From contig JABGRN010000004.1 of assembly GCA_018648265.1 (NCBI GenBank), positions 62,001 through 126,000 on the forward strand: 64,000 nucleotides of DNA, written 5' to 3'. The translations under genes were made by a program, and so were the position numbers. Under the pieces are notes generated by a model. It was not told the origin of the DNA. It was given only the letters and a program-made list of their open reading frames with translations, and did no database searches. The first letter of the stretch is position 1. The number at the start of each line of letters is the position of its first letter. Source of the DNA: Prolixibacteraceae bacterium. GTDB lineage: Bacteria; Bacteroidota; Bacteroidia; Bacteroidales; Prolixibacteraceae. Positions 1 through 64,000 of this stretch are shown one piece after another.

Positions 1-1266
1 TACACCGGATTAATAAATATTCCTCAAATACTAGTTTTTGTTACTTTAATTCTATCGATTGTTGTTTTGACAACCAGTGTAATTCCAATTTTAAAACTGA
101 TGAAAATTCAACCCAATCTGTTGTTGTCAAAAAATCTAAAAAGCAGAAATAAAAATAGTGTAACACAGTTATTTGTCACGCTACAATATGTTCTTTCCAT
201 TATTCTAATCATTTTAACCATTTCGATAATTCGCCAAACAAACTTTATGAAATATAAAGATTTGGGCTTTTCGGCTGAGAATATAATCGACCTGCGCATA
301 TACCATCTTAACAAAAGTCAGAAAACTGCACTTCGTGATGAACTTCGAAATAACCCTGGGATTATTAATCTTACGCTTACCGACAGAGATTATACGAGTG
401 GTCGTTCTTCAAATTTCATAAAAAACAAAAACGGGAAACTTTCTCAAACCAGATTATTAGATGTCGATAATAATTATATTTCTACGTTGAGTTTAAACCT
501 TACTCAAGGCGAAAATTTCACAGAAAGCAGTTCTACGAATCAATCTATAATTATAAATGAAAAGTTGTTGTCTTTTTTAGGTTTTAAAGAGGATGCAATT
601 GGGCAAATCGTTGATGTGGATGGACAAGATTATAGAATTACAGGAGTCGTTAAAGATTTTCATTACGATTCTATGAAAGAAGAAATTCAGCCGCTAATGT
701 TGTTGCCCCGAACGGAAGAAATTAAAAGGGGCAAATTCATTTTTATCAAATACAACCCTGCACAATTAAGTCAACTAATTCCATTTATTCAAAACACATG
801 GAAAAAAATTACACCGGATAAAGAACTGGATTTTCATTTCTGGGATGAACAACTTAACCAACGATATCAGGCAGAAGAAAGGTGGAGCCAAATAATTGCT
901 TACGCAGCAATAATTGCAATTATAATCTCATCGTTAGGACTTTTCGGATTAACATTAATGGTAATAAACCAACGTGTAAAAGAAATTGGCATTCGGAAAA
1001 TAAGTGGCGCAAAAATATCTGAAGTAATTACGATGTTGAATAAAGATTTTTTAAAAGGAGTAGCCATTGCTTTTGTAGTAGCCAGTCCGATTGCATATTA
1101 CGCCATGAATAAGTGGCTCGAAAACTTCGCCTACAAAACAACTTTAAGCTGGTGGATTTTTGCACTAGCAGGAGTGCTGGCTTTGGGAATTGCATTGTTA
1201 ACTGTTAGCTGGCAGAGCTGGAGGGCGGCAACGAGGAATCCGGTTGAGGCTTTGAGGTATGAATAG
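1..1266 (+). CDS. FtsX/MacB-type ABC permease P1, 5' end outside window
   Basis: Carboxy-terminal 421 residues of a permease of the MacB/FtsX (type VII ABC) superfamily. The frame is open from base 1, so the true start lies upstream. Visible parts are the last piece of the first membrane domain, a helix at about codons 57-79, the second periplasmic domain to about codon 298, a helix at 299-322, the cytoplasmic coupling motif KEIGIRKISGAK, two more helices and the ending NPVEALRYE. It lies 15 bp before P2 and is probably co-transcribed with it. Its tail differs slightly from the array consensus (ISGAKISEVITML, FLKGVAIAF), so it is a less homogenised member. The family identity is sure; the substrate cannot be read. 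Confidence 0.93.
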   Translation, partial: YTGLINIPQILVFVTLILSIVVLTTSVIPILKLMKIQPNLLLSKNLKSRNKNSVTQLFVTLQYVLSIILIILTISIIRQTNFMKYKDLGFSAENIIDLRIYHLNKSQKTALRDELRNNPGIINLTLTDRDYTSGRSSNFIKNKNGKLSQTRLLDVDNNYISTLSLNLTQGENFTESSSTNQSIIINEKLLSFLGFKEDAIGQIVDVDGQDYRITGVVKDFHYDSMKEEIQPLMLLPRTEEIKRGKFIFIKYNPAQLSQLIPFIQNTWKKITPDKELDFHFWDEQLNQRYQAEERWSQIIAYAAIIAIIISSLGLFGLTLMVINQRVKEIGIRKISGAKISEVITMLNKDFLKGVAIAFVVASPIAYYAMNKWLENFAYKTTLSWWIFALAGVLALGIALLTVSWQSWRAATRNPVEALRYE

Positions 1267-1281
1267 CAAAAAAACAACGGT

Positions 1282-3663
1282 ATGAAAAAACTAATATTTA
1301 TTTTTCGGTCACTAAGAAAAAATTTGAGACTTACCCTTATAAATGTTTTTTGCATGGCCTTAGGTCTTGCAGCAGCAGGAGTTATTCTAAGTTTTGTTTA
1401 CCAGGAATTTAATTACGACTCAGAGCATGTAAATTCAGAAACAATATTCCGAATAATTCAAAAAGATGGCGATCAGCAAAGTCCGTATACTTTTGCGCCA
1501 CTAGCCGAAGAACTAAAAGCGAATTTCCCGGAAATCGAAAATACAGTCAGAGTTAGTTTTTTTTACGGATACCTGGCCTGTTCAACATCAGAAAACAAAT
1601 TCAATGAGACCGGGGCTATTTTTGCCGACCCTGATTTTTTTAATCTATTTTCTTTTCCATTAATTAGCGGAAACAGCAAGGACTGCCTACTTTCTCCAAA
1701 CTCAGTTGTTATCTCGCAAAAGGCATCAAAAAAATACTTTGGCAACGAAGATCCTGTTGGGAAAAGTTTCAAAGTTGGCGAGCACAAAGAAATTATTGTA
1801 AGCGGTGTTTTTGAAGATTTTAAATCGAATTCAAATTTTCAGGGCGATTTAGTATTTCCGCTCGAAAAAATTTCAAAACTCACACAAATATGGATTGAAC
1901 CAAGCTGGAAACACGAAAGTGAAATTCATACGTTTGTATTGTTTTCAGATAATACCAACCCTGAGGAAATTTCAAAAAAATGCGAAAATTACATTTCAAA
2001 CTATATTGAGAATAGCAAACACGAACTTTCATTCCAACCCTTACAAAACATTCATGTTGAAAACCAGTTTTTCTGGGAATCGACACAACAAGCAAACGTT
2101 AGCTATTTGTTCATTTTTATTGCAGTTGCTGCAATAATTATATCTATTTCTGTTGCCAATTTTTTGTTTTTATATATCGGCACTACCTCGCAACGTACTG
2201 TAGATATAGGAATAAAAAAAGTGTGTGGGGCATCAAAATCAACTCTGTTTTTCGATTATTTAAAAGAAGTATTCGCCCTGTTTTTTATAAGTACTATAAT
2301 TGCCATTACTCTTTTTATTCTTTATAATTCTTTATTTGTAAAATCCTTTTCATTTCTTCCTCAAATCATCTTATTCGATTATAAACTTGGTATTCTTCTT
2401 TTTTCTATTCTAACTATAATTGCCTTATTGGCTGGAATTTATCCCTCCATGTTTTTATCATCGCATAAACCAGTTTCGCTTTTCAGCAGCAGTAAAAACA
2501 TTGGTATGGGAAGGTTGAAACTGGTCAACGTACTCGTAATCGCCCAATTTGCATTATGTATTACTTTAATAACCGGCACATTTGTAATGCATAAACAAAC
2601 CCGTTTTCTTGTAAAACAGGATATGGGATTTGCCAAAGAAGAACTGATTACAATTCCGCTGAATATGCATGTTGGCCATGGAATTTATAACGAAAGATTC
2701 AGTGTGTTTGCAGAGGAATTAAAAAAGAATTCGGGAATAAAAAACGTAACCCTTGGATTTTCAAGTCCGTCTTCATCGGGTATCGGTGAAAGTTTCCCCG
2801 ACTGGGAAGGGAAAACGGAAGACACAAAAGTTGAAATGTTCTGGTGTCCGGTTTCATTCAATTATTTTGAAACGCTGGGTCTGGAAATTGTTGAAGGACG
2901 TGCTTTTTCAGAAGAATTTCCCGGCGACGAGGTTAACTGGGATAAAAGAACATCAAACTATATAATAAATGAAAAAGCAGTTTCTGAAATGGGGATTGCC
3001 GATGCAATTGGAAAAGCATTTGAAATTTATGGTTTTAAAGGTCAAATAGTTGGCGTGGTTGAAGACTATAACTTTAAATCTTTACACACCGAAATTGCAC
3101 CAATGTTTTACCAGGTCAGCCCATTTTATTTAAATGAAATAATAGTAAGAGGCGATTTGAAAAATCCTGCAATTTTATCGGATATTGAAAATGTATGGGA
3201 CAAATTCGTACCTGAATATCCGCTTGACTTTGGATTTGTTTCCGATCAGATTTCAAAATTATACGAGCCTGAACAAAACCTTGCCAGCACTTTAAATATT
3301 TTTTCATTGATAGCAATTGCAATTGCCTGCATGGGATTGTTCACCTTAACCATCTTATCGATAAATCATCGTATCAAAGAAATTGGTATCCGCAAAGTTA
3401 ACGGAGCTAAAGTATCCGAAATCCTGAGTATGCTCAATAAAGACTTTATAAAATGGGTAGTCATAGCATTTGTGGTAGCCTGCCCAATTGCCTGGTACGC
3501 CATGGATAGGTGGCTCGAAGGCTTTGCCTACAAAACCACTTTAAGTTGGTGGATTTTTGCACTGGCAGGCGTGCTCGCTTTGGGTATTGCATTGTTAACG
3601 GTTAGTTGGCAAAGTTGGCGGGCGGCTACGAGGAATCCGGTGGAAGCTTTGAGACATGAATAA
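1282..3663 (+). CDS. FtsX/MacB-type ABC permease P2
   Basis: Inner-membrane ABC permease of 793 residues without its own ATPase. Predicted helices at about 19-42, 273-299, 327-350, 368-393, 414-436, 671-694, 721-741 and 755-776 enclose two periplasmic MacB_PCD-like domains (43-272 and 437-670). This is two MacB-like four-helix units fused in one chain. Coupling motifs follow helix 2 (DIGIKKVCGASK) and helix 6 (KEIGIRKVNGAK). The family works by moving lipoproteins, peptides or drugs in the envelope or by mechanotransmission, powered by a separate LolD/MacB-type ATPase. The ATG start is followed by a short basic segment and helix 1, as in the paralogues. The gap to P3 is 20 bp, which suggests an operon. 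The last residues are ALRHE instead of the usual ALRYE. Confidence 0.95.
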   Translation: MKKLIFIFRSLRKNLRLTLINVFCMALGLAAAGVILSFVYQEFNYDSEHVNSETIFRIIQKDGDQQSPYTFAPLAEELKANFPEIENTVRVSFFYGYLACSTSENKFNETGAIFADPDFFNLFSFPLISGNSKDCLLSPNSVVISQKASKKYFGNEDPVGKSFKVGEHKEIIVSGVFEDFKSNSNFQGDLVFPLEKISKLTQIWIEPSWKHESEIHTFVLFSDNTNPEEISKKCENYISNYIENSKHELSFQPLQNIHVENQFFWESTQQANVSYLFIFIAVAAIIISISVANFLFLYIGTTSQRTVDIGIKKVCGASKSTLFFDYLKEVFALFFISTIIAITLFILYNSLFVKSFSFLPQIILFDYKLGILLFSILTIIALLAGIYPSMFLSSHKPVSLFSSSKNIGMGRLKLVNVLVIAQFALCITLITGTFVMHKQTRFLVKQDMGFAKEELITIPLNMHVGHGIYNERFSVFAEELKKNSGIKNVTLGFSSPSSSGIGESFPDWEGKTEDTKVEMFWCPVSFNYFETLGLEIVEGRAFSEEFPGDEVNWDKRTSNYIINEKAVSEMGIADAIGKAFEIYGFKGQIVGVVEDYNFKSLHTEIAPMFYQVSPFYLNEIIVRGDLKNPAILSDIENVWDKFVPEYPLDFGFVSDQISKLYEPEQNLASTLNIFSLIAIAIACMGLFTLTILSINHRIKEIGIRKVNGAKVSEILSMLNKDFIKWVVIAFVVACPIAWYAMDRWLEGFAYKTTLSWWIFALAGVLALGIALLTVSWQSWRAATRNPVEALRHE

Positions 3664-3683
3664 TAAAATGTAAACAGCACATT

Positions 3684-5984
3684 ATGAGTAGATTAGTAAA
3701 ATTTTATTTTCGCTCACTTTTAAAAAGAAAAGTTTTATCTGTAATTACAATTGGTGGTTTTGCCATTAGTATGGCAGTTATTCTCTTACTATCTATTTAC
3801 GTTATCGAAGAAAAAAATGTTGACACAAATTACCCAAACTTCGACAATATTTATCGGATAAAAGTAGGAGAAAAGGCTGGGGTTCCTGAATCATTACTAG
3901 AAGAGGTTAACGGTAAAATTCCGGGTGTAGAAAACCTCTGTGTATATAGCTTACGTGAAAATTTGTTCGAAATAAATAACTCAAAACACAATGCAAAGTT
4001 TTTAGCGACTAACGATGAGTTTTTTGATATTTTCTCGTACGAGTACATTTATAAATCTGCCCCAACATTGAAAGTTGAAGACCATGTAATTCTTACACAT
4101 TCTTTTTGTAAAAAATGGTATGGAGATAAAAATCCTGTTGGTGAAACCTTTAAAAACGAATGGAACAAAGAATTAAAAATTGTTGGTGTAGTTACTGATC
4201 CACCAAACAATACCTCAATTGATTTTGATGTTATAGTTAGTTTAGAAAATGGGTTTGCTCACTGGGTAAACGACAAAGAAGACGACGTAAGACATCGTTT
4301 ATTCAAATCATTTATTCAACTTCAGGAAAATGTAGAACCTGAAACCGTTAGTTCTCAGCTTACTGAATTATTAAGCAGGTGGAATTTATTTAAAGATAAA
4401 CAAACCGTACTCCAATCTTTTCATCAGGTGTATTTCGATACCTCAGTGCAGGACGACCTGACACATTCAAATAAAGTAATGCTTTACTTGCTGGTTAGCA
4501 TTGGCGGAATTATTATGGTAATGACCATTTTTAACTACGTAAATCTCACCATTTCAACTGGGCAGCAACGAATTGGAGAAGTGGGTATTAAAAAAACTGC
4601 AGGTGCGGCTACGCGTAATATTTTTTCACAGTTTTTATCCGAAGCGTTATTGATTACTTTTTTATCATTTGGTTTAGCTGTCTTTCTTGCCATATTCTTT
4701 TCACCCATTTTATCAGAAATATTGGGTAAAGAAATTCTTATAAGCAATCTTTACCAAAAACCAGAGATATTTGCAACTGTTGTTCTCCTATTTTTTACAA
4801 CTGGAATAGTATCGGGCATTTCCCCGGCTATAACATTTTCGCGTTTAACTCCCCTGCAAATGATAACCAGAAAACATAAAATAAAAAGGAACAAAAATTA
4901 TGGGGCAATTGTAGCACTTCAATTTGTATTTACTATCTCCCTACTTATTTCTGTTTTTTTTATTGAAAAACAATTGGACTTTGTAAAACACAAAGAACTT
5001 GGTTTTAACAAAGAAATGATAGTGCGTGTACGGTTGAAAGGACAAGCACAATGGAAAGGACACGTTTTGAAAGAAAAACTACTTTCTAATCCACAAATTT
5101 TGTCGGCAGCAATAAGTCAGGGAAGTTTTATGGAATTTACAGGTTGGGATAGTAGAGAAATTGAAATAAATGGAGTAAAAAAGAATGTAGATTGGAGAAT
5201 GTTTGGTATCGATAATGATTTTATTGACCTCTTCGGACTAGAGATAGTAAAGGGAAGAAATATTGATAAAAAAATTACAAACTTCACTTGTTTGATTAAT
5301 GAAAAACTTCTTAAACACTATGGATGGGACAGTTTTGAAGGGAAAAAGATAATGCGTGGACAAGTAGAAGTGATTGGAGTTGTAAAAGATTTTCATTTTG
5401 ATGATTTACATCGCGAGATTGGTTTTTTGGTATTGACAGGCGGAGGTGGTGGAGATGTATTAAACATTAAAATTTCTGGTAATATACAAGAAAACCTGAA
5501 GTTTATAGAAAAGTGTTATGCCGAGTTCGACCCTTCATCTGATATGGATCTGGCATTTTATGATGACTGGATTCAAAACATGTATGAACAGGAAGAAAAA
5601 CAAGCAAGAGCGGTTAAAATATTTGCCTTGTTTGCCATAATAATTTCGTGCCTGGGCTTAATTGGTCTTATTGAACAAATAGCAACAAACAAAATCAAAG
5701 AAATTGGCATCAGAAAAGTTAACGGAGCCAAAGTATCCGAAATTCTCAGCATGCTCAACAAAGACTTTATAAAATGGGTAGCAATAGCATTTGTAGTAGC
5801 CTGTCCAATTGCATATTTCGCCATGAATAAATGGCTCGAAAACTTTGCCTACAAAACCACTTTAAGTTGGTGGATTTTTGCATTGGCGGGAATGTTGGCT
5901 TTGGGAATTGCACTGTTAACCGTTAGCTGGCAGAGTTGGCGAGCGGCGACTAGGAATCCGGTTGAGGCACTCAGATACGAATAA
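3684..5984 (+). CDS. FtsX/MacB-type ABC permease P3
   Basis: 766-residue paralogue with the same eight-helix, two-periplasmic-domain plan as P2 and no ATPase domain. Helix 1 lies at about 18-41. The first coupling loop reads EVGIKKTAGAATRN and the second KEIGIRKVNGAKVSEIL. I count only 5 differences to P4 in the last 95 residues, whereas the first 95 residues of P3 and P4 are hardly alignable. It is shorter than its neighbours because the second periplasmic domain is compact and carries a glycine run (TGGGGGD) near residue 583. It follows P2 by 20 bp and precedes P4 by 43 bp, so it probably belongs to the same transcript. Substrate unknown. Confidence 0.95.
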   Translation: MSRLVKFYFRSLLKRKVLSVITIGGFAISMAVILLLSIYVIEEKNVDTNYPNFDNIYRIKVGEKAGVPESLLEEVNGKIPGVENLCVYSLRENLFEINNSKHNAKFLATNDEFFDIFSYEYIYKSAPTLKVEDHVILTHSFCKKWYGDKNPVGETFKNEWNKELKIVGVVTDPPNNTSIDFDVIVSLENGFAHWVNDKEDDVRHRLFKSFIQLQENVEPETVSSQLTELLSRWNLFKDKQTVLQSFHQVYFDTSVQDDLTHSNKVMLYLLVSIGGIIMVMTIFNYVNLTISTGQQRIGEVGIKKTAGAATRNIFSQFLSEALLITFLSFGLAVFLAIFFSPILSEILGKEILISNLYQKPEIFATVVLLFFTTGIVSGISPAITFSRLTPLQMITRKHKIKRNKNYGAIVALQFVFTISLLISVFFIEKQLDFVKHKELGFNKEMIVRVRLKGQAQWKGHVLKEKLLSNPQILSAAISQGSFMEFTGWDSREIEINGVKKNVDWRMFGIDNDFIDLFGLEIVKGRNIDKKITNFTCLINEKLLKHYGWDSFEGKKIMRGQVEVIGVVKDFHFDDLHREIGFLVLTGGGGGDVLNIKISGNIQENLKFIEKCYAEFDPSSDMDLAFYDDWIQNMYEQEEKQARAVKIFALFAIIISCLGLIGLIEQIATNKIKEIGIRKVNGAKVSEILSMLNKDFIKWVAIAFVVACPIAYFAMNKWLENFAYKTTLSWWIFALAGMLALGIALLTVSWQSWRAATRNPVEALRYE

Positions 5985-6027
5985 TCAAAATCAATCATAG
6001 AATAGAATAAATCAAAGTTCAAGACAA

Positions 6028-8424
6028 ATGTTAAAACACTACATAAAAACTGCCTTCCGAAACTTCCGCAGCAACCGACTGATTTTTGCCGGAAGTATTG
6101 TAACCGTATTTCTTTGTGTACTTTGTATTTCGTTGCTGTTTACGTACGTACACAACGAACTTACCATGGATGACTTCCACAAAAACGAGGAGAATATTTT
6201 TGCAATGACAGTAAAACAATCTCCCGAAAGTCTGTTAGAACTTGCCCAAGCCTCCAGATATTTCGATTTTGAATACAAGAATTATCCCGAAATTGAAAGC
6301 CTTGTAAATATTGCAAAATACAATAAAGGAGAGTTAAAGTTTATATGTAATGAATCGACATTTTCACCCGAAGGACTTATCGCAGACAGCACTTTTTTTG
6401 AGGTTTTTGATTTCAATTTAAGTGTGGGAGATAAACATACAATTTTGTATAATTCATATGCAGCAATATTAACAAAAGACTTTGCTAAAAAGATTTTTGG
6501 GAAAGAAGATCCAATTGGGAAAAATATAAAAGTCATTTCCCGAAGAGAAAACTTGTTTACAGTTAAGGGAATAGTTGAATCACCTCCATCTAACAGTTCA
6601 ATTACTTTCGATTTTATATTGTCCTCAAATAATCGGGGTTTTAGCCGTTCTGGAGCAGATTTTATTCTTGTGAATAACAATTTTAATACTGACCAATTTT
6701 CAGGAAAAATAAAGCATATTGGACATATTCACAGTCAGTTTAAAAACAGTGTTGCCGGAGTAATGCCATTAAAAGAGATTTATTTTAAAAGTCAGAATAT
6801 CAAGCACAAACATATTTTCTCAAAATCAGGCGATAAAAAAAGCTTGAAAATCTTGTTTGCGATAATAGGTGTGATTTTTATTATTTCAGTACTTAATTTT
6901 TCAAACCTTCAAATTATAAATATTAATTCTTCAATTAAAAATATTGGTATTAATAAAATTACCGGTGCTGGGAGGATACATATTTTTTACCAAAAAATAA
7001 CCGAAATTTTATTGCTGATTTTAATCACTTCGATTTTAATTACAGTCGCCTTTCATTTTGTTTTATCTTATTTTAATCAATTTACAGGAGTGGAGCTTTC
7101 TCCTGATATTTGGAAGATACTTATTTTAAATATATCAATTCTTCTCATTCTTATTGGAGTTGCAATGGTATATCCTACCATTGTATTTTTAAGAATTCCT
7201 ATTACAAGAAGCCTGAAAAATCAGTTTTTTGCAGAAACCAAATTGGCAGGGCGAAAGGTAGTGGCAACTGTTCAGTTTGCACTTTCGTTTGTATTGTTAA
7301 TTGCCTCAATAGTGGTGGTTGAGCAGCTAGATTTAATGCTAAATAAAGACCTTGGGATAACTTGTACTAACACCATGCGTCTTGATTTTTTTCAAATGCC
7401 CCCACTTGGTAGTAGCAATGAAGAAAGACTGCAAAAAAGAGAGACCGATAATAAAAATTACCAGGTTGTAAATAATGAATTAAAATCACAAAGTTTTATA
7501 AAGGTACATGCACAAGGAATATCGCCATTAAAACCATCCAAAATGCCATGGAAACTAAAAGGTGGAGAAAAAGATTTTACTACTGAAAATAGCTTGTCAG
7601 TTACTCCTGAATATATCGAGCTATTGGACTTAACTATTGTTGAAGGGCGTTTTTTTGATAGAGAAAAGGACAAATCAAGGGGAAATAAAATAGTGATTAA
7701 TGAAGCGGCAAAAAAACTTTGGAACATTCATGATATTTCAAACGCCAAAATATTGAATAAATATTGGTCAATTCCACAAATGGGAGCAGAAGACGGATAT
7801 CAGGTTATTGGGGTTGTAAAGGACTTTAATTCAGAACATTTATCTGTTACCCCAAGACCGTTGATGATGTTGTATTTCGACGATAAATTTTTGGATTTTA
7901 TGATTCAGTTTGAATCCGGGTCGAAACAGGCAGGTATCAATTTTGTTCAGGAATTATTCAACAAGGTTAATCCAGAAGAAACTTTTCAATATTCTTTTCT
8001 TGATGATGAAATTGAAACACTTTATCAAAAGGAAAAACGTCTGAGCCAAATTTATATCCTTTTCACCATTATTGCTTTCCTAATTTCGGCGACTGGCTTG
8101 TTTGCCATTGCCCTTTACGACACAAAAAAACGTACTAAAGAAATCGGTATCCGAAAAGTAAACGGTGCCAAAGTTTCCGAAATACTGAGTATGCTCAACA
8201 AAGACTTTATAAAATGGGTAGCCATAGCATTTGTAGTTGCCTGCCCAATTGCATATTACGCCATGGATAAATGGCTCGAAAACTTCGCCTATAAAACTGC
8301 ACTTAGTTGGTGGATATTTGCTCTGTCAGGGGTGCTGGCTTTGGGAATTGCACTGTTAACGGTTAGTTGGCAGAGTTGGCGAGCAGCTACAAGGAATCCA
8401 GTTGAAGCATTGAGGTATGAATAA
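6028..8424 (+). CDS. FtsX/MacB-type ABC permease P4
   Basis: 798-residue permease of the same fused two-unit type. Helix 1 lies at about 20-42, and the first coupling loop is degenerate (NIGINKITGAGRI), while the second is the array consensus KEIGIRKVNGAK. The second periplasmic domain carries an extra polar stretch near residues 448-475 (SSNEERLQKRE and following). The tail is one of the most typical of the array, ending NPVEALRYE. It is the last gene of the tightly spaced group P1-P4: a 209-bp gap with a G/C-rich hairpin follows, so a transcript may end here. Substrate unknown. Confidence 0.95.
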   Translation: MLKHYIKTAFRNFRSNRLIFAGSIVTVFLCVLCISLLFTYVHNELTMDDFHKNEENIFAMTVKQSPESLLELAQASRYFDFEYKNYPEIESLVNIAKYNKGELKFICNESTFSPEGLIADSTFFEVFDFNLSVGDKHTILYNSYAAILTKDFAKKIFGKEDPIGKNIKVISRRENLFTVKGIVESPPSNSSITFDFILSSNNRGFSRSGADFILVNNNFNTDQFSGKIKHIGHIHSQFKNSVAGVMPLKEIYFKSQNIKHKHIFSKSGDKKSLKILFAIIGVIFIISVLNFSNLQIININSSIKNIGINKITGAGRIHIFYQKITEILLLILITSILITVAFHFVLSYFNQFTGVELSPDIWKILILNISILLILIGVAMVYPTIVFLRIPITRSLKNQFFAETKLAGRKVVATVQFALSFVLLIASIVVVEQLDLMLNKDLGITCTNTMRLDFFQMPPLGSSNEERLQKRETDNKNYQVVNNELKSQSFIKVHAQGISPLKPSKMPWKLKGGEKDFTTENSLSVTPEYIELLDLTIVEGRFFDREKDKSRGNKIVINEAAKKLWNIHDISNAKILNKYWSIPQMGAEDGYQVIGVVKDFNSEHLSVTPRPLMMLYFDDKFLDFMIQFESGSKQAGINFVQELFNKVNPEETFQYSFLDDEIETLYQKEKRLSQIYILFTIIAFLISATGLFAIALYDTKKRTKEIGIRKVNGAKVSEILSMLNKDFIKWVAIAFVVACPIAYYAMDKWLENFAYKTALSWWIFALSGVLALGIALLTVSWQSWRAATRNPVEALRYE

Positions 8425-8457
8425 AAGCCTCCCCAACCCCTCCCAAGGAGGGGCTTT
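8425..8457 (+). terminator. G/C-rich hairpin after P4, possible terminator
   Basis: Directly after the P4 stop codon. CCCCTCC and GGAGGGG (8437-8453) can form a 7-bp stem with a CAA loop, followed by CTTTA. The same architecture appears after the ATPase gene at 55891-55907. It belongs to the family of palindromic intergenic repeats of this genome; a terminator role is an inference from its position. Confidence 0.5.
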
Positions 8458-8537
8458 AGAGACTACCAAATTTGGAGTGCTGTGCTTTTAAGAAATTTAG
8501 AGATGCAAAAGGAAATAACAAATACGTAGAATCCAAA

Positions 8538-8563
8538 AGTCCCCTTTAGGGGATTTAGGGGTT
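8538..8563 (+). repeat. Palindromic intergenic repeat (CCCCTTTAGGGG type)
   Basis: Core AGTCCCCTTTAGGGGATTT followed by AGGGGTT. The half CCCCT/AGGGG is self-complementary. Related copies lie at 11121, 14195, 17139 and 55149, with a T or C in the middle (CTTTAG or CTTCAG). In this copy the permease-tail remnant follows within 10 bp. Confidence 0.8.
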
Positions 8564-8571
8564 AAGAAAAG

Positions 8572-8608
8572 CCAGCAACGCTGGATTGAAGCTCTCCGAT
8601 ATGAATAA
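8572..8608 (+). pseudogene. Orphan permease 3'-end fragment R1
   Basis: Codons from 8582 read W-IEALRYE-stop, the signature end of the neighbouring permeases, but no permease frame continues upstream; the preceding bases are a palindromic repeat. The fragment starts near CAGCAACG, which resembles the codons for the AAT of RAATRNP, and then skips the RNP codons. It is either a scar of a deleted permease or a duplicated target end of an inserted repeat cassette. Nearly the same fragment is at 11153-11190. Confidence 0.7.
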
Positions 8609-8633
8609 TGAATAAATGAAAATTTTACGATAA

Positions 8634-10976
8634 ATGATAAAACATTTTATACTAATAACCTGGAGGAATATCAGAAGGAGGAAAATGCTTTCTGCAATTC
8701 AAATTTTATGTCTCTCCGTCGGACTGGCAGCGTTTATCTTGATTGCCCGCTACGTTCAATACGAAAAAGATTACGATAAATTCAATGAAAATTACGAGCG
8801 AATTTACCGAACTCAAACCTATAGGATTAACGACCGTATGGACGAAACGGCACAAGTTGTAGTTCCCTTGGCAAAATACATTCGCGATAATGTTCCTGAA
8901 GTTGAAAACGCCATTGTAACCAACGAAGTGTGGGCCGAATATTTATCGGCTGATGGAGAACATGTATATAAAGAGAGACGTGGAATTATTGCTCCGTCAG
9001 ATATATTTGATATGTTTTCGTTCAAATTAATCAGGGGAAATAAAGAGGATGTGCTCGACGAAGTGAATTCCGTGGTATTAAGTGAATCAATGGCTGAAAA
9101 ATATTTCCCCGGGCAAGACGCAATGGGGAAAACAATTTTCGACGAACGAAAACAGGAATTGCTTGTAACCGGAATTATGCAAAATATTCCCGAACAATCT
9201 TCAATTTCTGCTACTTACTTTAAATCGAATGTAGGTTTACTAAAATCTCATGGCGATAATTGGGGCAATAGTTCTTTCGAAATTTTTGTATTGCTAAAGC
9301 CTAATGTTTTGCCCAACACGGTTTCCGATAAAATTAAAGATGTACTTCGGAATTTCGACAAAGAATCAAAACAAGTTTTATACATACGCCCACTTAGTAA
9401 ACTGCATTTAAACGAGCGAGCACAAGACGACCGTGGTTCCATAATTTTCTTTTTCTCTTTTATTGGAATTTTAACCCTTCTGCTTGCCAGTGTTAGTTTT
9501 ATGAATCTAACAACCTCTTTTTCAACAATGCGTTCCGTCGAAATTGGCATCAGAAAAGTATCGGGAAGTAACCGGAATATTATTCGTTTACAATTTCTGA
9601 TAGAAGCCATTTTAATTGCTTTTATATCGCTTGCCTTTGCAATTATTATTGTTTACCTGTTATTACCACTTTTTAATAGTGTTGTGAATCGAAATATCGA
9701 ACTTCAGCCATCTCAAAACCCTGTGTTTATTCTGTTTTTGCTGGTCACGGTTTTAGTAACAGGATTTATTGGCGGAAGTTATCCAGCGCTAATTATTTCC
9801 AGGTTTAAACCTGTCACAGTTTTAAAAGGAAAGAGTCCTTTAAAAAAAGGAAAACTTAGCGGGTTAAATGCAATGGTATATTTTCAGTTTATTTTATCTG
9901 TAGTTTTAATTACTTCGAGTATCTGGATGTATAAACAAGTAAATTTTTTGAAAAATAAGGATTTGGGTTATCAAAAGGAAAATTTGCTGCGTTGTACACT
10001 TCCAGAAATTGAATCAAATGTTTCATATCAACAAGTTCGTCAACGAATTTTAGAAAATCCGGGCATTGAAAATATGACACTCTCCATTAATTCTCCTTTA
10101 CATTCAAATTGGGGAACGCGTTTAAAATACCAAGGAGGACCTGTTGATGACCATGCTTATTCTCGATGGAATCAGGCAAGTGCAGATTATGTAAACACAA
10201 TGAGCATGCAGGTGGTAAAAGGAAGAGATTTTTCGAATGATTTTTCGGCAGATAACAAAACATGTTTGGTAAACGAATCTGCTGTAAATAAATTTGGCTG
10301 GGACAATCCGATAGGGAAATGGATTGAGAATGGTGTGGGACGTTACACAGTAGTTGGGGTTATAAAAGATTTTCATATCGATGATGTTCATAGTCCAATT
10401 CTCCCTTACTTTTTATTGCTTCGCGAAGAAGGATTTGCCAATTACAACGATTTAACTTTTAAAATAAATCCGGAATCAACTAAAAGCAGTCTGGCTCATA
10501 TAAACTCGGTTTTAAGAGAAACTTTTCCAAATACTTTGTTTGAGGTAAGTGGCTACGATGTTGGCACAAACAGAATCGAGCTTGAAATTTGGACCAGCGC
10601 CCAAAATACCTTTGCCTTTTTTACCATTATGGCAGTATTAATTGCTGCAATGGGTTTGTTTGGGCTGGTTGTTTTTGCATCGCAACGAAGGATAAAAGAA
10701 ATAGGTATTCGAAAGGTGCAAGGAGCTCGTGCCGAACAGATATTACCTTTAATTACCAAACAGTTTCTGATACTGGTTTTGGCAGCAAATATTATTGTGT
10801 TTCCATTAGCCAAACTAATTGAGAATGTATCTCCGGGACAATATAAATATCAGTTTACAATCTGGGATTTATTTATAGTGCTAGGGATTTCAGTTTTTGT
10901 AACTCTAAGTTCAAGTGGATTTCAGGCAATTAAGGCATCGAGATTAAATCCTGTTGAAGCATTGCGTTATGAATAA
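8634..10976 (+). CDS. FtsX/MacB-type ABC permease P5, non-homogenised tail
   Basis: 780-residue permease with the common eight-helix plan; helix 1 at about 17-40, first coupling loop EIGIRKVSGSNRN, second KEIGIRKVQGARAEQIL. It is the clear exception of the array: after the second coupling loop its sequence (ITKQFLILVLAANI, SPGQYKYQFTIWD) departs from the common tail, and only the last NPVEALRYE matches. The tail sharing in the other genes is therefore not simply demanded by the fold. The gene stands alone between two repeat-bearing gaps of 209 and 258 bp. Substrate unknown. Confidence 0.95.
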   Translation: MIKHFILITWRNIRRRKMLSAIQILCLSVGLAAFILIARYVQYEKDYDKFNENYERIYRTQTYRINDRMDETAQVVVPLAKYIRDNVPEVENAIVTNEVWAEYLSADGEHVYKERRGIIAPSDIFDMFSFKLIRGNKEDVLDEVNSVVLSESMAEKYFPGQDAMGKTIFDERKQELLVTGIMQNIPEQSSISATYFKSNVGLLKSHGDNWGNSSFEIFVLLKPNVLPNTVSDKIKDVLRNFDKESKQVLYIRPLSKLHLNERAQDDRGSIIFFFSFIGILTLLLASVSFMNLTTSFSTMRSVEIGIRKVSGSNRNIIRLQFLIEAILIAFISLAFAIIIVYLLLPLFNSVVNRNIELQPSQNPVFILFLLVTVLVTGFIGGSYPALIISRFKPVTVLKGKSPLKKGKLSGLNAMVYFQFILSVVLITSSIWMYKQVNFLKNKDLGYQKENLLRCTLPEIESNVSYQQVRQRILENPGIENMTLSINSPLHSNWGTRLKYQGGPVDDHAYSRWNQASADYVNTMSMQVVKGRDFSNDFSADNKTCLVNESAVNKFGWDNPIGKWIENGVGRYTVVGVIKDFHIDDVHSPILPYFLLLREEGFANYNDLTFKINPESTKSSLAHINSVLRETFPNTLFEVSGYDVGTNRIELEIWTSAQNTFAFFTIMAVLIAAMGLFGLVVFASQRRIKEIGIRKVQGARAEQILPLITKQFLILVLAANIIVFPLAKLIENVSPGQYKYQFTIWDLFIVLGISVFVTLSSSGFQAIKASRLNPVEALRYE

Positions 10977-10989
10977 ATAATCTGCCTTT

Positions 10990-11018
10990 GCACCCTCTAA
11001 CTCCCTAAAGGGAGAACC
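10990..11018 (+). repeat. Palindromic intergenic repeat (CTCCCTAAAGGGAG type)
   Basis: GCACCCTCTAACTCCCTAAA then GGGAGAACC, placed 13 bp after the P5 stop. The centre CTCCCT/AGGGAG is self-complementary. Sister copies follow P6 (13675), P7 (16619) and P10 (24651), always just downstream of a permease stop codon, so the element marks the 3' side of permease genes. Confidence 0.8.
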
Positions 11019-11120
11019 AGCAAAGGCTACTGAAGTAGGATTTATGAAACGAAAAAAGTACTGTTAAAAATAGAAAAGATGAATATTAAAATTATAACCC
11101 CTCACTCGGAGTTTTGAAAA

Positions 11121-11145
11121 AGTCCCCTTCAGGGGATTTAGGGGT
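11121..11145 (+). repeat. Palindromic intergenic repeat (CCCCTTCAGGGG type)
   Basis: AGTCCCCTTCAGGGGATTTA then GGGGT, the same element as the right ends of the two DUF559 cassettes (14195 and 17139). Together with the left-hand repeat at 10990 it brackets a 100-bp gap without a DUF559 gene, as if the cassette core were lost here. Confidence 0.8.
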
Positions 11146-11152
11146 GAAAAAA

Positions 11153-11190
11153 GTCGGCAACGCTGGATTGAAGCTCTCCGATATGAATAA
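11153..11190 (+). pseudogene. Orphan permease 3'-end fragment R2
   Basis: Codons from 11164 read W-IEALRYE-stop. From GGCAACGCTGG to the stop it is base-for-base the same as R1 at 8572-8608, although the flanks differ. No permease frame leads into it. It lies between the repeat at 11121 and the start of P6, again directly right of the CCCCTTCAGGGG element. Confidence 0.7.
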
Positions 11191-11234
11191 TAATAAACAG
11201 TATTCCCTTAAAATGGGATAAAAAACTAAATCAT

Positions 11235-13661
11235 ATGAATATCATAAAATTCTTGAGAAGTACCTTTTCTAACAAAACCTATACAATTTTAAATATTGTA
11301 GGCTTGGGCGTTAGTATTGCTTGTGTTTTAGTTATTTATAAAATTGTTAGTTACGAAACCAGTTTTGATAATTATCATGCGAACTCTGCAAATATATATC
11401 GAATCATCAATCAATATTATTTTCCGGACAAAGGTATAGTCTATGATGAAGGGCAAATGCATCCACTTGGACAGGCAATAAGAAATGATTTTCCGGGAGT
11501 AGATGCTGTAATGACATTTTATGCAAAAAAAGGCCAGATAACCATTGAAAAAAATGATGGATTAACAGATAAATTCCAGGAAAAGACCGGCTTAGTTTAC
11601 GCTGAACCCAATATTTTTAAAATTTTCGATTTTGAATTCATTGCCGGAGATCCGTCCGATGCCATATCAAATATGGGAAGTGCTGTGATTTCCTCATCTC
11701 TGGCGCAGAAATATTTTAACTTATCTCCTAATGAGGTATATAACGCTATAAACAAGACCTTCATTATAAACAATAGAACAACATTTCATGTAAGCGGTAT
11801 TATAGCAGATCAACCGGAAAATTCAGATCTTCCATTTAAAATTATTGCGAATTATAGAGATCAAACAGCATCAAACTCCTATTTCCGAAATGGGACTGAT
11901 TGGTATGAAGGCAATTCTGTTACCAATTGTTACCTGCTTTTATCTGAGGGAATTTCTGCTTCCAGTGTTGAAAAGCAACTTGTTCCATTTTATTTGAAAT
12001 ATTATGGTAAAGAATCGGCTAATAAACAAAAATATTTATTGCAGCCCCTCTCCGAATTACACTCAGGAATATGCGAAAATTACAATAATCGACAAGTTTC
12101 TTCCAGCAAATTAAAGTTCCTGAGTCTTATTGGATTGTTTATAATACTCATAGCTTCCATCAATTTTATTAATTTATCAACTGTTCAGGCTACACAGAGA
12201 TTTAAGGAAATTAGTATAAGAATAATATTGGGAGTGAAAAAATATCAGTTAATCTCTCAGGTTCTCAGTGAAACGGTTTTCATATCGTTTATTGCATCAA
12301 TTGTAGGATTGCTCATTGCTCAGTTTATGTTTGTTTACCTGGAAAATATTATCGGATATCGTTTGAATCTGGAACTTTTGACAAACACGAACATTCTATC
12401 TTTATTAACTGCCTTAGTACTTGGTGTTGGCTTGCTTTCTGGTTTGTATCCGTCACTAATGTCGGCTGGGTTTAAGCCTATTGGAAAATTGAAAAATGCA
12501 TCTTCGTTTAAAAACTCATCAGGGTCATTGTCAGTAAGGCGTGCCTTGGTAATCATTCAATTTACAATTTCGTTAGTACTAATAATTGGTACTCTGTTTA
12601 TGCACAAGCAAATGAATTATTTTTCGAACAAAGATTTGGGTTTTAGTAAGGATGCAATCCTGATGTCAAATTTGCCAGGTGTTGATGCAAATAAGCTTCA
12701 ATTATTAAAATCAAACCTACTGAGTTATCCTGGCATAGAAAACGTGAGCTATGGAACCAATAGTCCATTGGCTAGTTGGAAAATTAATAATGCAATAAAT
12801 TACCCTACCCTGGAAAAAGACATGTACTATGGGAATTTTAAGTCGGCCGATGAAGACTATATGGAATTATTCCAGCTCAAAATTATTGCAGGTGAAAATT
12901 ATTCGGATATAAAAGGTAACGGAAATGCTGTCGTAAACAGAAAATTGACAGAACTTCTTGGATTTAAAGACCCCCATGAGGCATTGGGTGAAAGATTTAA
13001 ATACGGAAGAAATAATCTTGAGTTTGCAATTGTTGGAGTCGTTGAGGATTTTCATGCACAGTCTTTACAAAAAAATATGGACTTTGTAATTTTTAGCAAC
13101 TTCTCACAGAATAGTACAATGGCTGTAAAAATTAATCCTGCCACAGCAAGCCTGTCGGGATTAAAAGAAACCGTTGAAAGGATACAAACTGAATGGCAAA
13201 AAACCTTTCCTGATGTAATTTTTAATTACAGCTTTCTTGACGAGCAAATTGCAAGTTTGTATAATGAGGAGCAACGAACAACTCGTTTAGTTCAATTATT
13301 TGCAATTATTGCAATCATAATAGGATGCCTCGGGTTATTTGGTTTGATTTCTTATGTCACAAACCATAAAATTAAGGAGATAGGCATCCGCAAGGTAAAC
13401 GGTGCCAAAATCTACGAAATACTTCTCATGTTAAACAAAGACTTTATAAAGTGGGTAGCAATTGCATTTGTTGTAGCAACACCAATTGCATACTACGCCA
13501 TGAATAAATGGCTCGAAGGTTTCGCCTATAAAACCACATTAAGTTGGTGGATATTTGCTTTCGCAGGATTGCTGGCAATTGGAATTGCTTTAATGACAGT
13601 CTCGTTTCAAAGCTATAAAGCTGCAACTCGAAATCCGGTTGAAGCTTTAAGGTATGAATAA
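11235..13661 (+). CDS. FtsX/MacB-type ABC permease P6
   Basis: 808 residues, the longest of the array; helix 1 at about 15-37, first coupling loop EISIRIILGVKKYQL, second KEIGIRKVNGAKIYEIL. The tail ends TVSFQSYKAATRNPVEALRYE-like, with the FQSYKAA variant shared with P10 and the FQS also seen in P7, while most others read WQSWRAA. Such mixed variants are what patchy gene conversion would leave. The start ATG at 11235 is followed at once by the usual basic helix-1 leader. A DUF559 cassette is inserted 134 bp downstream. Substrate unknown. Confidence 0.95.
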   Translation: MNIIKFLRSTFSNKTYTILNIVGLGVSIACVLVIYKIVSYETSFDNYHANSANIYRIINQYYFPDKGIVYDEGQMHPLGQAIRNDFPGVDAVMTFYAKKGQITIEKNDGLTDKFQEKTGLVYAEPNIFKIFDFEFIAGDPSDAISNMGSAVISSSLAQKYFNLSPNEVYNAINKTFIINNRTTFHVSGIIADQPENSDLPFKIIANYRDQTASNSYFRNGTDWYEGNSVTNCYLLLSEGISASSVEKQLVPFYLKYYGKESANKQKYLLQPLSELHSGICENYNNRQVSSSKLKFLSLIGLFIILIASINFINLSTVQATQRFKEISIRIILGVKKYQLISQVLSETVFISFIASIVGLLIAQFMFVYLENIIGYRLNLELLTNTNILSLLTALVLGVGLLSGLYPSLMSAGFKPIGKLKNASSFKNSSGSLSVRRALVIIQFTISLVLIIGTLFMHKQMNYFSNKDLGFSKDAILMSNLPGVDANKLQLLKSNLLSYPGIENVSYGTNSPLASWKINNAINYPTLEKDMYYGNFKSADEDYMELFQLKIIAGENYSDIKGNGNAVVNRKLTELLGFKDPHEALGERFKYGRNNLEFAIVGVVEDFHAQSLQKNMDFVIFSNFSQNSTMAVKINPATASLSGLKETVERIQTEWQKTFPDVIFNYSFLDEQIASLYNEEQRTTRLVQLFAIIAIIIGCLGLFGLISYVTNHKIKEIGIRKVNGAKIYEILLMLNKDFIKWVAIAFVVATPIAYYAMNKWLEGFAYKTTLSWWIFAFAGLLAIGIALMTVSFQSYKAATRNPVEALRYE

Positions 13662-13674
13662 ATTGCCCGCTTTT

Positions 13675-13703
13675 GCACCCTCTAACTCCCTGAAGGGAGA
13701 ACC
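13675..13703 (+). repeat. Palindromic intergenic repeat (CTCCCTGAAGGGAG type)
   Basis: Copy 13 bp after the P6 stop, nearly identical to the one after P7 at 16619. It is the left boundary of the segment shared by the two DUF559 cassettes. Confidence 0.8.
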
Positions 13704-13759
13704 GCAAAAGCTACTGACGATGAATTTTGAACTGATAATAACTTGAAATACAGACTCAA

Positions 13760-13782
13760 AGCCCCTTCATGGGTTTGGGGTA
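13760..13782 (+). repeat. Palindromic intergenic repeat upstream of DUF559 gene
   Basis: AGCCCCTTCATGGGTTTGGG then GT, 13 bp before the DUF559 start codon. Its twin at 16704 has the perfect CCCCTTCAGGGG centre; here one base change (CATGGG) breaks the palindrome. With the element overlapping the gene's stop codon it brackets the nuclease gene as direct repeats. Confidence 0.75.
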
Positions 13783-13795
13783 AAAAGAACAAAAG

Positions 13796-14215
13796 ATGGC
13801 AATTAGTGATAATGTTTCGATGTTTTATAGTGCTAAACCTCACATTTTTGAGAAAGCAAAAGCTTTGCGAAATAATATGACGAGTTCAGAATTAAAACTT
13901 TGGGAGCATTTAAAAGGCAAAAAGATGTTAGGGCTACGATTTCGCCCTCAACATCCAATAGACATTTTCATCGCCGATTTTTATTGCCACCCCATTAAAT
14001 TAGTTATTGAAATTGATGGTGGAATTCATCAAACAATAGAACAAAAAGAGTATGACATTGAAAGAACAGCAGAATTAAATAATTGGGGAATTGAAGTCGT
14101 TCGATACACTAATAATTGTGTTGAAAATAATATTGAACAAGTAATAAAAGAAATTGAACAAATATGCATCAAACGTCAATCGGAGATTTCTCAAAGTCCC
14201 CTTCAGGGGATTTAG
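13796..14215 (+). CDS. DUF559 endonuclease-like protein, copy 1
   Basis: 139-residue soluble protein of the DUF559 family, related to very-short-patch-repair-like and other PD-(D/E)xK nucleases. Visible motifs: ALRNNMTSSELKLWEHLK (23-40), RFRPQHPIDIFIADFYC with D61, and the E72-x-D74 pair in KLVIEIDGGIH, which fit the metal-binding residues of this fold. Activity is inferred. The last six codons (SPLQGI-stop) are formed by the palindromic repeat at 14195, so the reading frame ends inside the repeat. Its first 88 codons are identical, also in DNA, to those of the copy at 16740; the ends differ. It sits between P6 and P7. It could be a plain defence or repair nuclease or a cassette-mobilising enzyme. 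Confidence 0.88.
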   Translation: MAISDNVSMFYSAKPHIFEKAKALRNNMTSSELKLWEHLKGKKMLGLRFRPQHPIDIFIADFYCHPIKLVIEIDGGIHQTIEQKEYDIERTAELNNWGIEVVRYTNNCVENNIEQVIKEIEQICIKRQSEISQSPLQGI

Positions 14216-14220
14216 GGGTG
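14195..14220 (+). repeat. Palindromic repeat encoding the end of DUF559 copy 1
   Basis: AGTCCCCTTCAGGGGATTTA then GGGGTG. The TAG stop codon of the DUF559 gene lies inside it, and the codons read S-P-L-Q-G-I. Same element as at 8538, 11121, 17139 and 55149. Confidence 0.85.
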
Positions 14221-14265
14221 GAAAATAATTTATAAAAAGTACCAAAACTAATTTAAACGCATAAA

Positions 14266-16605
14266 ATGATAAAAGAAAAAATAATGCAATCGTTTAAAAA
14301 TATGAGAGGTAGCAAATCATATCTTTTCATAAATGTAGGTGGATTAGCAATAGCATTTTCAGTTTCTATACTCATAATGCTCTTTGTAATTAATGAATAT
14401 AATTTCGACAAATTCAACACAAACGGGCAAAGAGTTTACCGGATTGAAGAAGGCGAAGACAACCAGGTGCCACTGGCTGTAACCAGAATTTCAGAAGAAT
14501 CTTTCCCAGAGATTGAACAAGCTGTGGTTATAAAATCTTTAAGCGACCCCTGGTTCAGATACGAACAAAACTTTTTTGAAATAGAAGACTTCTGTTTTTC
14601 AGATAATTCATTTATCGATGTGTTTTCCATCCCATTTGTTTCAGGAAATCCGGAGACTGCTCTTGATGCGCCTTATACTATCGTTTTATCAGAATCCGTT
14701 GCAAAAAGGATTTTCGGGGATAAAAATCCCATTGGGGAGCAGATTAATTTCAGGAATGAGAGCGATTATACGGTAACGGGTGTAATAAAAGATTTGCCCG
14801 ATTTTCATTTGCCAGCAAAAGCTATTGCTTCATTTAAATCGGTTGAAGACCAATTTAATCTTTCGGATGAAACCTGGAACTGGGGATTGGTTTCATACGT
14901 TTTGCTTGCCGATAATCATGATATAGATTTTCTTGAGGAAAAGATGAACAAGCATTTCACCAACAATGACAATTGGAATGTTAAAAAACCAAATTTTAAA
15001 TTACGCGCATTCAATAATATTTATCTTGACACTGATACCTATGCAAACGATGAAACTAAACACGGAAGCAAGGCTCTTTTAATTACTTTAATTATTGTTG
15101 CCATTTTTATTTTACTTATTGCAAGTATTAATTTTATTAATCTTACCATTTCGAGGGGACTTAAAAAAGCAAACGAAATTAATATTCGTAGAATTCTTGG
15201 AAGTTCAAAAACGGCTATCATTTTTCAGTACATGATCGACTCCGTAATTTTATGTACAATTTCAATTCTTCTCGCTTTAGCAATTGTATTTTTCTCTCTC
15301 AATTCATATCAAGATTTAATAGGCAGGGAGTTAAATATTCTAAGCATGTTAAATATCAAATATATTCTTTTAATTGTTGTCGGAATAGTAAGTCTAGGAA
15401 TTATATACGGTTTATTTCCCTCGTGGTTTTTAACTAAAGTTGCTACCGGTAAAAGTGGAAAAGGAAGTCAGACGGGTGCAAAGAATTCCAGATTTAATGC
15501 GGGTTTAATCACTTTTCAGTATGTTATATCGATTATACTAATTAGCGGTACAATTATTACTTATAAACAGTTACTATTTACAAGCAATAGCAATCTTGGC
15601 TTCAATAAAGAACAAGTATTGAGTGTTAATTTGGATCCTTCGTTAAAGGCCAATTTAGCCACTTTTAAATCGAAATTACTGGAAAATCCAAACATAAGCG
15701 GAGTCTCATTTATTTCAGATGATATTACTATGCTTAAACAATATTCTAACGCAGTACAAGTCGATGAGGAGCAGTATATATTTAAATATGGCCTTATCGA
15801 CCCTGAGTTTATTCCACTGCTGGATATTGAACTCGTACAGGGTGAAAATTTTTCGCGGGACATCCAAAGTCAAATGTTCCAAAGGGAATCGGGTGGAGGT
15901 TATATTCTTAACGAGGCAGCATGGAATATTTTAAAACAATCTAAAACTAAGGATGCTGGTTATAATATAAACGGCAGGACATTACTCGGTGTAATAGAAA
16001 ATTTTCATTTTGAATCTTTTCACAATAAAATAGACCCGATGATTTTATATTGGGCACCTAGCGATTACCTCAACAAGGCTTTACTGAAACTAAGTGCAGG
16101 AAACACTGCTCAAACCATGAATTATATTGATGAGATATTTAAAGAGTTAGCTCCGCAAAGCTTATTCAAGTATCAATTTATTGACGAAGAATTTAATCAT
16201 TTATACACTACCGATAGGATTATGGTGAGGCTGTTGGGCATTTTTTCAATGTTAGCCATATTAATTGCCACACTTGGTATAATTTCACTTTCAACTATGG
16301 CAGCAGAAAACCGTACCAAAGAAATTGGCATTCGCAAAGTAAACGGCGCAAAAATCGCTGAAATACTTACCATGCTAAATAGAGACTTTGTTAAATGGGT
16401 TGCTTTAGCTTTTGTTGTGGCGCTTCCAATTGCTTACTACGTAATGACAACGTGGCTCGAAAATTTCGCCTACAAAACCAATTTAAGTTGGTGGATTTTT
16501 GCCTTGGCTGGGGTACTTACTTTGGGAATGGCATTGTTAACGGTTTCGTTTCAAAGCTGGCGGGCGGCTACACGAAATCCCGTTGAGGCATTGAGGTATG
16601 AATAA
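14266..16605 (+). CDS. FtsX/MacB-type ABC permease P7
   Basis: 779-residue permease of the common plan. Two start codons are possible, ATG at 14266 and ATG at 14284 (MQSFKNMRGSKSYLF); both keep the full helix 1. First coupling loop EINIRRILGSSKTAI, second KEIGIRKVNGAKIAEIL. The second periplasmic domain contains QMFQRESGGGYILNEAAW. The tail has ALAFVVALPIAYYVMTTW, a small departure from the consensus, then returns to it and ends NPVEALRYE. It lies 50 bp after DUF559 copy 1, and DUF559 copy 2 starts 134 bp downstream, so it is bracketed by the two cassettes. Substrate unknown. Confidence 0.95.
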   Translation: MIKEKIMQSFKNMRGSKSYLFINVGGLAIAFSVSILIMLFVINEYNFDKFNTNGQRVYRIEEGEDNQVPLAVTRISEESFPEIEQAVVIKSLSDPWFRYEQNFFEIEDFCFSDNSFIDVFSIPFVSGNPETALDAPYTIVLSESVAKRIFGDKNPIGEQINFRNESDYTVTGVIKDLPDFHLPAKAIASFKSVEDQFNLSDETWNWGLVSYVLLADNHDIDFLEEKMNKHFTNNDNWNVKKPNFKLRAFNNIYLDTDTYANDETKHGSKALLITLIIVAIFILLIASINFINLTISRGLKKANEINIRRILGSSKTAIIFQYMIDSVILCTISILLALAIVFFSLNSYQDLIGRELNILSMLNIKYILLIVVGIVSLGIIYGLFPSWFLTKVATGKSGKGSQTGAKNSRFNAGLITFQYVISIILISGTIITYKQLLFTSNSNLGFNKEQVLSVNLDPSLKANLATFKSKLLENPNISGVSFISDDITMLKQYSNAVQVDEEQYIFKYGLIDPEFIPLLDIELVQGENFSRDIQSQMFQRESGGGYILNEAAWNILKQSKTKDAGYNINGRTLLGVIENFHFESFHNKIDPMILYWAPSDYLNKALLKLSAGNTAQTMNYIDEIFKELAPQSLFKYQFIDEEFNHLYTTDRIMVRLLGIFSMLAILIATLGIISLSTMAAENRTKEIGIRKVNGAKIAEILTMLNRDFVKWVALAFVVALPIAYYVMTTWLENFAYKTNLSWWIFALAGVLTLGMALLTVSFQSWRAATRNPVEALRYE

Positions 16606-16618
16606 AATGCCCGCTTTT

Positions 16619-16647
16619 GCACCCTCTGACTCCCTGAAGGGAGAACC
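16619..16647 (+). repeat. Palindromic intergenic repeat (CTCCCTGAAGGGAG type)
   Basis: 13 bp after the P7 stop. Left boundary of the second DUF559 cassette; differs from the copy at 13675 only at a base in CTCTGACTCCC versus CTCTAACTCCC. Confidence 0.8.
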
Positions 16648-16703
16648 GCAAAAGCTACTGACGATGAATTTTGAACTAATATTAATTTGAAATACAGACT
16701 CAA

Positions 16704-16726
16704 AGCCCCTTCAGGGGTTTGGGGTA
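16704..16726 (+). repeat. Palindromic intergenic repeat upstream of DUF559 copy 2
   Basis: AGCCCCTTCAGGGGTTTGGG then GT with intact CCCCTTCAGGGG centre, 13 bp before the second DUF559 start. Direct repeat of the right-hand element at 17139. Confidence 0.8.
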
Positions 16727-16739
16727 AAAAGAACAAAAG

Positions 16740-17159
16740 ATGGCAATTAGTGATAATGTTTCGATGTTTTATAGTGCTAAACCTCACATTTTTGAGAAAG
16801 CAAAAGCTTTGCGAAATAATATGACGAGTTCAGAATTAAAACTTTGGGAGCATTTAAAAGGCAAAAAGATGTTAGGGCTACGATTTCGCCCTCAACATCC
16901 AATAGACATTTTCATCGCCGATTTTTATTGCCACCCCATTAAATTAGTTATTGAAATTGATGGTGGAATTCATCAAACAATAGAACAAAAAGAGTATGAC
17001 ATTGGTAGAACAGCAGAAATAAATAATTGGGGAATTGAAGTGATTCGTTTTACCAATGAAGAAATTGAAAATAGTATTAAACAAGTATTAAAAGAAATAA
17101 AAGAAAAATGCATCAAACGTCAAGCGGAGATTTCTCATAGTCCCCTTCAGGGGATTTAG
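16740..17159 (+). CDS. DUF559 endonuclease-like protein, copy 2
   Basis: 139-residue paralogue of the gene at 13796, with the same D61 and E72-x-D74 residues and the same SPLQGI ending provided by a palindromic repeat. Residues 1-88 are identical to copy 1 and the DNA of this part shows no difference; from residue 89 (G instead of E) the two diverge clearly (NEEIENSIKQVLKEIKEKC versus NNCVENNIEQVIKEIEQIC). Such an abrupt border suggests a recent partial conversion or a hybrid formed by recombination. The leader of about 134 bp is also nearly identical. The gene lies between P7 and P8 and is followed by a decayed permease tail. Confidence 0.88.
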   Translation: MAISDNVSMFYSAKPHIFEKAKALRNNMTSSELKLWEHLKGKKMLGLRFRPQHPIDIFIADFYCHPIKLVIEIDGGIHQTIEQKEYDIGRTAEINNWGIEVIRFTNEEIENSIKQVLKEIKEKCIKRQAEISHSPLQGI

Positions 17160-17165
17160 TGGTGG
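17139..17165 (+). repeat. Palindromic repeat encoding the end of DUF559 copy 2
   Basis: AGTCCCCTTCAGGGGATTTA then GTGGTG, overlapping the stop codon of the second DUF559 gene. One base (T for G) differs from the copy at 14195. Confidence 0.8.
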
Positions 17166-17171
17166 GAAACA

Positions 17172-17233
17172 AGCTGGCAGAGTTAGAAAGCAGTAACCAG
17201 GAATCAGAGATGGAGGATTTGAGGTACGAATAA
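17172..17233 (+). pseudogene. Orphan permease 3'-end fragment R3
   Basis: About 62 bp alignable to the DNA encoding SWQSWRAATRNPVEALRYE-stop of P1: AGCTGGCAGAG at the start, AGGAATC in the middle and TTTGAGGTACGAATAA at the end, with an in-frame TAG and a 2-bp insertion. It is the longest and most decayed of the four tail fragments and lies 6 bp right of the palindromic end of the second DUF559 cassette. It can no longer encode a permease end. Confidence 0.75.
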
Positions 17234-17242
17234 GTTTGTTTA

Positions 17243-17266
17243 ACCCCAAACCCCTGAAGGGGCTTA
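17243..17266 (+). repeat. Palindromic intergenic repeat, inverted orientation
   Basis: ACCCCAAACCCCTGAAGGGG then CTT, reverse complement of the element at 16704. A second copy in this orientation is at 55076. No gene lies between it and P8 (17344). Confidence 0.8.
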
Positions 17267-17343
17267 AAAATATGGACTTGGATAAAAAATATTTTAAAGA
17301 GATTTAACTAGAGTGGATAAAAACAAATAAAAATAGTAACACC

Positions 17344-19719
17344 ATGTTTAAACATTTTATTAAAATAAGCTTACGAAACATTTTAAAAAACAAGGTAAAT
17401 ACTACTCTTAATGTTGCAAGTTTAGCCCTGGGAATAACTATCTTATTGTTAATAGCATCCTATTCTTTAAATGAATTAAGTGTAGATAAATTTCACTCGA
17501 AAGAAGAGCGCATTTATAAAATAAGTTATGGCAATTCAAGCTTAACTCCCGGACCATTGAATAGCTTTTTGAAAAATCAGTTTCCTGAAATAGAGCACAC
17601 CACTCACATCGAAACCCGTCAGTTAAATATGTTTTCTCCGGTGGTTCAATTCGATAATAATTCATTCGAAATAGAGGGATATTATTCGGCAGACCCGGGG
17701 TTTTTCGAAATTTTTGATTTTGAAGTGGTTCAAGGAAATATTCAAACCGCCATTCAATCTCCATTTTCGTTGATACTTACGGAGAGTGAATCGGCCCGGA
17801 TTTTTAAACTTGCCAATCCAATTGGTGAATCTGTTACCTGGAAAGGCAGGCAAGATTTTACATTTACAGTGAGGGCAATTGTAAAAGATTTGCCATCAAG
17901 TTCATCCATTCAATTTAACGGATTAGTTTCCGATGCATCGGTAAACGGGATGGGAGGAAGCCTCTATTCTGAAGATTGGGGCTACACAGTTTATGAAAGT
18001 TATCTGCTTTTAAAACCCAATGTTGACGAAGAAGTATTAACCGAAAAACTACGAAGTAATCTTATTGCACATTACGCCAGCAATTTATCAAACAAGGCAA
18101 GTGCCAACGATGCCGAATTGAATCCACTTTCGCTTCATCGTTTAAAGAGTGTCTATTTCGATAAAAGTCTAATCAACGATACTACCAACCGTGGGAATTT
18201 AATGTTGGTAAATATTCTTTTGGTTATTGGCGGAATTATAATGTTGTTGTCGCTTATTAACTATGTCAACCTCACTACTGCAAGCACCGCTAACCGAACC
18301 AAAGAAATAGGTGTGCAAAAACTAATTGGTTCAAGTCGAAGAGCACTCATTTTTCAGTACCTCTCCGAAACTACCATTGTTAGTTTATTTGCCGTGGTTA
18401 TAGGAGCACTTATTTCGTTTGTTTTTATTGAACAATATGGCGATTTTATGAATGTAAGCAACGGGTTAAAATTTCAGCCATGGGTATTTCTATTACTTAT
18501 CCCATTTATTCTGTTTCTTGGTTTTGTTGCAGGAATATATCCTGCTCTTTTGCTTTCATCAAAAAAAGCGATTGACATTATTAAAATGAAGGCAGACAAT
18601 AAAAAAGGAGGAGGCAGTCTTCGTCGCTCACTAATAATTTTTCAGTTTTCGGTGACGATTGTTCTGATTGCAGCAACTTTTTTAATCTTCAAACAAGTAA
18701 ATTATATAAAAGACAAAGACCTTGGAATACCCGACGAACAAGTGGTTTATGCCAAGCTGCCTTTTCAAATATTAGCTGGTAAAAAAGAGATTTTACGCGA
18801 ACGCTTGCAAACAATTCCTGAGATTGAAGAAATTGCTTTTTCAAGTAATATGTTTGGTGGAATTGAGGGTCTGAATAGTCAGGAAATAGACGGCAAAACA
18901 TTGAACTTTGCCACAACCTGGGTAGATGCCGAGTTTATCGACCTTTACAATTTACAACTTGTTGACGGGCGATTCTTCTCGAAAGATTTAAAAACAGACG
19001 TCAATACAACTGCACTCATTAATGAAGCAGCTGTAAGGGAATTTGGTGTTGAAAACCCATTTGAATTAAATATTCGAATACCTGGAGGAAAAGCAAAAGT
19101 AGTTGGTATTGTAAAAGATTTCAACTATAAATCGCTGCACAACAGGATTGAACCACTTACAATTATTTATTTGCCGAGGCAGGGACAATATGCAAACTTG
19201 AAAATTGCGGGAAATAACTTTTCAGAAACTTTAGGAAAAATAGACAATGTTTGGAATGAACTCGCTCCTGGTTTTCCTTTTTCTTACTATTTTCTTGACC
19301 AGAGTTTTGAAAAGCTTTACAAAAAGGATGAACAAATGGCTAAAGCTGTTTCATTGTTTTCCCTCATCGCTATAGCAATTGCGGTACTGGGAATACTAGG
19401 CCTATCCATGTTTTTAGCAGAAAGCCGAACCAAACAAATCGGCGTCAGAAAAGTTAATGGTGCCAGAATATCAGAAATACTAATCATGCTAAATAAAGAC
19501 TTTGTAAAATGGGTTGCCATCGCTTTTGTTGTTGCCAGCCCAATTGCTTACTACATAATGAATAAGTGGCTTGGAAATTTTGCATACAAAACTTCACTTA
19601 GTTGGTGGATTTTTGCCTTGGCAGGAGTACTGGCTTTGGGCATTGCACTGTTAACAGTTAGTTGGCAAAGCTGGAGAGCAGCTACCAAAAATCCGGTGGA
19701 GGCACTCAGATACGAATAA
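17344..19719 (+). CDS. FtsX/MacB-type ABC permease P8
   Basis: 791-residue permease; helix 1 at about 19-42, first coupling loop KEIGVQKLIGSSRRALI, second KQIGVRKVNGARISEIL, so both loops are close to the consensus but not equal to it. The tail ends ATKNPVEALRYE. It opens a second tightly spaced group: P9 starts 15 bp and P10 30 bp after its predecessor, so P8-P9-P10 are probably one transcript. The 184 bp upstream carry a decayed permease tail and an inverted palindromic repeat. Substrate unknown. Confidence 0.95.
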   Translation: MFKHFIKISLRNILKNKVNTTLNVASLALGITILLLIASYSLNELSVDKFHSKEERIYKISYGNSSLTPGPLNSFLKNQFPEIEHTTHIETRQLNMFSPVVQFDNNSFEIEGYYSADPGFFEIFDFEVVQGNIQTAIQSPFSLILTESESARIFKLANPIGESVTWKGRQDFTFTVRAIVKDLPSSSSIQFNGLVSDASVNGMGGSLYSEDWGYTVYESYLLLKPNVDEEVLTEKLRSNLIAHYASNLSNKASANDAELNPLSLHRLKSVYFDKSLINDTTNRGNLMLVNILLVIGGIIMLLSLINYVNLTTASTANRTKEIGVQKLIGSSRRALIFQYLSETTIVSLFAVVIGALISFVFIEQYGDFMNVSNGLKFQPWVFLLLIPFILFLGFVAGIYPALLLSSKKAIDIIKMKADNKKGGGSLRRSLIIFQFSVTIVLIAATFLIFKQVNYIKDKDLGIPDEQVVYAKLPFQILAGKKEILRERLQTIPEIEEIAFSSNMFGGIEGLNSQEIDGKTLNFATTWVDAEFIDLYNLQLVDGRFFSKDLKTDVNTTALINEAAVREFGVENPFELNIRIPGGKAKVVGIVKDFNYKSLHNRIEPLTIIYLPRQGQYANLKIAGNNFSETLGKIDNVWNELAPGFPFSYYFLDQSFEKLYKKDEQMAKAVSLFSLIAIAIAVLGILGLSMFLAESRTKQIGVRKVNGARISEILIMLNKDFVKWVAIAFVVASPIAYYIMNKWLGNFAYKTSLSWWIFALAGVLALGIALLTVSWQSWRAATKNPVEALRYE

Positions 19720-19734
19720 GATAAATAAAACAAC

Positions 19735-22140
19735 ATGATACTGCACTTTTTAAAATCTGCTGTCAGGAACTTAAAGAAAAATAAGTTCCTTTCAATTATT
19801 AACATTCTAGGATTAACCACAGGGTTAACTATCTGTATGTTAATTATGTATTATGTTAGTCATGAAAAAAGTTACGACCATTTTCACAGTAAGCACGATC
19901 GGATTTATCGTTTAAGATATGAAAGGACAGATAAAGACGGTGGGGCTGTTCGTTTTGCATCTTGTTGCCCACCGGCAGGGATTCATATTCGGGAAAAGTT
20001 CTCCGATGCCGAAAAGGTAGCACGAATATTTAGATATAAGGCTTCTGTTTCGTACGAGGAAAACAGGTACATCGAAGAGAGGATGTTTTTTGCCGAGCCT
20101 GAGTTTTTGGAGATATTCAATTTTAAATTTATTAAAGGAAACCCGGAAAGGTTAAACGAACCGAATATTGCTTTTATTTCAGAAAGTACAGCCCGCAAAT
20201 ATTTTGGTTCAATAAACCCGGTAGGGTTACCAATTAGTATCGACAAAAAAACCGATTACAGGGTTGCAGGCATTTTCGAGGATGTTCCACATAATTCTCA
20301 TATTAAGTTTGATATTTTATTGTCGTATAAAAATTTGCTGAATATTTATGGTAAAGAGGTTGAAAACTCGTGGGGAGATACAGGATGGTTTACCTATTTG
20401 CTCCTTGGTCCAGGGGTTAATCCAAACGTTTTTGAAAGTAAGTTGCCACCATTGGTTGAAAAAGAGTTTGGCGAGGTTTTAAGACATTACAATCTTACCC
20501 TCAACCTCGTTTTACAACCGCTTACAGATATTCATCTGACATCAAATTTTATGCAGGAATTTGAAGTAAACGGGAATGCCAATACCGTTAAATATCTTTC
20601 ACTAATTGCAATTTTGGCAATAATTATGGCATGGGTTAATTACATTAATTTATCAACTGCACGCTCGCTTTCAAGAGCACATGAAGTTGGACTGCGAAAA
20701 GCAAGCGGTGCAAACCGATCTCAACTTGTTATTCAGTTTTTTCTTGAAACGATATTAACTAATATTGCAGCCATTTTTTTAACATTAATATTGATTGCAC
20801 TACTTTTAATTCCTTTTAGTGCATTTACAAACATACCAGCCGATTATAGAATATATATACAATTCTGGTTCTGGAAATTGATTATAATCCTATTTATTTC
20901 GGGAACTGTTCTTTCAGGTATTTACCCAGTATTTATTCTTATCTCTTTCAATCCTGCTGATGTTCTTAAAAATAGATTCAATAAATCCATCAAAGGCATT
21001 GAAACCAGAAAAGTTTTAGTAGTTACTCAGTTTATAATGGCGATTGGGTTGATGGCTTTTACAATTTCAATATACAAGCAACTTTCTTTTATGCGAAAGA
21101 ATGAACTTGGTTTTTCGATGGAGCAAAAACTGGTGGTGAGATTGCCCAGGGTTCGTCAGGCTGGATTCGAAAGCAAAACAGAGGCATTCAGAAATACAAT
21201 ATTATCAAATCCTTCAGTAAATAAAATGTGTGTTGGAACCGAAGTTCCGGGCAAACAAATTTACTGGGATGCCGGTGCGATAAAAAGAGTTGGTTCTGAT
21301 GAAAACAAGAATTACCGAATTCTTGGTGTAGATTACGATTACATTGATTTATTCAAATTGGAATTAGCTGCTGGACGGAATTTTTCAAGAGATTTTCCTT
21401 CCGATTCCAGTGCTTTAATTCTTAATGAAAAAGCTGTTGAGTGGATGGGGTTTGAAAGCACACAGTCAGCATTGGGAAAACAAGTTGATTACTGGGGAAA
21501 TATATATAATGTTATTGGTGTTGTAAAAAATTACCATCAGGAATCGGTAAAACAACATTTTTTGCCACAAATATTTCGATTCTTGCCCTATGGAAGAGAT
21601 GTGAGAGGAAATTTTACATTTGAAATCTCAGACACAAATCCGCAAACAGTAATTACCGACATTAGAAATGATTATAACGAATTCTTTCCTAATAATCCTT
21701 TTGAATATTTTTTTCTGGATGAATATTATAACCAACAATACAAAACTGACGAGCTGTTCGGAAAGGTGATTGGCTTGTTTTCGTTTTTAGCCATTTTTAT
21801 TACATGTTTGGGAATATTTGGCCTTGCCACATTTATTGTAATACAACGGTTAAAAGAAATTGGAGTTCGGAAAGTAAATGGAGCAAATGTTACCGATATA
21901 TTGGTTTTACTGAATAAAGATATGGTAATCTGGGTATTGATTTCTATTGTAATTGCCAGTCCTGCCACCTATTATTTTATGATTATTTGGCTCGAAAGTT
22001 TCGCCCTCAAAACCACACTAAGTTGGTGGATTTTTGTCCTGGCAGGGGTAATTGCACTCGGAATTGCACTGTTAACAGTTAGTTGGCAGAGTTGGCGGGC
22101 TGCAACAAGAAATCCGGTTGAGGCACTGAGGTATGAATAA
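19735..22140 (+). CDS. FtsX/MacB-type ABC permease P9
   Basis: 801-residue permease; helix 1 at about 17-40, first coupling loop HEVGLRKASGANRSQLV, second KEIGVRKVNGANVTDIL. The first part of its tail is its own (LLNKDMVIWVLISIVIASPATYYFMIIWLES); from TTLSWWIF onward it is the array consensus. This border inside the tail again looks like a conversion tract shorter than in P2-P4. The first periplasmic domain has a pair of neighbouring cysteines (FASCCPPAG, about residue 76), unusual in the array. Substrate unknown. Confidence 0.95.
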   Translation: MILHFLKSAVRNLKKNKFLSIINILGLTTGLTICMLIMYYVSHEKSYDHFHSKHDRIYRLRYERTDKDGGAVRFASCCPPAGIHIREKFSDAEKVARIFRYKASVSYEENRYIEERMFFAEPEFLEIFNFKFIKGNPERLNEPNIAFISESTARKYFGSINPVGLPISIDKKTDYRVAGIFEDVPHNSHIKFDILLSYKNLLNIYGKEVENSWGDTGWFTYLLLGPGVNPNVFESKLPPLVEKEFGEVLRHYNLTLNLVLQPLTDIHLTSNFMQEFEVNGNANTVKYLSLIAILAIIMAWVNYINLSTARSLSRAHEVGLRKASGANRSQLVIQFFLETILTNIAAIFLTLILIALLLIPFSAFTNIPADYRIYIQFWFWKLIIILFISGTVLSGIYPVFILISFNPADVLKNRFNKSIKGIETRKVLVVTQFIMAIGLMAFTISIYKQLSFMRKNELGFSMEQKLVVRLPRVRQAGFESKTEAFRNTILSNPSVNKMCVGTEVPGKQIYWDAGAIKRVGSDENKNYRILGVDYDYIDLFKLELAAGRNFSRDFPSDSSALILNEKAVEWMGFESTQSALGKQVDYWGNIYNVIGVVKNYHQESVKQHFLPQIFRFLPYGRDVRGNFTFEISDTNPQTVITDIRNDYNEFFPNNPFEYFFLDEYYNQQYKTDELFGKVIGLFSFLAIFITCLGIFGLATFIVIQRLKEIGVRKVNGANVTDILVLLNKDMVIWVLISIVIASPATYYFMIIWLESFALKTTLSWWIFVLAGVIALGIALLTVSWQSWRAATRNPVEALRYE

Positions 22141-22170
22141 CCGTATTTGTATTTAAACTAATAACCGAAT

Positions 22171-24540
22171 ATGTTTAAAAATTATTTTAAAATAGCCCTT
22201 CAGAATTTAGTCAATAATAAGGTATTTACGTTCATCAATCTTGCCGGATTTGCAATTGGAATGTCATGCGTTATTCTAATTGCATTGTGGATTCATGACG
22301 AATTAAACTATGATACTTTCAATGAAAATAAAAATTCGATTTATAGAATCACAACATTTTATGACAAATATGATTGGGAAGGATTGGCTTTGACGCCGGC
22401 ACCTCTGGCTCCAATAGCCGTCAATGAAATGCCAGAGGTTATCGATGCAGCAAGAATATATACATGTCCGCCAGTAACAATGCAAGTGGGAGACAATATA
22501 TTTTACGAGAACAAAGGAATCTTAGCAGACCATTCCATTCTTAATATTTTTTCGTTTCCACTAATTTATGGAAATAAACAGTCCGTATTAGAAAACAATA
22601 ACAGTATTGTAATCTCCCAAAAATTAGCATTTAAATATTTCGACAATGAAAATCCTGTTGGTAAAAGTATTATTTGCGATGGCGAGGCGTTTATTATTGA
22701 CGCAGTATTAAAAGATATCCCTCAAAATTCACACTTACAATTTGATTTTATTGTCCCTTTCAAGCTGATGGGAGAACTACCTTGGGGAAACATGAGTTTA
22801 CAAACATATATCCAACTTAATAATAATACCAACCCTGATATTCTGGAAGATAAGCTTACGGCAATTGCCAAAAATAATTCTTCTCAAATACAGCAAGGAG
22901 CCAAATTTAAACTACAACCCTTAAAAGAAATTCATTTAGATGCTAAAAACAAGCATGCTTACACTATTACTGGAAATCTCAATAATGTTTATTTATTTAC
23001 GGCTATAGCTTTCTTTATCTTGTGTATTGCAAGTTTTAATTTCATAAATCTAACAACAGCCAAGGCAGAATTTCGAAGTAGAGAAATAGGAATAAGAAAG
23101 ATTATTGGTGCTAATAAATTACAACTTAAGTATCAATTCTTTACAGAAACAATTTTACTAACATTCATTTCGCTTTGTATTGCAGTCGGTTTGGCAAATA
23201 TTTTCCTCCCCATATTTAATCAATTAGCAAATAAACAATTAATACTTAATCTGTTCGAACCCAGAGTGTTATTATCCTTGCTTTTTGTTTCTTTTATAAC
23301 AGGCATTTTATCAGGGGCATATCCTGCGTTTTATCTATCCTCATTTAATCCATTGTTTGTCTTGAAGAATAAATTGTCAACAACAAGGGGAAAAAACATC
23401 AGTTCGATTTCAACCAGAAAGATATTGGTTGTATTGCAATTTATGTTCTCAATAGTGCTAGTTATAAGTATTATAAGCATTAACAATCAATTCAAATATA
23501 TACAACAAAAGGATTTGGAATTTAACAAAGAAGGTATAATTTATATTCCTTTAAAAAATGAAATTGGGAATCAATACGGTGCATTTAAAAATGAGTTGTT
23601 AAAACAATCAAATATAAAATCGGTTAGTGCCCAGAACTATTTATGTGCAATTACAAATAGAAGAACCACTAATTTTGACTGGGAAAACCGGGAAGAAGGG
23701 AAGAGAATAGACATGCTTGTTTCTCAGGTCGATTATGATTTTTTCAGAACTTTAGAATTGGATGTTACTCAGGGCCGAGCATTTTCCCCCAATTTTAGTA
23801 CGGATAAAAAGAATGCATTTATTGTAAATGAAGCAGCAATAAAAGCTATTGGAATAGAAAAACCTATCGGTAAATATTTTTCATATGATAATAAAAAAGG
23901 TAAAATAATTGGAGTTGTAAAAAATGCTAACCTCGAATCGTTACATAAGAAAATTGAACCAAGGGTTTTTCATTTGATTAATAATTTTTCATCGATAACC
24001 AGTGAGGGTATTGCCTTGGTTAAAATAAATAGTGCAGAGGCTTCGAAAACCATAAAAGACATTGAATCTGCTTATTATGATTTGTGTAAAAATGCCCCTT
24101 TTGAATATCATTTCCTTGATCAAGCGTATGATAATCTATACAAATCGGAACAGCGTACCGGAAAAATTATTGGTTATTTTACTGCACTAGCTATCCTTAT
24201 TTCATGTCTTGGACTATTGGGGCTAACAATAATAAGTTCAAAACGTCGTACCAAGGAAATCGGAATCCGCAAAGTAAACGGCGCAAAAGTTTCCGAAATT
24301 CTTACAATGCTCAACAAAGACTTTATAAAATGGGTAGCCATTGCTTTTGTAGTAGCCTGCCCAATTGCATTCTTCGCCATGAACAAATGGCTCGAAAACT
24401 TCGCCTACAAAACCACTTTAAGTTGGTGGATATTTGCGCTGGCAGGTTTGCTTGCTTTGGGAATTGCACTGTTAACGGTTTCGTTTCAAAGTTATAAAGC
24501 TGCAACACGAAATCCAATTGAATCTCTCCGATACGAATAG
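22171..24540 (+). CDS. FtsX/MacB-type ABC permease P10
   Basis: 789-residue permease closing the array; helix 1 at about 17-40, first coupling loop REIGIRKIIGANKLQLK, second KEIGIRKVNGAKVSEILTML. Tail of consensus type with the FQSYKAATRNPIESLRYE variant; the IES spelling also occurs in the fragment R4 just downstream, so R4 probably derives from this gene or a close relative. 221 bp separate it from the hybrid two-component regulator, which may control the group. Substrate unknown. Confidence 0.95.
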   Translation: MFKNYFKIALQNLVNNKVFTFINLAGFAIGMSCVILIALWIHDELNYDTFNENKNSIYRITTFYDKYDWEGLALTPAPLAPIAVNEMPEVIDAARIYTCPPVTMQVGDNIFYENKGILADHSILNIFSFPLIYGNKQSVLENNNSIVISQKLAFKYFDNENPVGKSIICDGEAFIIDAVLKDIPQNSHLQFDFIVPFKLMGELPWGNMSLQTYIQLNNNTNPDILEDKLTAIAKNNSSQIQQGAKFKLQPLKEIHLDAKNKHAYTITGNLNNVYLFTAIAFFILCIASFNFINLTTAKAEFRSREIGIRKIIGANKLQLKYQFFTETILLTFISLCIAVGLANIFLPIFNQLANKQLILNLFEPRVLLSLLFVSFITGILSGAYPAFYLSSFNPLFVLKNKLSTTRGKNISSISTRKILVVLQFMFSIVLVISIISINNQFKYIQQKDLEFNKEGIIYIPLKNEIGNQYGAFKNELLKQSNIKSVSAQNYLCAITNRRTTNFDWENREEGKRIDMLVSQVDYDFFRTLELDVTQGRAFSPNFSTDKKNAFIVNEAAIKAIGIEKPIGKYFSYDNKKGKIIGVVKNANLESLHKKIEPRVFHLINNFSSITSEGIALVKINSAEASKTIKDIESAYYDLCKNAPFEYHFLDQAYDNLYKSEQRTGKIIGYFTALAILISCLGLLGLTIISSKRRTKEIGIRKVNGAKVSEILTMLNKDFIKWVAIAFVVACPIAFFAMNKWLENFAYKTTLSWWIFALAGLLALGIALLTVSFQSYKAATRNPIESLRYE

Positions 24541-24610
24541 CGGAGAGCTGAAATCCCGATGTGTTATTCGTAAGTTTTTGAGGAACGAAAAAATCACAGA
24601 AAAAACAATC

Positions 24611-24637
24611 GGGATTGAAAGTTTGAGATATGAATAA
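24611..24637 (+). pseudogene. Orphan permease 3'-end fragment R4
   Basis: Codons read G-IESLRYE-stop, repeating the last seven residues of P10 71 bp after its real end, with other codons (AGTTTGAGATATGAATAA against TCTCTCCGATACGAATAG). Upstream, ATCCCGAT (24553-24560) and ATCGGGAT (24608-24615) form an inverted pair around the gap. Confidence 0.65.
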
Positions 24638-24650
24638 ATAATTCGACTTT

Positions 24651-24680
24651 GCACTTTCTAGACTTCCTAAAGGGAGAACC
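24651..24680 (+). repeat. Palindromic intergenic repeat, decayed copy
   Basis: GCACTTTCTAGACTTCCTAA then AGGGAGAACC, a diverged copy of the element found after P5, P6 and P7. The stem CTTCCT/AGGGAG has lost one pair. Confidence 0.65.
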
Positions 24681-24761
24681 AGAAATGGCTCAAGAGATGG
24701 GAACTGCTTAAAGGAATTACCAGAAAATAATTGAAAATATAATTGATAACTTGCATTCAAT

Positions 24762-27700
24762 TTGAAAACAACTGCCTTTAAAATAATATTTGTAGTCGTC
24801 TTTTTAGCAGGTTCTAATAATGTGTTTTCTAACGCAGATCCCAATACTTCAAAGAAAATACTTCAGCAAAATCTCAAAATAGATAATATTGAAGAATCTC
24901 AAACTTATTACGAAAAAGCGATTTCATATTATAAATTGAATGAATATCTTTCAGCTGAAGAAGCATTTTTAAAAACCATTGATCTTGCCGAAAAATCAAA
25001 AGAAAAAGAAATCCTTACTTACTCTTTTCATTATCTGGGAAACATAGAAAGCTGGAAATCCAATTTTTCACAGTCAATTTTTTATCATAAAAAAGCCCGC
25101 AACTTATTTCTCGAACTAGACAATTCGGAATATGTGGCTTTATCAAACAATCAAATATCTTTTGCATTTGAGTCTTTAGGTGAATATGACAGCACTTTGG
25201 TTTATTACCAAATCAATATTAGTAACAGAGAACAAATTGAAGCCAATTATGCGGTGCTGAATAGTTATCAAAGAATTGCAGCAACCTATGCAAAACTTTA
25301 TAATTACAAACTGGCCTACCGTTATTTGCAGGAAGGAATTGAATATGCGGAAGAAACAGGGAACAAACATTCATTAGGAGAAATCTATTTTACTGCCGGA
25401 GTATTATTCCTAAATAATCATGTAAACAAAGATATAGCTCTGGAATATTTACTTGAAGCACAAAGAATTTTTAAGGACAGCGAAAATTATATCTATTTGA
25501 ACCTGGTCAGGATTAGTATCGGGGATGTTTATTTCAAAACAGGAAATGACTCGATAGCAATGAAGTTTTACAATGAAGTAAATGCAAACACCCGGCGAAA
25601 TAATTATGCAATGCTTTCTACCGTAAACCATAAAATAGCTATGGTATTTAAAGAACGCGGCGAGTATGAGAAAGCATTGGAATACCTGCAAATAAGTATT
25701 GATGGAATGTGTACAGTATGCCCCGAGATTCAAATTCATCAAACGCTAATTGAAGCAGCTCGCACTTTTTTGATTTTAGGCAATTTTGAACAAACCTTTT
25801 CATTTCTGAACCGCGCAAAGAACATTGCAGTCGAATCTGAATCGGGATTGGAAATGGCAATCTCTTATGAAGAATTGGGAAACTATTACCAGACTCTTTT
25901 AAATACAGATAGCACAATTTATTATTTAGAATTGGCAAATAATCTGGCTATAGATTTAGGATTGCCCGAAAGAATAAAAAAAACAGCAGGATTGTTGAGT
26001 GAAGTATATTATTCAAAAAGAGCCTTTCAAACGTCTTCCAATTATTTAAAAATCGCCAACCAAATGAACGATAGTTTGGCGAGTATTGAAAAATACAATG
26101 AAGTGGCAAAGCTTGAAATGAGGTTTGAAATTGAGAAAAAAGAAGCTGAAATCACAAAACAAAAATTGATTAGAAATTCTTTTATTGCCGGTGCATTTCT
26201 ATTCGTTATTATAGGGTTATTACTCTGGAAAGCATACCGAAACAAAAAAAAGGACAACAGATTATTGGCAAAACAAAAAGGTGAGATTCAGGAAATATCA
26301 AGACAACTTCAGCAATCCACTAAACGCAAACTTGATTTTTTCACCAATATCTCTCATGAAATCCGAACGCCCTTAACACTTATTAAATCTCCTTTAGAAA
26401 GAATTCTTAAATCAGATACAGAAGATCAGGAAACTACAAATCAGCTTCAACTGGCAATTAATAATACAAACAAATTGAAAACGCTGGTTAATCAAATTCT
26501 TGATTTACAAAAGCTTGATGAGGATTTATTAAGTTTAGATTTATCTGAATTTGAAATCATCTCTTTTTGCAAAGAAATTGTATCTTCATTCAAAGGCTAC
26601 TCCTCTCAAAATAATTGTAAACTCATTTTTGAAGCAAATATTAGTGAAGCACAAATCACATTTGATCAGGGACGTTTACAGTCCATCATTACAAATTTAT
26701 TATCCAATGCTTTTAAGTTTAATAAAGAGAACGGAGAGGTTTTTTTCAAGCTTAATCTGAATGCTTACCAACTATTATTGAAAATTAGCGATACCGGAAA
26801 AGGAATAAGCAGCGATCATCTTAAAAAATTGGGGGAACGGTATTATCAAATTGGCAATTCTAATACAAACGTTGAAGGCAGTGGAATAGGCCTGGCTTAT
26901 GTTAAAGAAATTATTGAGCTAATAAACGGGAAGTTTAGCATTTCCAGTAAACTGGAAAAAGGTACAACTATTACCATCTCCCTGCCTCTTGAGACGGTGG
27001 AAATTCAGAATGTTATTCCTGCTAAACTCGTAATTAGCCAGCCAAATCAATTTGTTAATCAGATAGAGAATTTAATTTCGGAGAGCAGTGAAAATGGACA
27101 ACCACGCATCCTCATCGTGGAAGATAATTATGAATTGCGATTATTCTTGCGTGATTTGTTTGCCCCCTCCTATCAGGTTATATGTGCCAAAGATGGTGAA
27201 GAAGGAAAGGATTTGGCATTTAAACACCTTCCCGATTTAATTATAAGCGATGTAATGATGCCAAAAATTCGAGGCAATGAATTGTGCAAAACACTTAAAA
27301 ATGATGTCAATACCAGTCACATCACCATAATCCTGTTTACGGCTAAAGGTTCCCCCGACAGTATAATAGACGGCTACGATTGTGGTGCTGATGATTATAT
27401 TGTAAAGCCATTCGACACAGACTTATTACTAAAAAAAGTAAAAAACATCATTTCAACCGTAGAAAATGCCAGAAAGAAATTCAGCTTTACTGATATTGAA
27501 CGTTCAAATAATATTCATTCTGATTTCGACAAAAGGTTTCTTGAAGATTGTATGTCAATAATTAAGAACAACATTCAAAATAGTAGTTTTACAGTTGAAG
27601 TACTTGCCAAAAACATCAATCTTCACCGACGAACTTTATTACGTAAATTCAATGCCTTAACCGGTAAATCGCCTACAGATTTAATCCGTTACACCCGGAT

Positions 27701-27839
27701 GTCAAAAGCTGCAATATTGCTTCAGGAAAAATACCGTGTAAACGAAGTTGCTTTGATGGTAGGTTACGAAGATACTAATCGTTTTAGCCAGGCATTTAAA
27801 CAGTTTCATGGTGTCTCTCCTTCGGCTTATAATTCATAG
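24762..27839 (+). CDS. TPR-type hybrid two-component sensor/AraC regulator
   Basis: 1025 residues combining sensor and transcription factor. Order: signal peptide (1-24), TPR-like helical repeats in the periplasm (about 45-430), coiled coil, membrane helix (about 471-490), HisKA with H532 in FFTNISHEIRTP, HATPase_c with N645 and the GSGIGL box (706-711), receiver with E787/D788, phospho-acceptor D830 in IISDVMMP, T860 and K882, and an AraC-type DNA-binding domain (about 943-1022). The start is TTG at 24762; an in-frame TAA lies 15 bp upstream and the signal peptide requires this start. Unlike classic Bacteroides hybrid regulators it senses with TPRs, not a Reg_prop propeller. It stands between the permease array and the SBBP/beta-lactamase pair and may regulate either. 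Confidence 0.95.
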   Translation: MKTTAFKIIFVVVFLAGSNNVFSNADPNTSKKILQQNLKIDNIEESQTYYEKAISYYKLNEYLSAEEAFLKTIDLAEKSKEKEILTYSFHYLGNIESWKSNFSQSIFYHKKARNLFLELDNSEYVALSNNQISFAFESLGEYDSTLVYYQINISNREQIEANYAVLNSYQRIAATYAKLYNYKLAYRYLQEGIEYAEETGNKHSLGEIYFTAGVLFLNNHVNKDIALEYLLEAQRIFKDSENYIYLNLVRISIGDVYFKTGNDSIAMKFYNEVNANTRRNNYAMLSTVNHKIAMVFKERGEYEKALEYLQISIDGMCTVCPEIQIHQTLIEAARTFLILGNFEQTFSFLNRAKNIAVESESGLEMAISYEELGNYYQTLLNTDSTIYYLELANNLAIDLGLPERIKKTAGLLSEVYYSKRAFQTSSNYLKIANQMNDSLASIEKYNEVAKLEMRFEIEKKEAEITKQKLIRNSFIAGAFLFVIIGLLLWKAYRNKKKDNRLLAKQKGEIQEISRQLQQSTKRKLDFFTNISHEIRTPLTLIKSPLERILKSDTEDQETTNQLQLAINNTNKLKTLVNQILDLQKLDEDLLSLDLSEFEIISFCKEIVSSFKGYSSQNNCKLIFEANISEAQITFDQGRLQSIITNLLSNAFKFNKENGEVFFKLNLNAYQLLLKISDTGKGISSDHLKKLGERYYQIGNSNTNVEGSGIGLAYVKEIIELINGKFSISSKLEKGTTITISLPLETVEIQNVIPAKLVISQPNQFVNQIENLISESSENGQPRILIVEDNYELRLFLRDLFAPSYQVICAKDGEEGKDLAFKHLPDLIISDVMMPKIRGNELCKTLKNDVNTSHITIILFTAKGSPDSIIDGYDCGADDYIVKPFDTDLLLKKVKNIISTVENARKKFSFTDIERSNNIHSDFDKRFLEDCMSIIKNNIQNSSFTVEVLAKNINLHRRTLLRKFNALTGKSPTDLIRYTRMSKAAILLQEKYRVNEVALMVGYEDTNRFSQAFKQFHGVSPSAYNS

Positions 27840-28146
27840 AAAAACGCTTTTAACGATTACTCCTCTCTCTTATACCATTTTACTTGTAAAAGTGCTCAAA
27901 AGAAAAATGATGAATTTTTACCTTATATAAAAAAGAAAAGTCAGTAATAGCAGGGCTATCGCTAATTTTTATTTTGAAGTAGAAAGTAAAAAGGCGCGTT
28001 TTTATTGGGCAGATTTGCAGGTAAAATGGTATTATTTCGGTTTTGTCCTAAACTGCATCCAATCCTGTCTCAATTTGTGCGTATCCAAATGCTCGGTTAT
28101 TGCTTGTTTTGTACTAATACAAACAATAAATTAAAACCAGAATATC
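27840..28146 (+). other. 307-bp non-coding gap upstream of the SBBP gene
   Basis: No open frame or RNA gene recognised. Near the right end TTTGTA-CTAA-TACAAA (28108-28123) forms a short dyad 24 bp before the next start codon; it could be an operator or part of a promoter, but I see no convincing TAnnTTTG box. Confidence 0.5.
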
Positions 28147-29976
28147 ATGTTTAAAAAAATAAGCTTTATTTTATTGACAATTCTTTTATGCCAGGGAATT
28201 CTAAAATCGCAGACAAGTCAACTGACAGACACAACGGTATTTACACTTGGCTTCTCAACTTATCTTTCACAAATCGATAAATACGCATCAGGTGTAGATA
28301 TTTATACCGATAGCGAAGGTTATACGTATATTTCAGGTAACACCAAAGACAAGAATTTCCCGGCTACGGAAGGTGCCTATCAAACAAAATTAAAAGGCGA
28401 TGGTTTGGCAGATGTCTTTGTAGCAAAATATTCACCAGAAGGTGAACTCGTATTTGCCACTTTGATTGGTGGTACAAAAAGAGAACATCATTCAGGAATA
28501 ACAGTTGATGAGGCAGGTTATATTTATATCGCAGGAGGAACAGAATCATCAGATTTCCCTACAACTGAAGGAGCGTATGATACCAGTTTTAACGGAGCAA
28601 AATCATGGGGCGGCGATGTTTTCGTAACTAAATTAAACCCAACTGGAACTGAAATTGTTTTTTCTACATTTATTGGTGGCGAGGCTCAAGAAACAGTAGG
28701 AACAGGAGGGATTAAAGTTGATTCTGAAGGTAATATTATTATTGTAGGAGCTACCGGCTCTCATGACTTTCCTCTAACAAAAGGTGTAATTGACAATAAT
28801 GATAACCTGCATGGTTTTCTTTCTAAATTGAGTCCCGATGGTGAGAAACTTCTGTTTTCTACTTTCTTTGGAAGCAGCCCAAGAGAAGGAATAAATGGAC
28901 TTACTATCGACGACAAAGATAATATGTATATAGTAGGTGCAACGTATACAGCAGGTTTACCTGTAACTGATAATGCTTTCCGAAAAGAGGTTATGATACC
29001 TGAATCCGGATATTTAATAGATCATTATATTGCTAAAATAAACAAAAAAGGTAGTGAAATTTCATATTTTAGTTATTTCGCAACCGATGCTTATAGTATG
29101 TCATCTATAAAGTGGGCCAAGCCAAACAGACTGATAGTTTGTGGCAGCACTACGGCAGAAGCTTTCCCGGTAACGGATAATGCGATGAACAAAAAAGGGA
29201 AAGGTAAGCTGGATTGCTATGTATCTGTTTTTAATTCTGAAAACATGACCTTAGAATACGCAAGCCTGTTTGGAGGAAGTGATGAAGATCGTGTGATGTC
29301 GGCAAATTTTATTAATAACGATACGATTGTTATTGGTGGATTAACAAATTCTGCTGATTTACCACTTACTGAAAATGCCCTATATTCAGAGTATCCGGTT
29401 TGTGAGAAGGCCTTTAACTCCTCATTTCTTGGTCTCAAAAAATCATTCGTTTCTGTCATCGATATAAAAAACAGCAAACTTCTTTACTCAAGCTATTTTG
29501 GTGCCAGTCATTTATTTAGATTTCACCCTGATAAATATGGAAACATCGGTTTTGTTGGTGAAGCAGGACAGAAATCAGAAGCAGGAATTACAGGTTTCCC
29601 GGTAACTAAAAATGCCTCAGAACCGCCCTCGTATGCTATGGTAGGACGATTGTTGTTAAATGCAATACCCGAACCTACAAAGGAGGAATTGTACAAAGAT
29701 GTAACTGTTGCTGATGCTATTCTGGAAAGTTATTTGGCAAAATATGAATTATCTCCAGGTATGATTCTTACAGTAATTAAAAAAGATAGTCTGTTGATAT
29801 TGCAAATACCTAATCAAGGAGAAACTCCATTGCTCCCAAAATCCCCAACTGCTTTCTTTATAAAGGGTTCGGTGTATGAATTTTCATTTAATGTAAATGA
29901 CGCTGGAGAAGTAGTAAGTATGACGATGCATCCGGATGGAGGAGACGACGTTATTTGTAAAAAAGTAGTCGAGTAA
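28147..29976 (+). CDS. Secreted SBBP beta-propeller protein with DUF3471-like C-terminus
   Basis: 609 residues. A signal peptide (1-22, ending KSQ) is followed by repeated units of the SBBP (seven-bladed propeller repeat) type: DSEGYTYISGNTKDKNFPAT, DEAGYIYIAGGTESSDFPTT, DSEGNIIIVGATGSHDFPLT and further weaker copies to about residue 500. The last ~100 residues are different: YLAKYELSPGMILTVIKKDS, then LLPKSPTAFFIKG and a HPDGGDD end, which resembles the DUF3471 domain that normally sits at the C-terminus of serine beta-lactamase-like proteins. The next gene, 2 bp downstream, is such a beta-lactamase without that domain, so the two products probably act together outside the cell. Role unknown; likely binding of a surface or polymer. 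Confidence 0.88.
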   Translation: MFKKISFILLTILLCQGILKSQTSQLTDTTVFTLGFSTYLSQIDKYASGVDIYTDSEGYTYISGNTKDKNFPATEGAYQTKLKGDGLADVFVAKYSPEGELVFATLIGGTKREHHSGITVDEAGYIYIAGGTESSDFPTTEGAYDTSFNGAKSWGGDVFVTKLNPTGTEIVFSTFIGGEAQETVGTGGIKVDSEGNIIIVGATGSHDFPLTKGVIDNNDNLHGFLSKLSPDGEKLLFSTFFGSSPREGINGLTIDDKDNMYIVGATYTAGLPVTDNAFRKEVMIPESGYLIDHYIAKINKKGSEISYFSYFATDAYSMSSIKWAKPNRLIVCGSTTAEAFPVTDNAMNKKGKGKLDCYVSVFNSENMTLEYASLFGGSDEDRVMSANFINNDTIVIGGLTNSADLPLTENALYSEYPVCEKAFNSSFLGLKKSFVSVIDIKNSKLLYSSYFGASHLFRFHPDKYGNIGFVGEAGQKSEAGITGFPVTKNASEPPSYAMVGRLLLNAIPEPTKEELYKDVTVADAILESYLAKYELSPGMILTVIKKDSLLILQIPNQGETPLLPKSPTAFFIKGSVYEFSFNVNDAGEVVSMTMHPDGGDDVICKKVVE

Positions 29977-29978
29977 AT

Positions 29979-31157
29979 ATGAAAAGGATTAAAATTGGTT
30001 TATTGAGCGTACTTTTTCTTGTATTCTTGACAAGTTGTTTTTCTTCCGAAACCATGGATGATCGGGCTAAGGATCAAGCTATCAATTTGCAAATGGGATC
30101 AGATTCAAATAAATCTGATTCCATTCAACACATCCTTAGTAAAGTAGTAGATGATGGAAAAGCACCAGGAATGATTGCTGCAATAATCTCAAGCGAAGGT
30201 GTAAGAGCCATAGGTTCTGCAGGAGAGCGTAAAGCTGGTTCTGGCATAGCGTTTACCACTAATGATGTAGTGCATTTGGGTTCATGTGGAAAAGCAATGA
30301 CCGCCACAATGCTCGCTACTTTGGTAGCAGAGGGGAAGCTTAGTTGGGACACAAAACTAATAGAAGCTATTCCTGAACTAAAAAATAATATTCATACAGA
30401 TTATCATAAAATCACATTATGGCAACTACTTACCCACCATGCCGGGATTCCCAAAAATCCAACCGATGAGGGCGCATACCCTTCAAAAGAAATCAAAAAA
30501 AGGCGACTGGCAATTCTAGAAGATAATTTTAAGTCACCAGCTATCTATGAAATTGATAGATTCCATTATTCAAATTTCGGATATATAATTGCCGCTTGTA
30601 TGGCAGAACAAATAACGGGCTTAAGCTGGGAAGTTTTAATGAAACAACGTTTGTTCGATCCCTTGGGGATGTCTTCTGCCGGATTTGGTAATCCAAATAA
30701 ATCCAAGTCAATCGATCAACCTTGGGGACACCATAAACGTGTGTGGAAATGGTGGCCAAGTGAATCTTACTATGAAGAAGCTATAAATCCTGCTGGTCGG
30801 ATACATTGCAGTGTAGAGGACTGGGCTAAATTTCTTTCGCTTCAGTTAACAAGCGAAAACCCAATTCTGGAACGTAAGTATTTAGACAAATTAATTGAAC
30901 CTGTTGACGGGCATTTCTACGCCGGTGGCTGGGGTGTTGCAGAACATCCTTGGGCAAATGGAATTACCTTTAATCATTCCGGATCCAATGAAATTTGGTA
31001 TGCTTCAGTTTTAGTTACTCCAAAATTAGACAGAGCATTTGTGGTGGCTACAAATTCGTGTGATTTTAGTTCTACTCCTAATGTTTGCTTAGAAACAGCG
31101 AATAAGATAATTAGGATGGATCTGCAAACGAATAAAAACTATATCAAGGAGAATTAG
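29979..31157 (+). CDS. Beta-lactamase-fold serine hydrolase lipoprotein
   Basis: 392-residue class C beta-lactamase/penicillin-binding-protein-like hydrolase (PF00144 type). Lipoprotein signal with C20 in LTSC; catalytic S102-x-x-K105 (SCGK), Y197-S-N199 (YSN) and H333-S-G335 (HSG in place of KTG) are all present in order, so the enzyme looks intact. HSG points to an esterase or D-aminopeptidase-like hydrolase rather than a true antibiotic-destroying enzyme (family knowledge). The gene starts 2 bp after the SBBP gene and is surely co-transcribed with it. It lacks the C-terminal DUF3471 domain, which instead appears on the SBBP protein. Confidence 0.92.
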   Translation: MKRIKIGLLSVLFLVFLTSCFSSETMDDRAKDQAINLQMGSDSNKSDSIQHILSKVVDDGKAPGMIAAIISSEGVRAIGSAGERKAGSGIAFTTNDVVHLGSCGKAMTATMLATLVAEGKLSWDTKLIEAIPELKNNIHTDYHKITLWQLLTHHAGIPKNPTDEGAYPSKEIKKRRLAILEDNFKSPAIYEIDRFHYSNFGYIIAACMAEQITGLSWEVLMKQRLFDPLGMSSAGFGNPNKSKSIDQPWGHHKRVWKWWPSESYYEEAINPAGRIHCSVEDWAKFLSLQLTSENPILERKYLDKLIEPVDGHFYAGGWGVAEHPWANGITFNHSGSNEIWYASVLVTPKLDRAFVVATNSCDFSSTPNVCLETANKIIRMDLQTNKNYIKEN

Positions 31158-31219
31158 TCAATCAAAACAAATATTTAAGCAGTTAAAAGAAGCCTACTCA
31201 AGCAAAGTAATGTACAATA

Positions 31220-31259
31220 AATGTACAATAACTGTAAAATATATTTACACTTGTTTTCT
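31220..31259 (+). promoter_or_regulatory. 40-bp dyad element A upstream of MBL gene
   Basis: Contains TGTAAA-N5-TTTACA (31233-31249) preceded by an 11-bp tandem repeat AATGTACAATA (31209-31230). The 40 bp match 35 positions of 47485-47524, which lies a similar distance upstream of another gene. It is 184 bp before the MBL-hydrolase start. I read it as a shared binding site for a dimeric regulator. The rest of the 285-bp gap (31158-31442) holds no gene. Confidence 0.55.
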
Positions 31260-31442
31260 TTTTCATTAATACATCCGGCTGTATATGTCACCAAATCAAC
31301 ACATTAAACCATGTGGCATACTGCTTGCTCATGTAAAGCACAGATAATATACTCAAGTTGAGAGATATCAACTAAATAATTGGTGGTAGCACTTGTGTAT
31401 TCTATCCTGGGATTTATTAAGGATAATTCTAAAAATTAAAAA

Positions 31443-32252
31443 ATGAAAATAGAAACAATAATAATATTTCTAATCCTAAGTTATTTTACGGTTTCATCTT
31501 ACGCACAGCAATATAAAGTGGAAGTTACTTATGTTGGAAATTCTGGTTTCCTGCTAAACATTGGTGATAAAAAAATCCTTATCGATGCTTTGTTCAAAGG
31601 ATTTGAAGGCAATTACGAATTGCCTCAGCAAGTTCAGGATAAACTAACTAACGCGCAAGCTCCTTTCGATAATATGAATTTAATATTAGTTACCCATGCA
31701 CATGGCGATCATATTAATCCGGATATGGTGCGACAGCATTTGCAAAACAATCCAAAAGCAATTTTTGCATCTACTCAACAAATGGTTGATGCACTTAATG
31801 ATTCTACTGATTGTTGTATAGGTTTTAATCCCACAAAAGAAAAATCAGAGAGCAAAATAATAAATGACATAAGTGTAGAAGCTTTCTATCTACCTCATGG
31901 TCCAGATGCAAGAATCATCAACATTGGTTTTCTGGTTTCTGTTAATGGAATCACAATTTTTCAAACCGGTGATGCTGATTTTGATCAGTTTACTTTTAAA
32001 GAGTTTCGAGCACTTCAATTGCCCGAAAGAAATATTGATCTTGCATTTATTCAACATTATTACCTTATTGGAGACTCCTTGAATACTAAGTTTGTTCGGG
32101 AAGCCATTGGTGGGAACTACATTTTCCCAATTCATTACCATTTTACAACGCCAGCTTTTGATTCAACTATCGTAAGACAGAAATACCCTGATGCTATTAT
32201 TTTCCAAGAAGAATTACAATCATGGGAAATGCCAGATAGGAATAATGAGTAA
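31443..32252 (+). CDS. Secreted MBL-fold metal-dependent hydrolase
   Basis: 269 residues. Signal peptide (1-21, cleaved before QQYKVEV) and a metallo-beta-lactamase fold with the zinc motif H85-x-H87-x-D89-H90 (THAHGDH), a later FLPHG-like histidine (YLPHGPDA), GDADFD and a final FPIHYH. This set fits the UlaG-like/beta-lactamase-superfamily-3 branch, which hydrolyses phosphoesters or lactones; the substrate is unknown. The gene is 11 bp before the broken PD40 gene and may share its promoter. Upstream lies dyad element A. Confidence 0.9.
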   Translation: MKIETIIIFLILSYFTVSSYAQQYKVEVTYVGNSGFLLNIGDKKILIDALFKGFEGNYELPQQVQDKLTNAQAPFDNMNLILVTHAHGDHINPDMVRQHLQNNPKAIFASTQQMVDALNDSTDCCIGFNPTKEKSESKIINDISVEAFYLPHGPDARIINIGFLVSVNGITIFQTGDADFDQFTFKEFRALQLPERNIDLAFIQHYYLIGDSLNTKFVREAIGGNYIFPIHYHFTTPAFDSTIVRQKYPDAIIFQEELQSWEMPDRNNE

Positions 32253-32263
32253 CACCCTAAGAA

Positions 32264-32689
32264 ATGACAATTAGAATAAAGAATATATTACCGCTATTAA
32301 TTTTAGGTTTGGCTTGTGCAAGTTGCATTCAATCAGAACAAAACTTTCTTGATACAAAAAATGCCTATTTGGGTCTAACACCTCCAGGCTTAATTCCTGA
32401 AGTATTTGCGCCCAATATTGTTTCAGATACTAGCTGGCACGAACATTGTGAATTAGCTATTTCACCCAAAGGAGATGAGATTTATTGGTCGAAATTTACT
32501 AATGGTGTTTCTGAGCAAATCTATTTCTCTAAATTTATAAATAACAAATGGACAGAACCGAAATTAGCAGATTTTATAAAGGATGATTTAACACTTTTGA
32601 ATCGCCAACCAACATTCTCGCCCGACAGTAAAAAATTATTTTTCATGCGTCCATACGCCCGGACAGGATATTTTTTGAGTATCAACTGA
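32264..32689 (+). pseudogene. PD40 propeller lipoprotein truncated by internal deletion
   Basis: 141 codons. Lipobox ACASC, then the same start as the intact paralogue at 35148 (AYLGLTPPGLIPEVFAP, KGDEIYWSKFTNGV, FINNKWTEPKLADFIKDD). At PTFSPDSKKLFF it jumps directly to FMRPYARTGYFLSI, which matches the very end of the paralogue (FMRHTESWDIFWVST) and stops. The deletion joined two copies of the repeated propeller-blade motif SPDGKxLFF, removing about 165 residues. Long stretches are almost identical in DNA to 35310-35470, so the duplication is young. A remaining secreted peptide might be made but it cannot form a propeller. Confidence 0.85.
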
Positions 32690-32770
32690 AATATTTGATA
32701 AATTAAAAAAATAGGGAAGAATAGATAATTGTAATAAATGTGAATATATAAACTAGTTAGCTTTCATTTT

Positions 32771-32868
32771 GAAGGAAAGTCTAACATAGAGGAATAATTG
32801 TTTTTCTGGATTGTGCAATTAAAAACTAAAATTTAGCATTATTCAGAATTTTTTAAACACTGTTAATA
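32771..32868 (+). repeat. 98-bp leader repeat, copy 1
   Basis: Identical over 98 bp to 33964-34061; each copy ends 8 bp before the ATG of one of the two sister hydrolase genes. It marks the left end of a tandem duplication of about 1.19 kb. Homology continues more weakly to about 32757 (GTTAGCTTT). Confidence 0.9.
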
Positions 32869-32876
32869 TTTAAATT

Positions 32877-33908
32877 ATGAAAACATTACTTTTTGTTATT
32901 GCTGTTTTGTTATGTCGGTTTTCAATTGGACAAGGTGTAGTTGAAATACCGTTCAAGTCTTTGGATAAAGACTATGTCAAGCTTGTAAATTCTATTAAAG
33001 AGATTGAAAAATCAGAAAGCAAGCAAATAATTAGTCTTGATGAAAACGACTTTGAAAAATTTGATGATTTGGATACCCGCTACTTAATGTTCTTTAAATT
33101 ATCTATTCATTATGCAGCATTGAAAGAATATGATAAATGCTTTGAAATTCTTAAAAAAGGACAAAGTGAAGGCTTCTTTTTCTTGTTTAATTACGACGGT
33201 AATTATCCTTCTTATCTCGAAGAATTAAAGAAATTTGATGGATACCAAGCGCTTGTTGATCAAAACGAAAGTTTAAAAAAAGAGAAAGAAACAACTGCTA
33301 AGGCCGAATATATGATTCAGCTTCCTGAAGATTATAATGAAAATATAAAATATCCATTAATGCTTAATATGCATGGTGGCGGTGGTTGTATTCCTGATTT
33401 ACAATATTTATACAATTCTCCCAAATTAAAGAATGACTTCATTGTAGCCTATTTTCAAGGAAACGATATGCTAGGATCCTATCATAGGGCTTTTTCGAGA
33501 AATTGGATAGAGCAAGTAACTACAGGATATAATCAAATCATTTCAAAGTGCTCTGTTGATACAACAAAGATAATTCTTGCTGGTCCATCCGCAGGAGGTG
33601 TTCGTTCTATTCATCTTGCATATAAGAATGAAATTCCTGCAAGAGGCTTACTTCTTAACTTTCCTGTAATTCCAGGAAGTATAAAAGACACAACTTATCT
33701 GGAATTTAAGGAAAGAGATTTAAAAGTGGTTCAACTTTGTGGTGAAAACGACTGGGCTATTCAACAACAAAAGGAATTTGCATACTGGCTTGATAGATAT
33801 AAGATAAAGAACCGATTTGTTGTATTTCCAGAAATAGGGCATGATTTTCCTGAGAATTTCCAACATCATCTTGAAACTTCTATTGAGTTTCTTTTAAAGG
33901 AAGATTGA
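32877..33908 (+). CDS. Secreted alpha/beta hydrolase, sister A
   Basis: 343 residues. Signal peptide (1-19, FSIGQ), a helical N-terminal segment (about 25-140) and an alpha/beta-hydrolase domain with oxyanion motif MHGGGG (H166), nucleophile S238 in GPSAGG, likely acid D292 (CGENDW) and H322 (GHDFP). It resembles esterase/PHB-depolymerase-like enzymes; substrate unknown. All triad residues are present, so this copy should be active. Tandem duplicate of the gene at 34070 with the same 98-bp leader. It follows a truncated PD40 gene, and sister B precedes an intact one, suggesting an ancestral PD40-hydrolase unit. Confidence 0.9.
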   Translation: MKTLLFVIAVLLCRFSIGQGVVEIPFKSLDKDYVKLVNSIKEIEKSESKQIISLDENDFEKFDDLDTRYLMFFKLSIHYAALKEYDKCFEILKKGQSEGFFFLFNYDGNYPSYLEELKKFDGYQALVDQNESLKKEKETTAKAEYMIQLPEDYNENIKYPLMLNMHGGGGCIPDLQYLYNSPKLKNDFIVAYFQGNDMLGSYHRAFSRNWIEQVTTGYNQIISKCSVDTTKIILAGPSAGGVRSIHLAYKNEIPARGLLLNFPVIPGSIKDTTYLEFKERDLKVVQLCGENDWAIQQQKEFAYWLDRYKIKNRFVVFPEIGHDFPENFQHHLETSIEFLLKED

Positions 33909-33918
33909 TAACACAAAC

Positions 33919-33959
33919 AAAAGCTAACATGACTTCAAATTCAAGCCATGTTAGCTTTT
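33919..33959 (+). terminator. 13-bp-stem hairpin between sister hydrolases
   Basis: AAAAGCTAACATG and CATGTTAGCTTTT are perfect reverse complements around a 15-bp loop, 10 bp after the stop of sister A. The T-run at the 3' end and A-run at the 5' end fit a bidirectional intrinsic terminator. Copy 2 of the leader begins 4 bp later. Confidence 0.75.
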
Positions 33960-33963
33960 AATT

Positions 33964-34061
33964 GAAGGAAAGTCTAACATAGAGGAATAATTGTTTTTCT
34001 GGATTGTGCAATTAAAAACTAAAATTTAGCATTATTCAGAATTTTTTAAACACTGTTAATA
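33964..34061 (+). repeat. 98-bp leader repeat, copy 2
   Basis: Identical to 32771-32868. It should carry the promoter of sister B, since a strong hairpin precedes it, but I cannot point to a full TTG-N19-21-TAnnTTTG promoter in it. Confidence 0.9.
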
Positions 34062-34069
34062 ATTAGATT

Positions 34070-35119
34070 ATGAAAACATTACTTTTTGTTATTGCTGTTT
34101 TGTTATGCCGGTTTTCAATTGGACAAAATGTAGTTGAAATGCCGTTCAAGTCTTTGGATAAAGACTATGTCGAACTTGTAAATTCTATTAAAGAGATTAA
34201 AAATTCAGAAAGCAAGCAAATAATTAGTCTTGATGATAGCGACTTTGAAAAATTTAATGATTTGGATACCCGTTTCTTGATGTTCTGGAAACTATCCTTT
34301 CATTATGCAGAATTGAACGAATATGATAAATGCTTTGAAATTCTTAAAAAAGCACAAAGTGAAGGTTTCTTTTTTAGGTTAAGTATTGAACGTAATTCTC
34401 CTTCTTATCTCGAAGAATTAAAGAAATTTGATGAATTCCAATTTTTCGTTGAGCAAAACGAAACCTTAAAAAAAGAGAAAGAATCAACTGGTAAGGCCGA
34501 ATATATGATTCAGCTTCCTGAAGATTATAATGAAAATAGAAAATATCCATTATTGTTTATTATACAAGGTGGAGGTGGTTGTATTCCTGATTTACAATAT
34601 TTATACAATTCCCCCAAATTAAAGAATGATTTCATTGTAGCCTATTTTCAAGGAGACGATATGGTAGGATCCTATCAAAGGGGTTTTTCGGGAAATCTTT
34701 GGTTTGAGCATATAACTACCGGAATTAATCAAATCATTTCAAAGTGCTCTGTTGATACAACAAAGATAATTGTTGGAGGTCCATCATCAGGAGGAACTAT
34801 GTCAATTTATATTGCAAGAGAGAGTAAAATTCCTTTAAGAGGATTACTTCTTAACTTTCCTGGAATTCCAGAACAGTTAATTCCAGAGGATATAAAAAAC
34901 ACAAAATATCTGGCATTTAAGGAAAAAGATTTAAAGGTGGTTCAACTTTGTGGTGAAAATGACCAGCGTATTCAACTGCAAAAGGAAATTGCATACTGGC
35001 TTGATAAATACATGATAAAGAATCGATTTGTTGTGTTTCCAGAAATTGGGCATGGATTTCCTCCGAATTTCCAACATCATCTTGAAACTTCAATTGAGTA
35101 TTTATTAAAAGATAAGTAA
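34070..35119 (+). CDS. Secreted alpha/beta hydrolase, sister B
   Basis: 349-residue tandem duplicate of the gene at 32877 with the same signal peptide and N-terminal segment. The triad is retained (S239 in GPSSGG, D298 in CGENDQ, H327 in GHGFP), but the oxyanion motif reads IQGGGG, with Q replacing H166 of sister A. Other changes cluster in the catalytic domain (ENDWAIQQ to ENDQRIQL), while the N-terminal part is highly similar. The copy may have a changed substrate or rate. The intact PD40 gene begins 28 bp after its stop, so the two are probably co-transcribed. Confidence 0.9.
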   Translation: MKTLLFVIAVLLCRFSIGQNVVEMPFKSLDKDYVELVNSIKEIKNSESKQIISLDDSDFEKFNDLDTRFLMFWKLSFHYAELNEYDKCFEILKKAQSEGFFFRLSIERNSPSYLEELKKFDEFQFFVEQNETLKKEKESTGKAEYMIQLPEDYNENRKYPLLFIIQGGGGCIPDLQYLYNSPKLKNDFIVAYFQGDDMVGSYQRGFSGNLWFEHITTGINQIISKCSVDTTKIIVGGPSSGGTMSIYIARESKIPLRGLLLNFPGIPEQLIPEDIKNTKYLAFKEKDLKVVQLCGENDQRIQLQKEIAYWLDKYMIKNRFVVFPEIGHGFPPNFQHHLETSIEYLLKDK

Positions 35120-35147
35120 GAGTTATGAATTGAATGAAAGAATTAAA

Positions 35148-36074
35148 ATGAGAAAGATTTCACTTTTAATATTAGCAGTACTTTTTTTCGTTAGTTGCAC
35201 CAATAATGAAACAAATTTTCTTGAAATTGATAATGCCTATTTCGGACTTACTCCACCGGGCTTAATACCTGAAGTTTTTGCCCCCGGTATTGTATCCGAC
35301 ACCAACTGGCAGGAACATTGTCAATTAGCTATTTCACCCAAAGGTGATGAGATTTATTGGTCGAAATTTACAAATGGTGTTACTGAGCAAATCTATTTCT
35401 CTAAATTTATAAATAACAAATGGACAGAACCGAAATTAGCAGATTTTATAAAGGATGATATAACACTTTTGAATGGCCAACCAACTTTCTCGCCCGACGG
35501 TAAAAAATTATTTTTCTATTCCAGAAATCGTCCTGGTGGTTTGGGCTATATTGATGCATGGTACGTTGAGAAAACTGATGATGGATGGAGCAAACCCATC
35601 AATGCAGGACAACCTTTTAATACTTATGGGGATGACAGGCCTCCAATCATAACAGAAAAAGGGAATGCATATACCATCGGCAGAAACTTTGAAGAAGACA
35701 AAGTCAATTATCGAAAATTCAGCTATACAGATGGTAAATTCTCACTCCCCACTACAGTCAGCACATATAAAGAATCACCTTACTGGTGGCCTTTGTATGT
35801 TTCTCCTGAAGAAATGTATATTATTTTTCCTTCTGCTATGAAAGATGGCATAGGAGGACTTGACCTCTATATTTGTTTTAAGGATGAGAATGATACTTGG
35901 GAAAAACCGATAAATCTCGGGCCAGAAATAAACACAAAAATATCAGAAAGATTCCCGATTGTTTCTCCTGATGGTAAATATCTATTTTTTATGCGCCATA
36001 CAGAATCATGGGATATTTTTTGGGTGTCAACCAACATTATTGAGAATTTTAAAAACCAATCAGAAAACATTTAA
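35148..36074 (+). CDS. PD40 (WD40-like) propeller lipoprotein
   Basis: 308 residues starting at ATG 35148, chosen because it begins a clean lipoprotein signal (MRKISLLILAVLFF, lipobox VSC); an in-frame ATG at 35130 would add six residues without benefit. Propeller blades show the WD40-like/PD40 signature: ISPKGDEIYWSK, FSPDGKKLFFYS, VSPEEMYIIFPS, VSPDGKYLFFMRH. Such proteins act as outer-membrane-anchored binding modules, with function set by partners. It is the intact relative of the truncated gene at 32264 and of the remnant at 42239. It lies 12 bp before another PD40 protein. Confidence 0.88.
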   Translation: MRKISLLILAVLFFVSCTNNETNFLEIDNAYFGLTPPGLIPEVFAPGIVSDTNWQEHCQLAISPKGDEIYWSKFTNGVTEQIYFSKFINNKWTEPKLADFIKDDITLLNGQPTFSPDGKKLFFYSRNRPGGLGYIDAWYVEKTDDGWSKPINAGQPFNTYGDDRPPIITEKGNAYTIGRNFEEDKVNYRKFSYTDGKFSLPTTVSTYKESPYWWPLYVSPEEMYIIFPSAMKDGIGGLDLYICFKDENDTWEKPINLGPEINTKISERFPIVSPDGKYLFFMRHTESWDIFWVSTNIIENFKNQSENI

Positions 36075-36086
36075 ATTTTTTTAGTC

Positions 36087-36938
36087 ATGAAATTAAAATA
36101 TTACTTCTTCCTTTTTATTTTAGGGCTTTCTCTTATCGGTAAGGCTCAGAATGATAAACTAAACATAAGTCAAAATCTGTTTACAAATCCACCTGATTCT
36201 ATTCCTAAAATTTTTGCAAAAGGAATAATCTCCGTTCAGGATCGATACGAATATGGTTTAGCTATCTCACCGAATTACGACGAAATATTTTTCACCGCTG
36301 AGAGTCCTGGAGATGGATTAATGGTTATGAAAAAACTAGATAATGAAAGCTGGTCTGACCCAAAAGTTGCTAACTTGAGAGGTAACAACAGTGAGGAATT
36401 TGAGGCGTTTTATACTTCCGATGGACAAAAACTATATTTTGCATCTCTGGTCAACGATACTTCTCGTCTTTGGTTTTCTGAAAAAGAAAAAACAACATGG
36501 TCAACTCCCAAATTATTGGAATCTCCTGTTAATGATACTCCTGTTTTTTGGGCTACGTTTACTAATACAAATACCATGTATTACACAAACCTCGCTGTTT
36601 TTAAAATTTACAAATCAGAACCCCTTAATGGTCAATATCCTACAACAAAATTTGCAGGCATTCCTTATGGCATTCACCCCACTGTTTCTAAAGACGAAAG
36701 TTTTATTCTTTTTAATTACCGCAGAGATCTTTATGTTGCGTTCAGAAATTCAGAAAACAAATGGGGTGATCCGATAAAGTTTGATGACACCATCAGTTCT
36801 TCCGAATTTAGTGAAACTTGCCCTTGCCTATCGCCAGATGAGAAATATATTTTCTTTAGTAGGTATAACGACACGAATAACAAAAGTGATATTTATTGGG
36901 TATCAACAGACATTATTAAAAATCTAAAACCAAATTAA
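36087..36938 (+). CDS. Secreted PD40 propeller protein
   Basis: 283 residues. Signal peptide (1-20, GKAQN) without lipobox, then propeller blades AISPNYDEIFFTA, TSDGQKLYFASL, VSKDESFILFNY, LSPDEKYIFFSRY and the closing IYWVSTDIIKNL, which is homologous to the end of the preceding lipoprotein. It is therefore a diverged paralogue, free in the periplasm or exported. It is the second gene of a probable two-gene unit with 35148. Function unknown. Confidence 0.87.
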   Translation: MKLKYYFFLFILGLSLIGKAQNDKLNISQNLFTNPPDSIPKIFAKGIISVQDRYEYGLAISPNYDEIFFTAESPGDGLMVMKKLDNESWSDPKVANLRGNNSEEFEAFYTSDGQKLYFASLVNDTSRLWFSEKEKTTWSTPKLLESPVNDTPVFWATFTNTNTMYYTNLAVFKIYKSEPLNGQYPTTKFAGIPYGIHPTVSKDESFILFNYRRDLYVAFRNSENKWGDPIKFDDTISSSEFSETCPCLSPDEKYIFFSRYNDTNNKSDIYWVSTDIIKNLKPN

Positions 36939-37063
36939 AATGAGAAAAATACTATTTTTTTACTAATAGATAATAATTTTTGGATTGGATAATTGTAATG
37001 TTAGGTAAACATATAAAGTAGTTGGTGGCAAGTGTAACAGACGACAGTAACAACAACAAAATA

Positions 37064-37678
37064 ATGAAAAACATACTATTTGACTTTATTTCAAAATACG
37101 TTTCTCTGACAGATGATGAAAAGAACGCTATCGTTTCTTTAGACATATTCCGTTCTTTTAAAAAAGGGACGGCTTTACTCAAAGAAGGACAGAACTCAAA
37201 AGATGGCTACTTTGTTTTAAAAGGCTGTATTCGGACATACTATGTCATAGATGGAGATGAAAAAACAACGGCTTTCTATACAGAAATGGAAGGGTTAACA
37301 CCCCATTGTGTGATAAACAAAGCTCCTTCGGAATATTTTATAAGCTGTGTAGAAGACACGATATTGACAGTTGCCAATCCTGATATGGAAGTAGAAATAT
37401 TCAGTAAATTCCCAAAGTTTGAAACCCTATGCAGAATATTATCCGAAGAACTTTTAGCTAAACAACAAATAGACTTTGACGAGTTTAAAACTTCTTCACC
37501 CGAACAAAGATACTTGAACTTACTACAAATAAGACCAGACCTTGTTCAGCGTGTTCCACAGCACCAGTTAGCAAGTTATCTGGGTATTAAACCTCAGTCA
37601 TTAAGCAGACTACGAGCAAGGATTTTTGAAAAAAGCAAGAGTAAAGTTTCTTTTCTTAACTTAAGTGAACGAGATTAG
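37064..37678 (+). CDS. Crp/Fnr family transcriptional regulator
   Basis: 204 residues from ATG 37064; a TTG at 37022 in frame would add a low-complexity leader (VASVTDDSNNN) foreign to the family. The N-terminal cyclic-nucleotide-binding beta-roll (about 25-115, FKKGTALLKEGQ, YFVLKGCIRTYYV) lacks the Fe-S cysteines of FNR. The C-terminal helix-turn-helix is VPQHQLASYLGIKPQSLSRL (about 166-185). Bacteroidota have many such regulators, often adjacent to the enzymes they control. Here the outer-membrane protein at 37732 and the oxidoreductase at 38374 follow. The repeated dyad TGTAAA-N5-TTTACA of this region could be a target, but this is only a guess. Confidence 0.92.
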   Translation: MKNILFDFISKYVSLTDDEKNAIVSLDIFRSFKKGTALLKEGQNSKDGYFVLKGCIRTYYVIDGDEKTTAFYTEMEGLTPHCVINKAPSEYFISCVEDTILTVANPDMEVEIFSKFPKFETLCRILSEELLAKQQIDFDEFKTSSPEQRYLNLLQIRPDLVQRVPQHQLASYLGIKPQSLSRLRARIFEKSKSKVSFLNLSERD

Positions 37679-37692
37679 GCAATTCATCAATC

Positions 37693-37700
37693 TACCTTTG
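37693..37700 (+). promoter_or_regulatory. Probable -7 box (TACCTTTG) for 37732
   Basis: Exact match to the Bacteroidota -7 consensus TAnnTTTG, 31 bp before the start codon of the outer-membrane protein. No TTG is seen at the expected -33 distance, so a factor such as the Crp/Fnr protein just upstream may be needed. Confidence 0.55.
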
Positions 37701-37731
37701 CATTATCATTTAACAACTAAATAGTATTGAT

Positions 37732-38358
37732 ATGCAAAAGAAAATTTTATTATTCGCTTTGACCTTAATGATGACAAGCACTCTACAAGTTAAAGCACAG
37801 TATGCCAAACAAGACAGCACCTATAAAAAATGTTTTGTTGGCAGCACCTTATTTATGCTAGGTAATTTATCTTCCGTAAATAGACCTGATTATGTTCAAC
37901 TGAACTTTGGGTATCGAATTACAGGAAAAGATGTAGTTTCCTTAGAACTAAAAACCTGGAAATATGCATGGCCACTTGGTATTCACCCAATTGTAAATAA
38001 TGCATATGGAACACCTGAAGAGGAATTTCCAGGTTATATTCGTGAATATGGCTTCGCATTGGCTTACCAACGATTTTTGTGGAAAGGTTTATATGCCGAA
38101 CTCAATGTAATGAATGCTTGGCAAACTTTTGTGAATGATGACGGCATTAAAATTGACAATGGATTTCAGATTTTCAATACTTACCGTGTTGGTTATCACG
38201 TTAAACTTTTCAAGGACAGATTTTTCATTCAACCATCAATTGCAATTACTCACCGTCCTTATAACACAAAAATGCCTGATGGATTTAAACAGTTGGATGA
38301 TAAATGGTCTAAATTCCTCTTCGGAGAACCAGGACTGCATTTTGGATTTAATTTTTAA
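37732..38358 (+). CDS. Predicted small outer-membrane beta-barrel protein
   Basis: 208 residues; signal peptide (1-22, LQVKAQ) and then alternating amphipathic strands rich in Y, W and F (YVQLNFGYRITGKDVVSLELK, EYGFALAYQRFLWKGLYAEL, FFIQPSIAITHRP), ending GLHFGFNF with a terminal phenylalanine, the usual mark of outer-membrane barrels. I do not recognise a named family. It has its own -7 box and lies 15 bp before the oxidoreductase gene, so both may be expressed together under the upstream Crp/Fnr protein. Confidence 0.8.
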   Translation: MQKKILLFALTLMMTSTLQVKAQYAKQDSTYKKCFVGSTLFMLGNLSSVNRPDYVQLNFGYRITGKDVVSLELKTWKYAWPLGIHPIVNNAYGTPEEEFPGYIREYGFALAYQRFLWKGLYAELNVMNAWQTFVNDDGIKIDNGFQIFNTYRVGYHVKLFKDRFFIQPSIAITHRPYNTKMPDGFKQLDDKWSKFLFGEPGLHFGFNF

Positions 38359-38373
38359 AAATACAATGACTAA

Positions 38374-39294
38374 ATGAAAGCTGTTATTTGTACGAAATAC
38401 GGTTCTCCTGAAGTTTTGCAAATTCAGGAGGTTGAAAAACCCATTCCAAAAAATAATCAAATATTAATCAAAATAGTTGCAACCGCAGTAAATTCAGGTG
38501 ATGTTAGGGTAAGAAGTCTCGATGTTAATGGATTTTTGAAAGTAATTATGCGTTTGGTTTTAGGAATTTCAAAACCGAGAAAACCCATATTAGGAACTGT
38601 ATTTTCAGGTGTTGTTGAAACTGTTGGAGACATAGTTTCTAAATTTAAAGTTGGTGATAAAGTATTCGGTATGACAGGTTTTAATTTTGGTACATATGCC
38701 GAATATATCGCAATCAATCAAGACAGTAATGTCCTTGAAATGCCCCACAATGCCACATTTGATGATGCCGTTTCCTTGATTTTTGGTGGTCAAACAGCCA
38801 TTTATTTCTTGGAAAAAGCAAAGATAGTCGAAATGTCAAACCCTAAAATTTTGATTATAGGTGCAACTGGTTCAGTAGGAACAGGAGCAATCCAGATAGC
38901 AAGACATCACAATGCTGATATAACCGTAGTCTGCAGTTCAGAGGGATTTGAGCTTGTAAAAAGTTTAGGGGTATACAATGTTATTCTCTACGACAAAGTG
39001 GACTTTACCAAGCAAACAAATAAGTTTGACATCATCTTTGATGCAGTTGGTAAAACTAACAAACAGGAATGTAAACACTTGTTGAAAGAAAAGGGAGAGT
39101 ACAAAAGTGTCGATGGTTCTGGATATGCTTCCGAAACATTAAAACAGTTACAGCTACTAAAAAAATTATTTGAAAAAGGTAAATTTAAAGCTGTAATAGA
39201 CAAAGTCTTTCCAATGGACAAGATAGTAGAAGCACATAGATACGTTGACACAGGAAGGAAGAAAGGTAATGTCGTCCTGAGAATTAGCAAATGA
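38374..39294 (+). CDS. Zinc-free MDR NAD(P)H-dependent oxidoreductase
   Basis: 306-residue medium-chain dehydrogenase/reductase of the quinone-oxidoreductase type. N-terminal GroES-like half (MKAVICTKYGSPEVLQIQEV, ATAVNSGDVRVRS, GTVFSGVVETVGDIVSKFKV) and Rossmann half with ILIIGATGSVGTGAIQIARH (about 167-186). No zinc-binding cysteine cluster is visible, so it is probably an NADPH:quinone or enone reductase of the cytoplasm. Complete and of normal length. It closes the small unit that starts at 37732. Confidence 0.93.
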   Translation: MKAVICTKYGSPEVLQIQEVEKPIPKNNQILIKIVATAVNSGDVRVRSLDVNGFLKVIMRLVLGISKPRKPILGTVFSGVVETVGDIVSKFKVGDKVFGMTGFNFGTYAEYIAINQDSNVLEMPHNATFDDAVSLIFGGQTAIYFLEKAKIVEMSNPKILIIGATGSVGTGAIQIARHHNADITVVCSSEGFELVKSLGVYNVILYDKVDFTKQTNKFDIIFDAVGKTNKQECKHLLKEKGEYKSVDGSGYASETLKQLQLLKKLFEKGKFKAVIDKVFPMDKIVEAHRYVDTGRKKGNVVLRISK

Positions 39295-39298
39295 AAAG

Positions 39299-39377
39299 AA
39301 CAACTGCCACACACATTGTATATACGTAACCGCTGGCTGGGTACAATGCAAAAATGCATCTAACACGTTAAAACTAC
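39299..39377 (+). other. Structured 79-bp spacer with inverted repeat
   Basis: CATTGTA (39317-39323) and TACAATG (39343-39349) pair across a G/C-richer centre (AACCGCTGGCTGGG), followed by TAACACGTTA. The spacer is typical of the gene-cassette-like gaps of this island, compare 41458-41552. Confidence 0.4.
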
Positions 39378-39998
39378 ATGGATAATCGACAGAATAACGA
39401 AAGAAGATTTTGGGATAGGTTTGCGAACTACTATGACTCTTTCATAGATAAAGTTTTCAAAAAAACGTATAAGACTATTCTTGAAAACATAGATTCAGAG
39501 TTAAATTTAAATCAAAATGTTCTTGAAGTCGGAACTGGAACAGGGATTATTCCTTTTTCAATTTACTCAAAAGTATCTTCTATTATTGCAACAGATATTT
39601 CGCCTGAGATGGTTCGTATTGCAAATCGAAAACTAATAAAATCAAATATTAAAAACATCGATTTTCAAATTCAGGATTCATATAATCTTAAATTCCCTGA
39701 CAAATCGTTTGATATAGTAATCGCTTCTAATTTGCTACATTTACTCTACGAGCCAGAGTAGCAAATAAATGAGCTCAAAAAGGAAATGAAAGACACTGAA
39801 ATTATTATTGCTCCGACCCTTTGTGTTGGTGAAAACACCAAAAGCAAAAATATTACGTCATTGAGTGGGATTAAGGTTGTCAATAAATGGAGCTACAAAG
39901 ATTTTACAAGCATGTTAACCAATAATGGATTGGCTATTTATAAAGCGTTTAGGATTGAGGATAAATTGCTAACGGCTTACATCGTGATTAAGAAATGA
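39378..39998 (+). pseudogene. Class I methyltransferase interrupted by one amber codon
   Basis: 206-codon SAM-dependent methyltransferase. Motif I VLEVGTGTGIIPFS, motif II ATDISPEMVRIA and DIVIASNLLHLLYEPE are followed by TAG at 39759-39761; the same frame then continues without any shift (QINELKKEMKDTEIIIAPTLCVGEN, stop at 39998), exactly as expected for the rest of the domain. One point mutation, for example AAG or GAG to TAG, therefore splits the gene. The first part has motif I but lacks the last strands, so the product should be inactive unless the stop is read through. No frameshift or other damage is seen, so the break is recent. Confidence 0.88.
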
Positions 39999-40044
39999 CT
40001 AATACCAATATGCGATTTAACTTTTTGGATATAAAGTGGCAATT

Positions 40045-41442
40045 ATGAAAAAACTGATTTTAATAATCTTAAGTATTCTTTCTATCTCTGTTTTTGGACA
40101 AGTTGATTATGCGTATTATTCAAAAGCAGAAGTTCAGCAAGATTTGAATTTTGCTTTTGAAAAACTCACCAGTATTCACCCTTTGTTTTTAGATGAAGAT
40201 GTGTTGACTCATTATCAAAACAAATTCTCAGCAATAAATAAAACCTTAAAAGACAATATGACTCAAAATGAGGTTTATTTATGCTTAGCACCTTTGTTTG
40301 CATCTTTGAATGATGGTCATACCGGGGGCCTTGTTCCCACAGACCAACGTGTTCAATATAATAATGCAGGAGGAAAAGCATTTCCGTTTTTCGTGAATAT
40401 TATTGATGATTCGATTTATGTCTCATTTTATTGTGGAAACGACACTTCGCTTTTTAGTGGAGGTGAACAAATACTTAAAATAAACGGAATTGATGCAACA
40501 AAAATGGTTCACGATATGGAACTATTAGTTGCCGGAAAATCAACTGCAATAAAACAAAAAGAAATAGCCAATAAATTTAGGTCTCTAATATGGTTGTTGT
40601 ACGGATTTGAACAAAATTATGAATTAACAATAAGGAATAATCAACACGAAATTCGAGAAATAACAGTGCCAGGCATTACCAGTACAGAATTTATGCAGAA
40701 CATAAAACAAATGCCCAAAACGAATCATAACAACTTTGTTCTTTCTATAAATCGGAGAAATGAAACAGCTGTAATGAAAATTAAATCGTTTGGTGATTTA
40801 AATGGATTTTGTGCATTTACTGACAGTGCATTTGCTGAAATTAAAGAAAGTAGGATTAAAAATTTGGTAATTGATATTAGGAATAATGATGGAGGTCGCA
40901 GCATTGTGGTCGATTCATTAATGAACTATATCACCGATAAAGCATATTCTCAATATAAAAAAATAGAAACTCGCATCAGTCCCGAATTGAGAGAGCACTA
41001 TAAAGATAGATACCCTGATAGATTAGATTGGATAAATAGTTATGAAATTAACGATTTAGTTGTTTCTAAACGTAATTTAACAAAACCTCAAAATAAAAAC
41101 TCCCGTTATAATGGAAACTTATTTTTATTGACAAACAACACAACATTTAGCGCTGCCGCCACATTTGCAGGAATTTTTAAGGAATTAGAATTAGGGACAA
41201 TTATCGGTGAAGAAACAGGAGGAACAATTGCCTATTACGGAGATTTTTGGTTTTTAAAAACAATCAATACTGGAATTACATTTTATGTTTCTCCCAAACG
41301 TTTTATTCAATTTGGCGGAACCGAATATGACAGAGGTGTACTTCCATATTATCTAATTTCTGATAGAGATGATTCTATTATGGATTTTACATATAAGATG
41401 ATTGAGAAAAAACAACAGAATGCTAATACTTTGTATAAGTAA
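40045..41442 (+). CDS. Secreted S41 family serine peptidase
   Basis: 465 residues from ATG 40045; a GTG at 40036 would add three residues before the signal peptide MKKLILIILSILSISVFGQ. It belongs to the C-terminal-processing peptidase family S41: NLVIDIRNNDGGRS (273-286) and NTTFSAAATFAG with the likely nucleophile S369, followed by IIGEETGGT. A degenerate PDZ-like part lies between about 110 and 210. The N-terminal DGHTGG (90-95) is typical of the tricorn-like branch. It probably acts in the periplasm or outside. It stands alone between two structured spacers. Confidence 0.93.
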   Translation: MKKLILIILSILSISVFGQVDYAYYSKAEVQQDLNFAFEKLTSIHPLFLDEDVLTHYQNKFSAINKTLKDNMTQNEVYLCLAPLFASLNDGHTGGLVPTDQRVQYNNAGGKAFPFFVNIIDDSIYVSFYCGNDTSLFSGGEQILKINGIDATKMVHDMELLVAGKSTAIKQKEIANKFRSLIWLLYGFEQNYELTIRNNQHEIREITVPGITSTEFMQNIKQMPKTNHNNFVLSINRRNETAVMKIKSFGDLNGFCAFTDSAFAEIKESRIKNLVIDIRNNDGGRSIVVDSLMNYITDKAYSQYKKIETRISPELREHYKDRYPDRLDWINSYEINDLVVSKRNLTKPQNKNSRYNGNLFLLTNNTTFSAAATFAGIFKELELGTIIGEETGGTIAYYGDFWFLKTINTGITFYVSPKRFIQFGGTEYDRGVLPYYLISDRDDSIMDFTYKMIEKKQQNANTLYK

Positions 41443-41457
41443 TGGTAGGGAAAGTAC

Positions 41458-41552
41458 CAAATATCAAGGTTGGTAGCCCGCTCAAACTTAATCGTGGTTT
41501 TACAGGAAAGTGCCACGTAATCTAGCACTGTTCAACCAATTTGCCGTTAGGT
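41458..41552 (+). other. Long nested-dyad spacer, cassette-like
   Basis: Three nested inverted arms: CAAAT/ATTTG (41458-41462, 41539-41543), GGTTG/CAACC (41468-41472, 41533-41537) and CGTGG/CCACG (41493-41497, 41513-41517). Just outside is GTTAGGT (41546-41552), which fits the GTTRRRY core of integron attC sites, but the partner RYYYAAC core is not found at the mirror position. I therefore call it a structured spacer, not an attC. Confidence 0.45.
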
Positions 41553-41602
41553 ATTATTGATAAAAAACGATGAAAACAAGATGGCATGAAAAAATAATTA
41601 AA

Positions 41603-41618
41603 TAAACGCTTGCGTTTA
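41603..41618 (+). promoter_or_regulatory. Operator 1 of the TetR gene
   Basis: TAAACGCTTGCGTTTA: arms TAAACGC and GCGTTTA around TT. It covers the -33 region (TTG at 41610-41612) of the promoter of the TetR gene. Confidence 0.75.
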
Positions 41619-41641
41619 ATAAGGAATAAGTTATATATTTG
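41610..41641 (+). promoter_or_regulatory. Promoter of the TetR gene
   Basis: TTG (41610-41612), 21-bp spacer and TATATTTG (41634-41641), matching the Bacteroidota pattern TTG-N19-21-TAnnTTTG. The start codon of the TetR gene is 28 bp downstream. Confidence 0.75.
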
Positions 41642-41647
41642 TTTAAT

Positions 41648-41663
41648 TAAACGCAAACGTCTA
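41648..41663 (+). promoter_or_regulatory. Operator 2 of the TetR gene
   Basis: TAAACGCAAACGTCTA, 14 of 16 bases equal to the reverse complement of operator 1. It lies at the expected transcription start, 6 bp before the ATG. Binding at both sites would block the promoter, that is, autorepression. Confidence 0.7.
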
Positions 41664-41668
41664 GAAGC

Positions 41669-42220
41669 ATGCCGAGAATAGTAGCAAAAAAGGAAGATTG
41701 GATAAATTTAGGATACGGACTCTTCTCTGAGCAAGGAGTTTCTGGAATTATTGTTGAAAAAATGGCAAAAACATTGAATGTAAATAAGTCAAGTTTTTAC
41801 TGGCATTTTAAAACCAAGAAAGATTTTATTGAAAAGTTGATATTGTTTTGGACAAAAAATGAAACTGAGCAAATAATAAACTTAACTGATAGTAAAAAAC
41901 CGGGATTGCAGAAATTTAAAACACTTATTGCCTTAATCTATAAACAAGACCTTTTTTTAGATTTTACATTCTATTTGAAAAGGTATGCGAAAAAAGAAAA
42001 GAAAATTCAAAAAATCATTGATAAAGTTGATAATCAAAGAATCGAATATGCTAATAAACTATTACAAGAAATAGGTTATTCAAAGCAAGATGCAAAAATT
42101 AAATCAACTCTATTACACAAGCATTTTATAGGTTATCACGAGGTTATTAGGTATAAAAAACAAAATATTGATTATCAAAAAGAAGTTAAAATGGAATTAA
42201 ATCAATTTATAAAATATTAA
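41669..42220 (+). CDS. TetR family transcriptional regulator
   Basis: 183 residues. Helix-turn-helix at about 18-47 (GVSGIIVEKMAKTLNVNKSS, FYWHFKTKKDF) typical of TetR; the rest is an all-helical ligand domain with a lysine-rich centre (KRYAKKEKKIQKIIDK). Two near-identical 16-bp dyads flank the promoter, so it very probably represses itself. The next intact gene (42422) is separated by a PD40 remnant, and the regulated partner is not obvious. An effector or efflux gene may have been lost in the rearrangement that left the remnant. Confidence 0.93.
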   Translation: MPRIVAKKEDWINLGYGLFSEQGVSGIIVEKMAKTLNVNKSSFYWHFKTKKDFIEKLILFWTKNETEQIINLTDSKKPGLQKFKTLIALIYKQDLFLDFTFYLKRYAKKEKKIQKIIDKVDNQRIEYANKLLQEIGYSKQDAKIKSTLLHKHFIGYHEVIRYKKQNIDYQKEVKMELNQFIKY

Positions 42221-42238
42221 TTTAATTCAGAAGTTGGG

Positions 42239-42357
42239 GGGCACTTCCCAATGGTATCTCCAAACGGGAAATATTTTTTTATGCGGCATACAAAAAGCAG
42301 GATTTTTTGGTTTCAACAGAAATAATTGAAGAGTTAAGAAATAGGAAAGAACAGTAA
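42239..42357 (+). pseudogene. PD40 lipoprotein C-terminal remnant
   Basis: The frame at 42245 reads FPMVSPNGKYFFMRHTKS, matching FPIVSPDGKYLFFMRHTES of the intact gene at 35148. After AGCAGGATTTTTTGG a base is missing; in the shifted frame the sequence continues STEIIEELRNRKEQ-stop, again as in the paralogue (STNIIENFKNQ). Only the last ~40 codons are left, so this is a third, decayed copy of the family 6 kb away. Confidence 0.85.
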
Positions 42358-42421
42358 AAGCATTTATAAAAAGGGAGTAATTAATAATTAAGCCCAACAC
42401 AAAATATTTAAAAGTACTATC

Positions 42422-43096
42422 ATGAAAACATCAAAATACTTTTCCACTCAACATTTTGTTGGCAATCAGTCACCAGCTGAAAAAATATGTACAGGGCTGA
42501 GAGAGCTGAAACAATGCTATAAGCTAATACTCCTTTTTTGTATTATCTCTTTCTCAACAACCTATGTTAATGCACAAAACGAACCACGGCAAGCAATTAA
42601 TATATGTGCAATAGCTATTCCTACGATGAACATGTATGTAATCAATTACGAATACTTGTATCACAATCGCCATGGTTTAGCAACTAGAATTGGATATGTG
42701 CCAAAATTAGAAGATGCAGACACAAAAGGCGTTGGTTGGGAAGCGATACTCAATTACCGTTGGCATTTTTCTCCTAAACTGGAAAACTTCTTTGTTGGTC
42801 CATATTTACGTTATCGCTATGTTTCTGGTTCAGGTATGGCAGAAGCAAGTAACTATGATTTCAATGTGCATGAAGTAAATTTAGGACTAAACGGAGGATA
42901 TCGTTGGGTTTCAAAAATCGGAATCAATGTTGTACTTGCGGCTGGATATGGTTATTCTATCGGTGAAGAAAATCTTATGCCAACAAATCCAGAAATTGAA
43001 TCTGCATTTTCAGCTTTTAAGAGTGCTAATAATACAAATAGCACTTTCCTTGATGCACCATTTTTCGGTGAGGTCTCAATCGGTTATGCTTTTTAA
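42422..43096 (+). CDS. Predicted outer-membrane protein with N-terminal extension
   Basis: 224 residues. An apparent signal peptide (LILLFCIISFSTTYVNAQ, about 35-52) does not begin at the N-terminus but after about 33 polar residues (MKTSKYFSTQHFVGNQSPAE and following). No internal ATG gives a shorter start right before it, though a non-standard start could. The mature part has beta-barrel-like strands (NMYVINYEYLYHNRHGLATRIGY, YLRYRYVSGSG, NVVLAAGYGYSIG) and ends EVSIGYAF. The first codons might have been added by a rearrangement next to the PD40 remnant. Family not recognised. Confidence 0.7.
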   Translation: MKTSKYFSTQHFVGNQSPAEKICTGLRELKQCYKLILLFCIISFSTTYVNAQNEPRQAINICAIAIPTMNMYVINYEYLYHNRHGLATRIGYVPKLEDADTKGVGWEAILNYRWHFSPKLENFFVGPYLRYRYVSGSGMAEASNYDFNVHEVNLGLNGGYRWVSKIGINVVLAAGYGYSIGEENLMPTNPEIESAFSAFKSANNTNSTFLDAPFFGEVSIGYAF

Positions 43097-43160
43097 TGTA
43101 CGACGTTTTGCATTCAACAATTACTACACATAAAAAAATGATAATTATAATTTGCTCGAA

Positions 43161-43247
43161 ATGAAAGAAATGGAACATTGTGCAAATGTTGACAAACCTT
43201 TAGAATTTAATAGAATAGTAGAAAAATTTATTGCTGAAAATAACTAA
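43161..43247 (+). pseudogene. Alpha/beta hydrolase C-terminal remnant
   Basis: 28 codons reading MKEMEHCANVDKPLEFNRIV then EKFIAENN-stop. The pattern GH-x-xN-x-(D/E)-x-P-x-(E/x)-FN-x-IV-x-x-FI is the usual end of alpha/beta hydrolases around the catalytic histidine, here preceded by E instead of G. Nothing upstream encodes the rest, so it is a remnant. Confidence 0.65.
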
Positions 43248-43279
43248 AAGTTAGTACACATTCAAAAACAAAAAAAACG

Positions 43280-43831
43280 ATGAAAAAATTATTTATTACA
43301 GTCGTATTCATCCTATGTTTCGGCACCAATATTTTTGCTCAAAAAGGATTATCCTTAAAATTTAGTCTTGGGCCAGGTTATACAACTGAATATTCAAATA
43401 TTAATGGCTCTGGTTTTTCCATCGCTACTAAAAATCATGCAATTGGCTGGGGTATTACTGATAAGTTTGCTGTACAAATAGGAGAATTTGGCGGTTTGAA
43501 TAAGCAAAAAGTCGGAGAGTATAATTATATAAATCTTGATGCATTCGGACTGGGTTTTAGTTATCGAACACCTATTGATTTTAAAATATCTGTTTTAGGA
43601 GCATACAGTAAAGTTTCGTTTGCCAAAGAATGGTCGGAAGCTAACGGAGATGATGGCGGAAATGGATATGGAATAAATATGAGTATAGATAAGGAGTGGT
43701 TTATCGCAAAAAGATGGGGTATTCGCTTAGGCCCGCAAGTATTCTGGCTTAAAACGACGGAAACAGACTATAAATTTTTTAATGTGAGCTTAAACGGCAG
43801 TGTTGTATTTTACTTAACACCGGTCCGGTAA
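43280..43831 (+). CDS. Predicted small outer-membrane beta-barrel protein
   Basis: 183 residues; signal peptide (1-20, NIFAQKG) and a barrel-like chain of short strands separated by glycine-rich turns (LSLKFSLGPGYTTEYSN, FGLGFSYRTP, ISVLGAYSKVSF, GNGYGINMSIDKEWFIAKRW, SVVFYL). The ending YLTPVR lacks the typical terminal aromatic residue. I recognise no named family. It is preceded by a hydrolase remnant and followed by a DUF4386 gene 90 bp downstream. Confidence 0.75.
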   Translation: MKKLFITVVFILCFGTNIFAQKGLSLKFSLGPGYTTEYSNINGSGFSIATKNHAIGWGITDKFAVQIGEFGGLNKQKVGEYNYINLDAFGLGFSYRTPIDFKISVLGAYSKVSFAKEWSEANGDDGGNGYGINMSIDKEWFIAKRWGIRLGPQVFWLKTTETDYKFFNVSLNGSVVFYLTPVR

Positions 43832-43921
43832 ACAGTAATAAAAAAGGATGATGAAGTGTTTCATAATCCTAAGCGACACATACATAAAACATTAGATGTA
43901 TTCAACTAAAAGAATTAAGCA

Positions 43922-44614
43922 ATGAGTTCAAACAGAAAGACAGCAATATTTGCGGGTATATTAATTATTTTTGGAATGGTTGCAGGCTTGCTAAGTATTG
44001 TTCCTTCCGTAGAAAGCCCGGATTATCTTACTGAAGTTGCTAAAAATCAAAATCAAGTATTATCTGGTGCCTTCTTTCAATTTACTTTGGTGCCCATATA
44101 CATTGGGTTTGCACTTATACTATATCCCATAATACAAAAATACAGCAAAAGCCTGGCTATTGGATTTGTTAGTTTTAGAGTAATTGCTGGTGTATTTCAA
44201 ATAGTTGGTGTAATTGCTTTACCCATATTTATATTGCTAAGTCAGGAATATTTGGAATCAACACCTTCAGACCGTCTGTATTTTCAAACTTTTGGAGAGG
44301 TATTAAAATTAGGACGCGATTTAGCAAATCATGTGGGCGTGATGTTGGCCACAGGTTTAGGCAACCTCATATTGTTTTATATACTTTTTAAAACGAAACT
44401 CATTCCCCGGTGGTTGTCAAGCTGGGGACTTATTGGAAATACCTTAGCAATGCTGGCAAGTTTTCTTATCTTGTTCAGCCTTATCGAAGTGATTTCGTCA
44501 CACTTTATAGTTTTAACTATTCCATTGGTCCTTCAAGAAATAGTTCTGGCAATTTGGTTGATTGTTAAAGGCTTCAATTTGTCTGTATTCGATTCTAATA
44601 CTGATTTAGAATAA
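43922..44614 (+). CDS. DUF4386 family membrane protein A
   Basis: 230 residues with six predicted helices (about 8-29, 49-71, 78-101, 136-157, 166-189, 193-216), characteristic order of DUF4386: IFAGILIIFGMVAGLLS at the start, LIPRWLSSWGLIG (about 158-170) and a closing LQEIVLAIWLIVKGFN. Function of the family is unknown; such genes often occur next to TetR regulators or hydrolases in Bacteroidota and Firmicutes. A second complete copy lies at 47744 and a C-terminal remnant at 48505. 31 bp to the amidohydrolase gene, probably one unit. Confidence 0.9.
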   Translation: MSSNRKTAIFAGILIIFGMVAGLLSIVPSVESPDYLTEVAKNQNQVLSGAFFQFTLVPIYIGFALILYPIIQKYSKSLAIGFVSFRVIAGVFQIVGVIALPIFILLSQEYLESTPSDRLYFQTFGEVLKLGRDLANHVGVMLATGLGNLILFYILFKTKLIPRWLSSWGLIGNTLAMLASFLILFSLIEVISSHFIVLTIPLVLQEIVLAIWLIVKGFNLSVFDSNTDLE

Positions 44615-44645
44615 AAAATAATGAACACATAAAAGAAATACAAAA

Positions 44646-45467
44646 ATGATTATAGATGGACATGCACATGCTTCGGGTGACTTTCTAAAACCAGAAAGTA
44701 TTATTGATAATTTGAATAAATCAGGAGTAGATAAAGTGATACTTGTACCCGGAGAATTGGGAAGTGATAAAAACTATTTTTTACCAAATTTAGCAAAAGT
44801 GTTTCCTTCAAATAATGTGGTTAAAGTTACTAATCCATTGACAAAATTTGTAATTGGAATTACTGGTACTGTTAAACAAATCCCCAAAGGAAATGAGCAT
44901 GTTTACAATTTGACACAGAGAACAGATGGAAGAGTTATTCAATTTATTTGGATTACACAACAAATAGAAAATCCCATAAAATACTTAAATGAAAAACTTG
45001 CTGAATGGGAATTTAAAGGTATAAAACTTCATCAATGTTGGGAAGATTATTCTGTCGATTCAGAATTCTTCAGAGCTATTACTGAATGGACAGAAAAGAA
45101 AGACTTGCCCCTGTTTATTCATTTGTACTCTGATAATGAAGCAAAACAACTCATTGAATATAAGAAAGCACATCCCAAATTGAAACTAATTGTTGCACAT
45201 TTATTTGGATTAGAATTATTTATAAAATATAATTTCAAGGATGATAACCTATACTTTGATACATCGACAATACAACTTATATCTACTAAAAGATTAATGG
45301 ATGCAATAAAATTTGCAGGAGCATCAAATATTACATTTGGGACTGACACACCTTATGGAAAACAGAACTTGAAGAAAAATATTGATAGAATAAAAAGTCT
45401 TGATATTTCATCCAAAGAGAAAGAATTAATATTTGGAGAAAATATGAGAAAACTGTTGAAAATATGA
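44646..45467 (+). CDS. Amidohydrolase family (TIM-barrel) protein
   Basis: 273 residues of the metal-dependent hydrolase superfamily (Amidohydro_2 type). The metal motif H6-x-H8 is at the very start (MIIDGHAHASGDF), a central KGIKLHQCWEDYSVD and LIVAHLFGLELF provide further histidines, and FGTDTPYG gives the catalytic aspartate near the end. No signal peptide, so cytoplasmic. It could act on a cyclic amide, carboxylate or phosphoester; the substrate cannot be read. Tightly spaced with the next gene (29 bp). Confidence 0.9.
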   Translation: MIIDGHAHASGDFLKPESIIDNLNKSGVDKVILVPGELGSDKNYFLPNLAKVFPSNNVVKVTNPLTKFVIGITGTVKQIPKGNEHVYNLTQRTDGRVIQFIWITQQIENPIKYLNEKLAEWEFKGIKLHQCWEDYSVDSEFFRAITEWTEKKDLPLFIHLYSDNEAKQLIEYKKAHPKLKLIVAHLFGLELFIKYNFKDDNLYFDTSTIQLISTKRLMDAIKFAGASNITFGTDTPYGKQNLKKNIDRIKSLDISSKEKELIFGENMRKLLKI

Positions 45468-45496
45468 AGGTACGAACAGACAATAAGTAGTAAATA

Positions 45497-46330
45497 ATGG
45501 ACATTAAAATCATAGAAACAGAACTCGGGAAAATTGAATACTCCACCACCGGAAATGGAAAACCTCTTTTATTTATACATGGAGGACATACAAATTGTAA
45601 TTCAACACTTTGGCAAAAAGGATTTGATATTAAAAAATTTCAGTTTATTTCACCATCGCGTCCCGGGTATGGGAATACTCCTTTAAATAACAATAAAACA
45701 CCAAAACAACAGGCTGACTTGATAATTTCTTTATTGGATTATATGAGCATAGACAAAGTAATTTTGTATGGAATTTCTGCAGGAGGCTTAACTACTATCG
45801 AATTTGCCAGCAACTATCCCGAAAGAGTAGAAAAGTTAATCTTAGCTTCTTGCGTATCAAAAGAATGGTTAGATAAAAAAGGAAAAATATATAAAACTGC
45901 ACAGCGGATATTTAACCCAAAAGTTGAGGGATTTGTTTGGAGGATGATTCGTTTTTTTTCTGGAATATTTCCAAATTTAATTGCAAAAAACTTTTATCCG
46001 CAGTTCACATCCAAGCCAACCCATAAACTAATAAAAGAAGATGTTAATGAGTTGATATCAATGTTTAAAGATTTTGGTTCAGGAAAGGGATTTGTGAATG
46101 ATATTGACCAAATTATTGACCAAGATTTGATTTCTAAAATAAAATGTCCGACCCTTATAATTCATAGTAAAAATGATAATAGCGTTCTGTTTGAACATGC
46201 TTTGCACTCAAATAAAATGATAGATAATTCAAAACTCGTTGAACTGAACAATGAATGGGGTCACTTATTTTGGATAGGCAAGGATTCGAATGATTCAATA
46301 CGTAAAACAATAGAATTTTCAACAGAATAA
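45497..46330 (+). CDS. Cytoplasmic alpha/beta hydrolase
   Basis: 277 residues. LLFIHGGHTN (oxyanion region, about 26-35), nucleophile elbow YGISAGGLTT with the serine near position 96, acid in IIHSKNDNS and histidine in NEWGHLFW near the end. No signal peptide. Typical proportions for an epoxide-hydrolase/esterase-like enzyme with a lid (about 140-190, rich in aromatic residues). It lies 29 bp after the amidohydrolase and 58 bp before the SDR gene. Substrate unknown. Confidence 0.92.
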   Translation: MDIKIIETELGKIEYSTTGNGKPLLFIHGGHTNCNSTLWQKGFDIKKFQFISPSRPGYGNTPLNNNKTPKQQADLIISLLDYMSIDKVILYGISAGGLTTIEFASNYPERVEKLILASCVSKEWLDKKGKIYKTAQRIFNPKVEGFVWRMIRFFSGIFPNLIAKNFYPQFTSKPTHKLIKEDVNELISMFKDFGSGKGFVNDIDQIIDQDLISKIKCPTLIIHSKNDNSVLFEHALHSNKMIDNSKLVELNNEWGHLFWIGKDSNDSIRKTIEFSTE

Positions 46331-46373
46331 TGCAGGACGATAGATAAATATTCAACCCGCTATGGGTCGCATT

Positions 46374-46381
46374 AAAGGAGG
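46374..46381 (+). promoter_or_regulatory. Unusually strong Shine-Dalgarno sequence (AAAGGAGG)
   Basis: Full anti-16S-type sequence 7 bp before the ATG of the SDR gene. Bacteroidota genes rarely use such sites, and most starts in this window have none. AAGGAG also precedes the DUF4386 gene at 47744. It may point to import of these genes from a lineage such as Firmicutes. Confidence 0.7.
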
Positions 46382-46388
46382 ATAAAAC

Positions 46389-47312
46389 ATGATGGATACT
46401 AATAAAATAATAGTTTACGGTGGTACTGGATTTTATGGACAAAAAGTAGTTGCAAAGCTGGTACAAAAAGGACAATCTGTAAAAGTAGTTACACGAAATT
46501 CTGAAAATGCCCAAAAAATAGTTGGAGATAAAGTAGAATTATTTCAAGGAGATGTAACGGAAAAAGAAACAATTGAGAAATCATTAAAAAATGTCAGTGC
46601 TATCATAATTTGTCTTTCGGCAATGAGTAACAAACTAATCGGCAAAATGAAAGAAATTGAGCGTAATGCTGTTTTGGAAATTATGGAACAAGCACACAAA
46701 GCAAACATTTCAAGATTGGTTTATATGTCGGGTTATGAAATGAGAAAACAACTTCTTGATGATTTAAAAATACCTGAATTCGGAGAAATAAAAATAGAAG
46801 TAGAAGACAAGATCAGACATTCGGATTTTAATTGGACAATATTAGGTGATGCTCCGGCTTTTGAAATATTTTTTGCATTTCTAAGCAAAGGAAGAATGGT
46901 AGTACCAGGAGGTGGATTGAATGCATTCCCAACCATTTCACCAGAAGATGTTGGCGAGATAACAGCACAAATTGTAGTACGTGATGACTTGAACGGAAAA
47001 AGAATAAAACTAACCGGACCCAAAGCCTATTCTTTCCCTGAAGTAGCAAAGATAATGTCTGACATAAGTGGAAAAAGAATAAAGCATATGACAATACCAT
47101 TATTCTTAATAAACATCATATCCTTTTTGCTTTTACCATTCATCCCTTTTGTTAGGTATTTGTATAAAAGTCTAAAAATGCTAAACAATTTTCCACAAGA
47201 TTTAGCAGAAAATGTTCCCGAAGATCATAAGTTGTTAAGAGAATTATTTGATTATGAGCCCGTAACTTTAGAAATGGAAATTAGTCGTAGAATTAATGAA
47301 AACATTTTATAA
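46389..47312 (+). CDS. NmrA-like atypical SDR, NAD(P)-binding
   Basis: 307 residues. Rossmann start IIVYGGTGFYGQKVVAKL with G-x-x-G-x-x-G, then typical atypical-SDR features (AIIICLSAMSN, LVYMSGYEMRK, NWTILGDAPAFEIFF, FPTISPEDVGEITAQIV). Near the end a hydrophobic stretch (about 238-262, LFLINIISFLLLPFIPFV) suggests membrane attachment. It probably modifies or senses a quinone or nucleotide-sugar-like substrate, or is a regulator-like NmrA protein. The start at 46389 is set by the strong ribosome-binding site; an ATG three bases later is equally possible. Confidence 0.9.
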   Translation: MMDTNKIIVYGGTGFYGQKVVAKLVQKGQSVKVVTRNSENAQKIVGDKVELFQGDVTEKETIEKSLKNVSAIIICLSAMSNKLIGKMKEIERNAVLEIMEQAHKANISRLVYMSGYEMRKQLLDDLKIPEFGEIKIEVEDKIRHSDFNWTILGDAPAFEIFFAFLSKGRMVVPGGGLNAFPTISPEDVGEITAQIVVRDDLNGKRIKLTGPKAYSFPEVAKIMSDISGKRIKHMTIPLFLINIISFLLLPFIPFVRYLYKSLKMLNNFPQDLAENVPEDHKLLRELFDYEPVTLEMEISRRINENIL

Positions 47313-47743
47313 CCGATAATAATGTTCACAAACAAAGGCGTGTAAAATGGAAGTACAAGAAATGAAAACACTATTAAACCTCTAATGGAACATAATCTAA
47401 CTTATTCTTTTAGTTTTTGCAGTCCGAGTTTTGGAAAAACACTCATTAATGAGTCAAATATAATTACACATTAACTGTAATTTAAATATACAACTACTGT
47501 AAAAAATATTTACACTTATTTTCTGATTTAGGAAAGGACAGAATTGTATTTATCAGATATTCCATCACTTAGCATAAATGGCAACGTATTTGAGAATTAG
47601 CGGTAATTATAAAACAGAAATGACGGGATTACTAATATACAAATATTGCGCTACATTTTTTTTATTGATTAACCATTATTACAAACCCTTTTAAAGGCAA
47701 GCTTGGATTGTTATTTCAAATAAAGTTTAAGGAGAAAATTCAG
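47313..47743 (+). other. 431-bp non-coding gap with several dyads
   Basis: No gene recognised. It holds a perfect 14-bp palindrome ACTCATTAATGAGT (47441-47454), ATTACA-N7-TGTAAT (47464-47482), the 40-bp dyad element B (47485-47524) and, before the next gene, AAGGAG (47729-47734). It looks like a regulatory region for the DUF4386 gene at 47744. Confidence 0.5.
47485..47524 (+). promoter_or_regulatory. 40-bp dyad element B upstream of DUF4386 gene
   Basis: TGTAAA-N5-TTTACA (47498-47514) inside 40 bp that agree at 35 positions with 31220-31259. It is 220 bp before the start of the DUF4386 gene. Two copies 16 kb apart in front of unrelated genes suggest a common regulator. Confidence 0.55.
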
Positions 47744-48469
47744 ATGAAAAACTACAGATTGAATGCGGTAATGGCAGGAGTACTATACTTCTTAGGGACA
47801 GCCTTTGGGGTTGCAAGTACAATTGTGGGCGGTGAAGTGATTTCTTCGATCGTTACAAATAAACCGCTTTCTGGTCTGGATTTACTGGATCTCGTTGCCA
47901 CCAATTCATCCCAGATTACCGGCGGTTCATTTTTAATCCTTTTGATGGGAATTTCACTGGTCGCGATGACGATTTTCCTATACCCTATTTTCAGAAAAGA
48001 TAGCAAAGAACTTGCAATGGGCATGTTGCTTTTTCGTGGGGCACTTGAGGGTTGCTATTATTTAATTTCAACTATTGGATTTTTAATACTTGTTCTACTT
48101 GGTAATGAATATGTGGCTACAGGGGCTGATTCGACTGCTTTACAATCTATGGGCAATGTCATCTATCAATTACAAAGTCTCCTCGGTTCAGTTGGCACCA
48201 TTGTGTTTCTCATTGGTGCTACGTGTTTATACATTTCTTTTTATCGAACAAGATTAATTCCCCGCTGGCTGTCCGTCTGGGGTCTGATTGGTGTGGTTCC
48301 ATATATGGCTTATGCCCTGTTGCATTTTTTCCACATAGATTACAGCCTTGGGTTTTATTTACAAATGGTGTTAGCGCCTCAGGAAATAATGATGGCGATT
48401 TGGTTGATAATAAAAGGATTCGATCATGAAGCCATTAACAAACTAATGACTGATAAGCGTAATGTATAA
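47744..48469 (+). CDS. DUF4386 family membrane protein B
   Basis: 241 residues from ATG 47744, chosen because AAGGAG lies 9 bp upstream; an in-frame TTG at 47708 would add 12 residues. Six predicted helices and the DUF4386 hallmarks RLIPRWLSVWGLIG and LAPQEIMMAIWLIIKGF. It is a diverged paralogue of 43922. It is followed by a remnant of a third copy and then by a methyltransferase and an esterase, all in one direction with gaps under 40 bp or overlaps, so 47744-50059 is probably one transcript. Confidence 0.9.
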   Translation: MKNYRLNAVMAGVLYFLGTAFGVASTIVGGEVISSIVTNKPLSGLDLLDLVATNSSQITGGSFLILLMGISLVAMTIFLYPIFRKDSKELAMGMLLFRGALEGCYYLISTIGFLILVLLGNEYVATGADSTALQSMGNVIYQLQSLLGSVGTIVFLIGATCLYISFYRTRLIPRWLSVWGLIGVVPYMAYALLHFFHIDYSLGFYLQMVLAPQEIMMAIWLIIKGFDHEAINKLMTDKRNV

Positions 48470-48504
48470 ACAAGTTATCATCCATAATTAAAGAGAGTTG
48501 TTTA

Positions 48505-48618
48505 ATGTGTAACATATTAAACGCATTAGTTCTCCCGATGATTCTAAATGAATTGTTTTTAGCATTCTGGCTGATAATAAACGGATTTAATTCTGAGACA
48601 AAAAAAGACAGAATATGA
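48505..48618 (+). pseudogene. DUF4386 C-terminal remnant, coupled to next gene
   Basis: 37 codons. LPMILNELFLAFWLIINGFN matches the last helix of the two complete DUF4386 proteins (LQEIVLAIWLIVKGFN). All earlier helices are missing. The stop codon TGA (48616-48618) overlaps the ATG of the methyltransferase (48615) as ATGA, the normal arrangement of translationally coupled genes. The fragment may have been kept because it delivers ribosomes to the next gene. Confidence 0.8.
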
Positions 48619-49256
48619 TAAATAAAACTCAAAATTTTTGGAATAAGCAAGCTAAAAAATATGACTACAGTGAGAGACAATTTGAACCTGTTTTTAAAGA
48701 AGTGGTTTCCAAAACAAAAGAATACCTTAAAATAAGTGATGATGTATTGGACTTTGGATGTGCAACCGGAACAAAAACCTTAGAACTTGCTGAGGTAACG
48801 AAACAAATACATGGAATAGATATTTCAGATGAAATGATTAAAGAAGCAACGAAAAAGAAAAATGAATTAAAAATTGCAAATGCTTCTTTTACTCAGGGAA
48901 CCATTTTTAAAAATGATTTTAAAAAAGCGTCGTTCGATAAAATTATTTCTTATGGTGTAATTCATTTATTAGATGATAAAGAAAAAGTAATCAAAAGAAT
49001 ACATGAATTATTGAAACCCGAAGGTTTATTTATTTCAAATACGGCATGTCTAAAAGACAAAATGGCATTTAAAAATAGATTGGAATTCTCCGCATACCTT
49101 TTTATTAAAAGCCTTGGGATTTTTCCGCTACATTTAAACAGGCTGAAAACTAACGATGTGGAGGATTTAATTGTTAATGGGAAGTTTCAAATAGTTAAAG
49201 CTGAAAAGATTTTTCATGGGATAACTATTAGCTTCATTATCGCAAAAAAATTATGA
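48615..49256 (+). CDS. Class I SAM-dependent methyltransferase
   Basis: 213 residues. Motif I VLDFGCATGTKTLELAE (about 46-62), motif II HGIDISDEMIKEATKK, and ISYGVIHLLDDKEKVIKRIH with LLKPEGLFISNT, the complete core of the UbiE/Methyltransf_11 type. Its start overlaps the DUF4386 remnant (ATGA) and its stop overlaps the esterase start (ATGA), so it is translated in a coupled series. Substrate unknown, small molecule likely. It is not close to the broken methyltransferase at 39378 except in fold. Confidence 0.92.
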   Translation: MINKTQNFWNKQAKKYDYSERQFEPVFKEVVSKTKEYLKISDDVLDFGCATGTKTLELAEVTKQIHGIDISDEMIKEATKKKNELKIANASFTQGTIFKNDFKKASFDKIISYGVIHLLDDKEKVIKRIHELLKPEGLFISNTACLKDKMAFKNRLEFSAYLFIKSLGIFPLHLNRLKTNDVEDLIVNGKFQIVKAEKIFHGITISFIIAKKL

Positions 49257-50059
49257 GAAAATCAAGAAGTTGGACAACATTTATATCAATCCTATTAATC
49301 GTATCGACTACAACATTATTTGGTCAGGAAATAAACATCGGATTTCAAGATTCAATTGAATCTAAAGTATTGAATGAAAACAGAAAGATTAAAATTAAAC
49401 TTCCTAAAGATTATTTTAACTCTGATAAATCTTACCCTGTAATTTACCGACTTGACGGAGAGTTGGATTTATTTATTGAAACTGTTGGTACGGTTAATCG
49501 ACTGGTATATGCAGAAGAGTTAATGCCTGAAATGATTGTTGTTATGATTGAAAACACAAATAGAAACAGGGACATGATGCCAACAAATACAAGTTTTTTC
49601 AAATCAGAACCCGGAGCTGAAAATTTTAAAAAATTTATTGAAAGTGAATTAATTCCTCATATCAATAAATCTTACAGAACAACAGATGAAAAGTTGTTGT
49701 GTGGACAATCGTTGAGTGCGGTTTTTACTTTGTATTATTTTCTCACAAGCCCAGACTCATTTGATTCGTTTATTGCCTGTAGTGGCGGATTTCCTGATTG
49801 TGAGGAGTATTTTATTGCTATGACAAACGATTTTTTAAAAACAAAACAAGATAAAACAAAGAACATTTTTTTGACGCATGGACTAACAGATTTTCTTGAC
49901 CCGGAAGGTGTTATAAAAAAACAGTTACTAAGTTTTATTCCAAAAATTGAATCAAAAGAAAATATTGTTTGCAAATTAAAAATCTATGAAGACGAAGGGC
50001 ATGTTCCTTTTCAAAGTTTATATCATGGATTAAGATTTATTTATTCTTCAAAGAAATAA
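49253..50059 (+). CDS. Secreted esterase of the esterase-D/Fes-like family
   Basis: 268 residues. Signal peptide (1-24, TTTLFGQE) and a putative-esterase (PF00756-like) fold: YPVIYRLDGELDLF, the nucleophile region LCGQSLSAVFTLYYF with the serine in G-Q-S-L-S instead of G-x-S-x-G, and EDEGHVPFQS with the final histidine. The family includes siderophore esterases such as IroE/BesA and S-formylglutathione hydrolases; being secreted it may act on an ester compound in the periplasm. Start overlaps the methyltransferase by 4 bp. The 239 bp after it hold no gene. Confidence 0.9.
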   Translation: MRKSRSWTTFISILLIVSTTTLFGQEINIGFQDSIESKVLNENRKIKIKLPKDYFNSDKSYPVIYRLDGELDLFIETVGTVNRLVYAEELMPEMIVVMIENTNRNRDMMPTNTSFFKSEPGAENFKKFIESELIPHINKSYRTTDEKLLCGQSLSAVFTLYYFLTSPDSFDSFIACSGGFPDCEEYFIAMTNDFLKTKQDKTKNIFLTHGLTDFLDPEGVIKKQLLSFIPKIESKENIVCKLKIYEDEGHVPFQSLYHGLRFIYSSKK

Positions 50060-50298
50060 TTAATGATTTGAAATCTTGCAAACACAGACATGTCAAGAAA
50101 TCACACATTTGGTGTAAAATAAATTGACATTATCAAAAACACAAATACTTATATAACAGATTATCTGATGTTTACTAATATGGAATGGAATTTGCAAAAT
50201 GGCAAAGTCTAAAAAATACAATGAAATGTATGTTGAAATATAACATCAAAACATAATTGTCGCCAATAAATCATAAGGCTACAAAACATTACATACAA

Positions 50299-52665
50299 AT
50301 GAAGTATATCTCAAGAATAAGTTTTTTATTAATTATAGGTTTGATATTTTTTTCAAATCCTGTGTTTGCTCAAGTAACAAAAATCTTGACACAAACCATT
50401 AGAGGACAGGTTGTAGATAAAGAAAGTCAAACAACACTGCCAGGGGCAAATGTTGTAATACTTAACACCGTGCCCTTAAAGGCTACCACCACTGATATTA
50501 ATGGTAATTTTCGAATTGATAATATTCCTGTAGGCAGGCACAATTTACAGGTAAGTTATGTGGGTTATATTTCATATTTAATATCTGAAATGCAGGTGAC
50601 CGCCAGTAAGGAGATAGTTTTAAAAGTTCAATTACAAGAAGATGCTTTTGTGTTGGATGCCGTTACCGTAAAAGCTTTTAAAGACAAAACCGGAACAATT
50701 AATTCTATGGCAACAATAAGTGCAAGAACTTTTTCTGCCGAAGAAACACGCCGATATGCTGGTGGAATGGACGACCCTGCACGAATGGCTTCTGCCTTTG
50801 CAGGTGTTGCTGTTGGTAATATTCAGGACAATTCAATTATCATACGCGGTAATTCGCCTAAAGGAGTTTTGTGGCGATTAGAGGGCGTAGAAATTCCAAG
50901 CCCAAGCCATTTTGCGGGAGCGAATGTTGCAGGCGGTGGTTTTACTACTCTGTTTAGTAATCACTTACTGGCAAATTCCGATTTCTTTACAGGAGCATTT
51001 CCTGCTGAATATGGCAATGCCTTGGCCGGTGTTTTCGACATTAAACTACGAAACGGGAATAATGAAAAAAGAGAGTACGCTTTTCAAGTTGGTGTTATGG
51101 GTATCGATTTTGCAGCCGAAGGTCCTTTTAAAAAAGGAGGAAAAGCATCCTATTTAATCAATTACAGATATTCTACTTTTGGTTTGATAAAGAGTTTTAT
51201 TCCTTCAGAACAAATTCCTGAATATCAGGATTTGAGTTTCAAATTTAATTTTCCGTTGAAAAATAGCGCGGTGATATCGCTTTGGGGAATAGGAGGAAAT
51301 GGTAAAAATGCAGAGCCTGTAACTGAGGATTCAACTAAATGGGTTTACGACTGGGATAAAGTTCAATACGATTTTTCATCAAACATGGGAGCTGTTGGTG
51401 TAAACTATAAAAAGATAATAAGTAATTCGGCATATATTCACTCATCGTTTGTGGCATCTTCTAATAATCTTTCGTGGGATATGAAAAGAATGAATGATAA
51501 TCTTGTTTTACGGGATAGCATTTTTATTAATAACACAAGCGGCAAATACACTTTTTCGACATTTATAAATAATAAATTCACAAAAAAACACACCAACAGA
51601 ACAGGTATCGTTTTAAACAATATTTTTTATAATACTCAAACAAAAGGGAGATATCAAGATGAAATGATAGATTACAGTAACTCCAAAGGGAATAGTTATC
51701 TCTTTCAGGCTTATTCACAATCGAAATATGATATTAGTCGGAAATTACTTGCAAATATTGGTGTTCATACCCAGTACTTTTTGCTAAACAAAGAGTTTTC
51801 AATTGAACCTCGCCTGGGGTTAAAATACAAAATAAACGCTAAAAATAATTTAAGCTTTGGATATGGAAATCATAGTCAATTAGAGCCGCTCAAAGTGTAT
51901 ATGTATCAAAAAGAAATATGGGGTGGAATGGTATTACCAAATAAAGATTTAGCCTTTTCTAAAGCCCATCATTTTGTTATCGGGTACGATTATTTTATTA
52001 CACCAAATCTCAGAATTAAGATTGAACCCTATTATCAATATCTGTACAATATTCCTGTTGTTGATGACGATACTTGGTCTATGATAAACTACGAACAGGA
52101 ACTCACTTTCGACAAAGTTCTTGTAAACGACGGAACAGGAACAAATATTGGAATTGATTTTACCTTAGAACGATTCTTGAAAAACAACTACTATTATTTA
52201 TTTACTGCTTCGCTTTTCGATGCCAAATATACCGGAGGCAATGGCAAAACCTACAATTCACGTTTTAACAAAAATCATGTATTTACTTTCCTTGGAGGGA
52301 AAGAGTTTGTTTTTGACAAGAAACAAGGTAACACAAGAATTTTGGGCATTAATGGTAGAATTTCGTTAATGGGTGGACATAGAATTGTTCCTGTTAACGA
52401 GGAACTATCTAATCAGGAAGAAGCAATATATTACGACTGGAGCAATCCTTATGTAGAGCAAAACCCAGCAGATTTCTTTCTGGATTTGACTATAAACTAT
52501 CGAATAAATAAAAAGAAACATTCAAGTATTTGGATGATGCAGGTTAAAAATTTAACAGGAACACCTTCTAATTATATGTATCAATACAATATAAAAGAGA
52601 GTAAAATAGAAAATACAAGTCAGACTATAATGGTTCCCGTAATAAGTTATAAAATAGAATTTTAA
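50299..52665 (+). CDS. TonB-dependent outer-membrane receptor
   Basis: 788 residues from ATG 50299; an in-frame TTG at 50257 would put 14 polar residues before the signal peptide (ISFLLIIGLIFFSNPVFAQ). After it comes the carboxypeptidase-regulatory-like domain (about 33-120: IRGQVVDKESQTTLPGANVV, DNIPVGRHNLQVSYVGY), the plug (about 150-260: NSIIIRGNSPKGVLWRLEGV) and the 22-strand barrel ending VISYKIEF with terminal F. There is no SusD partner, so this is not a classic glycan system. P11 starts 12 bp after its stop, so receptor and ABC permease-ATPase genes form one operon. The cargo is unknown. Confidence 0.94.
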   Translation: MKYISRISFLLIIGLIFFSNPVFAQVTKILTQTIRGQVVDKESQTTLPGANVVILNTVPLKATTTDINGNFRIDNIPVGRHNLQVSYVGYISYLISEMQVTASKEIVLKVQLQEDAFVLDAVTVKAFKDKTGTINSMATISARTFSAEETRRYAGGMDDPARMASAFAGVAVGNIQDNSIIIRGNSPKGVLWRLEGVEIPSPSHFAGANVAGGGFTTLFSNHLLANSDFFTGAFPAEYGNALAGVFDIKLRNGNNEKREYAFQVGVMGIDFAAEGPFKKGGKASYLINYRYSTFGLIKSFIPSEQIPEYQDLSFKFNFPLKNSAVISLWGIGGNGKNAEPVTEDSTKWVYDWDKVQYDFSSNMGAVGVNYKKIISNSAYIHSSFVASSNNLSWDMKRMNDNLVLRDSIFINNTSGKYTFSTFINNKFTKKHTNRTGIVLNNIFYNTQTKGRYQDEMIDYSNSKGNSYLFQAYSQSKYDISRKLLANIGVHTQYFLLNKEFSIEPRLGLKYKINAKNNLSFGYGNHSQLEPLKVYMYQKEIWGGMVLPNKDLAFSKAHHFVIGYDYFITPNLRIKIEPYYQYLYNIPVVDDDTWSMINYEQELTFDKVLVNDGTGTNIGIDFTLERFLKNNYYYLFTASLFDAKYTGGNGKTYNSRFNKNHVFTFLGGKEFVFDKKQGNTRILGINGRISLMGGHRIVPVNEELSNQEEAIYYDWSNPYVEQNPADFFLDLTINYRINKKKHSSIWMMQVKNLTGTPSNYMYQYNIKESKIENTSQTIMVPVISYKIEF

Positions 52666-52677
52666 TACCGTTTTAAT

Positions 52678-55065
52678 ATGATACTATACAACTTAAAAAT
52701 AACACTCCGCCGACTGTTTAATGACAAGGCTTTTTCAACAATTAATGTTCTTGGGTTGGTTATCGGGATTGCTTCGTTTTTAATCTTATTTATTTATGTT
52801 TCAAACGAAAAGAGTTTTGATAAACATTTCGATGACCACGAAAATATATATCGGGTAACTTCTGTTCCGGGCGGGCACGATAATGCTCCCTGGGCACGCA
52901 GCTTAGGAATTGTTCATACCGCGTCGGCAACAATCCCCGAGATTGAATTAGCTACACAGTTTACACATTGCGCTGTTGGCGAAATTCAAATTGGAGAAAA
53001 TTCGCTTCAGCAGAATAATGTTTTGTCGGTTGATGAGGCTTTTATACAACTATTTGAGGTCGAAGCAAAAGTGGGTAATCTATCGGAAATTAATAAACCA
53101 AATACAGTTTTTGTTACTGAAGATTTTGCAAAAAAGCATTTTAATGGGGTTAATCCGGTTGGGCAGAACATAAGTATTAATGCCCTTCAATATGTTCGAA
53201 ATGTTGGAGATTACGAAATTCGTGGAATTGTAAAAAACACCCATCCCAAAACGCATTTCAAATACGAATTGCTGTTGTCGCAAAAAGGGGGGTTGCAAGA
53301 GCGATACGAAGCGCAACCCAATAGGAAAACGCAATGGCTTTATAACTATTATAAACTACAGAAAGGAGTTGAACCAAATTTGGTTGCCGAAAAGTTAAAG
53401 TCCTTTTGGGATGCCAGCAGTGTTAAACAAACACGCGGTCCTCAAGAATACAATTTTGCATTGCTGCCCATGGCCGATATTCATTTAAAATCGGATTACC
53501 GTTTCGAGCTACGCGAGAGTTCAAGTAAAATAAATATTGTTTTGTTTATCGTAATCTCGTTTGTAATTCTACTGGTTTCCTTACTGAACTTTACAAACCT
53601 AACCATTGCAAAACTCATAAAACGTTCGAAAGAATTGGGGTTGAAGAAGTCAATTGGGGCGAATCAAGTGCAAATTATTCGACAAGTTCTGGTTGAGGTT
53701 TTATTCTTTTGTGGGCTGGCAGTTGTTTTGTCGTTGCTGGCGGTAGAAGCTGCAAAACCATTTGTAAATCATTTTTTTGAAATTGAATTCAACGTTTATT
53801 ATTCCGAGCCGGTGGTTTATTTAAGCATTATTGCGGTTCTTATAATTTGTTTGGGATTAACAGCCATTTTTGTTTCAGTATTTTTATTGGGTAAAAATTC
53901 AACCATTGAAATTCTTTCTGAACGGAGTAACTATTCAGGTAATTATGTGCTTAAATCGTTGCTTGTAGGACAGGTTGCCATCGTAATCATATTAATGTCG
54001 GGTACTTTTTTGGTTAACAAACAAATTAACTTTGTACTAAATCAACCACTTGGTTTCGACAAAGAAAACGTAGTTGTTCTTCATTCAAAAGACCTTTCTA
54101 AAGACCCGGCTGTATTTACCAGCGAGTTACAAAAACAAAGTATGGTCGCATCGGTAGGAATGACTGCCCAACATTTTGGATACCCATCGCAGAGACTTCC
54201 TTTAGATGGATTGGGAATTGATGGAACAGCAGAATTCGTTTTTGCCAATTACGACTACTTAAAAACCATGAACATTAATTTGATTGAAAACTGGATTAGC
54301 CCATCGGCTGACACGGTTAGAGGAATGGTAATAAACAACCATTTATATAAACGCCTGTTGGAACGCCATGGAACTATGGAGGCTGTAAATGCTTACGGAG
54401 ATTCGGAACCTCTGCAACCGGGAGAGGAACGAATTGGCTTTATCGGTGTTGCCGAAGATTTTAATTACAGCTCGGCACACGAACCCGTTGGCGACTTTGC
54501 TTTTTGGCTCGACGAGTCGAGAAACAGGGCACGTTTTATTCACGTACGTTTAGGCGAAGGAAGTTTACAAGCCGGAATGGATGCCGTTAAAACTACCTGG
54601 CAACAGTATTATCCGAATCAAGAACTAAATTACTTTTTTATCGACGAAAAAATAGCACAACAATACAAAGCGGAAACAATACTCAGCCGCATTCTTTCTG
54701 CTTTTTCTATCATTGGAATTTTAATCAGTGTTATAGGAATTAGCGCTCTGTCACTTTTTATTTCACAGCAACGCACCAAAGAAATCGGCATCCGCAAAGT
54801 AAATGGTGCAAAGGTTTCAGAGATATTGGTTTTACTAAATTTTAACTTTATAAAATGGGTAGTAATCTCGTTTGTAATTGCCACTCCAATTGCCTGGTTT
54901 GCCATGAATAAGTGGCTCGAAAATTTTGCTTACAAAACAGCACTCAATTGGTGGATATTTGCGCTGGCAGGTTTTGTGGCTTTGGGAATTGCACTGTTAA
55001 CCGTGAGTTGGCAGAGTTGGCGCGCAGCAAGTAAAAATCCTGTAGAGGCGTTGAGGTATGAATAG
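52678..55065 (+). CDS. FtsX/MacB-type ABC permease P11
   Basis: 795 residues, the same eight-helix plan as the 24-kb array; helix 1 at about 19-42, first coupling loop KELGLKKSIGANQVQII, second KEIGIRKVNGAKVSEIL. In its tail LLNFNFIKWVVISFVIATPI resembles P12 rather than the array, while KWLENFAYKTALNWWIF and TVSWQSWRAASKNPVEALRYE are array-like. It is placed directly behind the TonB receptor and before the ATPase, so it is the best candidate for a full transporter with it. A pair of inverted palindromic repeats follows. Confidence 0.95.
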   Translation: MILYNLKITLRRLFNDKAFSTINVLGLVIGIASFLILFIYVSNEKSFDKHFDDHENIYRVTSVPGGHDNAPWARSLGIVHTASATIPEIELATQFTHCAVGEIQIGENSLQQNNVLSVDEAFIQLFEVEAKVGNLSEINKPNTVFVTEDFAKKHFNGVNPVGQNISINALQYVRNVGDYEIRGIVKNTHPKTHFKYELLLSQKGGLQERYEAQPNRKTQWLYNYYKLQKGVEPNLVAEKLKSFWDASSVKQTRGPQEYNFALLPMADIHLKSDYRFELRESSSKINIVLFIVISFVILLVSLLNFTNLTIAKLIKRSKELGLKKSIGANQVQIIRQVLVEVLFFCGLAVVLSLLAVEAAKPFVNHFFEIEFNVYYSEPVVYLSIIAVLIICLGLTAIFVSVFLLGKNSTIEILSERSNYSGNYVLKSLLVGQVAIVIILMSGTFLVNKQINFVLNQPLGFDKENVVVLHSKDLSKDPAVFTSELQKQSMVASVGMTAQHFGYPSQRLPLDGLGIDGTAEFVFANYDYLKTMNINLIENWISPSADTVRGMVINNHLYKRLLERHGTMEAVNAYGDSEPLQPGEERIGFIGVAEDFNYSSAHEPVGDFAFWLDESRNRARFIHVRLGEGSLQAGMDAVKTTWQQYYPNQELNYFFIDEKIAQQYKAETILSRILSAFSIIGILISVIGISALSLFISQQRTKEIGIRKVNGAKVSEILVLLNFNFIKWVVISFVIATPIAWFAMNKWLENFAYKTALNWWIFALAGFVALGIALLTVSWQSWRAASKNPVEALRYE

Positions 55066-55075
55066 TGAGGATTTT

Positions 55076-55098
55076 ACCCCAAACCCCTGAAGGGGCTT
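55076..55098 (+). repeat. Palindromic intergenic repeat, inverted orientation
   Basis: ACCCCAAACCCCTGAAGGGG then CTT, 10 bp after the P11 stop. It faces the element at 55149 in inverted orientation, so the two could pair to enclose the 50 bp between them. Confidence 0.8.
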
Positions 55099-55148
55099 TA
55101 AGAAAGATATACTACTAATTAATAAAAATATAAACGAAGCACTTGACA

Positions 55149-55173
55149 AGTCCCCTTTAGGGGATTTAGGGGT
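55149..55173 (+). repeat. Palindromic intergenic repeat (CCCCTTTAGGGG type)
   Basis: AGTCCCCTTTAGGGGATTTA then GGGGT, 39 bp before the ATPase start. Same element as at 8538. It might weaken read-through from P11 to the ATPase. Confidence 0.8.
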
Positions 55174-55212
55174 ACAATGAAATAGACAATTAATTAACAC
55201 TAAAATAGCAAA

Positions 55213-55878
55213 ATGATTCAACTAAAAAAAATCGACAAGTACTACGACGCTAAATTTCAGCGGACATTTGTATTAAAGGGAGTAAACCTTGATATTGAAC
55301 AAGGTGAATTTATTTCAATTATGGGCCCCAGCGGTTCGGGTAAATCAACCCTATTAAATATTATTGGTTTTCTTGATGAACCCAGTCAGGGCGAATACCT
55401 GTTTTTAGGCGACCCTGCCAATAAATTAAAAGAAAAACAAAAAGTACAGTATCATCGCAGCCACATCGGATTTATTTTTCAGGCATTTCATCTTATTGAA
55501 GAATTGAATGTGTATGAAAATATAGAAACACCACTGGTTTACCGTGGGGTAAAAGGCAAAGAACGAAAAGCGCTTGTTGCCGACATGCTCGACCGTTTTA
55601 ATATTGTTGCAAAAAAGGACCTCTTTCCAAGTCAACTTTCGGGCGGGCAGCAGCAGTTGGTTGCAATTGCACGCGCAATTATTGGCAAACCAAAACTGTT
55701 ACTTGCCGATGAACCCACCGGAAACCTACACAGCGAACAGGGCGAAATGATTATGAAACTTTTAAAGAAATTAAATGACGAAGGAATGACCATTATTCAA
55801 GTCACACACTCAAAGGAAAATGCAGAATACGGTGACCGTATTATTACTTTGAAAGACGGTTATGTAAGAGAGAAATAG
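55213..55878 (+). CDS. ABC transporter ATP-binding protein, LolD/MacB type
   Basis: 221 residues. Walker [10 protein letters not shown] (38-46), Q-loop Q90 in FIFQAFHL, signature LSGGQQQ (142-148), Walker B LLLADEPT with D166/E167, and H-loop in [14 protein letters not shown]. It is the cytoplasmic motor for MacB/FtsX-like permeases. It is the only ATPase in a window with twelve permeases; P11 upstream and P12 downstream are its natural partners, and it might also serve P1-P10 (inference). Full length, all catalytic residues present. Confidence 0.96.
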
Positions 55879-55890
55879 AGCCCCTCCCTA

Positions 55891-55907
55891 CCTCCCCCAA
55901 GGGGAGG
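55891..55907 (+). terminator. G/C-rich hairpin after the ATPase gene
   Basis: CCTCCCC and GGGGAGG form a 7-bp stem with CAA loop, 12 bp after the stop codon. Same shape as at 8437-8453. No long T-run follows, so it is a weak terminator or an attenuator before P12. Confidence 0.5.
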
Positions 55908-56035
55908 AGTATGAAACTGGCTATTAGAAAACATATATTGTTTTTAAACCGTGGCTAATGTACGGCGTAAAAAGTATAATGTTATTCTGATTACGGGAAT
56001 TTGATAATTAGAACTGTTTATAATTGTAAAAAATT

Positions 56036-58435
56036 ATGTTACGCTTTCACCTAAAAATGATAAAACGGAATTTCTTAAAAGATAAGAAATTTCTGTTTAA
56101 TAATATTCTGGGATTAACACTGGCTTTTACTGCCATTCTTTTTATTTATTCGTGGATTACCTACGAAAAAAGTTTTGATAAGTTTTACGAAAACTCATCT
56201 CGAATTCACCGGTTTACGGTAGAGTTTGCCGATGCCGGCAGTTCCAGACATTTTGCACGAGTAAATACGAGTTGGATTAAAGAATTCCCCGGGTTTTTTC
56301 CTGAAGTGGAAGAAATGGTTAGGCTCGTACCGGGCAGAAATAGTTCCTTAAAAATTAACAATAATAAGTTTTACAGTCAAGGAGTTTTTAGTACCGATTC
56401 CAATTTTTTCAATGCTTTTAATGTGAAACTTATTCAGGGAAATGCGAATGCGGTTTTGGATGCCCCAAAATGTGCAGTTATCAATCAATCGATTGCTAAA
56501 AAGTATTTTGGCAATGAAAACCCAATCGGGAAACAAATTGATTGGGCGCACCAACAAGTACCCGATTTTAGCACTTTTACGGTAACTGGAATTATGCCCG
56601 ACTTTCCCAAAAACAGTCATTTCCATCCCGAAATTTTATTGTCATTAGACGATCCTTCGCAATTCGCACAATGGAATTATCTGTATTTGCTTTTAAAAGA
56701 GAATACCAAACCGGAAGCGATTCAAGCAAAATTTTCTTCGTTTAAAAACACTTACATCGAGGATGAGAAAAGCAGAGAATCTCTAGTTTTTCATTTGCAA
56801 AATGTGCAGGATATTCATCTTTATTCACACAAAGACCGTGAGATTGAACTCAACGGTGATGTACGTTCTATTACCGTTTTGAGTATAGTTGCTATTGTTC
56901 TTTTGGTGGTAATTACATTAAACTATATTAATTTTCAAATAGCTTCAGTGTTGGAGCGGAATACTTATTTTAATGTCAGTAAAACCTTTGGGGCAAAAAG
57001 GAAGTCTTTTGTTGCACAGCTCGCCTTAGAAAGTGTAATTCTTATTTTCATTTCATCGATAGTTTCACTTGGAATTTACATGTTAGCTCTGCCGGTAGTT
57101 GCGAATTGGCTCAATATAGATTTGATTCTTTCGACACAAACTACACTTGTTATATATTTGTTAGCTCTTTTATTTTTTGTGTTTCTCGGAGTTGGGTGCA
57201 GCATTTACCCGGTTTTTATGTCAAAAATGAACGGTACAATCAGTTCTCTTCGTATTTTTAATTCAGGAAAATCAACAAGCACAGATTTCTCTGTACGAAG
57301 GGTTTTGGTTATACTTCAGTTTGTGGGTGGAATCGGGCTCATAATTGCCACGACGGTAATTATTAAACAAAACCAATACTTGCTTTCAAGCCGTATTGGA
57401 AATGAGCAGGATAACATCATAAACCTGATAAAACTTCCGCGTAAAGCAATTGATAATTACGAAATTCTTAAAACCGAACTTTTAAAATATCCCGAAATAT
57501 TGGATGTGACGGCAACAATGGAAGAGCCAGCCGGTGAAGTAATGGATGCTTTTTCTTATGAACTGGAAGGAATGCCCGAAGAAGATAAAGACAAGGTAAT
57601 TTATGTTTTAACTACCGACGACAATTTTAACCGCTTTTATGGAAATGAAATTGTTGCGGGCGAAGATTTCTCTGAAAATGGGGACAATACAACAAAGTAT
57701 TTGATTAATGAGGCGGGATTAAAGTTCTTTGGTTATACCAACCCAAACGAAATTATTGGCAAACGATTTAAATATAATATTCCCTTGCCCGAGAAATTTT
57801 TTAAGGAAGGTTACATCGCTGGAGTAATCAACGATTTTCATATCTCGACAATGCAAAGCAGCGAAAAGCCAATGTTGTTATACAATCAACCATTTTTTAA
57901 TTATTGCGTGGGAATAAAATACGATCCAAAAAGAACAAGTGATGTACTGGTTACATTACAAAATGCCTGGACTAAAGTAAATCCCGATTTTGCTTTGCAG
58001 CATCATTTTATCGATGATTTATATTTCAAACTCTACAAAAATCAAATTCGCCAAAGCAGGTTTTTAATATTGTTGGCTGTGGTTGTTCTTTTTATTTCAA
58101 GTCTTGGGTTATTTAGTATTGCGGTTTATGGCATTCGCAAACGCACCAAAGAAATTGGAATAAGAAAAGTAAATGGAGCTAAAACCGGAGAAGTGATTGT
58201 TTTACTTAATCAAACATTTGTAAAATGGGTAATTATTTCGTTTGTTATTGCCGCCCCAATTGCTTGGTTTGCTATGAATAAATGGCTGGAGAGTTTTGCT
58301 TATAAAACTGAAATAAGCTGGTGGATATTTGTCGGTGCCGGGTTGTTTATTTTTGCAATTGCTTTGATTACTGTTTCGCAGCAATCATTTAAAGCTGCAA
58401 GGAGAAATCCTGTGGAAGCACTGAGATATGAATAA
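56036..58435 (+). CDS. FtsX/MacB-type ABC permease P12
   Basis: 799 residues. Eight-helix plan; helix 1 at about 21-43. The first coupling loop has lost the family consensus (NTYFNVSKTFGAKRKSF), the second is normal (KEIGIRKVNGAKTGEVI). The tail is the second most divergent after P5 (VGAGLFIFAIALITVSQQSFKAARR), but still ends NPVEALRYE. It follows the ATPase by 157 bp, making receptor-P11-ATPase-P12 a module. Its stop faces the minus-strand DUF4143 gene, 57 bp away. Substrate unknown. Confidence 0.95.
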   Translation: MLRFHLKMIKRNFLKDKKFLFNNILGLTLAFTAILFIYSWITYEKSFDKFYENSSRIHRFTVEFADAGSSRHFARVNTSWIKEFPGFFPEVEEMVRLVPGRNSSLKINNNKFYSQGVFSTDSNFFNAFNVKLIQGNANAVLDAPKCAVINQSIAKKYFGNENPIGKQIDWAHQQVPDFSTFTVTGIMPDFPKNSHFHPEILLSLDDPSQFAQWNYLYLLLKENTKPEAIQAKFSSFKNTYIEDEKSRESLVFHLQNVQDIHLYSHKDREIELNGDVRSITVLSIVAIVLLVVITLNYINFQIASVLERNTYFNVSKTFGAKRKSFVAQLALESVILIFISSIVSLGIYMLALPVVANWLNIDLILSTQTTLVIYLLALLFFVFLGVGCSIYPVFMSKMNGTISSLRIFNSGKSTSTDFSVRRVLVILQFVGGIGLIIATTVIIKQNQYLLSSRIGNEQDNIINLIKLPRKAIDNYEILKTELLKYPEILDVTATMEEPAGEVMDAFSYELEGMPEEDKDKVIYVLTTDDNFNRFYGNEIVAGEDFSENGDNTTKYLINEAGLKFFGYTNPNEIIGKRFKYNIPLPEKFFKEGYIAGVINDFHISTMQSSEKPMLLYNQPFFNYCVGIKYDPKRTSDVLVTLQNAWTKVNPDFALQHHFIDDLYFKLYKNQIRQSRFLILLAVVVLFISSLGLFSIAVYGIRKRTKEIGIRKVNGAKTGEVIVLLNQTFVKWVIISFVIAAPIAWFAMNKWLESFAYKTEISWWIFVGAGLFIFAIALITVSQQSFKAARRNPVEALRYE

Positions 58436-58492
58436 ATATTGAACTAATATTGAATATGTTAGTAATCAAAGTCTGCCCAAAAATCAAATAAA

Positions 58493-59659
58493 TTATAGTT
58501 TAGCCAAATAATTATCAATAAAAGTCTTTAAAGAACAAACCCGCACTTTTTCCTTTATCAAATAATCATCTGAGGACGGAGTAATAATATAATTGACAGG
58601 GGCATCAAGATCTTCAAAAGCCAGATAATTACCTTTACTTAAATGAGGTGAATTGGAATATTTTACTTCAGCGGTAGCTACAACAATTTGCCCTTTGGTA
58701 AATACTAAATCAACTTCGGCACCATTTTGAGTGCGGTAAAAAAAGATATTGTAATTACCTTTTTTAATTGCCATAATCTGATTGAAAACAAATGATTCCC
58801 ACGAACTGCCGATCTTTGGATTTCCCGTTAAACTTTCGAAATCATTTATTCCCAGTAAATAATGCAAAATTCCAGTATCATTCAAAAAAATTTTAGGCGA
58901 TTTTACCAAACGTTTTTTCATATTCCATGAATACGGAAATAACCTCTTTATCAAAAAAGCTTCTTCTAAAAAATCGATATATCGTTTTACTGTTGGGCTT
59001 GTTACACCTAACGATTTTGTTAAACCTGTTACATTCAAAATTTGACCATTTATATGAGCCATCATTGACCAAAGATTGCGAATTACGGTTGGTGAAGCAT
59101 TTAAACCTAACTGTAACAAATCACGATTTAAGTAAGTGCTAATAAAATTGTTTAACCATTTTTCCCGCAAATTATCGTTTGGGGCTTTCAATGCTTCCGG
59201 GAAACCACCTTTTATCCAAAGTTCATTTTGGGAAATTGTTTCTGGAATTTCTTTTAGGTTAAATGGGAACAACTGATGATAAGCAATCCTTCCAGCCAAC
59301 GATTCAGAAGAGTGCCTTATTAATTCGGGGGAGGCAGATCCAAGTAAAAGGAACTGGCCTGCTTCTCGTGTTTGATCGACTAAAGCCCGCAAAAGTGGAT
59401 ATAATTCCTTTTTATGTTGAACTTCATCAATAACTACTAGTTTATCTTTATGATGCGATAAAAATAATTCAGCATCTTGTAGCTTATTCAGATCTGATTG
59501 CAATTCAAGATCGAGATAAAGCGATGGCTTAACGATCTCTTTTATAAGCATTTTAGCTAAAGTTGTTTTACCAACCTGGCGTGGGCCAATAATAGAAACT
59601 ACAGGAAAGAAACGTAATGAATCATTAATTTCATTAATAATATTTCTCCTAATCACCAT
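58493..59659 (-). CDS. AAA ATPase with DUF4143
   Basis: 388 residues. Walker A GPRQVGKTT (25-33), Walker B KLVVIDE (73-79), and a sensor-like LLLGSASPELIRHSSESLAGR, then the C-terminal DUF4143 domain with a winged-helix-like part (LTKSLGVTSPTVKRYIDFLE) and a nuclease-fold-like end (NGAEVDLVFTKGQIVVATAEVKY). This architecture is very frequent in Bacteroidota and often occurs in many copies per genome; its role is unknown, perhaps defence or selfish maintenance. The promoter is surrounded by three related sites (see 59676-59743), so it is probably tightly controlled. Intact. Its start codon is separated from gltX by only 95 bp. Confidence 0.93.
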   Translation of the reverse strand: MVIRRNIINEINDSLRFFPVVSIIGPRQVGKTTLAKMLIKEIVKPSLYLDLELQSDLNKLQDAELFLSHHKDKLVVIDEVQHKKELYPLLRALVDQTREAGQFLLLGSASPELIRHSSESLAGRIAYHQLFPFNLKEIPETISQNELWIKGGFPEALKAPNDNLREKWLNNFISTYLNRDLLQLGLNASPTVIRNLWSMMAHINGQILNVTGLTKSLGVTSPTVKRYIDFLEEAFLIKRLFPYSWNMKKRLVKSPKIFLNDTGILHYLLGINDFESLTGNPKIGSSWESFVFNQIMAIKKGNYNIFFYRTQNGAEVDLVFTKGQIVVATAEVKYSNSPHLSKGNYLAFEDLDAPVNYIITPSSDDYLIKEKVRVCSLKTFIDNYLAKL

Positions 59660-59675
59660 GATGTTGTTTTTAAAT

Positions 59676-59743
59676 TTTCATGGTAAATATACAAATTTAT
59701 CCATGAAAATTTAAAATTCAACTTTAGAATTTCATGGATAAAT
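59676..59743 (-). promoter_or_regulatory. Three repeated sites around the DUF4143 promoter
   Basis: ATTTATCCATGAAA (59695-59708) and TTTCATGGATAAAT (59730-59743) are perfect 14-bp reverse complements; a third site TTTCATGGTAAAT (59676-59688) lacks one base. They flank or overlap the promoter's -7 box and start point, and the distant pair could also form a hairpin ending gltX transcription. Repressor binding or a combined terminator/operator are both possible. Confidence 0.65.
59692..59721 (-). promoter_or_regulatory. Promoter of the DUF4143 gene
   Basis: On the minus strand TTG (59721-59719), 19-bp spacer and TAAATTTG (59699-59692): full match to TTG-N19-21-TAnnTTTG. The start codon is about 32 bp downstream. 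Confidence 0.75.
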
Positions 59744-59754
59744 CAGATAGAAAT

Positions 59755-61287
59755 TTAATTTTGAATGGTCACTGTCGCTATATTTATTCTTGAAATCGTT
59801 TCTTCTTTCCCAAGAATTTCGCAAATCTTAAAAAGATCAGGCCCCATATTTCCGCCAACTAAACTTAAACGGAGTGGATTCATAATTGCTCCAAATCCCC
59901 ACTCTTTTTTATTCATAAAACCAGAAAATGATTCTTTAATTGAATCGGCTTCCCAATTTTCAACTCCACCAAATAAACCGGCAATTTCTGCCAGCTTTTC
60001 AGGGGTATCTTCTTTCCAGCGTTTTTTTATTGTTTTTTCGTCGTACGAATCCGGAGCTTCAAAAAAGTAGCTGCTTTGCTCCCACAGGTCGGAAACAAAC
60101 TCGCAACGTTCTTTAACTTCAGCCACTACATTTTTTATTTTTTCATCCGAGACTTCAATCCCTTTTTCAATTAAAACCGCTTTAAACAAATTAGCTAATT
60201 GTTCAACCGTTTTTTGCTGAAAATAGTGCTTGTTGAACCATTTTGCTTTTTCAGGATCGAACCGCGAGCCCGATTTTACCATTCGTTCCAAATCGAAGGC
60301 TTCGATTAGTTCATCCAGTGAAAAGAACTCCTGTTCCGTGCCAGGATTCCACCCAAGCATTGCAATCAGGTTAATAAAAGCTTCCGGGAAGTAGCCGTCT
60401 TTAAAATAACTACGCGAAGTTTCTCCTGTTTTTGGATCTTTCCAGGGAAGCGGGAAAACCGGGAATCCCATTTTGTCTCCATCTCGTTTACTCAGTTTTC
60501 CTTTTCCTTGAGGTTTTAAAGTTAGCGGAATGTGTGCAAACTTTGGCCTGGTATCTTCCCATCCCAATGCGCGGTATAACAACACATGCAGTGGCATCGA
60601 AGGTAACCACTCTTCGCCACGGATTACATGCGAAATTTCCATTAAATGATCGTCAACAACATTAGCCAAATGGTAAGTTGGCATCCCATCTGATTTGAAA
60701 AGTACTTTATCGTCGAGGCTTTTAGTAGTGTTAAAAGTTACACTCCCGCGAATTAAATCCGTTTCAGTAATATCTTTATCTTCCGGCATTTTAAAGCGGA
60801 TTACATAATTTTCGCCCGCTTCCATTTTTTGTTTTACTACTTCATCTGAAAGGTTCAGCGAATTATTTAGTTTTCCACGGGTTCCTATTCCATAAGAAAA
60901 AGTCTCTTTATTAGCCTCTGCTTCATTTCTGAGTTTTTCAATTTCTTCAGTACTATCAAAAGCTATGTAAGCCCAGCCCAATTCAACAAGCTGATCGGCA
61001 TATTTTTTATAAATTTCTTTTCGCTCGCTCTGACGGTACGGACCAAAATTGCCACCAATTCCGGGACCTTCATCAGGATTAATTCCACACCATTTTAAAC
61101 TTTTAATAATGTACTCCTCTGCCCCTGGCACAAATCGGGCCTGGTCGGTATCTTCAATGCGTAATAAAAAATCGCCACCATGTTTTTTTGCGAACAGGTA
61201 ATTAAACAAAGCTGTTCTAACTCCTCCGATATGCATCGGTCCGGTTGGACTTGGTGCAAAACGTACCCGTACTTTCCTTTTAGTCAT
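59755..61287 (-). CDS. gltX: Glutamate--tRNA ligase
   Basis: 510 residues, normal length for bacterial GluRS. Class I signatures are H19-I-G-G22 in SPTGPMHIGG and K264-L-S-K-R268 (KLSKRDGDKMG); the Glu-binding R-x-A-P-S-P-T-G segment and LRIEDTDQAR follow the family exactly. It charges tRNA-Glu with glutamate in the cytoplasm, using ATP. The helical anticodon-binding half extends from about 330 to the end. It is a housekeeping gene and marks the edge of the accessory region. It has its own -7 box upstream. Confidence 0.98.
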   Translation of the reverse strand: MTKRKVRVRFAPSPTGPMHIGGVRTALFNYLFAKKHGGDFLLRIEDTDQARFVPGAEEYIIKSLKWCGINPDEGPGIGGNFGPYRQSERKEIYKKYADQLVELGWAYIAFDSTEEIEKLRNEAEANKETFSYGIGTRGKLNNSLNLSDEVVKQKMEAGENYVIRFKMPEDKDITETDLIRGSVTFNTTKSLDDKVLFKSDGMPTYHLANVVDDHLMEISHVIRGEEWLPSMPLHVLLYRALGWEDTRPKFAHIPLTLKPQGKGKLSKRDGDKMGFPVFPLPWKDPKTGETSRSYFKDGYFPEAFINLIAMLGWNPGTEQEFFSLDELIEAFDLERMVKSGSRFDPEKAKWFNKHYFQQKTVEQLANLFKAVLIEKGIEVSDEKIKNVVAEVKERCEFVSDLWEQSSYFFEAPDSYDEKTIKKRWKEDTPEKLAEIAGLFGGVENWEADSIKESFSGFMNKKEWGFGAIMNPLRLSLVGGNMGPDLFKICEILGKEETISRINIATVTIQN

Positions 61288-61309
61288 TTGAGCTTTTTTG
61301 AATTTGCTG

Positions 61310-61317
61310 CAAAGATA
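61310..61317 (-). promoter_or_regulatory. gltX: Probable -7 box (TATCTTTG) for gltX
   Basis: Minus-strand TATCTTTG, exact TAnnTTTG match, 22 bp before the gltX start codon. No TTG at the -33 distance. Confidence 0.65.
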
Positions 61318-61365
61318 GAAGAAAATGGGTGATTGAGTGAATGGAAAATTAAGTGAAAAATAATA

Positions 61366-61559
61366 TTATTTTCTGTCTGGTTTTGGAACACTTAATTGTT
61401 TGCAAATTAATTCACATAAATAGTCATCAATTTCTGAGTGCCGGGGTATTACCGTTTTATTGCAATTGCTATGATTTATATATCTATCATGCCTGCCTCC
61501 GTGTTTCACAAATCCACAATTGTTTTATTCAAATATTTAATGAATTTAATACGCTTCAT
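61366..61559 (-). pseudogene. hicA: hicA toxin gene with one-base deletion
   Basis: From ATG 61559 (minus) the frame reads MKRIKFIKYLNK and then hits a stop (TIVDL-stop). One base further it continues NNCGFVKHGGRHDRYINHSN, CNKTVIPRHSEIDDYLCELI and CKQLSVPKPDRK-stop at 61366, which is a clear HicA mRNA-interferase (hydrophobic first helix, G-x-x-H catalytic region, TVPRH-like motif). The deletion is in a run of A (AATAAAACAA, expected one A more). The length, 194 bp, is one short of 65 codons. The gene lies 10 bp after hicB. Either the toxin is dead or a slip restores it. Confidence 0.85.
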
Positions 61560-61569
61560 GTGAACGGAA

Positions 61570-61779
61570 TTATGCAATAACAATTTCTTCCTCTGAAAGC
61601 ATTTCTCCTTTAGGTGAATATCTTTCCCTTAAATCTTCTAAATACATTTCTAATGCGTCTAATATATTTTTACGTAACTCCTGAATATTTTCACCTTGTG
61701 TAAATACTTCTGGTAACTCCTTTAGTTGTCCAACCAGAAAACTATTCTTTCCCTTTTTTATTACTAAAGTTAATTTCAT
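61570..61779 (-). CDS. hicB: HicB family antitoxin
   Basis: 69 residues with the HicB partial RNase-H-like fold: LTLVIKKGKNSFLVGQLKEL, PEVFTQGENIQELRKNILDA and a short tail (LSEEEIVIA). It would bind and inhibit the HicA RNase and usually represses its own operon, but no separate DNA-binding domain is visible in this short form. The order is hicB then hicA, the reverse of the Escherichia coli system. With the toxin frameshifted, the antitoxin now appears to be kept alone. 10 bp separate the two genes. Confidence 0.88.
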   Translation of the reverse strand: MKLTLVIKKGKNSFLVGQLKELPEVFTQGENIQELRKNILDALEMYLEDLRERYSPKGEMLSEEEIVIA

Positions 61780-61848
61780 AATTAAAACTTTTTACAAAAA
61801 TACATAAAACAAATAATTGATATCAACATCTTCGGGATATTTTGAAAG

Positions 61849-61971
61849 TACCCCCTGTTTCGTCCTTGCTCCGATAAATCGGAGACGGCGGCCTCCACTG
61901 TCCCCCTCAATTGAGGGGGACAGTTTGAGCCGTAAGACCGCTTGACGGGATAAAGGCGATAACAGGGGGTA
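61849..61971 (+). repeat. 123-bp MITE-like element with inverted ends
   Basis: Bounded by perfect 11-bp inverted repeats TACCCCCTGTT (61849-61859) and AACAGGGGGTA (61961-61971). Inside are a perfect 26-bp palindrome (61898-61923, centre CTCAATTGAG) and CTCCGAT-AA-ATCGGAG (61869-61884). The short minus-strand frames crossing it are not genes. G/C content differs strongly from the flanks. It lies in the shared upstream region of hicB and kbl, and a TA may be the target duplication. Confidence 0.65.
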
Positions 61972-62072
61972 TAACCCAAACTTTCGCCACATTTTCAGAA
62001 TTCTGTTTTTTATCAATGTTTGTTTCTTCGATATTCATTTAATTTGTATTTCAAAATATAAATATTCCCAAG

Positions 62073-63260
62073 ATGTACGGAAAAATTAAACAAGACCTGC
62101 AAACGACACTTGAAGAGTTAAAAGAGCAAGGTTTATATAAATCGGAACGAATTATTACTTCTTCGCAAAGTTCCGAGATTTCGGTTTCAACTGGCGAAAC
62201 AGTTTTAAATTTTTGTGCCAATAATTATCTGGGATTAGCAAATAATCCAGAAGTAATAAAAGCGGCGCAAGATATTATGAATGACTGGGGATTTGGACTT
62301 TCATCTGTTCGTTTTATTTGCGGGACTCAGCAAATTCATAAAACCCTTGAACAAAAAACTTCTGAGTTTCTTGGAACCGAAGACACCATTTTATATGTGG
62401 CGGCTTTTGATGCCAACGGTGGGGTTTTTGAACCTTTACTTGGCCCCGATTCCGCAATCATTTCCGACGAGTTGAACCACGCTTCAATTATCGACGGTGT
62501 GCGTTTGTGTAAGGCACAGCGGTTCCGTTACAAACATTCGAATATGGAAGAGCTGGAGCAGTGTTTGAAAGATGCAGCCGAAACCAAATACCGGATTATT
62601 GTTACCGACGGTGTTTTTTCAATGGATGGCGATTTGGTAAAACTTCCTGAAATAGTTGAACTGGCAGAAAAATACGATGCACTGGTAATGGTTGACGATT
62701 CGCACGCAACCGGATATATTGGCAAAACCGGACGGGGAACTGCCGAGCATTTTGGACTGCTGGGAAAAATCGACATCATTACTACCACTTTCGGAAAAGC
62801 CATGGGCGGTGGAAACGGTGGATGTACATCAGGGAAAAAAGAGATTATTGATATGTTGCGCCAACGTTCGCGCCCTTATTTATTTTCGAATACCCTGGCA
62901 CCGGCAACTGTTGGGGCAACATTAAAAGTAATTGAAATGCTTTCCGGCAATGGCGAATTACCTGCAAAAACAATAGCAAATGCCAAACACTTCCGCACAA
63001 AAATGGAAGCAGCCAGATTCGACCTTGTAAAAGGCGACACCGCAATTGTTCCGGTAATGATTTACGACGAACCGCTGGCCATAAAATTCGCAGATGAACT
63101 TTTAAAAGAAGGAGTTTATGTAATTGGCTTCTGTTTCCCTGTTGTACCTCGCGGAAAAGCAAGAATCAGGGTTCAGCTTTCGGCAGCGCACACAACTGCG
63201 CAGATTGATACTGCTGTTGGGGCTTTTATTAAAGTGGGGAAAAAACTGGAAATAATTTAG
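62073..63260 (+). CDS. kbl: Glycine C-acetyltransferase (2-amino-3-ketobutyrate CoA ligase)
   Basis: 395 residues, full length for Kbl. PLP-dependent alpha-oxoamine synthase fold: NNYLGLANNPEV, FICGTQQIHKTLEQ, MVDDSHATGYIG with D208 and H211, and the PLP lysine K242 in TTTFGKAMGGG. It splits 2-amino-3-ketobutyrate with CoA into glycine and acetyl-CoA, the second step of threonine degradation, in the cytoplasm. The dehydrogenase partner tdh is not next to it here. Start ATG 62073 begins MYGKIKQDL, as in other Kbl. Serine palmitoyltransferase or KAPA synthase relatives are less likely because of the N-terminal and active-site sequence. Confidence 0.95.
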   Translation: MYGKIKQDLQTTLEELKEQGLYKSERIITSSQSSEISVSTGETVLNFCANNYLGLANNPEVIKAAQDIMNDWGFGLSSVRFICGTQQIHKTLEQKTSEFLGTEDTILYVAAFDANGGVFEPLLGPDSAIISDELNHASIIDGVRLCKAQRFRYKHSNMEELEQCLKDAAETKYRIIVTDGVFSMDGDLVKLPEIVELAEKYDALVMVDDSHATGYIGKTGRGTAEHFGLLGKIDIITTTFGKAMGGGNGGCTSGKKEIIDMLRQRSRPYLFSNTLAPATVGATLKVIEMLSGNGELPAKTIANAKHFRTKMEAARFDLVKGDTAIVPVMIYDEPLAIKFADELLKEGVYVIGFCFPVVPRGKARIRVQLSAAHTTAQIDTAVGAFIKVGKKLEII

Positions 63261-63390
63261 TCGATTTTTAATAAATTTTGAGGACTTTAAATACTAGAGG
63301 TACGATGCAACGCGTCTCTATTATTTTAATCCAAGATCCAACACCTCATTCCCAACTCGATTGGGAATCTTTACCAACACTAATTCCAAA

Positions 63391-63510
63391 CCGCCGGTTG
63401 GGAAACCGGCTGCCCCGGGCGGGATCCTGATTTTCCAAATCAGGGAAAACAAACATTACGGTTAAAACACACAATAAATTATCGCTCGCAAAAAAAAACT
63501 GCAGGCAAAA
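63391..63510 (+). repeat. 120-bp twin-hairpin repeat, copy 1
   Basis: GCCGGTT-GGGA-AACCGGC (63393-63410) and CCTGATTT-TCC-AAATCAGG (63426-63444) form two stem-loops separated by a C/G-rich linker (TGCCCCGGGCGG). Then follow AAACATTACGGTTAAAAC and GCAGGCAAAA. Copy 2 at 63782 differs at only a few bases, and both stems are kept. Confidence 0.85.
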
Positions 63511-63781
63511 TTGGTGGTAATGTTCTTTTGGCTATTCCTGTATTTGATACTTTAATTGAATGATGAATGTCGATTAACGAATGCCGATTTGTGATGTAAT
63601 CAAAATACTTCAGTATTCTAAAATCGTTAATCGGTGTTGGATATTATATTGCGGAAAATAATTAAAAAGCCAATTTTAGGTGCAATTCATGGGCACTTTC
63701 CAGAATGTATAATTTTTACTTTTGGGATTCCTGCTTATAAAAGTCAGGGAAAATGTAGTAGAAACGTAGGTCTGCAAAAAA

Positions 63782-63901
63782 CCGCCGGTTGGGAAACCGG
63801 CTGCCCCGGGCGGAACCCTGATTTTCCAAATCAGGGAAAACAAACATTACGGTTAAAACCCGCAATAAATTATCGCTTGCAAAAAGAACCTGCAGGCAAA
63901 A
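63782..63901 (+). repeat. 120-bp twin-hairpin repeat, copy 2
   Basis: Same length and structure as copy 1, 391 bp further right. Substitutions are outside the stems or in the linker (GGATC to GAACC; ACACAC to CCCGCA). Confidence 0.85.
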
Positions 63902-64000
63902 CAATCTTTTAACAATTAATGTTAAAACCAAACATAAAAAAATTTCAAGCAAACTACTCTTGCTCCGTAAAATTTATGTTTATTTCGTTTGGTAGTTTTG

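Follow-up and report, generated by a model that had tools for sequence, protein, structure and literature searches.

Results

The permease locus

The stretch analysed here, referred to as the window, comprises 64,000 nucleotides (C43:62001-126000) of the 5.58 Mb genome of a marine Draconibacterium (family Prolixibacteraceae). It opens inside a tandem array that begins upstream of the window and consists of 16 same-strand permease genes (C43:46041-86540), which is longer than the array of ten described from the window in an earlier note, whose gene calls and coordinates were right. Features within the window are listed in Table 1. The entire P1 gene occupies C43:60861-63266, and a further member, A5 (C43:55797-58166), lies about 3.8 kb upstream of the window. 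Also upstream of the window, the first periplasmic head of A3 (C43:50861-53215) contains an in-frame TAG.

Table 1. Permease and ATPase genes of the window, with the positions of the 3' tail segments
Feature	Position	Strand	Basis	Tail and remarks
P1, permease	67..1266	+	ORF, MacB_PCD + FtsX	shared tail 973-1263; gene cut by window edge
P2, double-FtsX permease	1282..3663	+	ORF, domains, alignment	shared tail 3370-3660
P3, permease	3684..5984	+	ORF, alignment	shared tail 5691-5981
P4, permease	6028..8424	+	ORF, alignment	shared tail 8131-8421
P5, permease without shared tail	8634..10976	+	alignment, domains	family 5
P6, permease	11235..13661	+	ORF, alignment	tail 13368-13658, variant FQSYKAA
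P7, permease	14266..16605	+	ORF, alignment	tail 16312-16602, variant FQSWRAA
P8, permease	17344..19719	+	ORF, alignment	shared tail 19426-19716
P9, permease	19735..22140	+	ORF, alignment	tail 21847-22137, shares mainly last ~50 codons
P10, permease, last of array	22171..24540	+	ORF, alignment	tail 24247-24537, variant FQSYKAA
B1, separate permease	52678..55065	+	domains, alignment	tail 54772-55062; family 0
ABC ATPase gene	55213..55878	+	ABC_tran 1.4e-34
B2, separate permease	56036..58435	+	domains, alignment	diverged tail 58142-58432

Two further permeases, B1 and B2, lie beyond the array, and the ABC ATPase gene listed with them is the probable motor of these adjoining permeases; a like ATPase gene precedes the last permease in most relatives. 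A second ABC ATPase gene is located just upstream of the array (C43:45208-45906), and before it stand two ORFs which, as read by eye, we take to resemble a TolC-type outer-membrane protein and a MacA/HlyD-type adaptor. P10 and B1 are separated by about 28 kb of unrelated genes (24541-52677). Since B1 belongs to a family that sits within the array in other species, this gap looks like a genome-specific insertion or split. It includes a gene for a hybrid sensor protein directly after the array (24762-27839; TPR, HisKA, HATPase, response regulator and AraC-type HTH) and a set of tandem near-duplicates (32264-36074), in which 32877-33908 is paired with 34070-35119 and 32264-32689 is a short copy of 35130-36074.

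Most of the permeases that were scanned contain two MacB_PCD and two FtsX stretches each, and this double occurrence of both domain types places them in the MacB/FtsX superfamily. The ATPase domain is absent from them, and the ATPases are separate genes, so that the "ATPase/membrane module" previously assigned to the constant end was a misnomer. A structure model of P2 (mean pLDDT 84) found its best fold match in E. coli YbbP (E 7e-21, TM 0.50), followed by MacB (E 2e-14). P2 is thus related in fold to YbbP (of YbbAP), MacB and LolC/LolE, yet with only 12-16% identity, and MacB differs further in having a fused ATPase. The best NCBIfam matches were ADOP (TIGR03434) and DarB (NF038008), which are equal in length to the array permeases and share their two MacB_PCD + FtsX halves; however, the scores, 207-275 bits for ADOP, are far below the respective curated cut-offs of 622 and 700 bits, and unlike these entries the array stands behind an ABC ATPase gene. 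Large paralogous sets annotated as ADOP have been described in Bacteroidota; two Dyadobacter, for instance, have 28 and 33 copies (PMC11573002). We found no description in the literature of tail exchange in ADOP or DarB permeases.

The shared tail

The last ~97 residues are nearly constant in all ten permeases of the window except P5, with P9 sharing the last part only. Mean pairwise column identity ranges from 0.08 to 0.37 across the first ~825 alignment columns and then rises through 0.55, 0.64, 0.69, 0.75 and 0.91 in the last five 25-column bins. The bodies are, as reported before, strongly diverged, although the remark that they hardly align was slightly overstated, for identity is about 25% from end to end (median 26% within the window genome). 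P3 and P4 differ, as had been counted, at exactly 5 of 95 tail residues, and the DNA of the P2 tail is 86% identical to those of P3 and P4. The variant FQSYKAA was correctly attributed to P6 and P10, but P7 carries FQSWRAA rather than the WQSWRAA ascribed to it. P5 retains only the final NPVEALRYE of the shared sequence and still has both MacB_PCD and both FtsX domains, in agreement with the proposal that it lacks the tail but keeps the fold; its family is also tail-less in other Draconibacterium. In A5, the sequence changes abruptly at about 40 codons before its end. The last 120 nt of P1 and A5 are 92% identical, and the DNA upstream of that is only ~55% identical.

By hydropathy, and counting in residues from the C-terminus, TM6 spans ~127-97, TM7 ~72-52 and TM8 ~41-15. 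The tail therefore begins directly after TM6 and comprises the EIGIRKVNGA loop, TM7, TM8 and the cytosolic end, with no periplasmic head within it. We take the EIGIRKVNGA loop to be the coupling helix, by analogy with MacB.

Silent sites in the window genome

At positions where two paralogues of the window genome agree in amino acid, the codon is also identical in a share of 0.50 over the last 40 codons, where codon usage predicts 0.34; for the body the observed share is 0.44 and the predicted one 0.43. The earlier assertion of likeness at the DNA level is borne out to the extent that codon identity exceeds chance, but the signal is modest: median dS is 1.34 for the last 46 codons and 1.8-2.0 or saturated for the body, and no pair is near zero. 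Taken alone, the codon test in this genome is only suggestive. A GENECONV-like permutation test gave no significant result for pairs lying wholly inside the window, and significance was reached only by pairs with A5 (p 0.0125 and 0.0175); likewise, no near-identity tract bounded on both sides was seen within the window itself. Silent identity of tails in the window genome was 0.237 among themselves and 0.159 with non-orthologous tails of other species, but when genomes were pooled the corresponding values were 0.144 and 0.141. The pooled comparison at first argued against conversion, a question that was settled by examining orthologs, and it implies either that exchange is slow, or happened long ago, when set against the pace of silent substitution, or that it is not confined to one genome. 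To describe homogenisation in the window as "ongoing" was, on these values and on the permutation results, an overstatement.

Orthologs, trees and exchange tracts

Since no ortholog of the window species exceeds 79% body identity, the key test was run on relatives. From the arrays of 11 genomes (the window genome and ten relatives) we took 188 full permeases and called ortholog pairs from the body alone. In the 49 close pairs that carry the shared tail, identity of silent codons fell from 0.705 in the body to 0.516 in the last 40 codons, and dS rose from 0.67 to 1.26 as dN went from 0.062 to 0.053. Twelve close pairs without the shared tail gave 0.712 for the body and 0.726 for the tail. When only the closest pair per family was considered, silent identity dropped from 0.756 to 0.507 in shared-tail families (15 of 16 families, p 9e-5); in 7 control families the change from 0.720 to 0.681 was not significant (p 0.81). 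The P5 family is among the controls and shows no drop in its tail.

Trees were built from sliding 40-codon windows of 32 genes in 10 orthologous families. Counting codons from the stop, 2 of the 10 families were monophyletic at 0-40, 3 at 20-60, 6 at 40-80 and 7 at 60-100, and every family formed a clade in each window from 80 up to 180 codons. Forcing the ten families to be monophyletic was rejected at 0-40 (ΔlnL 67.6, AU p 0.001) and 20-60 (p 0.0009) and was not rejected by the AU test from 60-100 codons onward; these sliding windows serve as the body control, in place of a first control that was too sparse (2 families). Applied to single families on 120 nt, the AU test was mostly not significant (0.025-0.27), and two shared-tail families, F5 and F6, retain tail orthology. 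In summary, tails lose orthology and bodies retain it, with breakpoints that vary from roughly 20 to 120 codons before the stop. Equal silent divergence in tail and body, or concordant trees for the two parts, had been proposed as signs of purifying selection on protein only. We observed instead that orthologs lose likeness at silent sites in the tail only, and that the tail and body trees disagree.

Direct tracts of exchange were also found. One gene pair of relative G003 shares ~170 near-identical nucleotides with diverged DNA on both flanks, and two adjacent genes of G011, whose bodies are 25% identical, hardly differ in their last ~150 nt. The G002 gene at 180709-183087 loses likeness to its G009 ortholog in the tail (0.81 to 0.39), and over its last 180 nt it agrees at 0.88-0.93 with a paralogue in its own genome, at 185646-188036. 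More generally, of 154 genes, 46 found their best match over the last 120 nt in a paralogue of the same genome (expected 24.4, sd 4.9) and 17 in an ortholog, and for nucleotides 180-291 the counts were 34 and 46, respectively; the farther from the stop, the more the closest sequence tends to be an ortholog and not a paralogue. Outside the genus, stretches of near-identity at the 3' end, joined to bodies 25-28% identical, occur in Prolixibacter bellariivorans (L037), Puteibacter (L109) and a Salinivirgaceae MAG (L074), the tract in the last being bounded at both ends. Loci elsewhere in the Bacteroidota have tails built on this plan, yet not uniform ones. By far the largest set of these genes was found in G011 (contigs C120, C122, C22 and C77), where the stretches read contained 65 matches to the tail and 58 full permeases.

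A separate repeat lies behind P6 and P7. A block of ~540 nt (13659-14215 and 16603-17159), 93-100% identical over most of its length, encodes a DUF559 ORF of 139 aa (13796-14215 and 16740-17159), and DUF559-like ORFs are also found in the array spacers of G002, G004 and G011. The block (13661-14215 and 16605-17159) was considered as a carrier of tail exchange and rejected as a separate duplication, because the high identity starts at the stop codons and the preceding 60 nt are 78% alike.

Discussion

Non-allelic recombination between paralogues, confined to their 3' ends, is well supported as the explanation of these observations. Selection alone is excluded by the loss of silent-site identity between orthologs, by the conflict between tail and body trees and by the direct tracts. 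In our judgement the locus is very probably a tandem array of ADOP/MacB-like double-FtsX permeases in which recombination is restricted to the last ~40-100 codons, the segment exchanged between genes being put at the final 120-240 bases. Of the original suggestion of gene conversion limited to the 3' ends, 3'-limited recombination was upheld by those three kinds of evidence, but they do not separate conversion from crossover.

Crossover at the tails as the source of the pattern, with unequal recombination moving head cassettes so that a gene takes the tail of its new downstream context, we hold to be possible, at somewhat under even chances. In 33 of the 38 close shared-tail pairs, the gene that follows downstream is a different one. 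The upstream spacer travels with the gene (identity 0.46 against a background of 0.33, with two at 0.78 and 0.88), and the downstream spacer does not (0.34). Moreover, the tail is present in 71 of 74 single-genome families but in 8 of the 13 families that occur in at least four genomes (Fisher p 0.0015). These three observations suit crossover at the tails. Gene order in the middle of the array differs strongly among species, while certain families recur at its ends, namely family 4 on the left and families 0, 7 and 1 on the right. However, the G003 tract, being internal and flanked by diverged DNA, requires conversion or a double exchange and suits conversion; tails of the previous genes are only somewhat above background (0.82 against 0.74, last 20 codons); and the neighbour test weakens from p 0.0001 to p 0.075 once half-tail families count as controls. 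We take it that conversion and crossover both occur.

Purifying selection on the protein alone would have the tail dock to one shared ATPase with no recombination at all. Such a view accommodates a tail consensus common to genus and family, the low dN of the tail, the retention of the final residues even in P5 and the median dS of 1.34 among tails of the window genome. Yet protein selection cannot raise silent divergence between orthologs in the tail over that in the body, solely in shared-tail genes, nor make tail trees reject the body families, nor leave ~170 bases nearly the same in two genes whose bodies are ~25% identical. As sole cause it is contradicted and improbable; as a component that keeps the protein constant it stays, since with dS near 1 recombination alone would not keep a genus-wide consensus. 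Very improbable is a mere acceleration of silent change in the shared tail, through a mutation hot spot or codon effect: this fits the raised dS of ortholog tails but is already contradicted by families without the shared tail, whose tails show no such rise, and by long identical stretches among paralogues of one genome, which faster change cannot produce.

Recombination at the 3' ends could arise as follows. One common ABC ATPase probably drives the array permeases, and the need for all of them to work with few ATPases may lead selection to keep the ATPase-facing end constant, the part meeting the ATPase presumably being the coupling helix, TM7-TM8 and the cytosolic end. With heads too diverged to recombine, the tail would be the only homology left that RecA could still use, and exchange in the tail would in turn renew its likeness and keep that homology usable. 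Some events would be conversions; others are probably unequal crossovers that change the following gene, so that whole head cassettes may be gained, lost or reordered. As a tentative extension, which we rate as possible rather than probable, the shared 3' end may act as a general joint (~50 codons of homology) by which any head cassette with such a tail moves in, out and along the array, within and between Prolixibacteraceae. The locus would then resemble an integron, as a permease island whose left and right ends recur and whose middle changes fast, but without a dedicated recombinase.

Comparison with known recombining systems

Programmed shuffling of the shufflon, vls or pilE type involves one expressed gene with silent donors, or a recombinase. 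Contrary to silent donor copies, nearly all array genes are full-length open reading frames, and no recombinase was recognised, on reading by eye, among the ORFs listed in the array spacers. In concerted evolution of prokaryotic paralogues, as presented in PMC6053082, gene conversion keeps copies alike over long times and paralogues are closer to each other than orthologs are, whereas here the 3' end alone takes part and the rest is ~25% identical; the words "permease", "transporter" and "Bacteroidetes" are absent from the text of that paper. For Rhs, PMC2935791 describes paralogues whose constant and variable parts follow separate evolutionary courses, and it proposes homologous recombination as the cause, but there the variable part is the C-terminal tip and here it is the N-terminal ~700 residues, the end being constant; unlike the displaced tips of Rhs, no arrays of dissociated heads were seen here. 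The permease arrays thus offer a clear bacterial case in which ~25% identical paralogues exchange short 3' DNA often enough to erase orthology there. They suggest how one motor may serve many diverging permeases, and they carry the warning that phylogenies of such permeases blend two histories. If the joint model is true, these arrays would represent a recombinase-free way to shuffle transporter repertoires.

Follow-up and report, generated by a model that had tools for sequence, protein, structure and literature searches.

We found that a 64,000-nucleotide stretch of a Prolixibacteraceae genome (the window) probably contains a putative homing mobile element of ∼0.4–0.6 kb, present as two copies alongside several gene-less relatives; it would consist of a DUF559 nuclease gene between two palindromic ends. 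Genome comparison established the structure of these elements, the constancy of the target within nuclease clades, the insertion in frame into genes of relatives and the existence of filled, gene-less and empty alleles. Palindromes would be particular to each nuclease lineage, and so, for the most part, would the conserved target: in the window the 3′ end of FtsX/MacB-like permease genes, in relatives the insides of ileS, valS, leuS and recG.

Organization of the DUF559 cassettes in the permease array

Two DUF559 open reading frames (ORFs) of 139 amino acids each were identified on the + strand behind the permease genes P6 (13796–14215) and P7 (16740–17159), both matching the PF04480 profile over the family cut-off. 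Together with the inverted-repeat ends described below, they confirm the original prediction of two such genes bracketed by palindromes. The 134-bp leaders (13662–13795 and 16606–16739), which had been taken to be the same, are alike (128/134) but not identical. The coding sequences agree at 396 of 420 nt, and the claim that the first 88 codons are identical in DNA was correct, as the first 265 nt match. Each leader contains the two palindromes expected, CTCCCTGAAGGGAG and a second one, CCCCTTCAGGGGTTTGGGG, broken by one base in copy 1 (CCCCTTCATGGGTTTGGGG, 13762–13780); the second leader palindrome corresponds, in inverse orientation, to the left end found in relatives, ACCCCAAACCCCTGAAGGGG. 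A third palindrome, TCCCCTTCAGGGGATTTAG, encodes SPLQGI and the stop, that is, the last codons of both window DUF559 genes, which do end within it as had been proposed.

The outermost bases of each cassette form inverted repeats, TTTTGCACCCTCTAACTCCCTGAAGGG versus CCCTTCAGGGGATTTAGGGGTGGAAAA (pairs I4 and I9), defining each window cassette as a 555-bp unit. Element 1 (13671–14225, + strand, repeat I4) begins with ACCCTCTAA followed by the palindrome CTCCCTGAAGGGAG at 13686–13699 (left end, 13671–13699), and finishes with the right end TCCCCTTCAGGGGATTTAGGGGTGGAAAA (14197–14225), which overlaps the last DUF559 codons and the stop. Element 2 (16615–17169, + strand, repeat I9) has its right end at 17141–17169. 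A common plan was observed for the window ends: an outer CCC(C) block, about 5 bases and a hairpin. Allowing up to 2 mismatches, the right-end pattern occurs 10 times in this genome, six on contig C43 (45981, 70541, 73124, 76198, 79142 and 117152, contig numbering) and one each on C59, C81, C83 and C89. The left-end pattern occurs three times, every one inside the permease array.

Element 2 is followed by a decayed, displaced second permease tail ending in MEDLRYE and a stop (17170–17233, + strand). Its local alignment to the P7 tail scores 27, a value reached by 0 of 300 shuffles. Next to it lies a solo palindrome, ACCCCAAACCCCTGAAGGGGCTT (17234–17265; inverted repeat I1, 91%), the inverse of the second leader palindrome.

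Related repeats without the gene, predicted after P5 and P4, were found in both gaps. The P5 gap (10977–11234) holds a 166-bp gene-less element (10986–11151, + strand; repeats D2 and D3), with no DUF559 and both ends like those of elements 1 and 2, and then a displaced permease tail, TGGATTGAAGCTCTCCGATATGAATAA (11164–11190, + strand; repeats D4 and D7; by eye). In the P4 gap (8425–8633), the gene-less element (8425–8570, + strand) has the right end of elements 1 and 2 and a different left palindrome, CCCCTCCCAAGGAGGGG; a displaced permease tail, WIEALRYE plus stop (8582–8608, + strand; repeat D7), was recognized by eye after it. A further gene-less pair of ends, ACCCCAAACCCCTGAAGGGG ... TCCCCTTTAGGGGATTTAGGGGT (55076–55174, + strand; also locus L012), absent from the earlier list, is located in the P12 gap (55066–55212).

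Palindromes, targets and empty sites in related genomes

PF04480 is present in 33 of 37 same-genus genomes, including the one under study, with up to 7 DUF559 genes per genome. Hairpins were counted when GC-rich and perfect, with a stem of at least 6 and a loop of at most 8, near the domain (within 350 bp) and far from it (700–1,400 bp). For 98 of the 103 same-genus hits (short ones and the duplicate L105 being left out), the density was 3.23 hairpins per kb near versus 0.62 per kb far; a hairpin lay within 350 bp of 84 domains, on both sides of 59, and was undetected at 14. Four proteins unlikely to be elements (L100, L101, L102 and L104) were kept in these counts but left out of the palindrome-distance and site-tree analyses. 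The same criterion gave 0.83 per kb in the other intergenic gaps of the window (4 in 4.8 kb) and 0.05 per kb in its coding DNA. Some of these four hairpins are palindromes of the DUF559-element kind. Public genomes were represented by the best 80 of at least 530 related loci, with 81 domains and a few loci repeating the same-genus set; here the densities were 3.35 per kb near and 0.46 per kb far, a hairpin being detected at 66 domains, on both sides at 48 and at none of the remaining 15. In the 23 copies located inside long ORFs, we measured 8.1 hairpins per kb beside the domain versus 0.66 elsewhere in the same ORF.

Within an element, the palindromes of the two sides resemble each other (distance 0.19; 105 of 175 elements had both) more than palindromes drawn from unrelated elements do (0.36, with a minimum of 0.33 in 200 draws). 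After removal of close copies, nuclease and palindrome similarities gave a Spearman coefficient of 0.084, reached by 60 of 2,000 permutations (Mantel test), which weakly suggests that palindromes at different sites resemble each other when their nucleases do. Two palindrome families, CTCCTCCTN3AGGAGGAG and TCCCTCTCTN6AGAGAGGGA, were detected in 19 and 26 of the 37 genomes, respectively, the reversed-pattern controls giving 0 in all. They reach 13 and 21 copies per genome, respectively, above the number of DUF559 genes, indicating that gene-less copies spread or persist.

The distribution of targets was analysed on a tree of 170 DUF559 domains (identical ones dropped), 44 of them labelled with their site. 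The target changes 6 times on this tree, the minimum being 5, versus a mean of 27 and a minimum of 21 for shuffled labels. Clusters of flanking sequences follow the clades, with separate groups for ileS, valS, the metH-side site (9/9) and the permeases, and a single loop of ileS or leuS can host several unrelated DUF559 lineages. By eye, the inserts in leuS and in valS are both placed immediately upstream of the TTRP(D/E)T motif. Of the 13 copies in the permease clade and its sister, 11 are directly behind a permease ending in NPVEALRYE, the other two being ∼1.4 kb further. The proposed tie of the nuclease to permease 3′ ends thus holds for the clade of the window but not as a general rule. 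Clades with the same architecture occupy ileS, valS, leuS, recG and the site beside metH, making the permease one target among many, and a permease-only system was ruled out since most DUF559 clades sit at other sites. The search of related genomes revealed palindromes beside most DUF559 genes and polymorphism of empty sites, as anticipated, but also copies at sites other than permeases.

The P7–P8 gap measures 738 bp in the window versus 20 bp in the relative G003, where the P7 orthologue (80% identity over the searched part) is directly followed by that of P8; a DUF559 gene of the same clade lies ∼5 kb from this empty site. The P7 orthologue of G024 (89%) has a short gap, with no palindromes seen by eye in the next 760 bases. 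Behind the stop of the P6 orthologue of G014 (86%), neither a palindrome nor DUF559 was seen by eye in 420 bp. The foreseen difference between occupied and empty sites was therefore found at both window sites, which are empty in orthologues, and the ileS and valS alleles are polymorphic as well.

In 6 of the 13 permease cassettes, element 2 of the window included, a second permease tail was found displaced to behind the right end (0/300 shuffles each), so that the cassette does locally disturb permease tails. In L066, the displaced tail that flanks the permease copy (59 bp) is near-identical to the host's own tail and carries the host-specific change of its own permease. This would favour duplication of the host tail over a displaced tail that belongs to the mobile unit. 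The suggestion that nuclease-provoked breaks drive conversion of the permease tails gained no support: in the window, tail similarity is 0.739 (1 pair), 0.730 (16 pairs) and 0.746 (28 pairs), equal with or without a cassette, and the homogeneity of the tails is thus no evidence for nuclease-driven conversion.

In-frame insertions and wider distribution

In five genomes (G000, G002, G006, G008 and G012), the ileS loop YPFE-WKENFKDV-FPADF is replaced by ∼140 extra residues that include DUF559. Allele states were scored where both anchors fell within the fetched loci, that is, in 30 (ileS) and 32 (valS) of the 37 genomes. For ileS, 20 alleles are empty (native loop), 5 are filled and in another 5 this loop contains a short insert; by eye, the short inserts of G015, G018 and G020 have element-like ends, while G011 and G024 were counted as gene-less by length alone. 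At the valS site, KIEGED-FVTIATTRPET, 7 alleles are filled, 5 gene-less and 20 empty (the state of G012 was set by hand from the contig-end locus L048), and every measured insert length is a multiple of 3. The valS of G023 contains a gene-less palindrome in frame. That of G015, also gene-less, joins by eye the ends of a G021-like filled allele at a shared GAC, and so appears to be the remnant expected of a filled allele after deletion between two GAC triplets.

Since the element is stop-free and in frame, translation of the host gene is expected to run through it. Pfam analysis of host ORFs from the same genus and from public genomes identified class I tRNA synthetases, an Eco57I-type methylase, RecG, chorismate synthase, guanylate kinase and an amino acid kinase. 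Among the public loci (the best 80 of at least 530), further in-frame hosts are leuS, recG and the genes for chorismate synthase, guanylate kinase and an amino acid kinase; Pfam was applied to 9 of 16 long ORFs, and the other leuS and recG hosts, as well as the ileS of L244, were named by reading. No Hint or intein domain was matched in Pfam (E ≤0.001) in 13 long ORFs holding DUF559, comprising 4 of 10 proteins of one Pfam set and 9 of 9 of the other.

The filling of valS, mapped on a tree of the two host proteins, requires 7 changes for 7 filled alleles (shuffled mean 6.4), with no clustering; for ileS, 4 changes for 5 filled alleles (shuffled 4.8) indicate a slightly patchy pattern. G003 carries a filled valS, whereas each of its 11 relatives sharing at least 93% valS identity has the empty allele. 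This copy is broken in the host frame, perhaps by a sequencing error, and no target duplication was visible by eye when it was compared with the empty relatives. The filled ileS copies diverge more than the host genes (for instance, 0.79 versus 0.86), giving no support there for recent transfer.

PF04480 matches were obtained in 61 of 118 sampled Bacteroidota genomes, some of them weak and via related nuclease families. The best 80 of the at least 530 public loci are nearly all from Bacteroidota, together with Chloroflexus, Anabaena, two Alphaproteobacteria and one Gastranaerophilales. Plasmid records with a match amount to 39 of 72,556, all below 60% identity. Clear palindromes on both sides were seen in 2 of 5 non-Bacteroidota regions of the plasmid set, those of Picosynechococcus and Deinococcus, the latter with CCTCCCCCGCAAGGGGGGAGG on one side and its reverse complement on the other; the N. 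gonorrhoeae, E. coli and Azospirillum regions have no matched palindrome pair beside DUF559. Carriage by phages was rejected, with matches in just 3 of 50,697 phage records and weak PHROGs matches, and so was a defence-system reading, the PADLOC matches being weak and partial.

The nuclease and its possible mode of spread

Median dN/dS values of 0.05 (ileS), 0.07 (valS), 0.10 (metH side) and 0.08 (permease) indicate that DUF559 is under purifying selection, also inside ileS and valS. Residues E32, D61, E72, D74, H78 and D87 are near invariant; 163 of 170 domains have the complete set D61, E72, D74 and H78, as does the first window gene. By sequence, the protein matches PDB 3hrl (E = 1e-31) and the homing endonuclease I-Bth0305I (3r3p; E = 9e-6). 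In the predicted structure (pLDDT 88.4), the whole 139-residue protein is one catalytic fold with short ends. Foldseek aligned the model to 3r3p with E = 1.6e-3 and a TM score (target) of 0.80, and fold Z scores were 15.4 for 3hrl (an endonuclease-like protein), 11.4 for I-Bth0305I and 9.5 for Vsr, with rmsd values of 2.5 over 95 residues for I-Bth0305I and 2.3 over 100 for Vsr. From these matches (3hrl, 3r3p and Vsr), the modelled DUF559 fold is like that of Vsr and of the EDxHD homing endonuclease I-Bth0305I. A published report places a DUF559 gene in the EDxHD homing family (PMC9403480). The part encoded by the element gives Pfam matches of the DUF559/MTES_1575 type alone, and no HUH or tyrosine transposase.

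The enzyme family, the target constancy, the patchy filling and the scars lead us to infer that the elements spread mainly by homing. The nuclease would cut its cognate site where the element is lacking, be it an unoccupied allele or the tail of a paralogous permease in the same array, and recombinational repair would copy the element into the cut site; within the array, the paralogous tails would provide the homology for copying the cassette from gene to gene. Later decay or deletion of the nuclease would leave solo palindromes in frame. For the palindromes, the probable role is that of recognition or protection sites of the nuclease, with gene-less copies riding along; they might also be a signal by which such copies move. 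Several observations weigh against homing: the filled ileS copies diverge more than their hosts and are barely patchy, the correlation between nucleases and palindromes is weak, some domains have no hairpin, displaced tails occur in just 6 of 13 permease copies, the G003 valS copy is broken and the protein is little more than a catalytic domain. More tentatively, and with less than even confidence, we propose a distinct mobile class, extending beyond Bacteroidota. In it, a minimal Vsr-like nuclease between palindromic ends would home into conserved motifs of essential genes, be translated unspliced as an additional domain of tRNA synthetases and other enzymes, and mobilize gene-less palindromes in trans.

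RAYTs are thought to move REPs to new places, and DUF559 might similarly act on the hairpin ends, in single- or double-stranded form, and relocate both the element and gene-less copies, the choice of target being secondary. Such REPtron-like transposition would fit the inverted palindromic ends, the gene-less pairs, the single palindromes in many copies and the tandem copies at L078, L079 and L201; the sites also differ between DUF559 lineages, so new sites were entered. We regard it as unlikely, given the Vsr-like fold without a HUH or tyrosine transposase match, the retention of one site by each clade across genomes and, by eye, the absence of a short target duplication in the G003 valS relative to empty relatives. 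A process with an independent in-gene palindromic repeat similar to the Rickettsia palindromic elements, in which DUF559 would be a captured host repair or defence nuclease that hitch-hikes, seems improbable: palindromes do exist without DUF559, as in frame in the G023 valS, and DUF559 homologues occur in other phyla, with the E. coli and N. gonorrhoeae regions lacking a matched pair, but many lineages, the Deinococcus plasmid included, have matched palindromes next to DUF559, these differ by lineage, and even the nuclease copies lodged in ileS and valS show purifying selection.

Vertical inheritance of ancient, now immobile insertions, with losses producing the patchy pattern, would agree with the divergence of the ileS elements above that of their hosts and with the short inserts at the same loops, which show that losses occur. 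Most genomes, however, have empty alleles that keep the native loop (YPFEWKENFKDVF, KIEGED.FVT), so recombination with an empty allele would be needed if they were once filled. In addition, the filled G003 valS stands among 11 empty close relatives and both window sites are empty in orthologues, and we consider this scenario very improbable. Hairpins are common at gene ends, and the right end does fall on the 3′ terminus of DUF559; it is nevertheless barely credible that the palindromes are common terminators of transcription or mRNA hairpins accompanying an ordinary gene. Hairpins lie on both sides of DUF559 in 15 of the 23 in-ORF copies, refuting that reading for these; the enrichment inside ORFs (8.1 versus 0.66 per kb) is likewise left unexplained by terminators, and other window gaps have far fewer hairpins.

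Homing thus remains our preferred reading, and the elements resemble several known systems without coinciding with any of those compared. With EDxHD/Vsr-like homing endonucleases such as I-Bth0305I and free-standing homing endonuclease genes they share the Vsr-like catalytic fold, an insertion site next to a conserved motif in an essential gene, and filled and empty alleles. They differ from these in the palindromic ends and gene-less derivatives of the window-type element, and in that the insert is predicted to be read through unspliced, in host ORFs without an intein domain; the host frame stays open, and no intron is needed. I-Bth0305I has a long DNA-binding extension beside its catalytic domain (PMC3943268), whereas DUF559 is a ∼110-residue catalytic domain with short tails and no long DNA-binding part. 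REPtrons and REPINs with RAYT (IS200/IS605-like) also have a gene between inverted palindromic repeats and single and paired gene-less copies elsewhere, but their enzyme is unrelated. The palindromic repeats described in PMC3733652 bear GTAG or CGTC tags, whereas the window palindromes have an outer CCCC/GGGG block and, by eye, no GTAG at the hairpin foot. MITEs and IS elements share terminal inverted repeats and gene-less copies; they differ in that DUF559 elements have no transposase, a ∼110-residue nuclease alone and a strong clade-wise constancy of target.

To our knowledge, Rickettsia palindromic elements (RPE) carry no gene. Like RPE, the elements studied here are inserted in frame in functional genes, namely ileS, valS and other hosts, but a nuclease-bearing form exists and CGTC is absent from the foot of the hairpins at the window ends. 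RPE/CGTC-type inserts are described as lying in frame inside functional genes, and CGTC repeats as apparently without a transposase of their own (PMC3733652). Our literature search, which covered titles and abstract openings with subscription papers mostly outside, agrees with the view that this is not a described system: no description of palindrome-ended DUF559 elements was found, although a missing description is no proof given that scope. These elements probably constitute an undescribed selfish homing/REP-like family with gene-less derivatives, and possibly a class of their own.

These findings would provide a mobile context for the nuclease family DUF559, which is widespread and sparsely covered in the literature. 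The Rickettsia elements posed the question of how palindromic repeats enter coding genes in frame, and DUF559 is a candidate nuclease for that entry. We know of no autonomous partner of in-gene palindromic repeats so far; the DUF559 element, if our reading is true, would be one. If the nuclease homes, it would be a ∼110-residue engine that inserts DNA at conserved sites with the host protein still working, and ileS, valS and leuS already carry natural internal fusions that are open to direct study.

Palindromes and permease tails in the window

In both window elements, behind permease genes P6 and P7, the palindrome adjoining the DUF559 nuclease gene is inverted relative to its counterparts in related elements (13762-13780 in element 1 and 16706-16724 in element 2). 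A palindrome in the normal orientation was found 3' of the displaced tail, the second permease C-terminal end, of element 2 (17234-17265).

Across the permease array (1-24540), the C-terminal parts are ∼0.69-0.75 identical in DNA, versus ∼0.44 for the bodies, and this contrast is present with or without a cassette. The tail of P5 differs from the others of the array. Permease tails also house a different palindrome family, TCCCGA..TCGGGA, followed 3' by a displaced permease tail ending in ..EALRYE* or ..ESLRYE* (window 24541-24640 and the loci L055 and L056).

Inserts in valS and tandem elements

The valS gene of the same-genus genome G023 (L020, protein P0001) carries, farther downstream, a second palindromic insert, which is gene-less, in frame and encodes APLNPPEGGN. 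In G003, a one-contig genome, the element breaks the host frame of the sole valS found (L153/L018), and the gene is spread over short open frames downstream; this may reflect a sequencing error or a split gene. DUF559 elements also occur in tandem, with three copies spaced 561 bp apart in Pedobacter sandarakinus (L201) and two copies per locus in L078 and L079.

Hairpin loops and solo palindromes

Among the genus genomes, the loops of TCCCTCTCT-N6-AGAGAGGGA palindromes are variable, often with self-complementarity kept (ACGCGT, TCGCGA, TTGCAA), a sequence pattern that looks as if the hairpin itself were under selection. A long solo palindrome, ACTGTCCCCCTCAATTGAGGGGGACAGT, is located within an intergenic gap of the window (61288-62072).
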